Shown piece after piece: positions 1-64,000 of a stretch of 64,000 bases of DNA. The DNA lies in the NCBI GenBank assembly GCA_020055645.1, contig CM034546.1, positions 136,669,875 to 136,733,874 of the forward strand, in the 5' to 3' direction. Each line of letters opens with the position of its first letter. Position 1 is the stretch's first letter. The position numbers were made by a program, and so were the translations under genes. This stretch comes from Tomocerus qinae (Eukaryota; Arthropoda; Collembola; Entomobryomorpha; Tomoceridae). Below the pieces are notes generated by a model. That model did no database searches and had not been told where the DNA came from. It saw only the letters and a list, made by a program, of their open reading frames with translations.

Positions 1-270
1 TACTCGAAGTTAAATTCCAAGACGGCTACACTTTACAGGCAGCTGATGGTGAATTGAATTCAAACAATTGTTATAATATAATTAATTAAATACCTAATTA
101 TTTAATTACATTAAATAGATCCAACTTATTTCCCTGGTCGTTGTGCGGAAATCATTTACGAGAGTAAGCCAATCGGAAAGCTGGGAGTTTTGCACCCGAA
201 GGTCATGGAAAACTTTGAGCTGACTTTGCCTTGCTCCGCCCTCGAGATCTCACTTGAACCTTTTATCTGA
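1..270 (+). CDS. FARSB: Phenylalanine--tRNA ligase beta subunit, C-terminal end (partial)
   Basis: The last two exons of the cytosolic phenylalanyl-tRNA synthetase beta subunit, which pairs with the alpha subunit and charges tRNA-Phe. Coding sequence runs from the window edge to 48, then a 70-bp GT-AG intron (49-118), then 119-270 ending in TGA. The final exon reads [20 protein letters not shown] and ends [13 protein letters not shown] recognise this as the end of eukaryotic FARSB, where the human protein has [30 protein letters not shown] and a terminal PFL. The phase-1 splice joins GCT-GAT-G to AT-CCA, giving [11 protein letters not shown] as in the family. Only about 66 residues lie in the window; the rest is upstream. 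Nothing looks broken. Confidence 0.95.
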
Positions 271-1118
271 TTCTTGAATAATTGTCAATACCGGATCAAT
301 TTTCAATAATGGCTTGTCATTTATTAAACTTTTGATTTACTAAATTATTTTTGTGTAGTTATTTTCATTTCCAGATCAGATTAAGGAAGGAACGTATGAG
401 TAACATCATTAAGTAACATCATTGATAGAAATTTTCATACTAATGTCATCCCTTGAATTCATTACCGTTGCTGTTTATCGAATGGAGTTTTAAAGAAATT
501 TTTAAGTCAGGTATCGAAAGCTTTACCCATATATTATAAATTGTAATACTTCAGCGAATTAAAATAACTATATAGATCAGTTTTTAAAAGCTTTGTTGAC
601 GAATAACTCCACTATCCTGTCAAATATTATGCCATAAAATGAGAAGGTATAGTTATTGGTTATATTAAAAATAGATTGGAAGTATCTGTGCAGCTAAAGA
701 CAGATATAGATCATTTGTTGCGCCTCAAATTTCAGGCCGCAGCCCTTATTCTTCAAAAACATGTTTGTCTATCTATGTTTAGACAACCTAAAAATACATT
801 TAGATTTGATGCCAACTTAATTTTTAATAGAATGTGAGATATACGACGAAATTTCAGTGTCATTTTTGGATCAACACTACTATTTAAATGCAGCGATTTA
901 ATTCTCAGCTAAAATATCGATTTCGAGAAGAAAAACTGTTGACATAACGTAAGTAAATCAAAAACCTTTTTACCTTATTTATTTGGGGTCAACATATTTT
1001 TATTTGCATTGTATGTACATAGAATAGGTTTTGTTAATTTAAAACGGAAATAATGGATGCAATAATTTTTTTCGTAATGGTTTTTGATGGACTTGTATTA
1101 TTTCTTTGCTTCAATAAG
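271..1118. other. Intergenic, no gene seen
   Basis: AT-rich DNA between the FARSB stop and the end of the receptor gene on the other strand. The first part must hold the FARSB 3' UTR. I see no convincing exon, RNA gene or repeat; the short + strand reading frame from 1053 overlaps the last receptor exon antisense. Confidence 0.6.
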
Positions 1119-2393
1119 TTAAAACGTAAACAGCATTTCGGATACACCTTTGGTGAGCGACATGGAAAAATTAATAATCTTTTGTCTTTTTACAAAAGAA
1201 TAAGTGCCAATGTATATTTTATTTTCTCTGAAGGATTTCCGATGTCGTTTCAAGAGTTGCTGGTCTTGGTCTGAATATTTCCACGAGTTGAGATATGTAC
1301 TGGAGCAATGATAAAGAGTTGACGTGCTCCATAAAACGGTACCCCACATGCTGCAAACATACAAAGAGCTCAAGAACCAAGCTACAGTTGCAATACCACC
1401 GAATTCTTTATTTTTCCGGATGACCAAGAAAATCGATACGTAAGCCACCCTCTTGGCCAAAATCTGCACGAAGAACAAAATCCGCGAGTAGCGATCGTTA
1501 AATATCTTGACCAGAATGGTTAAACCAATATGGACTTTGCAAAAATTCTCGACTGTTCTTAACGATGAGTTTGTCTCATACTTCCTTTCTTTACAACTAT
1601 AGTACAGAATACAAAATTAGACTGTAAATCCTAGTAAAGTATTACAAAATTTACAATATGATAGCTTACGTAATTTCTCGTGAAATTTTCATATGTTGGA
1701 TTAGAAATAGAGTCACGAAAGTTAAATGGATCCAAATTTGTGCTGTGATGCACAGAATGAGCCAAAATTGAGAGTCCATTTAAAATCCACACGAGCCCGT
1801 ACCAACCGCTATTCTCCTCTAATAAGGATGTAAAAGTTATTGGATAGGATGGATACATCTGATGAACAGAAGTCATCACTGACGGCCATATGACTATCCA
1901 AATGGTTGAAAATTCCAAAGATTTTTCTATGGACATTTTTCTTGACTGGTGCAGAAGGAAGTTTTCTGTCAAATATTCCATTTTATTAAATAGTATTTAT
2001 TATTTTTAAATATAGTAATTTACCGTCAAAATATTTGCAGAAATTCATGCTGAGATTGATCTGGTGACCGAAACCTGCAGTGTCAATTAGCATCGCATAC
2101 GTCAGACAAGTTGTACATGATATGGCGATGGACAACACTATACACATCGAGGCTCCAAGAAAACCATTTGGTTTCGTTGCTTCTCCAATCGCCCTGATCA
2201 AAATGTACAGCAGATACAAATGAACAAAAATATTGTACAAGAACCATTTGAATTTTGCAATTTTAGAAGACGAAAGTTCGACTGTCCTAGATTTTTTATT
2301 CCATGAGTAAGGCGAACCGCCGAAAACACTGCAAAACTTGATAATTTGTACAAGTCCACTAAATCTTCCTGAATTATCTCGGCCCATGTTCAC
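1119..2393 (-). CDS. Gustatory-receptor-like 7TM chemosensory receptor
   Basis: Three exons: 2024-2393, 1670-1965 and about 1119-1580, joined by GT-AG introns, give about 375 residues, the usual insect GR/OR size. Exon 1 carries a hydrophilic N-terminus with SPYSWNKK, then membrane segments around FLYNIFVHLYLLYILI and SMCIVLSIAISC. Exon 2 has TTFTSLLEENSGW-type loop sequence and VWILNGLSILAH. Exon 3 holds IATVAWFLSSLYVCSMWGTV and a tail of the form RKSFRENKIYIGTYSFV, which resembles the end of arthropod GRs (short cytoplasmic loop, then G-x-Y/F before the last helix). The intron 1 phase (GAC-G/AA) and the exon 2 end (TAC/GTAAGC) fit well. The exon 3 acceptor (GGAAG before TATGAG) is chosen on phase and has a poor pyrimidine tract, so it is the weakest join. 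Ligand unknown. Confidence 0.6.
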
Positions 2394-3653
2394 TAATCTA
2401 ATTTTTATTTCACCGGCTGCTTGTCAAAATGTCATTATTTAGTGTTTTGTTTCGTTTTCAAAGGTCAAAATTTTGTTTCAAATTTTTTTATGCTAAACTA
2501 CGCTTCATGTTTTTCGTTACCTTAACTTGCCACAGGTCCTTGAATCAGTTTTCGGGCACAGTTGGCACAAACGTCTATGTTTTAACTTAAAATTGTTGTC
2601 AACGTGAAACTTTAGAGTTACTTCTGTAACCTTGTAGTATTGTAATTGTAAGCCATATATGTAACTAAAATTATATGATAACGTAAACAACAGTGTAGTG
2701 GTTTAATAGACACCTCGGAAACATTCACTGTGTTGTTTGTCTCCTACTAGAAATTACCAGGAAAACATGTTTTCGCCTTTATTCGTAAAATGTTAAGGTA
2801 AACTGAAGTGAGTGAAACACCTTTGATATGTAATTGACAATAAGTGCCACATTTTGAACACAGTAGCGTATATATTTCCTGCAATCCAATGTCATAAAAT
2901 ATTCTAGCCAACTTATTATTATATGCCTTCATCCATCACTGACCCATTTCATGTTTCCTGAATTAATGATTTACAATTTTGAAGACCTTTATTGTGATGT
3001 GAATGTCTAATATGTAACTATCGAATTCCTAGGAAAAGGTTTAAAATGCGTAATTTACCTTAGGCCGACATAGAAAAATATATTCTCTAGTCCTTTTAGA
3101 TATAAGATCCTATCCTACCTTATATCACTTAGTAAAGCTGTTCCGGGAGTCATGCAAGTAAACCCTCGCGGCTTGAGCGGTAGCCTAGCTCTACTAATCA
3201 ATAGTAGTAGCCGTGCTCTACCCCTAACACACACACATACTACCTTACATTTAAAAAAATAATCGCCCAAGCGTTAAGGGAAACAATAATAATAATATTA
3301 TAGTAATAGATATAGATAGAAGAAAGATATAATGGGAAATGTAGTGTTGTAATCCATTTAAAAATAAATTAAAAATAAATAAAAGTTTGTAATTTTTTAT
3401 TATATCAGCATTTATTCGTTATCAGGTAATAAGACATTTATAAAAATTGGCCATTATATTATTCTTTACAATCTGTATTATTAAATAAATTGCATTTTTT
3501 TATAAATTTAGAGTCATATTGTATTGTATGTACTACTTAAACATACGAAAATTATAAATTTTCTGGCTATATAATAATGTTTAAATGTCTGAATTTTCAG
3601 TTGGATTGTTCTTTCTCAACTAAGCCAAGCAATACGGAAAAAGCAAGAAAAAA
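2394..3653. other. Intergenic, low-complexity stretches
   Basis: No gene recognised. A 61-codon frame on the - strand (2747-2932) has no recognisable domain. Around 3170-3240 there is a short GC-richer patch with a small dyad (CTACTAATCAATAGTAGTAG) followed by an (AC)n run, then A/T-rich simple sequence to 3420. Confidence 0.5.
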
Positions 3654-3668
3654 TTAATGTGATTGACT
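3613..3668. repeat. Tail-of-gene repeat, copy 1
   Basis: About 55 bp covering the last codons, stop and 3' flank of the small secreted gene (motifs CTCAACTAAGCCAAG and GCAATACGGAAAAAGC). It matches 4299-4363 in the same orientation, about 690 bp away. Confidence 0.8.
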
Positions 3669-4208
3669 ATGTATGTTCGGATTGTTGATAAGGTGACTGA
3701 TTTTATCCCCAAACAAAGATTGGAGGCGTTTGTACCAATTTCGGCTACTGTAATCTTGACTGACTTTATTGGCCACAGCCTCTAGAAGTTTCTGCTGACT
3801 CAGAGAGCTATTGACACCTCGAAGGGATTTGTATTCAACCTCGGCAGCTTCGTTCATCTTTCGCACAGCTTGAACGAATAACTCTTTATCTGATGTACTC
3901 ATTTGGCTAATTTTATTGGCCAGTTTTTCATTCAGCTTCACGTCGAAAGAAAGTGGAAGAAGAGAAAGTACTTCCTGCATCTAAAATGTACAGAAAATTC
4001 AAACAAATGTTTATACTGATTAAAAAATTAATAAATTTACATAATTACAGGTACGTCATATAATTTAACAGACAAGTCTTACCCGGTTGGTTGACGCCGT
4101 GACGCTTCTTTTGCTCTTACATAGCTAGATACCACCATTTTGTTCACATGCGCTTACTAAGCTTGTTAATGCTAGAATTGCAAAAATAATCAAGCAGAAT
4201 TGTGACAT
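3654..4208 (-). CDS. Small secreted helical protein, unknown function
   Basis: Two exons: 4158-4208 and 3654-3980. Exon 1 encodes a signal peptide, MSQFCLIIFAILALTSL, and ends at a strong GTAAGC donor in phase 0. Exon 2 starts after TTTTAG and encodes 108 residues rich in K, E, L and S, predicted mostly helical, ending in NNPNIHSQSH. Total about 125 residues. Donors a few codons further on (after CEQNG) would lengthen the signal region but give phase 1, which does not fit exon 2. I do not recognise the family. A degenerate copy of its last codons and 3' flank lies at 4299-4363, so the gene has been partly duplicated. Function unknown; export is inferred only from the signal peptide. Confidence 0.55.
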
Positions 4209-4298
4209 TTTTATTTTCTTTTTAAGAATCAAATGAATTTATAGAAGCCAGCGAACTCTCCAAATGTAGCCTGGTTAGACTTGACAATTTATACCATT

Positions 4299-4363
4299 TT
4301 CTCAACTAAGCCAAGAAAAATAAGCAATACGGAAAAAGCAAGAAAAAATTAATGTGGTTGATT
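4299..4363. repeat. Tail-of-gene repeat, copy 2 (duplication relic)
   Basis: Near-identical to 3613-3668 with a roughly 8-bp insertion (AAAAATAA) after CCAAG. It lies just upstream of the secreted gene's ATG and looks like the remains of a second, older copy of that gene. No signal peptide or body of the gene survives downstream of it. Confidence 0.75.
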
Positions 4364-5938
4364 AAGCATAATGTCTGTTAACGAATTCAGTGCAAGTAGG
4401 TAGTTAAAAATGATCCAGGAAAGATGAAAAATGAAAGCGAAAATTAATTTGATTTTATTCCTGTTTCTGGAATTTAGTTCAAGTAGACAATTTAAATCAC
4501 ATCCTAAAACTCTTGGTATATAATATATAGAATTAACAATCATATACATTTTTGATACCTAAATTCTGAATGATAAAAAGTTCTACGAAATCCACCAAGT
4601 TGACCAATTTTGTAAAACCGGATTTTTCTTCTTTACGTACTTTTGACGTAATGAACCAATTCTCTAAGAACTTGTATTTATTATTATTTATAAGTTTAAT
4701 AAAGTTAACTATATAGTACATTTGAATATAACTTTTGTTGAGATAAGAGCTGTTAGTATTAGTGAGGAAGGAAAGGGAAAATTCTAAGGATGAAGGAAAT
4801 GAGGTTATTATTATTCTACTTTGTTATTAATATTTAGCAGAGAAGCAATTTAAAGTCTACGAGGAAGTGCGTTGCAACTCAGATAATCAGAAAATGAAAT
4901 AACCCCCGAGTTGACATCCTAGCCCTAGCCATAAGAGGTACAATGGGTTATATAATTGATCCCACATCCACAATCAGGATTGAAACTTATATAGGACAAA
5001 CTGAGGTAAAGTGAATGTTGAAAAGAAGTCAATCTATGAGCTAATTGAGCCATAATGTATTCAATACTTCATTAGTAAGTACAAATTAACTAATTATAGA
5101 CACGTTATTCGAATGATGATTGCGTCACGTGGTACAATTCCATCATTTTTTAAAAAAGAATTCCGTAAACGATTTTTAATGTCTAAAGATAGTTAAAAGC
5201 AATGCACTATCTGCGATTAGAAGTTAAAGTATAATACTTCACAACCACTTATTTAGTCCCAACTTAAACTGTATATTATATAAAATAAATTTATATTCTT
5301 TGATTGAAAATAGTTAACAATTTTATTATTTTTTTGATTAATCATACTATTTTGTAGTTTGAAACTTATTACTGTGTCGTTATTGTCAAACTTTAAATGT
5401 AGAGTCAGTAGACCTAACTAAGTCATACTACATTAAAGTATAAACCATTATATAATATTACCAATATTCTGTCTATGTCATAATTGCCATACTAGCTATG
5501 ACTATGACAGTAATAAATATAAATGTACCCAAATTTTTTTCTGCCTACGGCCCTGGTTGCCACTATAGTGGTTGTAGCTGTGTCGCCGCTGATATTATGC
5601 TAATGCCGCTAACCCCCGATACCTCCCAACAGCAACAGCGGCAACGAAGTACCGCTCTAAAATTCAGCCCTTATATTGGTACTCAGTCAAAGTCAATAGT
5701 ACTTGTCATTAATAATAATAAAAAATTACACAAATACAACTTAATAATTGATTTTCCTGATAACAATTGCGATTACTTCATTTATTAATCTTTTCCGATA
5801 CTGGTCAAACATAATAATATAATGCTAATAAACATTTGCAAGAAGTTAACTTGCACTTTTGCTTACAGTTATATGTTTAGTATCTTGGACAGGAATTCTC
5901 GTTTTGGATTGAAACCTAGAACTGGAGATGGAATAAAA
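4364..5938. other. Intergenic with a decayed retroelement fragment
   Basis: No intact gene. At 4901-5090 a broken reading frame resembles the C-terminal region of non-LTR retroelement polyproteins (listed separately). A 96-codon frame at 5498-5788 has no recognisable domain and is probably chance. The rest is AT-rich. Confidence 0.5.
4901..5090 (+). mobile_element. Decayed non-LTR retroelement polyprotein fragment
   Basis: The + strand reads PRVDILALAIRG, GYIIDPT and RIETYIGQTEVK, then a stop; a +1 frame change continues EKKSIYELIEP and, after another stop, CIQYFISKYK. The order DI-AL / YIIDPT-R-ET / EK-IY / Y resembles the C-terminal domain after the reverse transcriptase in several arthropod LINE-like ORFs. 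This is recognition by eye only; stops and a frameshift show it is dead. Confidence 0.4.
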
Positions 5939-7021
5939 TTAAAATTTTATTTTTCGATTCTTGGTTTTAATATTGACGGAATTCGGAGGTGGAGTATCAT
6001 TATTTTCGTTTTCGACTTCAACATCAGACTTCCTTTTCATGCTTTTACTGACTATTAAAGACAGAACATTCATATTTTCTGGCTCATATTCAGTAGATAC
6101 AAAAGGATTGTTCAATCGACTTGCGATTGCGGACACATCTGTCGTTTGTCCACCTTCGGATTTCGATGGACAGTCTTTTCTAAGATGCGTTACTGCTCCA
6201 CAATCCCCACATGTACCACCACTAGGATAAATTCCTTTAGAATTGTCTGGACACTGCCTTGCTATATGTCCAGATTTTGAGCAGATGAAACATGTGGCAA
6301 ATGAAAATTTCTCTCCCTACATAAGGAACAACCAAAACTTTTATAATACATTATTAATCACCAAATAAGTTATACCGTTAAAAACAATCAGCTGACATAC
6401 TTTTCTTTTGCACTTTCTTGATGTATGTTCGGTTGACCCACACTTGAAACATATTTCTCCCATGTCATCGGCTTCAGCTGATTTTCCAGGATCCTGATTG
6501 TCCACCTTTTTAGGGCAGTCAGAAAGAATGTGTCCAAATTGTCGGCAGCTAAAACAAATTTTATCTCTTCTACGTTTTCCTGCCTTTTCTGCTCTTCTCC
6601 TTTCGTTTTGCACTGCGTCCATAATTTCTTTGCGAGATAAACCTTGAGCTTGTAATTTTTTCTGGAGATCTTGTAGTCTTTTTGCATCTTCCGGAGGAAC
6701 CCAAAATTGACCAAATATCTTGACTAATTTAGACTTGCCGAATCCTTTCAAATTTTTATTTTGTATCTCACTATCGCCATCCCCAGGTTTTGTAGGCCTT
6801 TCTCCTAAGGGGGTAAAATTTGACGATATTTCTTCCTCCCTGCGATTAAAAGACCTTTTTCCGCCGCCGTGCTTTCTGTCCCCTTGAAAACGCTTGTTCT
6901 TGAAGTTTTTACTCTTCGCAGGCGTCGATTTTAAGTCTTTCCAAGCCGTTGGTTCATCTGCAACACGCTGGTGGGTGCTTTTTCCTCGAGCGTACCTCAT
7001 ACTTCTTGATTTGTTAAACAA
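5939..7021 (-). CDS. ZCCHC9: Zinc finger CCHC domain-containing protein 9
   Basis: Two exons, 6401-7021 and 5939-6316, with an 84-bp phase-0 intron (AAA/GTATGT ... TGTAG/GGAGAG), giving 332 residues. Four CCHC zinc knuckles are visible: CFSCRQFGHILSDC (about 156-169), CFKCGSTEHTSRKC (about 190-203), CFICSKSGHIARQC (about 215-228) and CGDCGAVTHLRKDC (about 244-257). Spacing and the linkers CPDNSKGIYPSGG and CPKK match animal ZCCHC9, a nuclear/nucleolar RNA-binding protein with four such knuckles. The N-terminal 150 residues are basic and low complexity, with a helical KRLQDLQKKLQ segment and an RRRAEKAGKRRRDK stretch that could serve as a nuclear localisation signal. The intron falls between knuckles 2 and 3. 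Role inferred from orthology; the protein is longer than human ZCCHC9 (271 aa). Confidence 0.93.
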
Positions 7022-9210
7022 TTAGGTCCCATACACCAGAAAAGCTACTAGCTACAAACAGTAATTCAATTAGTGCATAATAATGAATAATAATGGTAAA
7101 TACCAAAAGTATAACTACAGCTGTCAGCAAATATTATGATTATTGTACACAGCAGTGCAAGTGCAGTTGATGATTTAGATTATCAACAATTGATGCATTT
7201 AACTGTTAACCTTTGAAATGACAAGAAGCGATTCGGATCGAGAGAGACTGAGGGATTGACTGCTGAGACTGGGACAATGACGATAAATGAGATAATAAAA
7301 TTTACTTTTTTACAAATGACAAAGCTCGTGTGTGTGTCTTGTTGCGTGATGATTCCTTTTTGATGAACCAAGCTCAATCTTAGAAAAAGAAGAGTGATGG
7401 TGACTGAATTGACTGATAAGTGTCCACCTTTTTATAATAAACTACTATTATAATATTTTTATGGTAAAAGGTGAATGTGATGTGAGAGGGCCTATAATGT
7501 TGAATGTCTCAACCTCAAGCACTCAAACACGTCTCAAAAAGTAAGTCATAAGTGAAAAAATTATTTGTAGAAATGCTGCATGCAGCACATTTATTTCAAA
7601 TAATACCGCTGCAGTAAACATCACAAGGTAAAACACCTGTATTGGAACGTGGGAATCGAAATTGTAAATAAATAATACTACGAATGTAAATAAATAATAC
7701 GAAATTACGCCCCAAATTCCCCAAATGCTCGTTTCTGAAATCCCACAATTTGTTAAAAAAAAGATTTAATACACTTAATTATCTCTTGAAGATTTTAAAT
7801 ATACAGTCATGTTTAGTTTCTTTAAATGACTGATTATAAAATTAAATTTATTGTTAATTAGGATCATCGAAGATTTTCTCTTGTGTTACCTAAATGAAAT
7901 AAACATAATGGTCAATTTTAGGGGTAAAACCGGTGGAATGTCATTTTGCCGCATACCCCCGTCGAGTGTGGGGAGGGTGAAAACGTGACCTTCAGGCCAT
8001 GTCCGATAAAGATCTAATGAAACATTGGGGGGTCACGTCTAAATATTCCGAGATATAGTGGGGCTGTGGGACAGAAATTTGCGCACCGTTATGTCAAATG
8101 TCCAATCCAACCTGTGACATCCTTTTAGAAATCACCCGTTAGCCAACAAAACATTTACCCGACCGCAACACAATAAGTTGATATATATGTCGTAGCCCGT
8201 GAGAGGACATGGGCTGTCACCGTGACAGGCTAGGCTACGAGAGTGGCATTTCATAGCCTAGGATTTGAGAGCACGTCATGTCAGGCTCTGAGGAGACGGT
8301 CAATTCCTTTATAATAGTTATCCTAATATACCTACAGCAAGCCGTAACAGAAAGTCGCCTGAGTAAAGGGGACTATGTTGGTGTGCACATTTTTGGTAGT
8401 AATTAAGGGTGGCTAATAGTGGAGGTTTAGCTCCTCCCACAAGTACATCAATGCTAGCAAAAGCAAAGCTAACTGCTCTGCACTAAAAATTAAATCCTTC
8501 CTTGGTATAAAGTAGTCCCTTTGGCACTCCAAATTCCGCCAACACAAAATTACATTTACCCTCGCACACAAACAACAGATTAGATAGATGACAATTCATA
8601 CTTTTATAGAATCCGGATATATTTTTAAACGGATCAAAAATCTGTAAGAAAGACGGAACTAGGACAGAAAACAAATATCTAGTTTGTTTTGAGTGTGCAC
8701 TGTAACCTGTAACTCTAGTTCCATACTTGTTTTGTGTACTCTGCCACTCTAGATTTGTGGGTCGTTCTCTGATGGTTTTGCTTATACATTTTTTCAAATT
8801 ACAGATGTTTATAATAGTGGACATAAATCAAAAAATAATCAACCGATTTCATTTCGGTAAATTTTGTGTTGATCCTCCAGGATTTGTCTGGAACATGTGG
8901 CTCTCAGATTTTTAAATTATTTGATTGTAATAAAAATACATCACAATATTGTCGTAGAAAATTTCCGCGCCCTTTTTCTATAAATTTTATTTTTTGAAAC
9001 CCTAATTATGACCCACTTGGTTTGTTTTTGAAAATTCGGAGGGCCACAAGTTCCAGGGAAATGTTTAATCTTTCCAACAATAGTCACCAAAATCTTGTAC
9101 GTGCAATATTACTTCAGATATTTTCACTTTCCTGAGATAGGAAATTAACATTACTGATACTCAACCTTAATGATGTGGCGAATAATAAAATCAAAAGGAA
9201 AACATACTCA
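7022..9210. other. Intergenic with an unexplained GC-richer island
   Basis: No gene recognised. 7920-8470 is clearly GC-richer than its surroundings and holds dyads (listed separately). A 113-codon frame on the - strand at 8483-8824 has mixed composition and no known motif; I do not call it a gene. Confidence 0.5.
8190..8246. other. Nested dyad in a GC-richer island
   Basis: TCGTAGCC near 8191 pairs with GGCTACGA near 8240, and inside it CTGTCACCGTGACAG is itself a near-perfect palindrome. The DNA or a transcript could fold into a branched hairpin. Nothing indicates a known RNA family. Confidence 0.5.
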
Positions 9211-9500
9211 ATTAATATTGTCTGTTATAATCAATACAAAATGAAATTCGTATAATATTGACCATAAAAATCAACAAAAAATTTAAATTGATTAATATTG
9301 ACTATCAAATTCAATATTAATTCAAAATTGATTAATAGTGAATATCAATTTCAAAGCAAAATCAAAATTGACTAATATTGACTACCAATTTGAAAACGAA
9401 ATCAAAATTGATTAATATTAACTATCAATTTGAAAACGAAATCAAAATTGATTAATATTAACTATCACGATCAAAAGAAAACCAAAAAAAATTAATGCTA
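9211..9500. repeat. 40-bp tandem repeat, about 7 diverged copies
   Basis: Units of the form AAAATTGATTAATATTAACT followed by ATCAATTTGAAAACGAAATC, exactly 40 bp between the best copies at 9365, 9405 and 9445, decaying towards both ends. AT-rich minisatellite with no coding potential. Confidence 0.85.
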
Positions 9501-9699
9501 CTATCAAAATAAATAGGATTTAAAAAATGTAATTTTGCCTATAAAATTGAATTCAAATTCAAAATAAATAAATTTTGATCTTAAAGAAGGCAATTTCTTG
9601 CTTTTATTCCTATACAATATTTTACACTATATTTATCTAACAATTTATAGAAAATACAATTGAAGTTTTTAATGACCGATTTTCTACTTTGACTATTAA

Positions 9700-9880
9700 A
9701 ATGAAGACAAAGTGAGCGCGTGGAATCTTGGTCACCAGTGGACCAAGTGGCAGTGATCTATAGGCATTGTTTTCGCCAAGTTTGGTCAAAATCTATTATT
9801 GCGTTCGAAAGTTATCGTGTTCACTAACGGACGGACGGAATGTGCGGTTCTATAAGCTGCCTTATTCAGACGAGCTAAAA
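9700..9880. repeat. Dispersed-repeat-like fragment with GGAC microsatellite
   Basis: A GC-richer patch with CTAACGGACGGACGGAA at about 9825-9841, preceded by CGTTCGAAAGTTATCG. Similar GGAC/GTCC tracts recur near 22190, 48730, 54690 and 55600, which suggests remnants of dispersed elements; no open frame or terminal repeat is seen. Confidence 0.35.
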
Positions 9881-10031
9881 TGGCAGGTTATTGTCAATTT
9901 AACATATTAATGGATTTAATAATCCATAGAAATTTATTTATATTCAAATGAAGACAAAAATTTTTGGCACGAAAAGTAATGTCATTTGGTTATAATTAAC
10001 ATTAACTGGCATGTAAATATACTGCAATTTC

Positions 10032-13000
10032 TTAGTTGAAATATCCATAATTTCTAACACGAGGATATTGTATGTTAGCAATTCCTTTCCTTGTGTTGTT
10101 TTCTTGGCATTTTCTGCTGTATTTAGCTCTGTACTTAAGAAACTTTGGGTAGGACACAATCTGCTCCTAAAGAAATAAATAAGTATTATATGAAAATATA
10201 ATTCTCTGTTTAATAGGCCAAGACTAAACTTTCCTTGCCTTTAAAGAAATGTTTCTGTGGTCAGAAGTGCGGCAAATAGCCCAATGTTTTCCTTTGAGCC
10301 ATTTTTCTTCAACGTGCTTCAAAAGCCGCCCTTTGTTTCCTATCCAGTCTAGACTTCTTAAATAAACGTCCATTGTCAGTTCATTTTCCACTGGAGTTGG
10401 CTCGACTATTTGGATTTGGTCAAACAAGTAATTTCCGCTGTTTTCATCATCTTGGAATTCATAATCATCATCAGGCATCACATCTTGTCTGAAATTAATC
10501 ATGCAACGACAGAAATAATTGACAGATTGCTTAATACTAACTTAGTCATCGGATTATTCAGTCAGTAATTATAATTAAAAATTTCAAGTTGTGCAATTGT
10601 TAATCAAAGTTTAGTACATTTGAGTGTAGGGTGGCTCAATCTTTTTGAGAATTTCGCCTTGAACTTCCCGAATTCCAACGGCGTTGATGAAACTATTCAA
10701 CTGCAATTGCATGCGGCATTCGGATAAATTCACTTTTGGATAATAATAAATGTACACAAGACAAGTTTCCTCTTTATCGTTCAGTCCACCCTGAAATTAG
10801 ACAAAGAAAGTAAAAAATAATAATTACCATTCAAAAAATGGGTCTTAATCTTTAGCTTCTTACGAAAGTTGGATCTTCGTTCCAACTTGTATTGTATTCG
10901 CATTCAGCCATCAGAATATCTCCAGGCAAGACTTTTCTCTCAGGTTCAACAGCTCGAAATTGTTTATATTGAAAATCGTATTTGGTATCCTTTACAGTAA
11001 AAAATGCATTTTAAATTGTGGGGAAGCTTTTATAATAAAATTCCAATTATATCGCCAATTACGATAACCTTTTCATGATTTTATTTTACCTTTGTAATGG
11101 GCGATAACTCAACGCCATTACGAATATGACGTAAGCTTATCTTCCTCAGAGCCCGATTTCCGTTCAACAAAGCGTGTGTTATAGTGATACCGTCTTGGGG
11201 CAATGACTAAAGTAGGAAAAAAATATTACATGCACATCGTAATTTGAAAACACTAAAATAGAATTAAAGTTTTCTATTGTACATGTTTAGTGCATTCAGA
11301 AAGGCAATATCCCATCGTAGCGAATTTTGAAACCCCAGGAGGAATAATGTGAATAGGAGATGCTGTATTTCCTATAGTCATCATAGCTGCATCACGCAAT
11401 TTTGAAGTAGAAGTCAAAAATAGTCTCAGTCCAGAATTGTCTCTCACCACTGCAAAAATATAAAATACGTTATTATAAATGGCTAAAATATTCTATAGAG
11501 AATTATCCAGTTCCTGTGTTAAAAAGCTAAAGCTTAAGGAGTTAAAAGATATTTAAAGATGTCTTTTCTTACAATTTAAACGTTTTGGATTAGCATAATG
11601 CACTTGGATTATAAAATACGTCGTTGGTTTGCTTTTCACTGAAATTCCATTTTGGTCCGGTAACATCATACCTATAAGCACATTTATTTTTAAATCCTTA
11701 ATTATTTTGAAGTTGATAACCTACATTTTTATTAATTTAATGGTTAATGTTCAAACCTTCTGCTCCAACATTCCAAATAATTGGAGTAGGAGAACAATAC
11801 TCAAGCCATTCTTTTGGAAAATGATGAGAATTGCACAATTTCCCAGAATCATTTAAAAGTCTTTCAAAGATTTCTTTGACTATTCCAAGCTTAGTAGGAA
11901 TATTGCATTCGTACAAAGTCATGCGATGCACCCACGCTTTATGCCGAGTTTCAATCAGAGGACGAAACTAAATATATGGATTATGGACACCAAAATACTA
12001 TTAAAATGCTGTTATACATTACATGCATTCCACAGATACAGTAAAATTTCAGTTCATGAATGGAATAACTTGCAATTCAACCTTACCCCGGCAATTCGGA
12101 TTGCTTTGTCCGAAGGAGCTTTGCTAATTTTGCAGTAATGTGTATTTTCTTTGGAATCCACAGTTATCTGTACAAAATGCATAGAAATAAAAAGCAAAAT
12201 AGTTTAGAATGGTAAATGTGAAATTCTATCTATATTGACATTGCACTTTGTTGTTTAAACGTACTTACATTTCCAATTTGTACATCCCAAATTTGAGGGA
12301 ATGGAAGAGACGAATCTATTTCATCAGGAAATTTCTTAACTGGAGTACTTGATTTTAAATAGACACTTTGGTAACCCCTAGACGAAGGACCGTGATACTT
12401 TGGTAGTAATAATTCTCTAGTCAGCAGTGGATCATTATCATGCCATGCATAAATAAGTCTTGTAGTTGCATCCTATAATTTAACAAGGATAAATTTAAGT
12501 TTCATATATGAAAACCGAAACAATTAAAAATCGTAAAAAATTATCAAAATGTAATAATAAAGAAAAACATCCTTGGAATGATGAAACATACAGTAATCTC
12601 ATAGTCATGTCTAAAATCACAGGTTTCCCATTTCCTTCTAAATCTGATTGTAGTTCTCCCATTGATCTGATGAGCCAAAACGAGTTCGTAATTGTTTTCA
12701 GTGTCTTGAATTGGAGTTATATCACCCACGGCGTACATATCCTAAAATTTGTCATTATTGTGTTTAGACTTAGCAATTTCCGAGAATGTATACAAATCGA
12801 TATACTAAAAATGATTTACCTTGAGATGTGCAATTCCTTTAGAGTCAATCCACCCGAGGACAATGTCACTTCCCCGCATGCCACCGTTGGGCGAGAATCC
12901 GACTGCGACATAGCCTTCAGTCTGTGCACTCATTTCCATGATTAACCAAGTGGAGTCATTGCTGAACCATTTTATTTCAAAATTTCCAGGAAGATAAAGT

Positions 13001-13143
13001 TCCCTTGTCCACTCTAATACGATATCAGATTTATAATACAAAGTTGTAGATAAATTTGAATCTTGAGCTTTGTTTGAAGAACAGTTTTTGATTCCAAGTA
13101 GAAACAAAATAAAATAGAATAAATAATTACAAAAATAAGTCAT
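10032..13143 (-). CDS. MOXD1-like: MOXD1-like DOMON/copper type II monooxygenase, copper sites eroded
   Basis: Twelve exons (12820-13143, 12592-12741, 12269-12472, 12087-12167, 11757-11967, 11573-11671, 11283-11449, 11090-11206, 10864-10989, 10618-10790, 10230-10488, 10032-10166), all with consistent phases, give 681 residues. Order: signal peptide, DOMON domain (FEIKWFSNDSTWLIMEMSA, GYVAVGFSP), then the two PHM-type copper domains. MOXD1 proteins are DBH relatives of the secretory pathway. Family landmarks are clear: THYCKI, QVHYANP, GLRLFLTSTSKLRDA, HIIPPGV, LRHIRNGVEL, LPGDILMAECEYNT, GGLN...CLVYIYYYP. However, the CuA pair HH reads VHRMTLYEC, the CuM HxH reads THALLNG, and the CuM Met reads EETC, so three of six ligands appear lost. 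The frame is otherwise intact, suggesting a retained non-canonical or inactive enzyme. The last exon is the least certain; exon 11 could instead read through to a nearby stop. Confidence 0.9.
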
Positions 13144-15030
13144 TATTCTTTCTTTAAGTACTAATTAGTCAGAATATTTATAATGAATGGCAGATGTAAA
13201 GTTGTCTGCATTGCTAACTCTTTGCCATTCGTCTGGGAACTTATTCTCGTCAGCCACGAAGAGTTATACACTCTTAAATTAGGATCATTATTATTTTTGT
13301 GGTTTATTTAATTAAGCAGTATAGGTTATATATTAATTCATATTCTAATGCATTCTTTTAATATACCAATTACAAGAACGTGTTGTAGACAAATGCCATT
13401 GCCATGCATTACCCAACAGTTCGACCATAAAAACTTGTTCATTCATTGTACAACTCACTTGTTATTCTCTGCTACAAAAATGATATCGTCTACCTGTGCA
13501 ACTACTAAAGGTGTATATCGAAACGTGTATGAAGTAAGTACAGATCTTTCATTTCAACTTGTGTCCACATTCTCATTCTTAACGCGATTGACCACAGACA
13601 TTCACGGCTCTTAATTTGGCAAAAGTTGCACTTTATTGTTCAATTCTATGCTCTTTGTCTAACAATGCAAGTTCAATGCATTGGACAACTTTGCACTTTT
13701 GCAATCTGGAACACTTGTACTAATAACAATAAGAACTTCATTTCACTCCTAAATATTTAGCGTGTCATGAACAAATAATACAAAGTGTCATACTATACAC
13801 ACACTCGATGTAACTGAATTCTTTTCTATATTAAAATCAATGAGCCTCATGAATAAATATCTCTGAAAAACAATTTTTATAAAAATTATAAAACGTGTTA
13901 ACATACTTGTGTAACTACAACAGAATATAACAGAATTATCCATCGCCTTTTATGGCCTGCATATCAAGTCGATGTATATTTCTAACTTGGAACAGGCTGA
14001 ATTTTTTATTTCATGTTTTGACTTTGACACTCCCAATTTAAACACAAGAAGCTGTAAGTTTGTCAAGTATAGTTTACATTTTACATCTTCATAAGAGTAA
14101 AATTTATTTCCATTACCTATAAAACAAATAAATATTGAGTACAGTTGATTATTACAGTAATTACTAATTGATGAAGAACGATTGAAAAACTATATATAGG
14201 TAGGCCTGTTTGTATGTATTATATGGTATACCCATATTATATCAAACAAACAGGCCGAAATGTCGGCCTATAGACTTTGAAAGGATGATGACCCTCCATT
14301 TCCATGAATTCGTTAAGAATCCCATTATACATGCGATCATCTTTTAATTGAATTCTTAAAGTCTATAAAAAATTATGAAACTCGAAAATTAATGCCTTTT
14401 AACAATTAAAAGCTACCTAAATTTCAATTTATTTACAATATCCAAGCTTTCGAAAATAATTTAATGTCATCTACTCTAGTAATGAAAACTGTAACTTGTA
14501 ACATTGTAAATTTAAAGTAGGATCAGTATAGGACTAAACAAATATGTAGCTAGGTTACCGTTCTCTTGTTATAAGCTTAAGAATATTAAGAGAGGATCCC
14601 GAATCCAAATTAATACTACTTTATTGTGAAGCAAATAATATAGACCTTCTTTGCCTTGTCTATATAGAATACGGTGTTCAAGGTTTTCACCAGAACTTTA
14701 TTACGTCACAGTGGATCTCTCAGAAGAAAGTACTCCATGGCAGCTTTTTAGGACTACACAGGAAAAACAAAATGTGAAGACCATAAAAAGATGGGCTTTA
14801 CTGAGGGCAGGGCAGAGCTTTCAACACTGAAGTTACAAATTTCATCGCTATTTTTGTTAAGCTGGCGACAAAGCTGAAATATAACGAAATACACTTGTAT
14901 GGCTGCAGCCATAGCCTTACACTAATTTTCCGCTAAGAATAATTACTCTTCTTCGTAGAAATTAAATCACAATTTGTTTCGCAATGAAAAAGCTCTAATT
15001 TCTGTCAGAATAATTTCGTTGTTATATATA
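13144..15030. other. Intergenic, hairpins only
   Basis: No gene supported. An 88-codon + frame at 13348-13614 lacks any recognisable domain. 14200-14275 contains nested dyads (listed separately). The remainder, including a somewhat GC-richer part at 14640-14890, shows nothing I can name. Confidence 0.5.
14205..14272. repeat. Short inverted repeat
   Basis: GGCCTGTTTG near 14210 pairs with CAAACAGGCC near 14250, with TAGGCC...GGCCTA dyads at the edges (GGCCGAAATGTCGGCC). About 70 bp in all; it may be a small foldback element remnant. Confidence 0.6.
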
Positions 15031-15222
15031 ACTAGTTGAATCCTAGCACACAAAATGTGCTAGAAAATGTTGCAATCAGTAAATTTCTAGCGACTACGCA
15101 TTGGCCCGAATTTCACTAATTAATTACAAAATATTACGGACATAGAAACATACAAACATTTATTCAAGAATAATGAAAGAATCCCATGCGCATGCCCCAC
15201 TTTATGCTTATGTAGAGTAAAG
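15031..15222 (+). repeat. Inverted repeat, left copy, upstream of receptor gene
   Basis: About 190 bp ending at the ATG of the following gene. Its reverse complement recurs at 19674-19976. It starts ACTAGTTGAATCCTAGCACA, contains the palindrome TAGCACACAAAATGTGCTA, and ends CTTATGTAGAGTAAAG beside the start codon, so it must include most of that gene's proximal promoter and 5' UTR. Confidence 0.85.
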
Positions 15223-17178
15223 ATGATTGTCAGTCATCGACTCTTTACATTCGCCTGTTTGTATTTTGTTTGTAATTATGAAATTGTCTCTTGCTTCAGA
15301 AACCTGTCGTTATTCAACAACTGTGACTTTAATCTTGTCATATCTCGCCAATCTCGATGGGCCGATCAGGTATTGATGGCCAATCAAAACCTCCAGACTT
15401 GGACTATCGTTACTGCTGACTATAAAAACAAATACATTAACAGAACAAGAGATTTGACAAACAGTCCTTGTAGTATCAATATAATTCTGGAACTAGACAG
15501 ACCCTTTAAATGGTTTTCAGAATATTTCGGAGCAGAAATAGAACGTCGCTCAGCTCAGTTCATAATTATATACGACCAAGTAAAGAGATTATATATCAAC
15601 AGTCTCGGAGACGGAATAGCGTTAAGATTTATTCAAGATGAGTCCGTGTGTGGCATTTACTTTATTAACATAATAAATTCTTCAAAGTTTTCACTGTATA
15701 CTGTACAATTGTACAAAAATAAACGTAGAAAGCATTTGTTTGTTAATATTAAACGTAAAGTCCCTGAAGACAAATGGATAAGAATATGGAAGAATCTCAA
15801 CGGACATGGTCACGGAAATCCTTTAGTTGTGTTCGATGTTAATCACGTCAGTGACAGACCAACTGATAAAAAAGAGTGCATTCACTCTACATATTTGATG
15901 GCTAAATTATCTGCGGACTGCAGACCATCTCACAGAGCAATTGAAACCTCGGCTAAAAAATTCAATTTCTCAGCAAAGTATATGAAAGCAATAGAAGGGA
16001 ATGTAGGGCAGACCTTCAGAATAGACCCACCTTCAGTAATTTTTATGGGAGGCTGGAAGATGCATACAGAAATGTATACTCACGGATGGGAATGGAAAAG
16101 ATTTCACTACAAAAGCCTGGATTTTGTTGCTGTTTATTGTGAAGACGAGGAATCCTTTTTTAGCGTTCCATTGTCCGTCTTGGCTCAAAATACCTTCGAC
16201 AATATCAGTTGGTCGTTCATTTTAATCTTCTTTTCTCTGGCTAATACGGTTCTAATTTTTAAATCCGGTTCTTTAGAAAATTTTCACAACAGAATTACAA
16301 CCGTTTTTACGTTAACATTTGCAGTTCTAATTCGCCAATCATCTTCCATTTATAGAAAAAACATCCTCGCTAGTGTTGTCTTATTAATGGCCATTATCAT
16401 CTCAACTGAATACGAAACTTACATTACCAGTGAAGTTGTTGTCCCTCCTGAAAGAAAACTTTTCGAGGATTTTAAAGAATTGATTACCAATGGATACAGA
16501 GTGATAAGTCAAACGGACAAAGATTTCAATGAAGACTTGTTCATAGAGAATTTATTTTTAAAAAACGGAATTTTCAAAAATCAGGACAGAAGTAGATATA
16601 CCTATCTATATGACTGGAGAAAGGAAGAAATGTCAGAAGAATACAAAAGGCAACATTATAATTATGACACTCTACCGCTTAAACTTCTTGAAAATACTAC
16701 TCTTAAGTTAATGACAATAGTTAAAAAAGAAAGTAGCCTACTTGATATTCATGCCATCCATAAACTGCATTCAAAAACCAAATGCAGTGCAGCTAAGAAG
16801 CCAGCCACAACCCAAATTGATGATTGGTCTATTCAATTCGGCTTCAGACATGAACATCAGTCTTTTTTGTACCGTTTACTAGAAAATGGAGTTTTTAATA
16901 TCTGGGAAGATCATCAACCATTTCATTTAGTGTCTCATCAGTTAGATGAAGTAGCCAAATACGAGGAATCGAGACCCAAAGCCGTTACCATGGAAATGAA
17001 AATCCACACAATTTTTTTGTTGCTTGGATATTCACTTGTCTTAGCTGTTCTAGTTTGCCTAATTGAAATTTTCTGGTACCTTAGAATTATGATTTACACA
17101 GCACTACACCGTCTATATGTAAACCGTAAAAGTACCTCCGATGTTGTTACATTTGATAATCGTGAACTTGATGCATAA
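15223..17178 (+). CDS. Divergent ionotropic-receptor-like protein, single exon
   Basis: 651 residues with no intron. A signal peptide (about 1-24, LFTFACLYFVC) precedes a long extracellular region with scattered N-glycosylation sites (NLS, NRT, NFS, NIS). Then come a membrane segment at about 327-349 (SWSFILIFFSLANTVLIF), a weaker pore-like hydrophobic stretch (TTVFTLTFAVLI, about 360-373), a second helix (SVVLLMAIIIS, about 383-395), an extracellular stretch starting TSEVVVPPERKLFEDF, and a last helix near 594-620 (FLLLGYSLVLAVLVCLIEIF). This S1/TM1-pore-TM2/S2/TM3 order is that of arthropod ionotropic receptors, and VPPER..FEDFKEL matches the post-TM2 motif of divergent IRs. Likely a chemosensory channel subunit; ligand unknown. 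A truncated paralogue lies 1.7 kb downstream on the same strand. Confidence 0.78.
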   Translation: MIVSHRLFTFACLYFVCNYEIVSCFRNLSLFNNCDFNLVISRQSRWADQVLMANQNLQTWTIVTADYKNKYINRTRDLTNSPCSINIILELDRPFKWFSEYFGAEIERRSAQFIIIYDQVKRLYINSLGDGIALRFIQDESVCGIYFINIINSSKFSLYTVQLYKNKRRKHLFVNIKRKVPEDKWIRIWKNLNGHGHGNPLVVFDVNHVSDRPTDKKECIHSTYLMAKLSADCRPSHRAIETSAKKFNFSAKYMKAIEGNVGQTFRIDPPSVIFMGGWKMHTEMYTHGWEWKRFHYKSLDFVAVYCEDEESFFSVPLSVLAQNTFDNISWSFILIFFSLANTVLIFKSGSLENFHNRITTVFTLTFAVLIRQSSSIYRKNILASVVLLMAIIISTEYETYITSEVVVPPERKLFEDFKELITNGYRVISQTDKDFNEDLFIENLFLKNGIFKNQDRSRYTYLYDWRKEEMSEEYKRQHYNYDTLPLKLLENTTLKLMTIVKKESSLLDIHAIHKLHSKTKCSAAKKPATTQIDDWSIQFGFRHEHQSFLYRLLENGVFNIWEDHQPFHLVSHQLDEVAKYEESRPKAVTMEMKIHTIFLLLGYSLVLAVLVCLIEIFWYLRIMIYTALHRLYVNRKSTSDVVTFDNRELDA

Positions 17179-18876
17179 AATTAACCTGAATCGTCACTTT
17201 AAAACATTTAGTGTGATAAGTGAAATGTCAATTTTTGAGTATATCCTAACATATTTTAGTTTATTTGATAAAGTTTTCTTTTTCTACGTTTATCCTAATT
17301 TTTATTTTGGTGACATCACAATTTATATATTCGATTTAATGTGTAACTTTACTAATAGGGTCAATACAAGACACACTGTTTAGGTATTCTAATAAAAATG
17401 TGTAATCTAACGAAAGTAATTGCAACTTCCTTGTTGATATAATGTTTTATACATTTTTAGAAAATACGTTGTGTGAACATTGCTAACTAGTTGTACTAAA
17501 ATGATTAAAAATAAAAGTTAGATATTTATAGAGTAATTGTAATAAAATTGTACATTTACATCATTTCAGTTCCATGCCATAATTCTAAACTCCAATCCAA
17601 ACATAGGGATAAGATTCAAAAGGATTCTAAGCCTGGAAGACGTATATTCGTCTAAGTACACAACCAAGTAGTCAGCAAAATATGAAATGAGATATCAGTA
17701 TCAAAAACCATTAAAAAGTCAGAAGGCTTACACAAGACGTAGAAGTATCTATGCTATATAGAGATACTTCTTTTGCTAGGTCATTCAGATAATTAGTTAC
17801 TATTTGTCTAACATTTTAGAGGTGGAAAGTTCTCGCATTTTAATTCGTTTAGACGTATAATCAAACCATTTGTAATAATATTAAGACAATAATTTTTAAT
17901 CTGAGAATAATACAGCGATTCAAATATTTTATGTCAAAACTATTGACAGGTTATGTTTTTCATTCTTTAGTCACCGTAGCTATGTATTATTTAGAATTTG
18001 GTTCATTCCAACTTTTATCCCCTTTACTTTGTCACTTAGCGTGTCAAGAAAATTGAAATGGAAAGTATATGAAGTCTTATGAAGGCACTGTATCGAGTAT
18101 AGTATATTTATTTATGTCTAAAATGTCTATATATGTGTCCGTGTACTATGACCATGACAGTCATCCAGCACAACAAACCATCAATAACAATGTTTCATAC
18201 AAGGGAGACATTTTAGAGGTTCAGACTTAGAAATTGGGGAGAAAGACTAGTAAACTATTCATACTAATCAGGATTCCTGCCATTAAGCCTGCTTGCAAAA
18301 AATTAAAACTTGCTACTAAATATAATATTGAAACATTGAAAGGCAATAAGTTACACTGTTCTTAATTACTTTACGTGGCTTGCAAATTAGTTAATACTAG
18401 TTCTCCAATTAATTGTCTTAAACTAAATTAATAATATCGACATTTTAATCTTACACTATTTTAGTACTTCCATTCCTGAGCCAAATACTAGCGACATGCC
18501 ATAAATGTTCCTTTTTACCTTGGATGGTTTGCTCTATTCAATATTGATTTCTGATATCCTGTGCTATTTAAAACTCAACAATAAATAAATTATCCATTGG
18601 ATTCGTGTTCACGCACATTCAAAATTGCCTTTTTAAATACATTATAGGTATATAATATTGTATTGTGCGTTGTGGTTTCTATCCTATATGTCAGTCGGTT
18701 CTCAGGATTTTATTATATAATAGGTCTAGATATTTTTACCAGAACAAGTTCAATTTGATGTAGGTGTAAATTCAGATAATTGCTTTGTGAAATTCAAAAA
18801 TAATTATTTCAAAGGTAATTAGGTTATAAATCGTGTGGCGAATATTCTCTTTGGGTGCGGTGTTTAAATTAGCAAA
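17179..18876. other. Intergenic between receptor paralogues
   Basis: AT-rich. A 10-bp-stem hairpin AGAAGTATCT...AGATACTTCT lies at about 17742-17773. No exon recognised; the 80-codon frame at 17141-17383 overlaps the receptor's end in another frame and is not a gene. Confidence 0.55.
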
Positions 18877-19692
18877 ATGTGTTTGGTTGTGTTACTTCTG
18901 GTGATGGAAGTCGTAAATGTTTCCAGCATTAAAAACTTATCTTTATTCGGTGATTGCGATTTCAACCTATTTATGTTTACAGACTCTCAATGGAGTCAAC
19001 AGTTTTTAACCTCTAATCAAAATTCTCAGCCTTGGACAATTTCTATTCCTAAAAATCATAACGAAACTCTCTTGGGCAATGACAAAAGTATTGTCATAAG
19101 TGGTTTAGCAAATACTTTGTGTAGTGTCAACATTGTTATGGAGCCGGATGTATCATTTCAAAATTTATCTCAATATTTTGGTCAAAAAATAAACCGCCAT
19201 TCAGCTAGTTTCATATTCATATACGAAAAAGAAAGACAATTTTTCAATTTAAGGAATTTAATACAAGAGTCTGTTTTTGGTACTTATGTTATTATCATTG
19301 AAAAATTGCCAAGACTTCCAAGAATATATATTGTAAGTTTATATGAAGCTGAGGCACTTTCATTTCAGAGAATTGACTCGGATTTTGCAGAGAACAAATG
19401 GTTAAACATATGGAATCGCCCTAATGGACATCTTCACGGGAAAAAAGTTGTTGCAGTTTATTTTGTCTTCAGTACCATGGACACGAAGACAAGAAAAGAG
19501 TGCATTGAGTCGACTTACAGATTGTCCAAGATTTCCAAGTACTGCAAGCCCCAGTTCAGAGCAATGGAGACACTAGGATCAAAATATAACTTTTCGGCAG
19601 TGTACGGTAAAAGCGATATTCAACTTCCAGAATCCAGGTCGAAAATTTACATTGGCGAAAGTTATGGGGATCAGTATCTTTACTCTACATAA
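18877..19692 (+). pseudogene. Truncated ionotropic-receptor-like paralogue
   Basis: 271 codons aligned with the N-terminal 285 residues of the gene at 15223-17178: KNLSLFGDCDFNLFMF against RNLSLFNNCDFNLVIS, the IWNRPNGHLHG and KECIESTYRLSKIS blocks, and NFSAVYGKS against NFSAKYMKA. A signal-peptide-like start is present. The frame ends GDQYLYST-stop, and all membrane segments are missing. The last codons (TAT CTT TAC TCT ACA TAA) belong to the inverted repeat that follows, so the stop codon is supplied by foreign DNA. It could still make a secreted ligand-domain-only protein, but loss of the channel suggests a pseudogene. Confidence 0.8.
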
Positions 19693-19976
19693 ACATAAAG
19701 TGGGGCATGCGCTGGGATTCTTTCACTATTCTTGAATAAATGTTTGTATATATGTAATATATAATATTCCGTAATATTTTGTAATAATAGTCCGTAATAT
19801 TTTGTAATTAATGAGTAAGGGTAATATTTTGTAATTTGTAATTAATGAGCAAGGACTAGACTATCAGTACTGAGTCCAATCAACGGTGTTTGAAATTCGG
19901 GCCAATGCACAGTCGCTAGAAATTTACTGATTTCAACATTTTCTAGCACACTTTATGTGCTAGGATTCAACTAGTA
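19674..19976 (-). repeat. Inverted repeat, right copy, truncating the paralogue
   Basis: Reverse complement of 15031-15222, starting at ATCTTTACTCTACATAA (equivalent to the start codon and leader of the intact receptor gene) and ending GGATTCAACTAGT. It is about 110 bp longer than the left copy, because of extra CCGTAATATTTTGTAA-type units and an insertion near 19850-19900. Confidence 0.85.
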
Positions 19977-20099
19977 CTAGATACGCATAACATATTTAAA
20001 TAATAAGGTAACCTTTGACTACAGTTTAAAAAAACCCCTACTTGCCCCAAACGCAAAAATGAACACTTGTACATTGAACATTGTAGTTCATAAATCAGA

Positions 20100-20300
20100 T
20101 ATTCACAAATCAGGGTTCCAAGGACTGGTTCTGTTGGTGGGCAACAGATACTTCTAGACTAAAATTTACATTTCGAGTCAAATTTTCTAAGTTATTTCTT
20201 CTTTTACTAAAATATTAATTAAAATTTTTTATTTGAATGTTTCACGCAAAATCCTTCTACATCTTCTTAAGCGTTAAAACCTGATCTTGATTTTATTTCC
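20100..20300. repeat. Local direct repeat, copy 1
   Basis: Shares CTTTTACTAAAATATTAATT and ATCCTTCTACATCTTCTTAA with 20480-20680, offset 384 bp. Diverged, noncoding. Confidence 0.75.
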
Positions 20301-20397
20301 TAGCTATCACAAATTGTTCCAATATTTTTTTAATTAAGAAACGCACGATTCAAAATTTTCTCACCACAATTGTCTTTAGACAAAATGTTAACTATTA

Positions 20398-20680
20398 ATT
20401 ATATACAAATAGTGTGTAAAACACATTTGTAATAAAAATAAAGGTTAGCGTTTAAGTCACGAGTTGGTATTTTTATGGAAATTAATTGGCAATTTACCGG
20501 TTCTGTTGGTTGGTAATAGATGTCTCTAGGCCAAAGGTTACACTTTAAGTCTCATATGACCCCAAAATGCACCAATGAATTTTCCTTTTACTAAAATATT
20601 AATTAAAATTTTTCCTTTGAATGTTCCAACCAAAATCCTTCTACATCTTCTTAAGCGTTTAAACCTGATAGTCGTCGAAA
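20398..20680. repeat. Local direct repeat, copy 2
   Basis: Second copy of the 20100-20300 unit. Its front part (AATTATATACAAATAGTGTG ... GAGTTGGTATTTTTATGG) is also repeated at 21130-21260, so the 20-21.3 kb block is a series of three decayed duplications. Confidence 0.7.
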
Positions 20681-21129
20681 GTTTTCATGCAATTCTGAGA
20701 TGGACGCCAATGAGATAATAATAATCTTACATTTAGACACAATTTCCAAATTTTCTTTTATTGACTTTCTTCTTTCTAACTATCGCAAACTGTTCAAATC
20801 TTTTTTATTGAAAAACATACGAGTCAACATTTTCTGTCTACAATTGCCCTTTATCTGAATGTCAATTATTAACATAATATTAAATACAAAATGTATTACA
20901 ATAGTCCATTTTACAGATCTAGCAGGAAGATTAGTCTAATTAGAGCGGATAGCAAATTTTTAATAATTTAATAATTTAAAATTTATCATGTGAATCGATT
21001 AAATACATTACTTCATTTATACTATCATTATTCAAGAAGTCTGTTTGTTCTCTGTTGTGGATTCTGCATTCACATAGTAAATGAAAACATGTATTTGGTT
21101 TTTCCTTATTACATTGCTTGCATAATTTT

Positions 21130-21260
21130 AATTGTATACATATAGTATGTAAAAATACATTTGTTAGAAAAATAATGGTTATTATTCGGCTACTGAGTTG
21201 GTACCTTTATGGAAACATATTGGCACTTTACCCGTCGTACTGTTGGTGGTTCCTGCAACA
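21130..21260. repeat. Local direct repeat, copy 3 (partial)
   Basis: TACATATAGTATGTAAAAAT ... GAGTTGGTACCTTTATGG and CTGTTGGTGG match the front of copy 2. No open frame. Confidence 0.65.
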
Positions 21261-22513
21261 CTGTAAACCAAAGTGTCCCAACTACGAAAAGTAAATGGAC
21301 TGTCTAAATGCATCTTTTCGAGCATATCCCTCATCGAAAAATGTTGATGTATTGGAAAACAGCTTTTAATCGTTGCTCTTTGTCAACTCACTAGCTTTGG
21401 TTATAACAAGGCCTCTGGGTTCTGTTACCGGCTAGTTATGAAGCATCATATGAAATATCACTCACGAACGATAGCAAACAAGTTTTAGCTGCCCGGAGTT
21501 TCTTCAGCATCAATAAGCAATAACCGCACACAAAGGCCGAAGTATATTATTATCTATATTATAATATAATATTTAGTCTTCTAAAAAAGTTAAAAATAAT
21601 TGAAGCAAGGTGTATTGAATTGTAGGTCCGTCTCTGGTATTGCTATTTTGTAAAATGATATTAAAGCATTTAGCATTTTTAGCTTTTTACTTTGAAGCAA
21701 GGTCGTGGTTCCAGGGTCAAGAGGACACGGACAGAAATATTTCCAGGAAGCATCCATGGCATAAGGAAGCAAAGTAGCATGACACTTTTGTGTAAGTCTA
21801 CCGGTTTTCGGTGAACCTAAGATGTCAGATGTAAATACCACACCTGACATGATAACAGGTCAGCATAGCACTTTCACAAAAGTTCGTACAATAATAGATA
21901 TAAACCAGAAGCATTAAATATGCATGTTTCCCCCTGCCATAGAACCTCTCTGCTCACCGACACTGCAGCACAGAACTAGCTCATGCATCGTAGACAAGGA
22001 AATGTGTCCAGGAAGCAGGAACTTATTGCACAACTGTGCACTATTGATGTTATTGACGCTCATTTATAGTTGTTTTTTAACTCCTTTCTCGTCCAGAAGG
22101 CGCGTGGCTACCTTGCCCATTTACAAACTCTCTATTGGTTCAGAGTATCAAAAGTGTAACAAGTTATCGTTTACAAAGATTTCTAGACGGACAGATAGAC
22201 AGACAGCGTATAAAATACACGGAGAAGATGAACTTCTCTGAATAATGAAAACTCAATTCTATGGTAATTATAATAGTGATATGTTTCAATTCACTCCATT
22301 TGTTATTATTGCACATTCGGTCGGTCTTTCGGAGGAATCTCTATCAAAGTCCCCAGTCCTTACTAGTCCTCTGTAATTAATAAATGCTAGGGTATGCAGA
22401 ATAATTAATGGTATCTTTATTTGGGCGTTTAAATATCATTTATTGAGTAATACACACAAAATATGCATGATATCATATCTAACTATTTTGTGAATCGTGC
22501 ACTGTCAAAATTA
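21261..22513. other. Intergenic, possible old coding remnants
   Basis: Two frames of 86 codons (-, 21590-21850) and 105 codons (+, 21924-22241) are somewhat cysteine- and proline-rich but match nothing I know, and splice signals are unclear. A GGAC/AGAC microsatellite lies near 22185-22206. Confidence 0.4.
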
Positions 22514-24223
22514 TTAATAATTATTATGTTGCAAGAATTTTTGTGGCTCCCTCTTAATATCGGCATAGGTGGGTAATTCATTCGCTTCTGCCTTGATTTT
22601 ATGTTGTAAGGCGTAAATAACGTCTAAGTAAAGTGTAGTGAGAACAATTATACCCAAATAGAATAAATTCATTTTGAGGGGAAATGAATGCAAAATAGAC
22701 GACACAAGTATAAATACAACAAAAATAATAAATATGATTTTGAAAACCATCCAAGACGTCAAAAATTCACTTGATTTCTGGAAAAAAACAGTTGAATATC
22801 GTTAACCTCACTTAACTTATTCGGCAATTATTTATTTTATACTAAAGTTAGTAAATTATTTTAGAATGTTTAGCAGGTTTTATGTTTGTGTCCCTTTGCT
22901 TCGTAATTGTCTTAAAAGTAGTATGACCATTTAGGTTATTTTGTTTTGTTAGGATAGATCTAGCTTTTAATTCCAAGCCATATGTGTAAGACTCTAGTAA
23001 ATTGATTCAGATTTCAAAAAGACAAAAGAGTTTTACGGTCCATTAAAAGAAGCATTTTTCAATCTACAAAATGGCGGTAACATGGTATTTTTAAAAAATT
23101 CCTACCATTTTCGTCAACAATTTAAATCTTTTTTGCTTTTTTCTATCATATAATTATTCATTCCACGAGCAAACAACCACTTTATACGGTTAAAATACTA
23201 AGAAGCTAAATTGTAGAGAATGGCTTTACAGTCTTTTATCTCGCTTACTAGATCTAGCTAAACTGAATCAATTTGCTAGAGTCTGACCCAAGCACGTATT
23301 TAATAGGGGGGCGGGGGGGCGCAGCGCCCCCCCTAAATCTGAGAAAAAGAGGATTTTTTCTCAAAAATGGCCTAAAATTGCAAATTTTTTTCGCGCTTCG
23401 CGCGAATATGTCTTGTTTTTGGTATAATTTTTGCTTCCGCCCCCCCTTGAACAAATTTCTAGATACGTGCCTGTCTGACACATATAAATTTTTAAGACTA
23501 CAGATAGACTCCCATACTCACGTCGTCATAATTTAATTTTAGGTTTTATACAAACAAGATTATTGGCACTTCTTATTTTTTGTAGTATATTTATATAATT
23601 TATAAAAAGTGTCTATGTCAACGTACATGAATGATCATTTTCAGTTTGACAATAAAATTTTTACCTTTTGTATAGCGTGAATAAGAAGGAAAGAAATCAC
23701 CATTTGGAAGACAGATATTATCAAAAGCACTACTACAAAAGCCATCAGATAGGAAATCGGGCATTCATGTTGAGCTGCAAAATAACAAACAAAGTCTTAA
23801 AAAATAAATGACGGCTTCTCATAAAACTAAACCATAAATTATGTCATTAAAATTGTAAATGCAAAAAATTCGAAACTACTGGACTGGGATTACCTAAAAG
23901 TCCGTCTTCATTTCTTGTGGAAAACATTTTAACGGCAGATTTCTGGTCCAGTTCGTCTCTCAATAGTACGAGAACGACAGAGCAAATAATTGTTCCGACT
24001 AGACCTCCAATCTGAAAAATATGACAGTGTATAACAACATGGAACAAAATATGTTATGTATGTACTGCGATTTTACTATTTAGCGGTAATTAGAAGGGCA
24101 AATACAATATATTTTAACTAAATGAACAAGAACAAGCATCGGTATACTCACGACTTCCAGAGATCCAATAATTAATCCTCCAGTGTGCAGTTCAAACCCG
24201 CAACAGTGATTCAACTTTTGCAT
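22514..24223 (-). CDS. Four-TM family protein A
   Basis: Four exons: 24152-24223, 23894-24011, 23665-23774, 22514-22777, phases 0/1/0, total 187 residues. Exon 1 always encodes 24 residues in this family, here with HCCGFELHTGGLIIGSLE. Exon 2 completes TM1-TM2 (IGGLVGTIICSVVLVLL), exon 3 is one helix (VVVLLIISVFQMVISFLLIHAI), and exon 4 one or two helices (MVFKIIFIIFVVFILVSSI, YLGIIVLTTLYLDVIYAL) with a cytosolic tail carrying LPTYADI. The topology recalls MARVEL/LAPTM-type tetraspan proteins, but I cannot assign a named family. The invariant CC and the LPTY tail motif (a possible trafficking or WW-binding signal) are shared with paralogues B, C and E. Intron 3 (887 bp) contains a foldback element at 23291-23472. 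Confidence 0.75.
23291..23472. mobile_element. G-rich TIR element (MITE) in intron 3 of gene A
   Basis: 182 bp bounded by AGCACGTAT and its inverted partner ATACGTGCCT, and flanked by direct repeats GTCTGACCCA (23281-23290) and GTCTGACACA (23473-23482). Inside the ends are runs of G on the left and C on the right plus a GCGCAGCGC dyad. No open frame with known motifs. Nonautonomous DNA transposon. Confidence 0.75.
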
Positions 24224-26829
24224 TTTGGAATGGATTTTTCAATAGGCTTTCAATTGTCTTTCTTACAGCTCTAACAATCTCTTATAAGTCGAAACAAATG
24301 CTGATCCTAAATACTGAAGTAATAACGCCTTTTAATAAAATAAATAATTTATTTTCCGTTCAAATGTTTCGTGTGCACAAAATGATATTGGCTTTTTATC
24401 TAAATATTTTATCAGGAATTCAACTATGATGGAATATGCAATTTTATTTAAATAAATGTCAGTAGGAGAATGTACTTCACTAGTATTTTTACTTATGTTT
24501 TTGAGCTTGTAATTGTATGTGTATTGATACTGTTTAATAACTGTCACTGATATCTGATAAATAAGAGTTAAATATGCGAGTGGTGCGCAATTCTAAGAAA
24601 CTTACGAATCTTAAACGTATTTAATGCTATTTACCGTTTACCTATCCTCGTACATTACGAAATAAAACTTGAGCAAATGTTGTTAAAGGAAAACTGAAGT
24701 TGGAATTGCAATTGATATTTCAATGCAGCTTCGATGATGATGTAATGTCCTAAGTAGTGTTAGATAATATAGTCCCGTGATGCCAATTGAAAACAACTTT
24801 AAAGTGCATGCAGACGTAGGTATATAAATATGATAGCATTGAAAATAAAGTAAGTAGTATCTTAAATTATAGTTAGGAGCAGACATTATTATGACCAATA
24901 TGTCATATATAACTTTTTCATAACCATTTACATTTTTAATTTGTACTAGTTAAAGGGTTAAAGAGTAAATATTATATCAATTTTGTTTTTACTCTTGAAA
25001 AACAATTACAGCCCTCGAAGTTATGTAATTATTTGCAGAGAACTCAAATTACTTGTCTTCTGCTGAGAATTCAAACTTGATTTTGATCATGAGCCAGTTC
25101 ATTGAACAAGTAGCTTTGACTGCCATCAGCCACAAAATTAACATTTAAATTTAGTAGGACCTTTCACACATTCAAAATAATCCGTGGTAGAGCTTTTATA
25201 ATGAAATATTTGCTGAGACTCCCATGCTTTTATTTAATTCGTCAGCTGCAATAACAATTTCAGTCCATTTTTGACGACGTACCATTTTGTACGTTTTCTT
25301 GTCGGTCGTCGGAGTCGGTTATATATTCCAAACTTACAAATGTGTCCCTTGATGGCAAGTTCACTCAAATGTTGACTGTTGTACTGAAAGCAAACAGAAG
25401 AATACATCCCCAAGGAAATTCAGCCAATACCTTCATTCAGATTACAGTATATAAAAAACTCTGCTTTTTCTTATTTACACCCCAATTTGTGTTTTTAGAC
25501 ATACTATAGACGTTGTAGTAGCACCTTAGCGTCTCATCCCAATACATTGCTTAACTTTAACGTGTCCTCTTTACTTCCTCTTATTTCTCCTATTGGCAAC
25601 ATACATTGCCCCTAAAATCCGTACAACGTCACACTAAAGACGCTATCCATACAAATTGCAGCTGTCAGAGAAATTCCATTATTAGATAAATAATTTAATT
25701 GCTGTATAAAGTGTAAATGCCTTATTTGCAAGAAAGTTAACAACGTTATTTAAACACGGGTTAAAATAGCATGTGCAATTTGTTTTTTAGGAAAGTGCGT
25801 CATGAGGTATAATATTTCGCAGTATTGGTGTACGTGTAGTTGGTAACGTTGTAATAAATGTCACACTTATGTCAATAGAATAAATCTTAAATATGAGGAT
25901 GTGACGTCCAGTGCTAAAAACCTCGCCATCTTAAATCTGTTATTTATCATTTAGCTAACATAAAAAGCAAACCTTCGTAAGACTTGGCAAAGGAAACTAA
26001 AACAGGAATATTCGTTAATATCTCACTGACGGCATTTGATACTGGATAATGGAATTAAATAGTACAATTAATGCTAATTAACCACAAACAACTATAAGGT
26101 TTAATCTTATACCATAGCATTGAAAACAAATTATCAAGTATCTCATTATTATAGTGTTAGTGGTTACTAGACATTACGCTCACCAATAACTTTCTAACTC
26201 ATTTACACATTTGTACTAAAATGAAAAATAATATATCTATTTTTCATTCCCTCTACATGGAAATTTATTTCCTCGGTACCTTTAAAATATTCTACTATCT
26301 TTAAGTTAAGCCTATACCTATTCTGGGAAATCATGCTTAAAAGTATTTAAATATTATTTAATTTCAATAAAAATTTTAAAAAAACTTATATTAATACAAT
26401 GTTGATGTACCTACTAAAATGTCTCAATTAATTAGCTTACCTAATTTAGGATATTTTTTTAAGCTCATAATGACATTATATATTTTTATGTTGTAATCTT
26501 AAGTTCATATTAAATCAGGTGTACAATCTACATGCATTAACATAGAAAGCTAAAATTAGGAAGTGATACGTTCACATAGTAAATACCAATTACCTCACAA
26601 AAGTGTCGTACTAATTCGTCTTCAACTTCCCAAATTGACACAACGTATTAATTAGTCATATGGGTTTTTTCTAGTAAATGCATTTAATTTATGTTGAATG
26701 GACGACAATATTATTTCTGGAAAATGACTCAATTATTGAAAACCGTAATTAGAAAGCTGATCTTTTATAATTTTTCCTCTTCATTGCCTTAAAGCGGAGC
26801 TTTTGTCATATAACTCACAACATTTTTAA
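24224..26829. other. Intergenic between four-TM genes A and B
   Basis: No exon recognised. The stretch 25795-26030 shows scattered resemblance to the 5' flank of gene B (GTGTACGTG, GTCATT..TGTCAATA.AATAA order) and may be the flank of a lost family member; this is weak. The rest is AT-rich. Confidence 0.4.
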
Positions 26830-26837
26830 CTTATCGC

Positions 26838-27087
26838 CATAGGCGTCGGAACCGGGGGGACAGGAGGGACAATGTCCCCCCTTAGAATAAGGCCAGGAGG
26901 AACATGTCCCCTTAAAAATGTTCCAAAAACCAAACTAAAATTACATAAGCACCAGAAAAAGCGATTTTTTTGTCAAAAAAGGTTAAAAATCCAAAAAATT
27001 TTCAATATTTTATTATCTTGGTGCCCCCCACCCTTTCGGAAGAGGCCATTTTGTCCCCCCTAGATAAAATACGTTCCGATGCCTATG
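26838..27087. mobile_element. hAT-type MITE with 8-bp target duplication
   Basis: 250 bp starting CATAGGCGTCGGAAC and ending with its near-perfect inverse GTTCCGATGCCTATG. Flanked by perfect 8-bp direct repeats CTTATCGC (26830-26837 and 27088-27095). The 8-bp duplication and the TAGGCGTCGGAAC terminus are typical of hAT elements. Interior has GGGGGGACAGGAGGGACA and an inverted CCCCCC tract, no transposase. Confidence 0.85.
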
Positions 27088-27095
27088 CTTATCGC

Positions 27096-27897
27096 TTAAA
27101 CAATTTCATGACCATACTCTTTAATGTTGCCACCGAACAACAAATAAATAAGCCTTTTTTGCTGGTTTGCAAAAAGTGTTGTGCTAGTTTGTAAAAAGTT
27201 ATCTTTCTACTTTTTTCTTCTTTTAAGTTTATATAAATTAAATTAGTTGCAATACTAACTTAACTTATTATTAATTATTATTATATAATTATCATAATTA
27301 ATGTTATTGTATTAAATAATTAATTTAGGCAAATTAAAATAAATAAAATGTTCGATATTTCTAGATTAATGTTTTATAAATTTAGAATACTTCCACAATT
27401 TTTGCAATCTAAATATTTTATATTGGATTAATTTGTCCAGTCGTTTTAGAACTATTTCTTTAAGTTCTTCATGCATAGGCAAAATATAAAAGGCCAAAAA
27501 CGGTAAAAAGAAAGGTTAAACTTTTGCCACGGGTATTTTATTCCTCCTACTTGTAACATGAAGAATTGTGGTCTTTTTTGGCAAAATATGAAACTATTAT
27601 TTCCGATGAAGATGCATATTATGCACTATTAGACCACAATCAAAATTGTGGAGATCTTATCTCATTCACAAAATTTAGAAAATAAATATATGTTTTGCTT
27701 TGATAAATAAAGATAATGTATAATAATGCATATTCTATGAAAAATAAGATATGTATTTATTAAATCATTAGGACGGTGAAAAACATTTCTATGTCTTATG
27801 TCTATATAATTTATTTATACTACATCTATTAAGCTACTTTAGTTTTGTACTCTGCTCAGCATTGTTCATTACTATATTTATTGTCTTCAGTTTTTAA
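27096..27897. other. AT-rich intergenic
   Basis: Very AT-rich DNA (for example TTATTATTAATTATTATTA near 27266) downstream of gene B; it must include that gene's 3' UTR. No feature recognised. Confidence 0.5.
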
Positions 27898-28872
27898 CTA
27901 AATATATAGTAAGATATCTTGGGAGCTACTCTTCTGTACATCATCATAGGTAGGCAATCCATCCGATTCTGATTCAGTCTGTGTATCGATATGGCTAGGC
28001 AATCCATTTCTTTGTAACTTGATTTGAAATTGTAAAGAGTAAATAACGTCTAAATAAAACGCAGTGAGACCAATGACAGTCAAGTAGAATACAATGAGTC
28101 TGAAGGAACAAGATTGTGTAATGGACAAAAACAGCAAAAACACAACAAAAATAATAAATATCATTTTGAAAACCATCCAGCATGTCAGCAATGCACTTGA
28201 TTTCTAAAAAATACAAAAATTTACAGATATTAAACTCCATGCTCAACTTTGATGTATCAACTCTTGAATCTACTCAACTCTTCATTTGGCTATAAATTCT
28301 TAGTATTATGGAGTTAAAAACTTATTTTTAATTTAACAACGCAATAAAAATTTTACCTTGTGAATTGCGAGAATAAGAAGGAAGGAAATGACCATTTGGA
28401 AGATAGATATGATCAAAAATACCACTACAAAAGTAGTAATATACAAATTCAGTGCTTCTTCTAGAGCTGTAAAGTTATGAATAAAACATAAATAAGTAAT
28501 GGGTCGTAGTAATGAATAATAATAAATCGAAATATTGATAAAAATTCATACAGCAGAGAAAATTTGTCTTTTTAAACGAGTGAAATTACCTAGAAATCCT
28601 TCGTTGCCTCTCGGCATCACAATTTCAGTGACAAATTCTTTTTGTTGTGTCAATATTACTAGGAGAACGGAGCAAATTAATGTCCCGATAAGACCTCCAA
28701 TCTAAAATATAAAATATTAGCGATTAAGGAAAAATAAACTTAATTATTCTGTTATATTGATCACTAAGACTATAATACAACTTAAAGTAAAGTAGCTAAC
28801 CGTTTCAAGAGATGCAATAATTAATCCTCCGGTTTGCAACCTAAACCCACAACAACGACTTATTTGTGTCAT
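27898..28872 (-). CDS. Four-TM family protein B
   Basis: Exons 28801-28872, 28590-28701, 28357-28466 and 27898-28203, total 199 residues, with the same phases and 72-bp first exon as gene A. Exon 1 encodes MTQISRCCGFRLQTGGLIIA; an in-frame ATG lies further up at 29004, but the family pattern and the flanking alignment favour 28872. Helices: IGGLIGTLICSVLLVILT, FVVVFLIISIFQMVISFLLI, FKMIFIIFVVFLLFLSI, LIVFYLTVIGLTAFYLDVIY. The tail ends LPTYDDVQKSSSQD and contains an extra LPS..DTQTESES insertion, so the LP-T/S-Y/H element is partly duplicated. Membrane protein of unknown role. The first exon, intron 1 and about 800 bp of upstream DNA are duplicated at 33881-34900. Confidence 0.75.
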
Positions 28873-30477
28873 TTTGAGTTGTTTAAAATTTATGAAATCT
28901 TTTTGAAAAGTTGAACTAGTTTGGTTCTTTTGGTTTTCATCCACGACTAAAGGACTGATAATTAATTTGTGCAGCTGTTGGTTTAAATAGTAATTAACTC
29001 TCACTCAAAGGCGTCATATTAGGTAGAATACATTGTTAACTTTATCTACGCATTTTTATCAGAAATCCAATATGAAAGGAAGTAGCGTATTGCCTAAGAG
29101 CGTCATTTATGTGGAGACTGTATAGGTAATTATACGTAGTAATCGTGTACGTGCACTTCCACTACCTACGTTAACACTCGTCATTGATGTCAATAAAATA
29201 ATTCCAATTATGCTTGACTACACTACGTCTAATGCGCAGTCCTAGTAAACTAAATCTTGTTTATTTACTCTTATAGTTACCTAATATTAACTCGTAGGTG
29301 CTGACGAAGGGAATAAGGAAAATTAAAGGGAAATTAAACCGTATTGATATTAATATGTCAGCTATACTGAATGGCGTGGCGTGGAAATTAAGAGTATACA
29401 ACGAAATGTCGTGTTACAAGGTTACAAGGAATCAGTTAACCGCAAACAAAACACCAAATAACGCAACGACCTGAACAGTACCAGCCATTTACTAATAATA
29501 TCACTTGGGTAAAAGCCTTTCCAGCCTCCGAATTGGTTATGTAACAAAGGGACATGGTACTAATGAAGTTAAATCTCGAAACTTTTTATATCGTGCAATC
29601 GTGTTTACCTTTCGGCAGCCACAGCCATTTTCTTATGGTAAAGGTGAAAATGGAATAAATTGTAGACGTAATATATTAACTATGAAACAACTAACAGTAA
29701 TTTGATTAAAACAAGGAAATATTTATTTACTACTGAATGAATGCAAGCTGATTTAAGGAGAAAGCTATGATGGCCCAATGGCCTAAGTTTCATTTCAGAG
29801 TCTAGCTTCATTGTAGTGGAATTCTTTAAAGAAATTTATGTTCGTTTTCCAGAATTTAGAAATTTCTTCAATTTTATGCTTATGCGTATCTACAATATGT
29901 ATAGATGCATGCATGAACTCTGGATACGACTGAAAGATGTCTGCTAAATATTCTTTGATTCTTGTTTCCCTACAAGTTACTATTATGTTACATAAATTAC
30001 AACTGAACCAATTAAATAGCTACATAAACGGCAATATTAAATTTTGAAGCACAACCTATTGGCTTGTTTTCCCTGCAAAGAACAATAACGTTTAGAACAT
30101 GATAATGTAAATCAGGGGCATGATTAATTTTAAATCATTCATTTCCCTTCAATATGGTAATTTTAATTTTATTCTTACTATTTCATCTACAGAACGCGGA
30201 CGCTGTTTCACAAAATGTAATTCTCGTTCGTTTCAGTTCTAGTATAGTTAGTTAAACCACAAAAATGTAAATTGACACACAAGTTGGTATTCAGAACTTT
30301 AAGAACAAGGTTTGCTTCCCTTTTATTTATAAAAAATCAGTGCTGAATGAGGACAATAATTAATTATATAAATATGTAGCTTGGTATACTGAACAACAGA
30401 AACAAAAATATAACGTGCTATAAATATAAAAATATTTTTTACTATTCCTTATTTTAATGTAAATATAGATGATGTCC
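28873..30477. repeat. Segmental duplication, unit 1 flank
   Basis: Region between genes B and C. It aligns along nearly its whole length with 34059-35523 in the same order and orientation, for example TAGTAATCGTGTACGTGCAC, GACGAAGGGAATAAGGAAAA and AACCGCAAACAAAACACCAA. The frames at 29505-29705 and 30360-30629 have no recognisable domain. Confidence 0.8.
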
Positions 30478-32546
30478 TTATATTTGAAAAGATCTAGATT
30501 GATATTCACTGGTATGTATTCGTATTGCATCACCGTAGGTTGGCAATTCTCCAGCGGCTGATTCTGATATGAATTGACGTCGTAAAGATTGAATGACGTC
30601 CATAGAAAATGTAGTGAAACAAATCGCAATTAAATAGACTATAACTCCTATGGGAGAATTTGATTGTGCAATGGACAAAATTGTCAACAATACGAGAAAA
30701 ACGACAAATATTGTTTTAAAAACCATCCACACTGTCAAAAGTGAGTTTAATTTCTGAAACATATAGATAATTGATTCACCCCCTAATTGGCATACACTTT
30801 TTGGCATAAAATAAAAAAATCACTTCTTGGCATAAAAACACACTTTTTGGCATATTTTTTTTCTCCTTATTGGCATAAAAATATGTTTCACTAATTGGCA
30901 TAAACTATAGGTGGTAACTATACTAACGTGGTAACAAACTCTGCCACTAGTACTAGGTTAACTTATACTTGTTTGACATTTGACATTTGTACATGTACCA
31001 CTGTACGTTTATCTAATAGTAAAGATTTGTATTTTAACATTTTTAGGAATCTTACTTTATAACTCTTGGAATTTTGCCTAAAGTTCTTAGCCGATTTTCT
31101 TGTGTGGCGCATTTTTGGAATCCTGATTGTATTTTCGACCTCCCCAACGTATAATATCAAAGATATGTTTGCTCATTGATATAACTTATTGCAATTATAA
31201 TTTTGTAAAAGCCTTCCTTTCCGAACAAGAAGAAAAAAAAAGTTCTGCTATATGACAAAATGCTGCTGAAAATTGTTAAAAATCGTTCTAATATGAGCTA
31301 TTCGGAGTGGATATATACTTTAGCGGATAAACTTTGATTTGTATAATTTCTCTTGATTCGGTATTTTCATTGACACTGCAGACTATATATTACACATTTT
31401 TTGACTGAGTATTATAACTAATTATTTGTTTGTTCAATTTTATGCCAATAAAGTATGCCAAAAAGGATTTTTGAAAAAAATATTTTATGCCAAAAAGTGT
31501 ATGCCAATTAGGGGTGCTCCCAGATAATTAATTAGGGATTTATTGCTAAATGAGAATTGTAATTTAGTGACACTGTTAATCTTTTCTTTTAATTGATAAA
31601 TGTTTTATATCTGAAAATTTATAATTTCTTATAAGATATACAGTGCATCCTACGGATATCACGTAAACTGGCCATGGTAAAATGGTCCTAGTAAACTGGT
31701 CTTTCTGGTAAAAAGTACAATGGTCTTCGTCACAAACCACTGATCTTTCTTCAGGAAGACCAATTTACCTTTTACCAGAAAGACCAGTTTATTAACACCA
31801 AATAGAAATATTATGTACAGACGGAAATGTCTAATATAGGATATTCAAAAACCATAATTTTGATTTTTAACATACTTAATTTACTAACCTAATTTAAAAC
31901 AACTTATGAACTGTGATATGTGCAATATTATGAACACTTACCTTAAGAATAGCGTGAATAAGAAGAAATGAAATAAATGTTAGAAAAATGGATATGATAA
32001 ATAGTTTCACTATAATAACGGTCATATTAAATGCTGCCAAAGCTTTAACTTGAGCTGTAAGATAAAAAGTAAAAAAGGTGATTGAAAGAGATGATTTACA
32101 CACAAAATTCAAAACGCTGTAGCATTTTATGTATAAAGCCATTTTTAAACTAATTGGATGACATACCTAGAAGTCCATATTCATTAATACTTGTCTGAAT
32201 TTTATTATTCTCAATTTCTTTTAAATGTCTACTCTCAGATTTAACAGACAAGTGGACCAAAAGAAGAACGGAACAAATTACTGTTCCTAATAGACCTCCA
32301 ATCTAAAACAAATGTTGGCGTTGGTTAGAGTTACATTGTTTAATTTGTAATAAATGCATAGTAAAATTAAGTTTTGTCTAATCTTCATGTCTTTGTCAAA
32401 ACAATCAGCAGTAAAAAGTTTTGCATCAATAATTTTTGAAGATAGATTATTCAAAAATAAGCAACGAAACTCACGGCTTCCAAAGCTCCAATAATTAATC
32501 CTCTAGTTTCCAGTCTAACACCACAACAATTATGAAATTTTCGCAT
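30478..32546 (-). CDS. Four-TM family protein C
   Basis: Exons 32475-32546, 32167-32302, 31942-32054 and 30478-30753; 198 residues. Exon 1 reads CCGVRLETRGLIIGALEA, with R in place of the family's first G of TGG. Exon 2 is longer than in A and B (136 bp), adding a polar loop with NNKIQTSINEYG. Exon 4 gives FKTIFVVFLVLLTILSI, IVYLIAICFTTFSMDVI and the tail LPTYGDAIRIHTSEYQSRS. Intron 3 is 1188 bp because of a 749-bp transposon (30773-31521) and also contains a long hairpin (31692-31791). Closest paralogue is gene E, 4.3-5.0 kb upstream on the same strand. Function unknown. Confidence 0.78.
30773..31521. mobile_element. TIR transposon with TTGGCATA repeats in intron 3 of gene C
   Basis: 749 bp flanked by AGATAATT direct repeats (30765-30772, 31522-31529). 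Ends share CACCCCTAATTGGCATACAC followed by TTTTTGGCATAAAAT in inverted orientation; the right end reads the inverse, closing TATGCCAATTAGGGGTG. TTGGCATA recurs five times near the left end and again near the right end, a likely transposase-binding pattern. No transposase frame. The intact target site AGATAATT is present at 35814-35821 in the paralogous intron of gene E. The 8-bp duplication fits hAT-like elements. Confidence 0.85.
31692..31791. repeat. Intronic hairpin, gene C copy
   Basis: Arms TAAACTGGTCTTTCTGGTAA... and its inverse TTACCAGAAAGACCAGTTTA-type sequence, about 37 nt each, about 26-nt loop. A related hairpin sits at the same place in gene E (35946-36070). Confidence 0.8.
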
Positions 32547-33500
32547 TTTGTTTGAGTTGATTTTCTAATGGACTTAGAATCTTGCTGTTGTGGTCGTTTC
32601 TTCAACTACTAATTTACTCTCGTCCAAATTGGTCGTATATATGTGTGTTCCAGTTACGGGATGATTACACTCACCGGTTTCCTGCAATAACATATGCAAA
32701 TATATTTTACGTAGTAGTATTACCAAGAATGAAATAATTATTGTGAAGTGCAATGCTGATAGATATTGTGGGGACAGAATTTTCTTTTCTACAGATATCT
32801 TCCATTAGTACCTCGTCATAGTCACTACAGATGTACCCATCACTATCACTACTATAGTATAAACGCGTAGTTCGAGTTGCGCAGTGGAAATTCTGTATAA
32901 CGGTTAATCCTGGTATAGCAACAAAGCCAATTTATTTACTTAACCTGGCTTACCCAATGCGTTAAATTACAGCATGCCCGTTTATAAGTCGATTTGTATC
33001 TTCATATTATTTCGAAATTTTTCTACCACAAGTAATTGTGGTAGGTTACAACTAGTAAAGTAAATAATATCAAACATGTTTGATTCCAATGATGGGCGCT
33101 TGTAAGAAGTTTTCAATTCTTTCTTAATCTTAACCTACCGTTTTTGTAACTTCAACTTGCAAAACAAAAACAAATGTTTCACAGTCATTGTTAAAGGAAA
33201 ATTCAACTGAAATTGTTATACTGATACTTTAGAGCATTCAATTTACAATATAAAAATTATTTACTTTGGATGGATAAATGTAAGAGCTGCAGCAAGCTAG
33301 TTAGCCACAACTTACTCCACGGTGGAATTTGGGTTGAGACTGAAGCCTGTATAAGGCAGTAATTGGTATTTGGAAGTGAATGTTGTCTCAGAACATTTAA
33401 TGATTTAATAGCAGTTGTTAGTTGCCTTTATAAACCAGTAATAGAGGATTTTTTGGTTTTTATGGTTGCTTAAAATAAATTCCACCTATATCCTGATTTA
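32547..33500. repeat. Segmental duplication, unit 1, upstream of gene C
   Basis: 5' flank of gene C, aligned with 36839-37560 upstream of gene E (TTACGGGATGATTACACTCA against TTACGGGAGGATTACACTCA; AAACAAAAACAAATGTTT in both). It must contain the gene's promoter. No other exon. Confidence 0.75.
32631..32642 (-). promoter_or_regulatory. Conserved TATA-like site upstream of gene C
   Basis: Reading towards the gene: ATATATACGACCAATTTGGAC. The same block is conserved at 36957-36968 upstream of gene E although the spacing to the ATG differs (about 85 against 120 bp). A TATA box is plausible, not shown. Confidence 0.3.
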
Positions 33501-33599
33501 ATGCAATTTAATTAATAACTAGGCCATTTGTACTGGTATTAAATTTCAAAAGTGTCAACTTTTTTTTGGTTTAATTTCGAAAAAAGCTAATATTAACCG

Positions 33600-33880
33600 A
33601 GAGAGTAGTTCATTGTTTTATTTAATCTGCATTGCATACGTGCTTGCGCGCATTTTACAGTAGGCAACAAATTAGATTACTTATTTAATATTTATTTATC
33701 ATTTTTATTTTTTATTCAATTTTTATTATATTTTCTTCATTTATTTATTTATTTTTTATTTTATTATATTTATTTATTATTTTAACATTATTTTTTTATT
33801 GTTTTATTATAATATTTTTATTTATTAGGTATATGATTTATTTATTATAATTTATAAAGAGGAATTTAAAAAGGTGGTTC
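33600..33880. repeat. (TTTA)n-rich low-complexity tract at duplication junction
   Basis: Long stretch of TTTATTTATTATTTTTATT-type sequence at 33670-33850. It lies between the end of the unit 1 homology (about 33.5 kb) and the start of unit 2 (about 33.88 kb), so it marks the join of the segmental duplication. Confidence 0.7.
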
Positions 33881-34058
33881 GCGATAAGGCCTCCAATCTC
33901 AAATATAGAATATTAGCTATTGTAGAAAAATAAACCTTATTATTCTATTCTATGACTATAATACAACTTAATGTAAAGGAACTAACCGTTTCAAGAAATG
34001 CTATAATTAATCCTCCAGTTTGCAGCCTAAACACACAACAATTATTAATTTCAGTCAT
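33881..34058 (-). pseudogene. Four-TM family relic D (copy of gene B 5' end)
   Basis: Exon 1 (about 33987-34058) reads MTEINNCCVFRLQTGGLIIA, with V for the family G after CC. Intron 1 aligns with that of gene B, and exon 2 starts ATTGGAGGCCTTATCG, then homology stops at about 33881 in low-complexity DNA. Exons 3 and 4 are absent, so it cannot encode the membrane protein. Confidence 0.85.
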
Positions 34059-35523
34059 TTTGCATACTTTAAAACTTATGAAATTGTTTCTAAAGTTGTA
34101 TTAGTTTGATTCCTTTGATTTTCATCCACGACGAAAGGACTGATATTTAATTTGTGCTGCTGTTCTGTTTAAATAGTAATTAACTTTCACTCAAAGGCGT
34201 CATATTAGCGAAAACACATTGTTAACTTTATCTACGCATTTTTACCAGAAATCTAATATGAAAGAAGTAGCGTTTTGCCTAAGAGCCATGCCATTTATGT
34301 GGAGATAATATAGGTAACTATACGTAGTAATCGTATACGTGCACTTCCACTACGTTCATACACGTCATTGATGTCAATAATATAAATTCCAATTATGCTT
34401 GACTCCACGACGTCTAATGTAGTCGTGGTAAACCAAATCTTGTTTATTGACTCTTAATAGTTACATTAGCATATTGCTGCTGACGAAGGGAATAAGGAAA
34501 ATTAAAGGGAAATTAAACCGTATTGATATTAATGTGCCAGCTATACTGAATGGCGTGTAGTGGAAATTAAGAGTATACAATGAAATGTCCTGTCACAAGA
34601 TTACAAGGAATCAGTTAACCGCAAACAAAACACCAAATAACGCTACGACCTGAACATTACCTGCCATTGACTATTAACTGTATGTATCTTAAAAATAATA
34701 TCACATAGGTAATAACTAAATAACTTTTCCAACCTCCAAATTGGTTTATTTAACAAAGGGACATGCTATTCATGAAGGTAAATTTTGAAACTTTTTAAAT
34801 CGTGTCTAGCTTTCGGCATCTTCTTATGGTAAAGATGGAAGTGGAATAAATTGTAGACAAAACATAATTGTGATACTAACAAGATAGTAATTTTGATTAA
34901 CATAAGCAGAATTTTACTTGCTAGTTGCTACCAAGAATGGATATGGAAGCTGATTCAAGGAAAAAGCACTGCTGACCAAATGGTGTGTATTTTCATTTCG
35001 GAAGAAAAATAGGAATCTAAAGTTATCTTTTTACATTTTCTTTGATGAAATCGTTTTTCCAGGATTTTTCCCTACAAGCTACAAGTTTCTGTAGTCCATG
35101 TAACATTAATTTCAACTGAGCCCCCCTGTAAAGAACAATGTTTAGACTAATGTAGTAATCAGGTCCATTAATGATTTTAAATCATTCACAAGACTTCAAT
35201 ATGAAAATTTTGCCTTTGTTATTACTATTTCATGTGTTAAATGTTGTTTCACAAAAAGTGATTTCTCTTTCGTTTCAGTTAGTACAGTTGGTAAAACCAC
35301 AAAATTAGAACACATGTTAGTATTCAGAAATCAGATGACAACAACGGTTTGCTTTCCTTTTATTTATAAAGTAATGTAAATCAGTGCCGAACAAGGACAA
35401 TATAATTAATTATTTAAATTTGTAGCTTGGTATACTGAACGACATATACAAAAATATAACTTGCTATAACATAAAAATATTTTTTATTATTTTATTATTG
35501 TTTTAATGTAAATATTGATATTC
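34059..35523. repeat. Segmental duplication, unit 2 flank
   Basis: Second copy of 28873-30477, with small indels and scattered substitutions. Contains the gene E 3' flank. No independent gene. Confidence 0.8.
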
Positions 35524-36838
35524 TTATATTTGAAAAGATCTAAATTGATATTCACTGGTATGTATTCGTATTGCATCAGCGTAGGTTGGCAATTTTCCAG
35601 CATTTGATTCTGATATGAATTGATGACGTAAGGAGTGAATGACGTCCATAGAAAATGTAGTGAAACAAATCGCAATTAAATAGGCTATAACACCTTTGGG
35701 AGAATTTGATTGTGCAATGGCCAAAATTGTCAACAATGCGAGACAAACGACAAATATCGTTTTAAAAACCACCCAGACCGTCAAAAGTTGGTTTAATCTC
35801 TGCAAATTATAAAAGATAATTAATTAAGGATTTAGTGCAAAATGAGAATTGTACTTTTGTGACAATCGTTCTTTTCTTTTAATTGATAAAATGTCTAAAA
35901 ATTTACCACTTCCTATAAGATACAGTACATCCTAAGGCTATCACCTAAACTGGTCTTTCTATCAAAAAGCATTACATTAGTCTTCGTCACCCCATTGCCC
36001 TTTTTTCTTCAGTAAGAACAGTTGGTTTGAGACGAAGACCAATTTACCTTTTACCAGAAAGACCAGTTTATTAACACCAAATGGAAATATGTACCGAAGG
36101 AAATGCCTGTAGGATATGTCTATTTTCAAAAACCAAAATTTAGATTTTTAACTTCACCTAATTTAAAACAACTTGTTAATTGTCCAATGTACAATATGAA
36201 CTCTTACCTTATGAATGGCATGAATAAGTAGAAATGAAATAAATGTTTGAAAAATGGATATGATAAAAAGTTCCACTATGATAACGGTCATATTAAATGT
36301 TGCCAAAGCCTGAACTTGAGCTGTACAATAAAAAGTAAGAAAGGTGATTGAAGAAAAATTATTTACACACTTTTGCAAAAATTCAAAACACTAAAGAATT
36401 TTATGTATAACATTATTATGTATAAATATACAGTATTGCATTTTTAAATTAATTGGATTACGTACCTAGAAGTCCATATTCATTAATACTTGTCTGAATT
36501 TTATTATTCTCAATTCCTTTCAAATGTCTACTCTCAGTTTTAATAGACAAATGGACCAAAAAAAGAAAGGTACAAATTATTGTGCCGAATAGACCTCCAA
36601 TCTAAAACAAATGTTGGTGTTGGTTAGAGAGATAGAATTTAGCTTGTAATAAAGTGCATGAGGTAAAATTATGCTTAATTTTTAGGCAAAATAATTAGCA
36701 GTAAAAAGTTTTGAATTTAAAATTTACAGATACAGATACACTTTAATATTAAGCAAAGAAACTCACGGCTTCCAGAGCGCCAATAATTAATCCTCCAGTT
36801 TCCAGTCTAACCCCACAACAATAATTAAATTTTCGCAT
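35524..36838 (-). CDS. Four-TM family protein E
   Basis: Exons 36767-36838, 36466-36601, 36208-36320 and 35524-35799; 198 residues, the same exon lengths as gene C. Exon 1: MRKFNYCCGVRLETGGLIIG; exon 2 begins IGGLFGTIICTFLFLV; exon 3 FIISIFQTFISFLLIHAI; exon 4 FKTIFVVCLALLTILAIAQS, a second helix, then LPTYADAIRIHTSEYQFRS. Clearly the sister of gene C. Its third intron is short (408 bp) and lacks the transposon found in gene C, but has the related hairpin. Membrane protein of unknown role. Confidence 0.78.
35946..36070. repeat. Intronic hairpin, gene E copy
   Basis: Arms CTAAACTGGTCTTTCT... and ...AGAAAGACCAGTTTA. The right arm matches the gene C hairpin almost perfectly; the left arm and loop have diverged. 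Confidence 0.75.
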
Positions 36839-38829
36839 TTTGTTTGAGTTGATGGACTTGTAAAAATTGAATTGAAGGTGGAAAAAAGTTTGAAAAATTA
36901 CAATTTAGATAGCCTGTTGTCGTTTCTGTAACTACTAATTTGCTCTTGTCCAAATTGGTCGTATATATACATGGTTTACAGTTACGGGAGGATTACACTC
37001 ACCGGTTTCCTACAATAACATATACAAATATATTTTACGTAGCATTACTACCAAGAATGAAATATTGGGAAGTGCAAATGCTGATAGGTGAGTCATTGTG
37101 GAGACAAAAGTTTCTTTCCTCTGATAACGTCCATTAGTTAGTACCCCGTCACTACACATAGTAAAGTAAATATTATAAAAACATGTTTGATTCCAATGAC
37201 GGGCTTTCCTAAGAAGTTCTTTCTTAATCTCAACCTAACGTTTTTTGTAACTTCAACTTGTAAAACAAAAACAAATGTTTTGCAGTCATTGCTGAAGGAA
37301 AATACAATTGAAATTGTTATACTGATACTTCAGAGCAGCCAATTTACAATCTAGAAATTATTTTTTGCTTTGGATGCAATTTACGACTGAAGGAAGCTAA
37401 TTAACCACAACTGACTCCACGGTGGGATTTGAGTTGAGATTGAAGCCTGTGCAAAGCAGTAATTGGTATTATGGGGAGTGAATGTTGTCTCAGAACTTTT
37501 TATCGATTAATTTCTTATTCAAAAATTTGATAAAACAGTGGTTGTTGTATATTCAATATCATTTGTTTGTTACTTTTAAGCCATTAATATATTTTTTGGT
37601 TTAAATATTTACTTATAAAATAAATTCTACTTAACTCCTAATTTAGTGCAATTTAATTCCTAATGGTACTAGTTTCTATTTGTTATGCAGTTAATTTAAT
37701 TAAGTCGTTAGTAGTTTAATCCTCTAATTGCTACTTAGAGAACTTTTTCGGTACCAATATTATTATAACAATTCCTTTTATAATTCCAAGCAATATAAAA
37801 CAGTAATGACACATTTTAACAGAGTACACCAGAAGTTCAGAATTTCTATATGGAGAAAGATAGTGGTTAGGTTAAGTTAATATTTCTTGTGTATAACACG
37901 CGCCCATTCTAATGACTTAATTTGCCGTGCAAAATCAGGATTGTTCGGCAATTATACAGGTGATGCATTATACATTTTTAATCCTCTGGCAGCTATATTA
38001 TACAAATACAACTCAACATGAAGTTGGATGAGATCGATGACCGAATGTTTACCGTTAGTGCTGATAATAATAATAATTGTAGATAGCATAATCCCAGTCG
38101 AAAGGTATCAAGGCAGTAAGGGTTGCAAAAAGGCGAAATAGTAAGGGGCAATTTATTAAACTGAAAAAGTTATTTTACCGAAAATGCTTCATTTTTCATG
38201 AAATGGATGAAATGTTATAACATGAGCTTTGACAAATTTCATTTTTTATAGTGATGGACGTTGGCTTTTAGAGAAACTGTATTATTCCGGCATTGGACTA
38301 GGTTTTAAGGAATAAGTTTAGCTTTGTCCCTAAAAGTGCCGATATTATGCAAAATATAGTTTATAGAAATATTGTATATTTATTTTATGGCGTTTTTATG
38401 TTAGCGTGTACAAAATAAAATTGTCGTTTGGCGGAGAAAGTTATTACAATGCTAAATAATTTAAGCTTTTCATGAATCATTCCTCTTCTTCCTTTTCATG
38501 AATTTCCCATAGTAGTAATATAATATAGGTGGTTCATATAATTATATAATATGACACATAAAACAGTATAAGGTTGTTTAAGGTATGTCACAAAATAAAT
38601 TAACAATGACTAACGTTAGGAGGTTAATTCCTATTTAATAATAAAAATCTTACCACCGAAACCCTTATTAAGGGAATTGTAGATGATGAATAAATATAAA
38701 TCCTCTTCTCATGCATACTTTATACTATACATATTATATCATCTATATTGCTTAATGGAATGAAGTAGTTAGATTGTTTAGCTAAGTTTTTTTGACTGAC
38801 CTAGCTACCATTTTCGGATTTATAATAAA
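36839..38829. other. Gene E upstream region and NLR 5' region
   Basis: 36839-37560 is the second copy of the duplicated upstream flank. 37600-38829 is AT-rich with no exon recognised and must contain the promoter of the CARD-NB-ARC gene on the + strand. Confidence 0.5.
36957..36968 (-). promoter_or_regulatory. Conserved TATA-like site upstream of gene E
   Basis: Counterpart of 32631-32642, with the same ATATATACGACCAATTTGG block read towards gene E. Confidence 0.3.
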
Positions 38830-41800
38830 ATGGCGCAAGAAATAGTGAATAATTTACCTTACCTCATGGAAAGTTTAACTAATTTACCATCAGTGTTACT
38901 TCATTGCGTGCAAAATAACATCATAACAATCGACAATAAAGAACAAATTGTAAGTTTATTTCTTTAATAGTAAAATTAAACGTCTAAAACTTGTAGCCTA
39001 AGCGTTATAGAAAACCCATTGCGCACCAGGTCAGCCGGTTTTAATCGTGATTATCCTCGAAAGGATTCTACAAATTGAACAAGTGAATTGAAAATTCATT
39101 TAATTCGGTATACTTAATTTGGTTAAAAGTGTAAAATTTCATTAGTAATGTTTTATTCTTTCAAAACAGCCATCAAAAGAAATTTTTAATTTAAAACCTT
39201 TTGGCATCCCTTAAGGAACAATTTAGCCTCAATGCACTTTTCGTTTTGTGCACTAAATACCCTCAATGCATCAAACAAGAAGTGCACTAAGGCTATTTCT
39301 TACACAAAACGAAAAGTGCATTGAGGCTAAAATCGTTCCTTAAGGGACGATATTATGAACTAGTTAGGACCACACAAAGCTAGGCTTGATATTCACTCAG
39401 TGAGTATAATGACCACTGACATATACGATTGATATGTGCGACATATTTCAGATCTAACCAAATGCATGACTCGAAATTAACATAAAAACCAATACTAATA
39501 GCATTTAGTCTACTGCAGATGGCGGGTGTAACATCACAAGATCGAAACTATCGGTTTTTTGGCAATTTAATCAATAAAGACTGGGAAGAAATAAAAAGTA
39601 TTATTAAAATTTTACGGGAAACATCAAATGCACATTGCGCCGAAAAAATATTAGGTGAACGGTTATCAACCAACCAAATGCAGCCAACATATTTAAAAGG
39701 TAGTAAAATATCAAACTCGGAGAACAGGAAAACAAAAAGAATTCTTGGCTCAAAATGGTGGCCAGTAGAAAAGACTCTTCCAAAGGCGTTTCTAGAAAGA
39801 GAACAGGACGGCAACAAATTAATTGAGATTTTGAAAGACAATTTGGTGAAAAGTAAATATATGTCAACAGTTATCAACCAAGGAACATCCGTCTCCGGAA
39901 TGGGAGCCATTGGAAAGACTACGATCGCAAAATGGTTTGCTATTAATTTCAACGATTCATACGACCACATTGTTTGGATAGATTGCGGCGAGGAAAATCT
40001 TTACCCGGCTTTTGCTGAATTGGCTAAAGAGTTGAAAGTTGATACAACTTTGCGACTTCAATTATTATCAAAAAAATGCTTTTCTTTATTGGAGGCATCC
40101 AAATGTCTTTTTATTTTTGACAATGCGGAATGTTATCAAGGTAACAAAGGAGTCCGAGATGTTCTTCCCAAACATGACAATTTCCACACAATAATTACGT
40201 CGAGGACTAAAGAATGGGGAAGTGAGTCAGGGGACGGAATAATTCCACAGATGCATCTCACTGCATTTGAGAAAAGAGAAAGCCTTGAATTTCTACCTAA
40301 TAACTTGAAAGTCAAGTTATATACAAAAGATCAGTTAGAGGAATTGCGTGTACTACTTGGGGATCTTCCGTTGGCCTTGCATATAGCCGTCACAGCAATA
40401 AACATCAAAAAATTGTCTATCAAAGAATACATTCAAAGAATTAAACAAACGGGGCAAAACATCAATGCAAACTTCGATGACTACGAACGAACTATTAACA
40501 AGACAATGAAAATATCTCTGGACATCATCAAAAATCATGAAGAGGATCCCAAACAAAGAGCATACAAAATTTTACTTGTTCTAGGCTATACTAAGCCAGA
40601 TTTAGTCCCATTCCAATTATTACAACTTTCTGAAGGTTTGTCACTATATGAAGTGGAAGACGCTATGGAAATGCTTGAAAAATACTCTTTGATAACGATT
40701 GAAAAATGGGAAACGATGAATTCTTGCAGTATTCATCGATTGCTGCAACAAGTAATTCGTTACAATGACAAAGAAAATAATAAAGTAACCTTAAAAAGGA
40801 TTTTAAGTGTGGAAGGGTTTCCGGATTATAAATTACTTCCTTATTTGTATGCGGACCAAGAAATTAAAAGTCTCTTTCCAAAAGTTCAAGCTGAATTGAT
40901 TCAGCAAGATAATTTAGAAAAATTAATAGAACAAAGAAGGTTCAACGAAGCAGTCGAAATATCACGAATGATTAAAAACACCTTGAGAACTCCGATGGCT
41001 GAGTACAACTACGCAGTCTGTCTAGAGAAGATTGATGAATTGATCGAAGCTGAAATTGTTGTGAAAGCAATTTACAATTCTCTAAAGAATGATACCGCAA
41101 AATATGATAAAATTGGCGAAACTCTTGACTTTTATGCCCAATTGCGATCGGCAATAAATATGATTGAACGTTACATTAGCGTTAATGGACTTTGGAAATT
41201 ATCTCAACCGATTCAGTATCAATTGGTTAGGGGTTCGTTGTTCCTGTTGTATAGAAGGCTGGGAATGAATGACAGAGTCCACGAAATTGTAAATGAGGAT
41301 TGCCCATTGATTGTCAACAAAACACCTCAGACTTTAAACTATGTGATGCAATTTTTGAAAAGCCCCTCAATCGGCAATTACCAGTTAGAAAATGGCCTAA
41401 AAGTACTCATTGTTAAAATTGGTAGTAAATTGGGAAAGGCAATTTCTCTCATAGGATGGGATCTCAGTGAAACTTTTCCAAATGACTTAGACCAATTGAG
41501 TTTGGAGAACGTAGAGATGCTAAACGAAGAGGGACACCCTTTGAAGTACTATAATATAAGTACTACAGTACTAAACAGTCTTAAGAGTCTAAGTATAAAA
41601 TGCATCGATTCAACAAAATTTGCTATTGCAATAAATGACAATCTTCCCTGTTGCCGCTCTATAACTTTAGATAACTGTTTCATTCTACTACAAAATGGTA
41701 GACAAATATCTCCTATGGAAATTGATTTACGAAGGATCTCTTTTACACTAAATGATGATGAAGTTGCAAACATCTGCCTTAATGATTTGTTTGATTTTCA

Positions 41801-43520
41801 GCAAACAAAGAAATTGACTCTCCACGGAAGTAACACTTTCGTGAAATTAGGCGAGTCACTAAGTATCGACGAAATCTGTCTCGATATATTTAACCGTTTG
41901 GATTGGAGTGATTTTAAATGCACTGTCAAAGAGTTCAATATTAAGAATACAGTTGTGCCTATGCTGGACAAGGATACTTCATTGTGTGTGATGAAACTTC
42001 ATCTGCAAGACTGTTTTGTCCATCTGGTGACACTTTTCTTTCTATCAAAAACAATAAAAGAGATGACTCTTGATGACGTCACAATAATTGAAATCGACAA
42101 GGTTTGCGTGGAAAGAAAAATGAAAATTTGTACACCTGTCGTTATATTAAATAATATAAAACTTATTCAGGACTCCGTTGAATTAACTGAAATCATTATA
42201 AACGACATTCTGAGTTTGGAAAAAATAAAAAAGCTAACAGTAACAAATGATGAATGCACGGTGATGTATTTTGACCTAAACGAGCAAATCTCGGTAGACT
42301 GTTTGGAGTTAGCTGCCGTAGAATTAATAAATTGGGACACATCGAGAAGTGGCGTCAAAATTCTCAAATTACGTGATGTTGAAATTCAAGATATTTTGAC
42401 TTCCCATTTCAAAGTGACCGAGATGTTAGCTATTCGTAATTCTGTAATTAATGCTACATCTCTCAACAGTATTTCAGCGTTTTCCAATAATTTATTTCTG
42501 AAAGATACGTCTATTATTTTGAATTACGATTTAGATGCAAATAATACTCCACCCAAATTGCACTATCTCAACGGATTAATAAAGGAAATCAAACTCCAGG
42601 AAGTCTGTATCTTTAAAGGAGGAGACGAAGTAGATAATTTTCTAGTCAACGAATTCATAAATGTTATTCAACTAAATGTTTTGAATCTATCACCAGACGA
42701 AGAAGGAAGAAGTCGCTATGTTTTAGATTTAGAAAACTTGTCATTGTCACTCGATATTCTTTCACTGAAGAATGTCACAGTACTTAATTGGGACAAGGGA
42801 CAAGGCTTTGTCAATAAAATGAAATTGCATGGCATTTCGCTTCAAATGGAAAATAGCATAAAAATAAATTCCTTGGATTTTAGCGGATCCATTGACCTTT
42901 CTTGCTTACCCAAAAATATTCAGCGTCTTCAACTGAAGGAGGGCAGTGCTGTATCCTGTAAGAGCGAAGTCGATTTGATTAGTTTGGACTGTATAATTCT
43001 TCTCCATCAACCTTCTGAGCTCAAATATTTTACTCGTTGTCCGAATTTGACTAAAGTTGAACTACGATATTCAGAAGATGACGAACTCCTTCTAAATTTG
43101 CAATGTATGCCAAAAACTATCAAAACGATTAAACTTCATGGAGGGTATAGAAAATTCCCTCCTCCCTCACTGACTATCATTGGCACAGAAAACCGTGAAT
43201 TCAAATTGGAGACATTAATTATTCATGATTTGGTAATTTTGTCACCAATTGAATCAGCTCTAGATATTTTGAAACCTGACAATATAATTATTTCCAAGAA
43301 CATCATGTTGGTTGTCAAGGAAGAATTTGATGTTGTAATTAAATTAATGAAGACTTATAAAACGGTAGCTATTGGTCCCATGGAATGGAAAACTGATGAA
43401 CATTTTCTGAATTGTCGTTTTTCAAAATTTGTGAACCACAAAGCAGAATTTTACATTTTTGAAAACCAAAAGGGAAGAGTTTTACAGAAAATAGATTTTG
43501 TGGATTTGGTGACACTCTAA
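38830..43520 (+). CDS. CARD-NB-ARC-LRR-like receptor (NLR)
   Basis: Two exons, 38830-38949 and 39519-43520, phase 0, 1373 residues. Exon 1 (MAQEIVNNLPYLMESLTNLP, ..IITIDNKEQI) and the start of exon 2 (NLINKDWEEIKSIIKILRET, HCAEKILG) together form a six-helix CARD, about 1-90; neither exon alone does. NB-ARC follows: Walker A GMGAIGKT (167-174), HIVWIDC, Walker B LFIFDNAE with D241, sensor-like TIITSRTKEWG, GDLPLAL (321-327) and a degenerate MHD, SIHRLLQQ (H446). After a helical region comes about 700 residues of leucine-rich beta-strand repeats with an NWD-centred super-repeat near 836, 979 and 1131. The tail has KAEFYIFENQKGR. CARD-NB-ARC is the Apaf-1/CED-4 core; with a leucine-rich region it looks like a STAND immune or stress sensor acting through CARD contacts. 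The key ATPase residues are present, so it is probably functional. The C-terminal half is homologous to the F-box gene at 61293-62946. Confidence 0.9.
39207..39348. mobile_element. Foldback MITE in the NLR intron
   Basis: Arms CCCTTAAGGAACAATTTAGC... and its inverse, about 44 bp each (both contain CCTCAATGCACTTTTCGTTT), around a 50-bp centre. It sits in the intron that divides the CARD. No target duplication could be fixed. Confidence 0.8.
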
Positions 43521-44274
43521 TTTTGATTCGGGATGCTGGTGGTACTTTCGTTATATTTTGTCTGCAACATTCCAGAATTATCTAATAGAAGTTACTAAAA
43601 GGCAAAACATAATCAAGACGCTATAGAAAAGTAAGTGACTTAAGCCCATATTTTTAATAAACACTCCCACTCTAATCTCCACTCTTTGAGAGTGTAAGGT
43701 ACGTATTGAGGTACCTTTCACTCTCGAAAAAGTGCGTAAAAAGTGCGTGAGAGTCGATTCATTAAAAATATGGGCCTTAGTATCATTCATTAGTTTAGAT
43801 ATAAGGCCCATATTTTTAATGACTCGAGTCTCACTCTCACGCACTTTTTACGCACTTTTTTGAGAGTGATAGGTACCTCAGTACCTTTCACTCTCACCAA
43901 GATTAGAGTGGGAGTGTTTTATTAAAAATATGGGCCCAAAAATTCATAGTCAAAACCAATTAAATGGGTACCTTAAATTCTCTGACGAAGTGGCGAAGTT
44001 TTAATTACGAGAACTTGTCGGATTTATTACCCATGTCAGATTTTGTTTGGATATTAGATTTCGCTTTTCATCATAACTCAAATAAAATAGCTTAATCGAA
44101 TACATAGAACTGGCATTGTAAACTATAGTATCGACCGAGAACAATCATTATGTAACTTGGCATTATACTAATAAATGAAGGATACAAAAATATCACGTGC
44201 TATAAAAATATTATTTATTATTCAATATTTAAGGCATTTACGAATGTATTTACGATTTACGAACATATGAAAAC
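43521..44274. other. Intergenic after NLR gene, with inverted MITE pair
   Basis: Holds the NLR 3' flank and the palindromic element pair at 43642-43937; otherwise nothing recognised. Confidence 0.55.
43642..43937. mobile_element. Two inverted copies of a 135-bp TIR element
   Basis: Left copy 43642-43778 and right copy 43803-43937 are reverse complements of each other. Each is itself bounded by GGCCCATATTTTTAAT-type inverted ends and contains TTTTTACGCACTTTTT and GAGAGTG repeats. About 24 bp separate them, so the whole is a near-300-bp palindrome. Confidence 0.85.
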
Positions 44275-44385
44275 ATCTTGCATCTATAAGCAGTCCTCCA
44301 CTTTCCAGTCCAGTTAGTCTTTCCAGTTTTTACATTTTCTCATTTATTGCTTGAGTTGATGTTTCAATGGACTTTAAATCTGATT
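44275..44385 (-). pseudogene. Four-TM family relic G (exon 1 only)
   Basis: Reverse strand carries an exon-1-like block: ATG at 44335 followed at once by TAA, then KLERL, LESGGLLI, matching the CCGVRLETGGLII exon of genes C and E. The upstream flank CTTGAGTTGATGTTTCAATG also matches the flank of gene C (TTTGAGTTGATTTTCTAATG). No further exons. Confidence 0.7.
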
Positions 44386-44466
44386 GTATAAAAACTTAAA
44401 TTGTAAAATTGTCCATGCGTTTGCCAAAAGCTGTAATATTTGTCTCGATGTGTCCGACTGTTGTCT

Positions 44467-45637
44467 TTAATGTAAGTGTACAACAGTTGGTCTTTCAGTG
44501 ATATTATCCGTTGAATTAGACGTACTTTTAGTAATAAGGCTAATGAACAAATCATCCACTACATTTAACTTTTTTTGCAAATAGAGAATGGTGCAAGTAA
44601 AAATTACATTGATGATGACCACAACTAAGTCGACTATTTTTATCGTGACAATGGGGTTAATGATATACAAACACACTAGAAATACGATGAAAGCGATTTT
44701 GTAAAACAACCAGACCTTCAAAACAATATTTAATTTCTGGAAAAAAAACAAGACATTAAAATCAAATGCCATGCTACATACTTTGTTACCTTTTTATGCT
44801 ATCTATTTTAGATTATTACCTTACAAATGCCGAAAATCAGTAGGATAGAAGTAAATATTTGAAGTATGGCTAAGATCAAAAATGCTAAAGGGTCGGGCAA
44901 GATGTAATGCCTGTGTTCATCTGAAAGCAAACCCAAATAAAAAAATACTATCGACCATTCACAATCTTCAAAAAAATTATTTGACTACGAAATTACCTCC
45001 AACGTAAATTGGAAACTTAAATTGTGTGATTCCATTCTTATTTAGTAGCAGCACAGAGCAAAGTGATGTCCCAATAATACCTGCGATCTACAAAAACAAG
45101 TCAGAAAAATAATTACTTAATGATAGTATTCATTGTTGGTTATCATTAAAGTACGTGAAATAAACCATTTCAAAATGGAAATTGCAAAAGAGTTTAGTCT
45201 GGGCCAATGACCCTTGACCTTTACAACCCTTGACACATTCAGAAGTGTCACAAAGTTTGCCAGCTCACCGTACCAAGGCATTTCACGACTTTGTACGGTG
45301 AACAAAACTGAAGGTAGTAAATTATCAGGTTTTTTCACCCACCCCCCACTTAAGGATAATTGTACCTTTACTAGTGTCAAAAAACTTTTATGCTTTTGAA
45401 TAAAATATTACAAGACTTTGTATTATGTAAGGAATGGAAGTAGCATCGATTTTCAATTATTATTTTTTAAATATTTCACCCAAGTTAGTTTTAATTACTA
45501 AATAAATAACAAATTTTATTTTTCTTAGCTTTTTTTATTTTAGTTTTTATTTTTTATAAACTTACAGCGTCCAGAAATCCAATGAGTAATCCGATGGATT
45601 TGAGCTTGAAACTGCAACAACGTCCTGAGTTTTGCAT
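44467..45637 (-). CDS. Four-TM family protein F (divergent)
   Basis: Exons 45566-45637, 44997-45087, 44820-44920 and 44467-44736; 177 residues, with the family's 72-bp first exon and 0/1/0 phase pattern. Exon 1: MQNSGRCCSFKLKSIGLLIG; exon 2 IAGIIGTSLCSVLLLL with a shortened loop; exon 3 LAILQIFTSILLIFGIC; exon 4 FYKIAFIVFLVCLYII and IVDLVVVIINVIFTCTIL. The tail is Ser/Thr-rich (STSNSTDNITERPT) and lacks the LPTY motif of the other members. It lies beyond the NLR gene, separated from the main cluster, and converges on it tail to tail. Probably an older paralogue. Confidence 0.72.
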
Positions 45638-46039
45638 TTCATACGAATTTATTTTCCAATCAACTATGACATGACAATGTCAGAATGTCTAATTCCACAG
45701 TAAATATTGCAATGGAATGTTGTACTTACTTACTTACTTGTAAGGCATATTGTTTGTGTATATAATAATGATAATTGTAGTTAATAAAAATGCAAGTTTT
45801 AATTTAGTGAGTGACCTAATAAAAATGGGTGCGAATACTGTAAATAAGCTACTAAATTGAGACTTTATAAGGGAAAATCCACCATCCGCTACCAAACCAC
45901 TTATTGAGAAAAGCCAAGATGAAGCGAGCCTACTCAATTTAACCTTTCATATTATTCATCACCATGAAATACACATTTCACCCAACAGCTTATAACGACC
46001 AAAATATATGAATAATTGAAATCGGTCATTTTAAATTTT
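45638..46039. other. Intergenic between gene F and satellite
   Basis: Gene F upstream DNA, with a short (TTAC)n run near 45725-45738. No gene seen. Confidence 0.5.
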
Positions 46040-47230
46040 GATATTCATCTCTACGGGGTAAAAGAATATGGCTAATTCAAATATGGACACCGCTATAGTG
46101 TGAAACTAATACCCCGCTATATGGGGGATTACCCCCATATCCGGGGAATGTAAATATTGGATTTGGATGTTGAAATTCATCCCTACGGGGTAAAAGAATA
46201 TGGCGAATTCAAATATGGACACCGCTATAGTGTGAAACTAATACCCCGCTATATGGGGGATTACCCCCATATCGGGGTAATGTAAATATTGGATTTGGAT
46301 GTTGAAATTCATCCCTACGGGGTAAAAGATAATGGCGAATTTAAATATGGACACCGCTATACTGTGAAAATATTACCCCGCTATATAGGGAGTTTACCCC
46401 CATATCGGGGAAATGTAAATACTAGATTTGGATGTTGAAATTCATTCCTACGGGGTAAAAGAATATGGCGAATTCAAATATGGACACCGCTATAGTGTGA
46501 AACTAATACCCCGCTATATGGGGGATTACCCCCATATTGGGGTAATGTAAACATTGGATTTGGAAGTTGAAATTCATCCCTACGGGGTAAAAGATAATGG
46601 CGAATTTAAATATGGACACCGCTATACTGTGAAAATATTACCCCGCTATATAGGGAGTTTACCCCCATATCGGGGAAATGTAAACACTGGATTTGGATGT
46701 TGAAATTCATTCCTACAGGGTAAAAAAGAATATGGCGAATTCAAATATGGACACCGCTATAGTGTGAAACTAATACCCCGCTATATGGGGATTACCCCCA
46801 CATCGGGGTAATGTAAAAATATTGGATTTGGATGTTGAAATTCATCCCTATGGGGTAAAAGAATATGGCGAATTCAAATATGGACACCGCTATATAGTGA
46901 AAATATTACCCCGCTATATAGGGGGTTTACCCCCATATCGGGGAAATGTAAATACTAGATTTGGATGTTGAAATTCATTCCTACGGGGTAAAAGAATATG
47001 GCGAATTCAAATATGGACACCGCTATAGTGTGAAACTAATACCCCGCTATATGGGGGATTACCCCCATATCGGGGTAATGTAAATATTGGATTTGGATGT
47101 TGAAATTCATCCCTACGGGGTAAAAGAATATGGCGAATTTAAATATGAACTACGCTATAGTGTGAAAATAATACCCCGCTATGTAGGGGGTTTACCCCCA
47201 TATCGGGAGAATGTAAATATTGGATAGGAT
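46040..47230 (+). repeat. 132-133 bp satellite array, forward half
   Basis: Nine head-to-tail copies. The marker TGAAATTCAT lies at 46171, 46303, 46436, 46568, 46701, 46836, 46969 and 47101, a period of 132-135 bp. Each unit contains TACGGGGTAAAAG, ATATGGACACCGCTATA and a long dyad CCCCGCTATATGGGGG/att/ACCCCCATATCGGGG. Confidence 0.95.
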
Positions 47231-48105
47231 ATAGCGGGGTAATATTTTCACACTATAGCGGTGTCCACAATTAAATTCGCCGTATTCTTTCACCCCGTAG
47301 GGATGAATTTCAACATCCAAATCCAATATTTACATTTACCCATTATGGGGGTAAACCCCTTATATAACGGGGTTTTATTTTCACACTATAGCGGTGTCTA
47401 TATTTAAATTCGCCGTATTCTTTTACCCCGTAGGAATGAATTTCAACATCGAATTCCAATATTTACATTTCCGCGATATGGGGGTAAACCCCCAATATAG
47501 CGGGGTAATATTTTCACACTATAGCGGTGTCCATAATTAAATTCGCCGTATTCTTTTACCCAGTAGGGATGAATTTCAACATCCAAATCCAATATTTACA
47601 TTTACCCAATATGGGGGTAAACCCCTTATATAACGGGGTTTTATTTTCACACTATAGCGGTGTCTATATTTAAATTTGCCGTATTTTTTTACCCCGTAGG
47701 GATTAATTTCAACAACCAAATCCAATATTTACATTTCTCAAATATGGGGTAAACCCCTATATAGTGGGGTATTATTTTCACACTATAGCGGTGTCCATAT
47801 TTGAATTCGCCATATTCTTTTACCCCATAGGGATGAATTTCAACATCGAAATCCAATATTTACATTTCCCCGATATGGGGGTAAACCCCCTATATAGCGG
47901 TAATATTTTCACACCATAGCAGTGTCCATATTTAAATTCGCCGTATTCTTTTACCCCATAGGGATTAATTTCAACATCCAAATCCAATATTTACATTTCC
48001 CCAATATGGGGGTAAGCTCCCTATATAGCGGGGTAATATTTTCACTATATAGCGGTGTCCATATTTAAATTCGCCATATTCTTTAACCCGTAGGGATGAG
48101 TACCA
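47231..48105 (-). repeat. 132-133 bp satellite array, inverted half
   Basis: The same unit in the opposite orientation, six to seven copies, with ATGAATTTCA-type markers near 47303, 47436, 47569, 47702, 47833 and 47964. The switch is at about 47225-47232, inside the hairpin part of the unit. Copies are more diverged than in the forward half, and the last is cut off near 48100. Confidence 0.95.
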
Positions 48106-48837
48106 ATTTTAATTCTGACATTTTCAAAGTTTCTATCTGCTAAGTGTGTAACATGACCAGGTGTCCTTTTTGTGGAATTCGGGTGATTCGTGTCGTTGAG
48201 GGGATTTAGTAATACTGACTGTCTATCTGGAATGCTTTTATTTGATATGCTCATTAAAAATCGAAGGAATGACATAAAAAATTCGAATTTTTTTTTAAAA
48301 GGTAGAGAATGTTTCAGGCTTTTTTTTGATAAGGCTAACTCATTTAAAATAAATTTAGCCAATGGTTTAAATTCCTGTAGAAGGTCACAATTGTCTCACT
48401 CTAGGAAAAACCAAGGAAGATAGATGTAAATAAAAGTAGTTGTCGAATAGGGTTTCACATACTTGGCTAGCGATATAAATATAAGACTTTGATAGAACCA
48501 AAACAAGGGAGAAGGAGAAAAGTAGGTATAAGTAAGCACAGAGCACGAGAATAAGCTTAGTGCAGCACAAACATAGATTACTAAGAAACATAGGCACATG
48601 AAGTACGGCTTACGTATTATTCATGAGTTACATTCTACCCCATACTGCTCTTAGTTCTTACTACCTACTGCAAAATATTTATTAAAATATCGGACTACCA
48701 TATTTATTGGGAATTCCTGTCATGTCTGTCCGTCCGTCTGATCCAACACTGGTGAATGAAGACAACAATGAAGAACGGCACAAAACAGGTGCGTATTCCA
48801 TTGCTTGTAATGTATATACTACACACAGTGTTCGGTG

Positions 48838-49070
48838 ACCAGCCGGCTGGTTGGTTAAAATGGCTGGTTCAAATGGCCGGCTGGTTCAAATTCTTTGTTA
48901 GCCAGTGGCTAAAATGGCTGAAATGGCCAATAATAGTCAAATGAGGCTATGTGAACTCAGAAAATTATCTTTGATTTGGCGGGAAATTTAAAAAACCATG
49001 ATTTTTGGCCATTTTGGTCACTAGCCATTTCAGCCACTTTAGCCGGCTGGTTGGTCAAAATTATTTTTAG
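48838..49070. repeat. CCAGCCGGCTGGTTGG-rich repeat
   Basis: AGCCGGCTGGTTGGT occurs at about 48840 and again at about 49040, with TGGCTAAAATGGCTGAAATG-like sequence between and an inverted GCCATTTCAGCC partner. GC-richer than its surroundings; mixed direct and inverted repeats, possibly a decayed foldback element. Confidence 0.6.
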
Positions 49071-50448
49071 TCACGTATATTTGTCACAATTCTTATTTTA
49101 TGGAAGAGCATATTATTTTTACTACCACCCGATATTTCCCTATACCCGTTTGTTATGGTTTATTTTATAGGTATAGTGTATGGCCTACTATAGATAATAC
49201 TCTCATCAAAAAAGCAGAATCCAAACGAGAAATCATCTCATCATTTTGCTTGACTATAGGTCAAGTGCAATGCACTGTTGAAGGTCATTATCAATAATAA
49301 TAATATGAATACCTATATACTACCTACCTATACTACTATATATGCTCGTGTTAATCTAGTTGATCTATATAAAACTGCCTCAGAGCGAAATAGCGAAACA
49401 GCAGATTTTATTAAATGACAAAAATAATTTTGCGTTTTGGATGTTCTGCTTACTTTAAAACTTAAAAAATTAAACTAAATAATTGTCTCCCTGAACTTCA
49501 TTCTCTCCTTGCTTTATGCGTTTCACTCGCCGGTAGTCATTGGAAACATCGGAATTTTTATTACCATTTATTTATCAAATATGCACATTTTTTGACATAT
49601 TACAACACGATTATAGTGTTTACATTTTTATTCATTAAGTATGCATCTGTTTTTAACAGTTTCATTTATAGCTAGCCCATGTAAGAAATATAACCTGCGA
49701 CTTTATAATTTGAAATAATTATAAATAATTTAGTTAATTATTATCCGATCAGATTTACTACGTTTAGGTACTAGTAATCTACAGTGCATTGAGTGCATGT
49801 AATGTTGTTTGGTCCAAGGTTGCTTAAATTTCCTGTTAGCAGCAAAGCAATATTAGCACTGACCTCAGTTTTCAATTGACGTTTACGGATTTGATATATT
49901 ATGAGCGTAACCTTGCAAAATGTATAGTAATAATTATTTTTATTGCAAGCTTCGATATAAAAACAGATTTACTCCAATAATGAGCAGAAAACATTTGATA
50001 TCAGTTTCGGCAATGGGCATAGATACTTAACCTTAGCAAAAAGAACATAATTTTTCCTCCGTCTTCGGGATACATTGTGCGGCATTTCTATTGGTCCATA
50101 TATAGCCTGAGCTGATTTGAGATTTTTAGAGATGGGTGTCCCCTAGTCAATTAGCTTCAAAATTTAGAATCTACAAATGGAAATAATTATTATATTATCC
50201 TTACGTTTTATCATCCTCATTTCATTTTTAAATTTTACAAAATTGTTTTAAAATAAAGTTCTCATTGAGTCCATCAAATAACTTTAAATACGAATCAAAT
50301 AAATGATAGAGAACAAAACATTTTACAATTCTCATAGTTTTAGGGCCATCAATCTCTGACATGCACTGAAATATTGGATAAGTGAAAGTTTTGAAATATT
50401 TCTCGAAATGTTTCTTTTCCTTGAAAAAAAAAATATTTGAAATAAATA

Positions 50449-50619
50449 GGACATGGCATTAATTCCAAATATTTCAATAAATTTAACTTGAAATAAATTA
50501 ACTGCACATGCGTATACCCATGCGCATTGTATTTATTTCCACTGATTCAAAAATTTCATCTTCAAAGATTTCATTTCTCAAGAAAAATGTCTTCAAATAA
50601 GAGATTAATGCCATGTCTG
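50449..50619. repeat. Inverted repeat with ACATGGCATTAAT ends
   Basis: GACATGGCATTAAT at 50450-50463 faces ATTAATGCCATGTC at 50604-50617, with a central dyad ATGCGTATACCCATGCGCAT. About 170 bp, MITE-like; no target duplication identified. Confidence 0.65.
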
Positions 50620-51524
50620 ATCGATCCTGCACATTTAAAAATTTCATATCTACAATAGTAGATATCAAAAATATTTTAGGGTTAAATGTTTATTGAAGTT
50701 GGATTGGGAGTTCAAAGATCTTCTCACGCCTATTTTCTCAGCATGAATGCATTTTTTCCAGACAAATACTTCGTCAAAGCTAATTGCGCAACAGAAACAA
50801 CAACAACAACATAGGCATTAAATTGACTAACGATTATATTATATTTAACGAGAAATAATTCTTGTCACGACATGCTTATAATATTTTATTAGTAAACATC
50901 TGTATATACTTTAAACGCATTAATAAACTGACATTGAACATAACAGTTAATGTGAATTACTTAATTTTCATATAAATTGGAGATTACTTCGGGGTTGACT
51001 TTTGTTTGACTCATTTAAAGTTATACAGATTAAAATAAATCTACTTGGATACACAACCCAAGATTTGGACGTCAAATCTGAGGAACTCGTAAGTTAATTT
51101 GTTTGCGAACAAATGAAAGGATCATTTTTAATAACTATTTGTTATATTCAAATTTCGTATTTATTTGTTGTACAAACGTCCGTTACAAATTAGAATAAAT
51201 AAAACTGGCCCTGAGTTTTGCTTTGCTTTAAAACTTCTACGTAAGCAGACATATCTTTAGCCTCCAATGTCGTTTGAATTACAATGACTGAAAATTCTGT
51301 TTTTTTATAAACCAATTTATAATGGAGATGTTCTGAAATAATTTTTGTATGGAATACAGACCGTCTAAATCAATAGAGTAAATCCAACCTGTGGCTTGGC
51401 ATAATAAATCAGTCAGGTAAATTAAGTGTTTCTGTAAAATACCCTATGCATTGATCTTACATACGTTTAAAAAGTACCCAATTTTGGGAATCTAATTCTT
51501 GTTTTTCCTTAGTTGGAATCGAAA

Positions 51525-54500
51525 ATGAAACTAAAATGCATCCTTTGGGTAATCTGCATCGGATGTCATGTCAGCACCACTTCAAGGTAATTGTAATACT
51601 ATATTTTTCCATGGTCAAGACATAATAGTATTTGATTGAGGCTAAATGGTTCGAAGGGATACTATGATTCATAGAAAGCTTGCGCAGGAAACCTGATCCC
51701 GATTTAGTCAATCCTAATATTATTCAGTCCTTAATCCTAAATTTAGTTTTGCTTAAATTCATCGGTACAAGGAGATAATAACAAATCATGTAGTAATTTT
51801 TGGTATTTTCCGAAATTATACACAATTTGCCATCTAATGCACATTTAAATTGTTATACTAGTTTGATAGTAAGTGGAAACCAGATTCTTAAAGCCATTGG
51901 TCAACTTCGTGATCAAATAAGCGAAGTAGCTCTAAATGTAAATAGCATGGAGGCAAAGTTCAGAAGTCTGGAATCGAAAATAGAAGAAAAAGATGCTACC
52001 AAGACGACCAGCCAGGAAGAAAGGTTGGATACAATAGAAAACGTGCTTTTGAATTTGGAAGGAAAAATGGGACACATTGAAAATTTGAAAAGATATATCA
52101 GCGACATTGATGATAAGATAGGAAGGGTGGAAACAAAGATGGCTAATATTGAAGGGAATGTTGAACGAATAGAAATTAATAACGAAGCTGATACTAAAAG
52201 TGTCGAGTCAAGTCTTTTGGATATAAATACCAAATTGGGAACTATGGAATCGAAACTTGAAAGTATAGAATCGAAAGCAGCAATCATAAGTACGAGGACA
52301 AGTAATGTGGAAGAAAAACTTGGACAAATGGAACCAAATATTGGAAAATTGAGTATGCAAATAGAAAACTTGGATGGTAAAATTGGAATCTGGGATACAA
52401 ATGTGAGGTACATTATAACCAAAGTAGAGAACGTGGACACTGAAATAAAAAGTATTGCATTAAAACTTGGAAGCATGGAATCCCACGTCTTAAGCTTGAA
52501 ACCAAATAATACATATGAAAGGAGCAACCTTGAAGAAATATTGGAAAGTGCGAACATAAAAATGGAAGGCATTGGACATAAAGTAGCAGAAATATATACT
52601 AAGGCCAGCTATACGGAAGAAAAGATAAGAAACTTAGAACCAGCACTTGCGAGTTGGAAAGAAGAGTTGCAAAACAATATTTCATATTTCAAACCAAAGA
52701 TGGAAAGCTTGCAAGTATACATTGGGGACATTTTTGATTCTAGTATTGAAAAAATAGCAAGCAATACGAAAACTGAAATTGACCGCATTGAAACAACAGT
52801 AAGCAAATATTTTTGAGTTGAAGTAAGGCAGAGGTTGCACAAAATACCTATCAATGTCATCGTTTAATTAGGTCCCTCGAAAGCGGTTCGTGGTATACCG
52901 TGTATTTTATGGCGCCATTTTTAAATTGTGTAACCTCTGTCTTACTTCAACCACTTTTTGCATATAGACGCAGTGGAATTTACTAAATCCATGCTTATAA
53001 AACTTTACAGTTATATACTTTTACTGCTACAAACTGTTCTGAAAAGGAATTTCAAGAAACAACTACAGAGCTAGAAGAGCAAATAAACGTTTCACACACT
53101 TCATCTACATCGGAACCTGTTTTTGGGGTAAATCAATTTATTTTGAATTGTTAGATAATTTACTATCTTAACGTGCGTTGTTAGCTACTACTAAGCAACA
53201 AGCGGAATTCCTTCTAAGTACGAATTTTCTACAAGAATAAGAACGAACGTAGTCAGAGCAGAAATAGTGCGTTGTTTGAGCGGGAAATGAGATAATGTAC
53301 CTATGATAAGAAAGAAAATTCACGTGACTTTTTACTTGAAATTCAAATTTTATTTTTCGGCCATTTCGGTCATAACTCTAAAACGGGTACACTGAAAAAT
53401 TTTCGGTTTTTTCCTAAAGATCTATCTCATTTTCTGCTTAGACTTGTCGTCCCGACTTTTCCATAATACCTTCTAATTGCCCTATCATTCAAGTCTAAAG
53501 AAAACCCGCCAAAAAATGAAAAAGAACAATTTTTTAAATCGGTGGTGTGACCTTTATAGGTCAAAATTGTAAAATATACCATGAAAAGTCCGAACTGGTT
53601 AACATATCTTCATTACAAGGCCTCATACGTCCAAATTGACCCTAAATTGTGGGAGTTATTCACGAAACAATGGTGTGGGAAAATACATGTAAAAGGAACC
53701 ACTAACGACGCACGTTAAGATTAACCATTAAAAATATTCAATCGAAAAATTATTAATTCGTTTATTCCTAATATTAATTTATTTTATTTGTGGCTATAGC
53801 CGCCTCTTCCAAAGTCTATGAATCTTGATCTTGATGGTAATAAAAGCTAATTGTCATAGTAAATTAATAAAATTACTTAAATTTAAATGTAGTTATTATT
53901 TTCAATGTAACTGATGAATTTAATTGAATGAAAGTATATAGAATAAGAATACTGGTTCTTTTATTTATTTACGATAATATGATGTCTGGTTGTTTTCAGT
54001 AAAATCAGCATTCAGTATATCATGCCATGAAATTCGCTATGAATTAAATACTTATGAAAGTGGAGTATATAAAATTTTTCCATTCTGCAATGAAACTTTT
54101 ATTGGAAGATCAAAAAATGTCTACTGCGATATGGAGTCTTATGGTGGAGGCTGGACGGTTTTCCAACAACGGGGAATACCCAGCAATCTGACAGAAACTG
54201 ATCGTTCTGAATTGTTCAACAAAACTTGGGATGAATACAAAAACGGATTTGGTGACCCGAATAACGACTATTGGCTTGGTAAATATCTCTTTTATTATAG
54301 TTGTCAGTTTTAGGGATTTTGGAGAGAGAACCGCTTAGAAATACATCAAATGAAATTTCAGAAAGGGTATCTTGGTATACCGAGCAGCACCCCGAATTAT
54401 ATTGTAAAAGTGGAAACCAGTAGAAATAAATTAGGGTGCTGAATTGCTAAGCTTACATTACTCTAATGCAATGTGGTGTAAGATATTAATTAGATATTAT

Positions 54501-56099
54501 AGAAATTGGTCTGGAAAGGCTACCAAAGTTAAGTTACAATAAGCTAGTTTACTATAAAACTCTGGGAAGTGCAAGTATCAAAATCAAAGTTGGGTAGATA
54601 GAATAAAGCTATTGACTGGTTTAGGAGAATGGTGAACTTAGCTTACGAGCTGTTGAAAGGTATTGTGACCGGTTCTAACAGACTGTCTGTTTGTCTGTCT
54701 GTCTGACTGTAATAGACAAAATTTGCTTTGGTATTATAGATATAGGTATAATTAACAGAGATATTTCTCATTAATTTTTAACAACCTTTTCTAGGTCTGG
54801 ATACAATTTATCAACTGACTAAAGATTGTAACCATGAAATGGTTGTCACGGTAACACATCTAAACGGAACCCTTTACCAAGCACACTACTCAACATTCAG
54901 CGTGTCCTCAGAGGAGGATAAATTCAAATTAAAAGTTGATAACTACATCAGAGAAAACTCCAGTTAGTCCCTCAACCATAATAACATTTCAAACATAACC
55001 AATTAATTAGAAACTAATTGGTGTATGAAACTATATGTTCATTTAAATTGTATTATGCACTGATTTCAGCGATGGCGGATACTTTAGTTTGGATCAGCGG
55101 AAACAGTTTTTCTACAATCGATAGGGACAATACTCCTAATAACAGGGCGTGCTCGGAAAATTTTAATGCCAATGGTTTTTGGTTCACCCAACACTGTATT
55201 GTGGTAAGAATTATTGCCTAAAAATTCTATTAGTCATTTTAAGACAGTCTCGGCTAAATTTCGGAATGGTGAAAGATTGTTTGACTTTTTGTGTATGGTC
55301 TCTATACAAAAGGACTAATCTGACTGGCTTAAGATCTAATGAACGGAGTTGGGTTTTTGCAAAATGCATACAAGTGCAATAGTTGGTTGGGTTGTGCTGT
55401 GCGCAAATGGCAAAGTCCCACAGCATGACTATATCTAACCTAACCTTTTGCGCGCCGTTTGCTGCAACCCGTTAGTTAGTTACACTTATATAGGGCAACC
55501 CATAAATCATAGACCCCAGTTAGAAACTGTTGCACCTGTCTGCATCAACAAATTATTCAGAAAAGTTCATCTTATCTGTGTACGAATACTATTTCCGTCT
55601 GTCCGTCCGGAAATCCCTGTGTCGTGTCCCATAAGTTTCAAACGGTTTGAGCTAGTCTGCACAAATTGTCAGGGTACAATCCTAATCTTAAGGTAAAAAT
55701 AAAGACCAAGTTCGTAAATGGGCAAGATCGGCCACACCCCTTGACTGTGGTAGGGTTCAAAAATAAAAAATATCTAAAAATTGACATAACTTGGGTTCTA
55801 TTCATCATACAAAGTCGTGCAAATCTAGAATGAAATCATGTCCACGGACACTACTAAATAGATTACAACCATCCCCTGAAAGGGGAAGTGGGTGAAAATT
55901 AAAAATATGAACTCCTCTGCCATTTTATTTTCATTCTGTAATGGTTTATTTTTTATAGGTCAATCTTAATGGAATGTACCCAAGTAGTGACCACCCTGAA
56001 ACAGCGTCAGTATTTACTGATTGGGGAATAGTTTGGCATAATATTAATTCTAAATTGAAACTAAAGAGAACTGAGATGAAAATTCGTCCGAATTGTTGA
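51525..56099 (+). CDS. Coiled-coil fibrinogen-related (FReD) secreted lectin
   Basis: Eight exons: 51525-51586, 51862-52798, 53011-53127, 53800-53836 (37-bp microexon), 54000-54278, 54795-54962, 55070-55203 and 55959-56099; all phases close, giving 624 residues. Exon 1 is a signal peptide ([18 protein letters not shown]). Exon 2 is about 312 residues of heptad-like coiled coil built from repeats such as [15 protein letters not shown] and [14 protein letters not shown]. Exon 3 is a Thr/Ser/Glu-rich linker. The C-terminal fibrinogen domain shows [50 protein letters not shown] and VNLNGMY, with the expected cysteines. FReD proteins of arthropods bind acetylated sugars and act in self/non-self recognition or clotting; the coiled coil would drive multimers. 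A 558-bp foldback element lies in the intron before the microexon. Confidence 0.9.
53164..53721. mobile_element. TIR element in FReD intron 3
   Basis: 558 bp with inverted ends ATCTTAACGTGCGTTGTTAG (53164-53183) and ACTAACGACGCACGTTAAGA (53701-53720), one mismatch in the core. No open frame; target duplication unclear. Confidence 0.75.
54640..54720. repeat. (GTCT)n microsatellite in FReD intron 5
   Basis: GACTGTCTGTTTGTCTGTCT at about 54682 within a short dispersed-repeat-like patch. A similar tract (CCGTCTGTCCGTCCGGAA) lies at about 55598 in intron 7. Confidence 0.6.
55204..55958. other. FReD intron 7 with dispersed-repeat remnant
   Basis: The 755-bp intron between the last two exons. 55560-55900 is GC-richer and carries the GTCCGTCC tract and GGGGAAGTGGGTGAAAATTA-type sequence, consistent with an old transposon fragment. 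Frames inside it are not genes. Confidence 0.45.
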
Positions 56100-56420
56100 T
56101 ATATCGTCTTGCTATTAAATAAATCTTTGGGCATGTATTTTCTGCAATAAATACCATATTCTCAATGAACAAAACAGCCACTACTGAATATTATTTTATA
56201 AAACGCATAAAACTATTATCATAATTGACAATTATCTGGCATAATGTCTGACTATCAATATATGTAAAATCCCAAGGTCATAAAGAGAGGTGTATAGTCC
56301 TTTATTTACCATTCTCAAAAAACGTAAAACTGCAGAACTTTTAAATAAAAATAATTTTATACGTCAGAATTGAGTAGAATTTATTAAAATCTATAGCTTA
56401 GAGTTAGTAAATGACAAGAA

Positions 56421-57284
56421 TTAGACGATTTTAATTTCAGAACAGCTTCTAAATGTTTGTTGCTCGGAGCATCCCATACCACCGGGTGGGTCACCACTGT
56501 TGTAGTTGCAATCACAGGTGCGGGAGAGGTCACAAGTTCCCCAGTTCTGGGCTCCACGGTAGTGGGCACGAAGGGTGCAACTTTCACAAGTAACACCATC
56601 GGGCAGTTTGGCTGTGGTTTCAACATTGAAGGTGCCATCGGCCAATGTCATGGGCCAAAATGTGTCTCCATTTCCCAACACGAGTTTCCGGAAACATCCT
56701 TCAGTCTCAACGGCATCGGTGCAGAGGGAGATCTCAAATCCACCTCCATGGTTTTGAGTATTCGATTGCAAATGAATTGGGATTGTCTGCAATAAATACA
56801 TGGTAAAATTAATTTTCGGTGACGTTTAAATCCCAGAGATTGTATTTTCCCCGGTATCATGATTTTGTTTTCCTTTTTTAATTTTCTTTCTCTGCCAATT
56901 AGCAAAAATGCCATCCTGGTAGATATTTTACAAGCTACCATGATATAATGCACAATCTATTTATCTCAGTTATTGTTTTTGAGTTACCTGTCCAGCAGAA
57001 TAGGTTCTGACTCTGACATCGCGCCAGTAGCGTCCTCCTCGTTCAGCTTCTCGTGGCTGTGCCATGTCAATGGGGTCTCCGCAGATGCCACATCGACCGT
57101 CATGTTCAAACTGGTGGACATTTCCGCACCAAAACTCATCATCATTGGCCTTAGTTTCAGGGTTGTATTGTGCGAATTCTGGATAACGCCACAGACAGGC
57201 TCGGCATGGTGGTTCAATCATTCGGACATGACCCACCACGGCACACACGCCCACGGCGAATAGTAACAAAATTTGTTTCTGCAT
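56421..57284 (-). CDS. Lytic polysaccharide monooxygenase, AA15 family
   Basis: Exons 56988-57284 and 56421-56786, phase 0, 220 residues. The signal peptide (1-18, MQKQILLLFAVGVCAVVG) is followed directly by H19 in HVRMIEPPCRACLWR, so cleavage would expose the N-terminal His of the copper brace. The second brace His is H112 in NTQNHGGGFEI. An aromatic residue in AHYRGAQNWGTC fits the axial position. Many cysteines (FWCGN, CGICGDP, CTDAVETEGC, CESCTL, CDLSRTCDCNY) match the disulfide-rich secreted AA15 enzymes, known in arthropods and active on chitin or cellulose. All catalytic residues I can check are present. Tail to tail with the FReD gene (321 bp apart) and downstream of a GH99/71-like gene on the same strand, suggesting a polysaccharide-handling pair. 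Confidence 0.92.
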
Positions 57285-57332
57285 GGTGAAAAGGAACTGG
57301 AAGGAATAATCAGCGAGGAGACTAGTACACCG

Positions 57333-57339
57333 TTTTATA
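57333..57339 (-). promoter_or_regulatory. TATA box of the AA15 gene
   Basis: TATAAAA on the - strand, 49-55 bp upstream of the ATG at 57284, leaving room for a short 5' UTR. Positioned as expected for a core promoter; not otherwise supported. Confidence 0.45.
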
Positions 57340-58526
57340 GGTTCTTCAAACAGTTTTAAGTTGATTAAAATTCCATTTAATGATGTATCTCGTGATTTGA
57401 GTAGTTACTTATCATAACAAACAAACGATACCAAAACATTTTGCTTAATGATTGGCTTGATTGGTCGATTGGATTATTATGCAATTCTCTCGATAAGTGC
57501 TCAGAAGCAGTATTAATTAATTCGATATTATGGTATTAGCTGGATTTAATTACAAACATGATTGATTAGTGTTAAATGATGCAGCCACTTCAAGTATTAA
57601 TAAGTTACAATTTATAAAAAGACGCCCATCAGGGTTGTCATGTTGAAGAATGATTAATTGCACTTGTTTTCTCATTAAAGTTGATCTCTTCCAAATTGAT
57701 AAAATGCTAAAGCCTTCAATAACATCGAAAAGGGTAATTAACATAGGTAGTTACTCTTGTCCAGTACAATTAGGTCCGTAAATAAAGATTTCGGTTACAA
57801 GGCAAATCAAGTATGCCTATTATTCCTAAAGCATTTATAACCCTACTTGTTTGATATCAGGCCAGGCCTTAATAGAAGACTTATTTATGTAACACGAATT
57901 ATTGTATGAAGTAAAAAAAGCACGGGAAAGTTTAAAATTGATGTTGGGACTGTTAAGAGTTAAAAGTATAATATAATGTAGATTTTTGAAGAATTGTACG
58001 AATTGTACGGATATTAAAATTAGCATTGCAGTATTGAACAAAGTCATGACAATCCAAATTGCTTTAAAAAATTGGTACACAAATACCTTATAACCGCTTG
58101 GTGCAACTTATTTCCTACAATGTATCACCGTAAATTTTTTAATTGTAGGGTCTATAATTCTAAAACATGCTGGGGTGGGGTCAGGGTCAAATAGGGAAGA
58201 CTTTTGTATTGTATGTGTTGGCCTCTAATAGTGCTAATATGGTAAAGTTTTAAGTAGTGCTTACTGAGGACTTACGGCAGTATTATGCAAATGTAATGTG
58301 CATGCCAAAAATATTTATGTACTATTTGTTTTTGGATTGCATATTGATCTTATCTGATTTGATTGAATTATTATTTTACGTTGATATCAAAGAGACTTTC
58401 CTAATAATAAAACACCGTATAAATAGAGCGACACAAAAATAGTTTATTTTTCTACTTACAAAACCTGTTTAATAATTACAAGGTAAAATAATGATTTGAA
58501 TCAAAGATAAGTGGATGATTCAATAC
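57340..58526. other. Intergenic between LPMO and hydrolase
   Basis: No gene supported. An 81-codon hydrophobic frame on the - strand (57835-58080, FKAIWIVMTLFNTAMLILIS) could be a stray membrane exon but lacks partners. Includes the 3' flank of the GH gene. Confidence 0.45.
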
Positions 58527-60050
58527 TTAAGGGACCATTTTCAAAAATTCTTCAGCCTTCTTTGGTTCCAGATTTTTCAAAGCCTCGCTAGCTTGATCAA
58601 GAATGGAAAGAATATTGGTTTTTCCTACATTTGCTTGTCTCTTAACGTAGACTTCTTTGATTAAATCAAGTTCCCAGTTGCCATACGGGACTCCCAAAGT
58701 ATTTTGCAGTACATTAAGGAATCCATTGCCAAATTCCTTGGTTGGCTCAATCATAGTACCTTTTAGTAATTAAAATTGTTAACACATAAATCTTTTGAAT
58801 TGTAACATAATAATTAAAATTGCGACTTACCTTCTCCATAGTCATTCCACGTGGCAGCTTGAATCCATTGAACCTCGTCAAATTGGAGGGCCATGTTGAG
58901 AGTGTCTTGAAATGTTTTTGTGCCTTCGTGTTGGATGATCCATCCTGGATGACCTGGCCATCCTCCTTGTTGGTAGAAATCATGGAATCCTGGATAAGCT
59001 ACTCCAAACTTTACTTGCAGACCTTCCCGGTATCTGTAGAAGTTTTCTAATCCAAGCATGAAATTGACGTAGATCCAGGGATATTCTCCAACAGCACTAA
59101 AACAGTTTTTCAATTTAGGATTAGAAATACTTTACAAATCAGAATTCTGGAAAATTAGCTTTACCTTCCTGCAGTTTGTTCATACTGATTCCAAAGAGTG
59201 AGGAAAGTTGGTTTTGGACTAAGTGGTGTAAAAATTGCGGGCCAATCTGAATCTCTGAGTGTTTGTGGTCCAAAGGTCATCAGTAATGGGGCTCCGTTGA
59301 TGTGGACGTAATTATTCATTCGGAAATAATTATTTTGCAGCCATTCCATGTCTTGTCTGCCTTGGGCAATAACATCCGTGATGAAACCCGCATCGCGTGC
59401 CATACCTACCCGAATCATAATAGATACAAAAATTAGAGTAGTTCGGATTAAACTGGATAATTTTAAAATCTAAAAATGCTTAAAATGTAATGCAACGCCC
59501 ACCTAAATTATGATCTTCATAAACGATAGCGAATTCCATATCGTAACTCCACAATTTTTGGATGAATCTATCTGCATTTTGCATGTTCTTCGGGTAGTCC
59601 CAAGCGATAGTTGTCCCTGGCCAGTCCATTAGTACTCCATCGACTCCTGCGTATTTCATCATTTGTATTTGGTAGTCGATGAGTGCCTCACTTCCCGAAC
59701 CATAAGGTCCAATGTCTGGATAGTAGTGGGCAGCAATTTGGCGTTTGCCATCGACGATAATATCCGGATCCATTCTTGCCATTGTCCAGTGCTGACCCCA
59801 ATTACCTTAATGCACAAAATCCTCTATTAATACCATGGAGACATAAATTATAAAATTCTGAATAATTAAAAACGAACCAACCATCTTCACTTGTTTCCTT
59901 TGATTCAAACCACGGCATTAAATGGATGTACATCTTTTTGTTAATCAATTTTGGCACGAATTTCATTCCGGTAGCATTTTTTGATATAGTGAATGCAGAT
60001 GTGGCAATTGCCAAAGTTGACAATGCCAACAACACTTTTATTGCACCCAT
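58527..60050 (-). CDS. Secreted glycoside hydrolase, GH99/GH71-like
   Basis: Five exons, 59882-60050, 59503-59805, 59165-59405, 58831-59096 and 58527-58759, phases 1/1/2/1, 403 residues. A signal peptide (MGAIKVLLALSTLAIATSA) precedes a (beta/alpha)8-type catalytic domain: MYIHLMPWFESKE, NWGQHW, AHYYPDIGPYGS, YAGVDGVLMDWPGT, FAIVYEDHNLG, YVHINGAPLLMTFGP, GYPGFHDFY-type (VAYPGFHDFYQQGG) and AATWNDYGEG. This order is that of the GH99/GH71-like superfamily (endo-alpha-mannosidase and alpha-1,3-glucanase relatives). Candidate acidic residues are those in MDWPG and WNDYGEG. Substrate not determinable; fungal or plant polysaccharide digestion is an inference, supported by the AA15 gene next to it. 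No defect seen. Confidence 0.85.
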
Positions 60051-61292
60051 TGTTTATTTAGATGTTTCTGGTTTCGGTGACAGGAAAGAAATAACAGAAA
60101 TGAATAGGTAACTTCGCTTTTTGTAATGCTTTTTGCTTAATCTGCTTGGTGCTTGTCACAAGGAGGTATGACAAAATAATCATGCAATTAATTAATCATT
60201 TATCAAATTGTCACTTCAATCCAGTTTCAATATGAGTTGGCCGCTTTTTGCATTTTCATATCTGAATAAATCATAAGTTATTAAGTTTACAATGATCAAC
60301 TTCTGAGCATATTCAGTATAGGTATACACAGTTAATTGATTTTGATGGATGAATTTAATGATAATGCGAGAAGAGAACAAACAACATTTATTCACATGGG
60401 ACAGATATTAATTTAGTGTGTGGTCGTTGTAATTCAAATTATTTTCCTTGGTCGTCCTTCGAATGAAAAGTGATTTATTTATAATATTATCAAAACTGCT
60501 TCATGTTGTATGTTACCAGTCAGCGTTTGAGCATGCAGTAAAATCTGTTGTGGTACAAAAGCAAGCTTTTACCAAAACACACAATGTATATGAAACCTTA
60601 TGTTTTATTATACAATACAGCCAATTCATCTTAAACACTTCAGCTACCTATTCTACATTGCACTGCACTCATGAAATTGTAAATGTGATACTATGCATAA
60701 CTACTTTCCTATTTCTGGAATTGGAATGGTTATTAGAATAATTATAAAGTCCTAAAAATTTCAACCTTAAAATCATTCATACTGAACAGTGAGATTTTAT
60801 CTGTAGATTGCTTATTTATTGTCAATCTAATTTGCTTTTATAACAGTATACGATTTTTTAGCAATTATTATAAGACAATACAATTATTTACTTATTATTT
60901 TCTCAGTTAGTAGCAATCATAAAATAAATACTAAGTATCACTACAAACAAAATACTACATCTACGTTTACCATGAAAATTTCTGTTTCGTTCACTAACCA
61001 TAAGTCACTAACCATAAATATTATTGGTGCATATTTAAATTATTATCAGACGTGCTGACAAATAGATAGTAAGCTAACAATCAAGAAAATCGGTCAAAGT
61101 AAATAATATCATATAGATTATAATAAATAATAATTAATTAATAATAATAAATTAGAAGGGAATACATAACCTAACTCTACTTTTGAAACCTAAATGTTAT
61201 GGCATTCTTGTAGAAAGCGTAGCTTAACCATTTATATTTCTATAGTGAGGTAATATTGTATACAATGCATGTTTCTTTGCTGACAATTATTT
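60051..61292. other. Intergenic between hydrolase and F-box gene
   Basis: AT-rich, including 61100-61160 (TAATAAATAATAATTAATTA). A 97-codon + frame at 60448-60741 has no recognisable domain. It must contain the GH promoter and the F-box 3' UTR. Confidence 0.5.
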
Positions 61293-62946
61293 TTAAAGTA
61301 TACTGAAAGGATTAGGACGAACCATTAGGGTAATTCTTTTATCAGCTACTGGTGGGCTGCATGGAATTCCTCTGCCGTTTTCAAAAGCGTAGAAGTCCGC
61401 CTTTTCGTCAACCACTTTGGACAGAGGAGAGTGCTGAACAGATGTAGCATTTTTATCCCACCTGAACTTTCCCAGGGTCATTCGTTGGGTAGGATGGCTT
61501 TGTATAAATTCCACTAAATTGTTAATCACGTCAGACTTGTAGAAGTTCGACGCGATTATATGCTTTGGTTTTAAACTATTTAGAACCTCTTCCAAACATT
61601 TTACAAAGTCGAGGTTGCAGGAATTAAAAGATACAACGTCAACGCCCGATTCTTTTTCACCGATTATTTTCACATCCTGTTGCATTTTGATTTCCTTTAC
61701 GCCAGTTGGTAAACAATTTGCATCAACAATTGCTCCCAAATTGCATTTCAATTCCACATATTTTAGCTTTGGTAGGTCAACTGGAAATGTGCCTGTGTTC
61801 TTAAAACATTTGAAATGACTACAGTACAAGTTTTCCATTGCCAATGGAAGAAACGAAACATCGATTTCCGAAGGAGAGGATATAAAATTTTTGATTTTTA
61901 AATTCCTTACGCTGTGATCGATTGTAAACATTGCATTCTTAATTGTCCACCTTGAATTTTCCAGGTTTTTCATATTCTTGGTGGAATAAATGTCAAGTTG
62001 GTTCAAAGATATGTCTTCTTGACTCATGTCCAGCTTGTACATCAGTCCAAATATCGCTAACTTTTCAATTCTTTTGAAATTTATATACTTGTTTACCAGA
62101 CTTTCTTCTTCTTCATTTCCATTCACGACAAACTTTACATTTTCTAGAGAAATTTCTTTTGGTGATATTTTTTGTCCACTGTAGATTACCTTACAATCCT
62201 TTAACCTGACGATGTCAACAGTAGAAAGCTTATCCATCGAAAAGGTTACTACAGGGTGACCTTTAAAAGTACGGATGGTCAATTTCTTTAGCGATGGGGA
62301 AATTAGTGGACTTATATCCCACTCTTTCAATTTATTTTTTCCTTCGTCAACAAAAATAGGCCAATCCATTTTTAACTCCCTGATAAACCTTCCCAATCCG
62401 TTGCTAAAGAATTCAGTCAACACCAACGTTGTCCACGGAATGGGACCAACGAATGACGCGGCTGTGAATGGAATGTTAGAGTCCGACATCAGCCATTTGA
62501 AAAATGAATTGATATCTGCAGGAACTTCTCTAGTCGTGGATCCGTCCTCATTCTCTTTGTAAACAACATTTTCACTCCCATCGACCAGAACCAATTTTTG
62601 ACGTACAGAAATGAAGTTGACTTTCGCTTTCGCTCTGAAGGATATTTGGGATGCCTTTTCAAAATCCCAGCAAACCATTCGAAAATTTTTCATATCGGTA
62701 ACACTAAGGAATTTGCAAATTTTGCGAAGGATCTATGGACATAAAATCAAAACGTTAAGTAATAACAAAGTTCTATTAAGACACCATATAACAGCTTTGG
62801 TATTTATTTCCCCGTGATTGTTTCTTTATAATTAGAAATAATCAAAAATACTATACCAAATCATTTGCAAAAAGCTTTTCTGCATAATTTGCATTGTTAC
62901 TAATTTCTCCGTCCTCATCCCCGGTTGAACTTTTCTGGATATCCAT
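61293..62946 (-). CDS. F-box protein with NLR-like leucine-rich C-terminal region
   Basis: Exons 62857-62946 and 61293-62732, phase 0, 509 residues. The F-box is completed only by splicing: EKLFANDL from exon 1 joins ILRKICKFLSVTDMKNFRMV, then CWDFEKAS (about 22-60). F-box proteins are substrate adaptors of SCF ubiquitin ligases, binding Skp1 through this motif. The remaining 440 residues are leucine-rich beta repeats. They match the CARD-NB-ARC gene at 38830-43520: CKVIYSGQKISPKEISL against CFILLQNGRQISPMEIDL; LKYVELK..CLP against LTKVELR..CMP; LKPKHII against LKPDNII; and the tail KADFYAFENGRG against KAEFYIFENQKGR. So this is the same putative recognition region on a different output domain. 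Ligand unknown. Intact frame. Confidence 0.82.
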
Positions 62947-64000
62947 GTTTGCGATTTGAATTTTTTAATTTTCGTAGAAAACTAAATTGAATTCTAGTGT
63001 CAAATTAAATTTAAGGTAAATAATTTTATATTAAAGTGGTCTTCCGGCTCACAAAACAGGTCCACTAAATGCTGACTTACAAACCTAAAATTCGGAAAAA
63101 ATCAAAACACAAATAAATATTGGATGGTCATTGGTCAGGTCAGGTGTGCAAGAATTTTCGAAAAAACCTCAACAAAATTATATGTACATAATTATAATAA
63201 TTTTCTTATCTTTCGTTTCGCTTACCTTCCGCTTCCATCGACCGCATTACAAATCTTCAAAAAATATGATTTCTAACCTGGATTACATGTTTCGACTCAA
63301 TTAGTTACAAAACAATTCATTCCATTCAGCAAACAATCAAAAATTCAAAAGTGGAATGTGAAATATGTTGTCAAGATTTAAACTTTTCGCGGGTTTTCAT
63401 TTATCCGGTCTAAATCCAGCCTCAAAATTCTAGTGTATTATACAATACACTTTTATGATATTCCGATTCCCACACTGCCCCTAACGACCTTTCTTAAATA
63501 AATCCATTCCATATTTGTCTATCGTCTTGATCCAATCCAAATTCACACATAATTATTTATTTCAATCTTTTCAATTTTTTATAGATTCATGCCTCGTCCA
63601 CCTCAACTGATGATATCTTTTATTGGATATCAGTGTATCAGTCAAAATTACTTGCTTGTATTTGGAATAAGCATGCAATAAAAACTTTATTAGCGTGACT
63701 CTATCCTATTGATCATATACATATAATAATTATCTACATATAATGTACTATATGCGGTTGCGGAAGCCAGAGAACAAAAAAGTACCTTTTACGATTTGGA
63801 CTTGTTTTATACCGTTTTATCTTTTCATTATATTAACTATTTTTAATAAGCAAGTTTTTGTTTTTTATTACGTTCTGATATCTTGTTTAGTGTAAATGTG
63901 CATGTACAATTTTAATTTTACAGGGTTCGTCACTCTCAATTCTGCACATTAAATGTTTTCCATTCGTGATTGTGAGTCAGCTCACTAGGTCTTGGTATTG
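62947..64000. other. Upstream flank, no gene seen
   Basis: DNA upstream of the F-box gene to the window edge. No frame of useful length, no repeat structure. It must include the F-box promoter. Confidence 0.5.

Follow-up and report, generated by a model that had tools for sequence, protein, structure and literature searches.

Does a receptor of the CARD-NB-ARC class share its recognition region with an F-box protein encoded in the same stretch of DNA, and if it does, how did the region come to stand on both? The question is raised by 64,000 nucleotides of the springtail Tomocerus qinae (hereafter the window; contig CM034546.1, positions 136,669,875 to 136,733,874). The original prediction held that the two proteins share a leucine-rich C-terminal half and that domain shuffling had placed one ligand-sensing region on an oligomerising ATPase and on a ubiquitin-ligase adaptor. 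We modelled both genes from genomic sequence rather than from transcripts. The receptor (NLR) has 1373 amino acids and the F-box protein 509, each gene model having one phase-0 intron. The two genes lie ~18 kb apart. Their features are as follows.

38830-38949, plus strand: exon 1 of the NLR gene, residues 1-40, first half of the CARD; ATG start, phase-0 donor GTAAGT at 38950
39519-43520, plus strand: exon 2 of the NLR gene, residues 41-1373 and stop, an open frame of 1333 codons; acceptor CTACTGCAG/ATGGCG; it encodes, in order, the second half of the CARD, NB-ARC, DUF7779, TPR-like helices and the LRR-like module
39825-40520, plus strand: NB-ARC domain, residues 143-374 (Pfam PF00931, 1.2e-8, 35 bits, cut-off 23.5)
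40806-41378, plus strand: TPR-like helical linker, about residues 470-660, with a weak ANAPC3 match (0.096)
41463-43475, plus strand: NLR copy of the shared LRR-like module, residues 689-1359, its N part at 41463-41954 and its C part at 43041-43475
41715-42581 in the profile alignment, plus strand: ~290 extra residues of the NLR module, between its N and C parts
62946-62857, minus strand: exon 1 of the F-box gene, residues 1-30; ATG at 62946, donor GTATAG
62732-61293, minus strand: exon 2 of the F-box gene, residues 31-509 and stop, an open frame; acceptor CATAG/ATCC
62655-62859, minus strand: F-box motif, residues 30-56, matched by Pfam F-box on the spliced protein, with the intron (62733-62856) inside it
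61368-62420, minus strand: F-box copy of the shared LRR-like module, residues 135-485, its N part at 61908-62420 and its C part at 61368-61772

On the spliced receptor, the Pfam CARD model matches residues 8-84 (5.4e-5) with 23.6 bits, just below its cut-off of 23.9, and the P-loop reads GMGAIGKT. NCBIfam FxSxx_TPR matches residues 140-456 at 3.9e-36, with a score (124.9) far below its cut-off of 300. The Pfam search found no WD40 repeats in the receptor, which has the TPR-like region and the LRR-like module there instead, and no Pfam LRR above cut-off. The Pfam F-box match to the spliced F-box protein (0.0098, 16.2 bits) is under the cut-off of 20.5. The sole intron of the NLR gene model falls within the CARD and that of the F-box gene model where the F-box begins, and six more F-box frames (L004, L029, L030, L032, L055 and L056) begin at the same column as exon 2 of the window gene. 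Classical exon shuffling at the module junction is unsupported because neither gene model has an intron there, the junction falling inside one exon in both.

The peptides quoted in the original prediction were found in both proteins at the coordinates given and in identical order. Their span, put at 350-400 residues in both, had to be revised to ~600 in the receptor and ~280 in the F-box protein, a difference due to the ~290 extra residues of the window-type NLR. The common C-terminal region itself is homologous. Its Smith-Waterman score of 167 exceeds every shuffle: 500 plain shuffles had a mean of 44.8 and a maximum of 70, the reversed sequence scored 59, shuffles that keep the hydrophobic pattern reached 88 on the F-box side (n=1000) and 112 on the NLR side (n=500), and permuted 11-residue blocks reached 85 (n=300). 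The N and C parts are each significant taken separately. The N part (F-box residues 135-305, NLR 689-852) scores 133 with 46 of 161 residues identical, against pattern-shuffle maxima of 89 and 99; the C part (F-box 351-485, NLR 1215-1359) scores 107 with 37 of 132 identical, against maxima of 72 and 86. Once its last ~50 residues are removed, the C part becomes weak: its score of 63 lies below the maximum of 74 for NLR-side shuffles, and 3 pattern shuffles out of 1000 and 2 block permutations out of 300 reach that score. When the F-box protein was searched against the 1445 ORFs of the window, phmmer returned the NLR at 2.9e-14, and single-sequence hhalign of the pair gave 3.9e-9 and 2.4e-6. 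A profile-profile comparison, proposed earlier as a check, aligned the F-box profile (16 members) with the NLR profile (20 members) over 426 columns at E 1.8e-63. Identity between the NLR and F-box modules is roughly 20-35%. No solved structure was matched by sequence at E under 0.3, whether by either window protein or by their alignment.

Similarity of this kind might simply be what any two leucine-rich proteins give. The weak C part without its tail (equalled by 3 of 1000 shuffles), the chance-level LxxLxL density and the score of 82 between the window NLR region and one ordinary LRR ORF would all fit such a generic resemblance. Six ordinary LRR ORFs of the same genome, however, score only 41-62 with the window F-box region (51-82 with the NLR region), whereas the same F-box query scores 167 with the window receptor and 243-345 with seven other NLRs; the pair does not align like random LRR proteins. 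Likewise, the F-box profile matches the six ordinary ORFs at 0.0017-0.028 and seven single NLRs at 1.7e-34 to 1.5e-45, and the two profiles match each other at the 1.8e-63 given above. None of 143 canonical LRR_8 segments (of 167 genome matches) lies less than 3 kb from a module locus in our lists. On the shuffles, the profile-profile E value, the ordinary-LRR scores and these segments, we reject generic LRR similarity as extremely improbable. The label "leucine-rich" does not follow from the window proteins' own motifs, since LxxLxL density and periodicity in the two proteins are not above shuffles. It depends on their relatives: L004, an F-box relative, passes Pfam LRR_8 (31 bits, cut-off 27), and LRR_8 reaches E<=0.01 in 2 of 16 F-box members. 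Among NLR members, FNIP reaches E<=0.01 in 7 of 20. The repeat profile included its own members, and its leave-one-out form is the one that counts.

The sharing of one region by an NB-ARC ATPase and an F-box adaptor extends beyond a single gene pair to two families genome-wide. Our search for both architectures covered the window's own 334-Mb genome. With 89 of the 503 candidates scored, it gave at least 95 matches for the F-box protein; the corresponding figures are at least 82 for the NLR module (61 of 584 scored) and at least 104 for the CARD half plus NB-ARC (90 of 332 scored). There are at least 132 distinct module loci, 58 of them with an NB-ARC match directly upstream on the same strand. 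The module, ~300-430 residues long, is the C-terminal half of both families, whose main open frames are about 440-590 codons (F-box) and about 850-1520 codons (CARD-NB-ARC-TPR-LRR). Most members read carry a shared tail, roughly V-D-x-K-A-D/E-x-Y-x-x-E/D-x-x-x-G, which is absent from L002, L003 and L027. L002 lies ~8.5 kb from an NB-ARC match. These comparisons show, at the level of sequence, that one homologous and divergent leucine-rich module ends both families.

The N-terminal halves support the two classes. The F-box is present in 16 of the 17 short-frame loci whose N-terminus was read. Pfam F-box reaches E<=0.01 in 11 of these 16 members, the remainder being assigned by alignment, and its cut-off (20.5) is passed by L033 (30.7 bits) and L057 (21.9 bits). 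All 20 long-frame loci fetched whole have NB-ARC matches (partial in L009, L012 and L018, and across more than one frame in L016 and L028), as do 7 of 7 additional N-terminal stretches; the Pfam model reaches E<=0.01 in only 14 of 20 NLR members, including the window's. Fixed patterns scanned over 15 of the 20 paralogues detected Walker A in 14, a Walker B-like motif in 11 and an HRLLQQV-type motif in 15. The second half of the CARD was detected in 12 of 20 NLR loci and in 6 of the 7 other loci, and the first half in 6 of 20; two NLRs have a different N-terminus in place of the CARD. Across the whole genome the Pfam CARD model gave no more than 3 segments at E<=0.001; two of them pass the cut-off (32.9 and 29.2 bits) and adjoin NB-ARC genes outside the module lists. 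The intron that splits the CARD may explain this low yield. TPR_19 reaches E<=0.01 in 7 of the 20 NLR members, the window NLR not being one of them.

The expectation of an Apaf-1/CED-4-like core was not borne out. Searched against the PDB, a profile built from 7 NB-ARC stretches instead matches plant NLRs and the bacterial AfsR (Roq1 at 4.5e-7, ADR2, AfsR and MLA13); no chain of Apaf-1, CED-4 or Dark comes up at E<=1 in this crude test, which covers solved structures only. Taken with the FxSxx_TPR match at 3.9e-36, this places the core, as it appears, nearer to plant NLRs and to bacterial NB-ARC-TPR proteins than to Apaf-1. The NB-ARC profile also matches 40 loci in bacterial and archaeal genomes, at 24-32% identity. 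For the module alignment, one genome-contig scan using two peptide patterns found no prokaryotic relatives, and no relatives were found in viral contigs; a prokaryotic or viral origin of the module was rejected on these results.

We infer that at least one ancient exchange carried the module between an F-box gene and an NB-ARC gene, and that both families expanded afterwards. A single ancient exchange suffices for the tree. Movement between the two kinds of gene many times over would be in keeping with the 2-4 label changes needed on the trees and with an LRR end that appears mobile among NLR loci. Its strong support came from AU tests rejecting a single F-box group (p 0.0019 and 0.00017), and these rested on L045, classed as F-box by frame length. 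The signal was lost because the N-terminus of L045 has no F-box: a single F-box group is not rejected when L045 is relabelled (p 0.434) or omitted (p 0.347). With that evidence gone, we regard recurrent swapping as quite unlikely. The tests giving p 0.00017 and 0.347 omit six long-branch rows (L014, L030, L031, L033, L047 and L052), the second omitting L045 as well. Later trees and AU tests omit 10 of the 20 whole NLR loci, nine of them to thin out the cluster and similar loci, the tenth (L027) because it has no tail; L036, whose fetched stretch stops before the tail, is in no tree.

In the main NLR cluster, at 28-38 Mb of contig C1, the LRR-coding end seems to undergo homogenisation among loci, and the protein sequence it encodes is weakly constrained, as a recognition region would be. 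We compared 13 cluster NLRs, drawn from the 20 loci fetched whole, with cluster members L012 and L016 omitted. Their median dN/dS is 0.203 in the NB-ARC and 0.886 in the LRR region. Over the last ~320 codons dS is 0.121 against 0.901 in the NB-ARC, a seven-fold difference, and it is lower in 78 of 78 pairs, which is consistent with gene conversion. Mantel correlations are 0.47 and 0.51 between NB-ARC and TPR, and -0.04 and 0.06 between NB-ARC and LRR. Topology tests of LRR exchange, placing NB-ARC groups on LRR data, were not significant (AU p 0.0701, 0.214 and 0.44); on TPR data, as a control, the same groups gave 0.447, one already a group, and 0.0971. These tests covered 4 of 8 supported NB-ARC groups, two of which are the two sides of one branch. 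In the window gene's subfamily no homogenisation was seen in the 4 genes compared, dS being high or saturated in both regions.

On balance we lean towards reading both families as intracellular recognition proteins on one LRR scaffold, most likely with different, fast-changing targets and linked by at least one ancient exchange. In the NLRs, the LRR/TPR end would hold the NB-ARC switch off; binding of a target would free the switch, the ATPase would oligomerise, and the CARDs of the oligomer would draw in CARD or caspase partners; the genome contains 38 caspase-domain segments. The F-box proteins would use a surface of the same kind to present a target to SCF for ubiquitination. The targets could be foreign or host proteins and would differ between the families; different ligands are at least as likely as one, because interclass identity is ~20-35% and the module changes fast. 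Targets shared by the two families, an immune role of either or a linked system of the two would be inference beyond this. A bolder form of the same idea, possible if rather doubtful, is a springtail CARD-NB-ARC-TPR-LRR arsenal of plant-like make-up and size (about a hundred loci) whose LRR cassette is common to an SCF F-box family and is still exchanged between receptors, so that cell death and degradation would read one binding repertoire and some receptors would be F-box decoys.

Two other readings take the homology as given and differ on what it does. The pepper NLR Tsw has an LRR that, according to a commentary, resembles those of the F-box hormone receptors COI1, TIR1 and MAX2, and a pathogen factor aimed at such F-box proteins is reported there to engage the NLR also (PMC10442019). 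By analogy, the NLR LRR end here might mimic the F-box LRR surface, as a decoy or guard, and a pathogen factor aimed at SCF adaptors would trigger the NLR. As with Tsw, the paired classes are an NLR and an LRR F-box protein, and here the two are homologous in sequence; the window-type NLR LRR exceeds the F-box LRR in size, and the LRR of Tsw is said to be more than double the usual size (PMC10442019); and the ~18 kb between the window genes and the ~8.5 kb at L002 would suit it. Yet with interclass identity at roughly 20-35%, no NLR seen closely copies a particular F-box protein. F-box-type loci on contig C1 are also not clearly nearer to NLRs than chance: of 34 short-frame loci, 5 have a listed NB-ARC match no more than 50 kb away, where 1.78 would be expected, and two of these adjoin NLR clusters or sit inside them and may be fragments of receptors. 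We consider such mimicry distinctly unlikely. Somewhat less so, and still unlikely, is a shared scaffold without any functional link, in which an F-box protein and an NB-ARC protein each acquired an ancient LRR domain once and the roles have been unrelated since, the F-box proteins serving, for example, proteostasis or development. The unrejected single F-box group (AU p 0.434 and 0.347) and the low identity between classes agree with it, and nothing ties the two families functionally. Nothing speaks directly against it either; it departs from our preferred reading, recognition on a common scaffold, only by denying the common recognition role.

LRR-type F-box proteins, the FBXL class, are SCF adaptors. 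The springtail F-box family is like them in having a short F-box followed by a leucine-rich C-terminal half, and differs in that its repeats are divergent, few members match a Pfam LRR, and the module also stands on NLRs. Bacterial NB-ARC-TPR proteins (FxSxx_TPR; AfsR) share with the springtail NLRs an NB-ARC followed by TPR, but the FxSxx_TPR score is 124.9 against a cut-off of 300 and the module had no prokaryotic relative in our scan. Animal CARD-NACHT-LRR NLRs and Apaf-1 (CARD-NB-ARC-WD40), like the window NLR, combine a CARD, a STAND NTPase and a C-terminal repeat sensor; the window-type NLR differs from the former in having NB-ARC, not NACHT, and from the Apaf-1 family in having TPR and an LRR-like module, not WD40. 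Domain rearrangement of such receptors is described in amphioxus (PMC11508797, PMC2246300, PMC2575513), and some Apaf-1 homologues are reported to have TPR repeats in place of WD40 (PMC2246300). A 2024 survey states that arthropod NLRs are without an N-terminal effector domain (PMC11508797). In the springtail NLRs, unlike those described there, a CARD is present, and a large CARD-NB-ARC-TPR-LRR family in an arthropod would change the picture that the survey gives.

Our literature search found no description of such module sharing, which does not prove that none exists, and nothing on Collembola together with NB-ARC. The main text of one springtail genome paper (PMC5490193) does not contain "leucine-rich", "LRR", "apopto" or "NACHT", and that of another (PMC5644144) does not contain "leucine-rich", "F-box" or "apopto"; for another springtail, the LRR domain superfamily is listed among significantly expanded families (PMC10432511).

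A close known parallel is Tsw. It and the window-type NLR both have an enlarged LRR similar to that of SCF F-box proteins, and here the likeness is seen in the profile-profile match (1.8e-63). In the plant, as the commentary presents it, the likeness came from structure comparison, sequence search was blank and the effector is known (PMC10442019); in the springtail, it is sequence homology of two multigene families in an animal. A sensor common to NLRs and F-box proteins would be an animal parallel to Tsw at the sequence level and on the scale of families. The finding suggests that in animals too, as in the one plant receptor for which this is known, receptors for cell death and the ubiquitin system can have a recognition scaffold in common.

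We compared the C-terminal regions of two proteins predicted in the window, a CARD-NB-ARC protein (henceforth NLR; residues 689–1359) and an F-box protein (residues 135–485). The shared region is referred to as the module. The underlying gene models are:

38830–38949 and 39519–43520, forward strand: NLR gene, 1373 aa, one phase-0 intron
62946–62857 and 62732–61293, reverse strand: F-box gene, 509 aa, one phase-0 intron

The two regions aligned with a local score of 167. The maxima were 70 for plain shuffles (n = 500), 88 and 112 for shuffles that kept the hydrophobic pattern of the F-box side (n = 1000) and the NLR side (n = 500), and 85 for block permutations (n = 300). The N-terminal and C-terminal parts scored 133 and 107 and were significant taken separately; the C-terminal part minus its last ~50 residues was weak (score 63, equalled by 3 out of 1000 shuffles). 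Against six ordinary LRR ORFs from the same genome, the F-box region scored 41–62 and the NLR region 51–82, versus 243–345 for the F-box region with seven other NLRs and 220–275 for the NLR region with six other F-box proteins. A profile of 16 F-box members matched a profile of 20 NLR members at E = 1.8e-63 over 426 columns, in an alignment running from directly after the F-box to close to the C-terminus; the F-box profile matched the six ordinary LRR ORFs at 0.0017–0.028. A genome scan with LRR_8 gave at least 167 matches (150 of 585 candidates scored), and the 143 that were checked all lay more than 3 kb from any listed module locus. Judged from sequence, we consider the similarity real. The original prediction of a C-terminal half common to both proteins, closer than between random LRR proteins, is borne out by shuffling, by the scores against ordinary LRR ORFs and by profile–profile comparison.

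The original prediction also described this region as leucine-rich. In the two window proteins, LRR character was not readable from motif density and period, and Pfam LRR matches were weak. The label stands through relatives, which show it better: one F-box member, L004, exceeds the LRR_8 cut-off (31 bits versus 27) and matches mostly LRR proteins in PDB (best 0.0021). At E ≤ 0.01, LRR_8 was found in 2 and LRR_4 in 3 of the 16 F-box members, and FNIP repeats in 7 of the 20 NLR members. We call it a divergent LRR module. The window-type NLR exceeds the F-box module by ~290 residues, and a unit of ~100 residues occurs in three copies in the NLR, with one found in the F-box protein; each of the four units beat 1000 out of 1000 pattern shuffles with leave-one-out profiles.

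Gene content (fibrinogen domain, CARD, caspases) marks the window (64 kb; C1:136669875–136733874) as animal DNA. It contains several other features. Within the single intron modelled for the NLR gene lies a MITE-like palindrome (39222–39331; 49-nt arms, 88% complementary, 12 nt apart). A ~132-base satellite forms two adjoining arrays (46038–47225 and 47229–48099) that appear to lie head to head, the second consensus being, by eye, the reverse complement of the first. Between the two genes, a coiled-coil frame (51797–52816) precedes a frame with a fibrinogen C-terminal domain (53978–54313; 2.5e-16), and 51797–54313 is perhaps a single fibrinogen-related lectin-like gene. GH99-like glycoside hydrolase frames lie at 58527–60053 (reverse strand; one frame 1.4e-4, below cut-off), and the reverse-strand frame 56970–57404 is possibly LPMO-like.

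Both proteins belong to large families. We searched 334,443,149 bases on 115 contigs; all family counts are lower bounds from this one genome. For the F-box protein, 89 of 503 candidates were scored and at least 95 matches reached E ≤ 1e-3; the NLR module had at least 82 matches (61 of 584 scored) and the CARD-half plus NB-ARC at least 104 (90 of 332 scored). The merged module lists comprise at least 132 distinct loci, fragments included. An NB-ARC match lay directly upstream on the same strand at 58 of these 132; the loci without a linked match comprise 48 with frames ≤ 600 aa and 26 with longer frames. Twelve of the latter were fetched and all contained an NB-ARC match, partial in three. The window's NB-ARC region was matched by all 20 long-frame loci fetched whole (partially in L009, L012 and L018, and over more than one frame in L016 and L028) and by 7 out of 7 further N-terminal stretches; Pfam's own model detected NB-ARC at E ≤ 0.01 in 14 of the 20 NLR members. 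Among short-frame loci with the N-terminus read, 16 out of 17 have an F-box, which reached E ≤ 0.01 by Pfam in 11 of the 16 and was otherwise assigned by alignment. The exception, L045/L053, is a module frame of 496 aa that lacks both F-box and NB-ARC, and its LRR groups with the NLRs clustered at C1:28–38 Mb (100/99).

In the window proteins, Pfam detected NB-ARC (1.2e-8), DUF7779 (6e-4) and, just under its cut-off, CARD (5.4e-5; 23.6 versus 23.9 bits) in the NLR, and a weak F-box (0.0098; 16.2 versus 20.5). Of 20 NLRs, 12 have the second half of CARD and 6 have the first. Within the window-type subfamily, both halves occur in L064, and the second in L062 and L063. The CARD model alone found three segments in the whole genome, two adjoining NB-ARC genes absent from the module lists. 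Other N-termini also occur. L014 and L047 share an N-terminal domain of ~300 residues (87 of 274 identical; score 271 versus a shuffle maximum of 58) that has no Pfam name and seven matches in the genome, the query among them (8 of 8 candidates scored). On NB-ARC-TPR-LRR proteins, this domain, with its glycine-rich hydrophobic stretch, replaces CARD in L014 (frame residues 1–385) and L058 (residues 1–345). The near-identical neighbors L009:637–3237 and L018:599–3178 start with a hydrophobic stretch, match part of NB-ARC only and carry the module; they are possibly membrane-attached or decayed receptors.

The original prediction of an Apaf-1/CED-4 core was not supported: by the tests made, the NB-ARC core is not Apaf-1-like. 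Its profile retrieved the plant NLRs Roq1, ADR2 and MLA13 and bacterial AfsR from PDB, and the bacterial NCBIfam family FxSxx_TPR matched at 3.9e-36, though far below its own cut-off. Relatives occurred at 40 loci in prokaryotic genomes (24–32% identity); two, L066 and L070, lie in Rickettsiales metagenome bins (27–30% identity to the NB-ARC query). Kinship with the Apaf-1 family is possible because TPR replaces WD40 in some Apaf-1 homologues, according to PMC2246300. The plant and bacterial likeness may be the legacy of an ancient lineage within animals, or may stem from horizontal transfer.

In module trees, the F-box and NLR labels cluster and deep branches are unsure; a single F-box group was not rejected (p = 0.434 for 15 F-box plus 22 NLR rows, and p = 0.347 for 12 plus 19). 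Neither window gene model has an intron at the module junction, and classical exon shuffling is therefore unsupported. Recent evolution was assessed over the 78 pairs formed by 13 NLRs from the cluster at C1:28–38 Mb. NB-ARC had a median dN of 0.190 and a median dS of 0.901; the corresponding medians were 0.154 and 0.593 in TPR, and 0.148 and 0.168 in the LRR region. Over the last ~320 codons dS was 0.121, below the NB-ARC value in all 78 pairs. Distances in NB-ARC were correlated with those in TPR (r = 0.47 and 0.51; P = 0.016 and 0.0025), and LRR distances with neither. Median identity was 0.84–0.90 over the last ~1.1 kb of coding sequence, fell to ~0.67 and less past the stop codon, and ranged from 0.56 to 0.88 in upstream windows. 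From these patterns we read the LRR-coding end as homogenized between loci, with its protein sequence weakly constrained. Topology tests for exchange of this end between loci fell short of significance. In the window's own subfamily (four genes, six pairs), dS was high in both regions and dN about twofold at the LRR end.

We propose that the NLR would act as a switch with CARD output and the F-box protein as an SCF adaptor, both recognizing targets via one LRR scaffold; the genome encodes 38 caspase domain segments (54 of 54 candidates scored). By analogy, the NLRs could instead be decoys of F-box proteins, and neither a close NLR/F-box pair nor convincing NLR/F-box linkage was found in the genome. 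This rival is live because the LRR of pepper Tsw resembles those of F-box hormone receptors, a likeness through which Tsw detects a viral effector, as described in PMC10442019. For a switch and an adaptor with a common scaffold, Tsw, an NLR with an F-box-like LRR, is likewise the nearest precedent.
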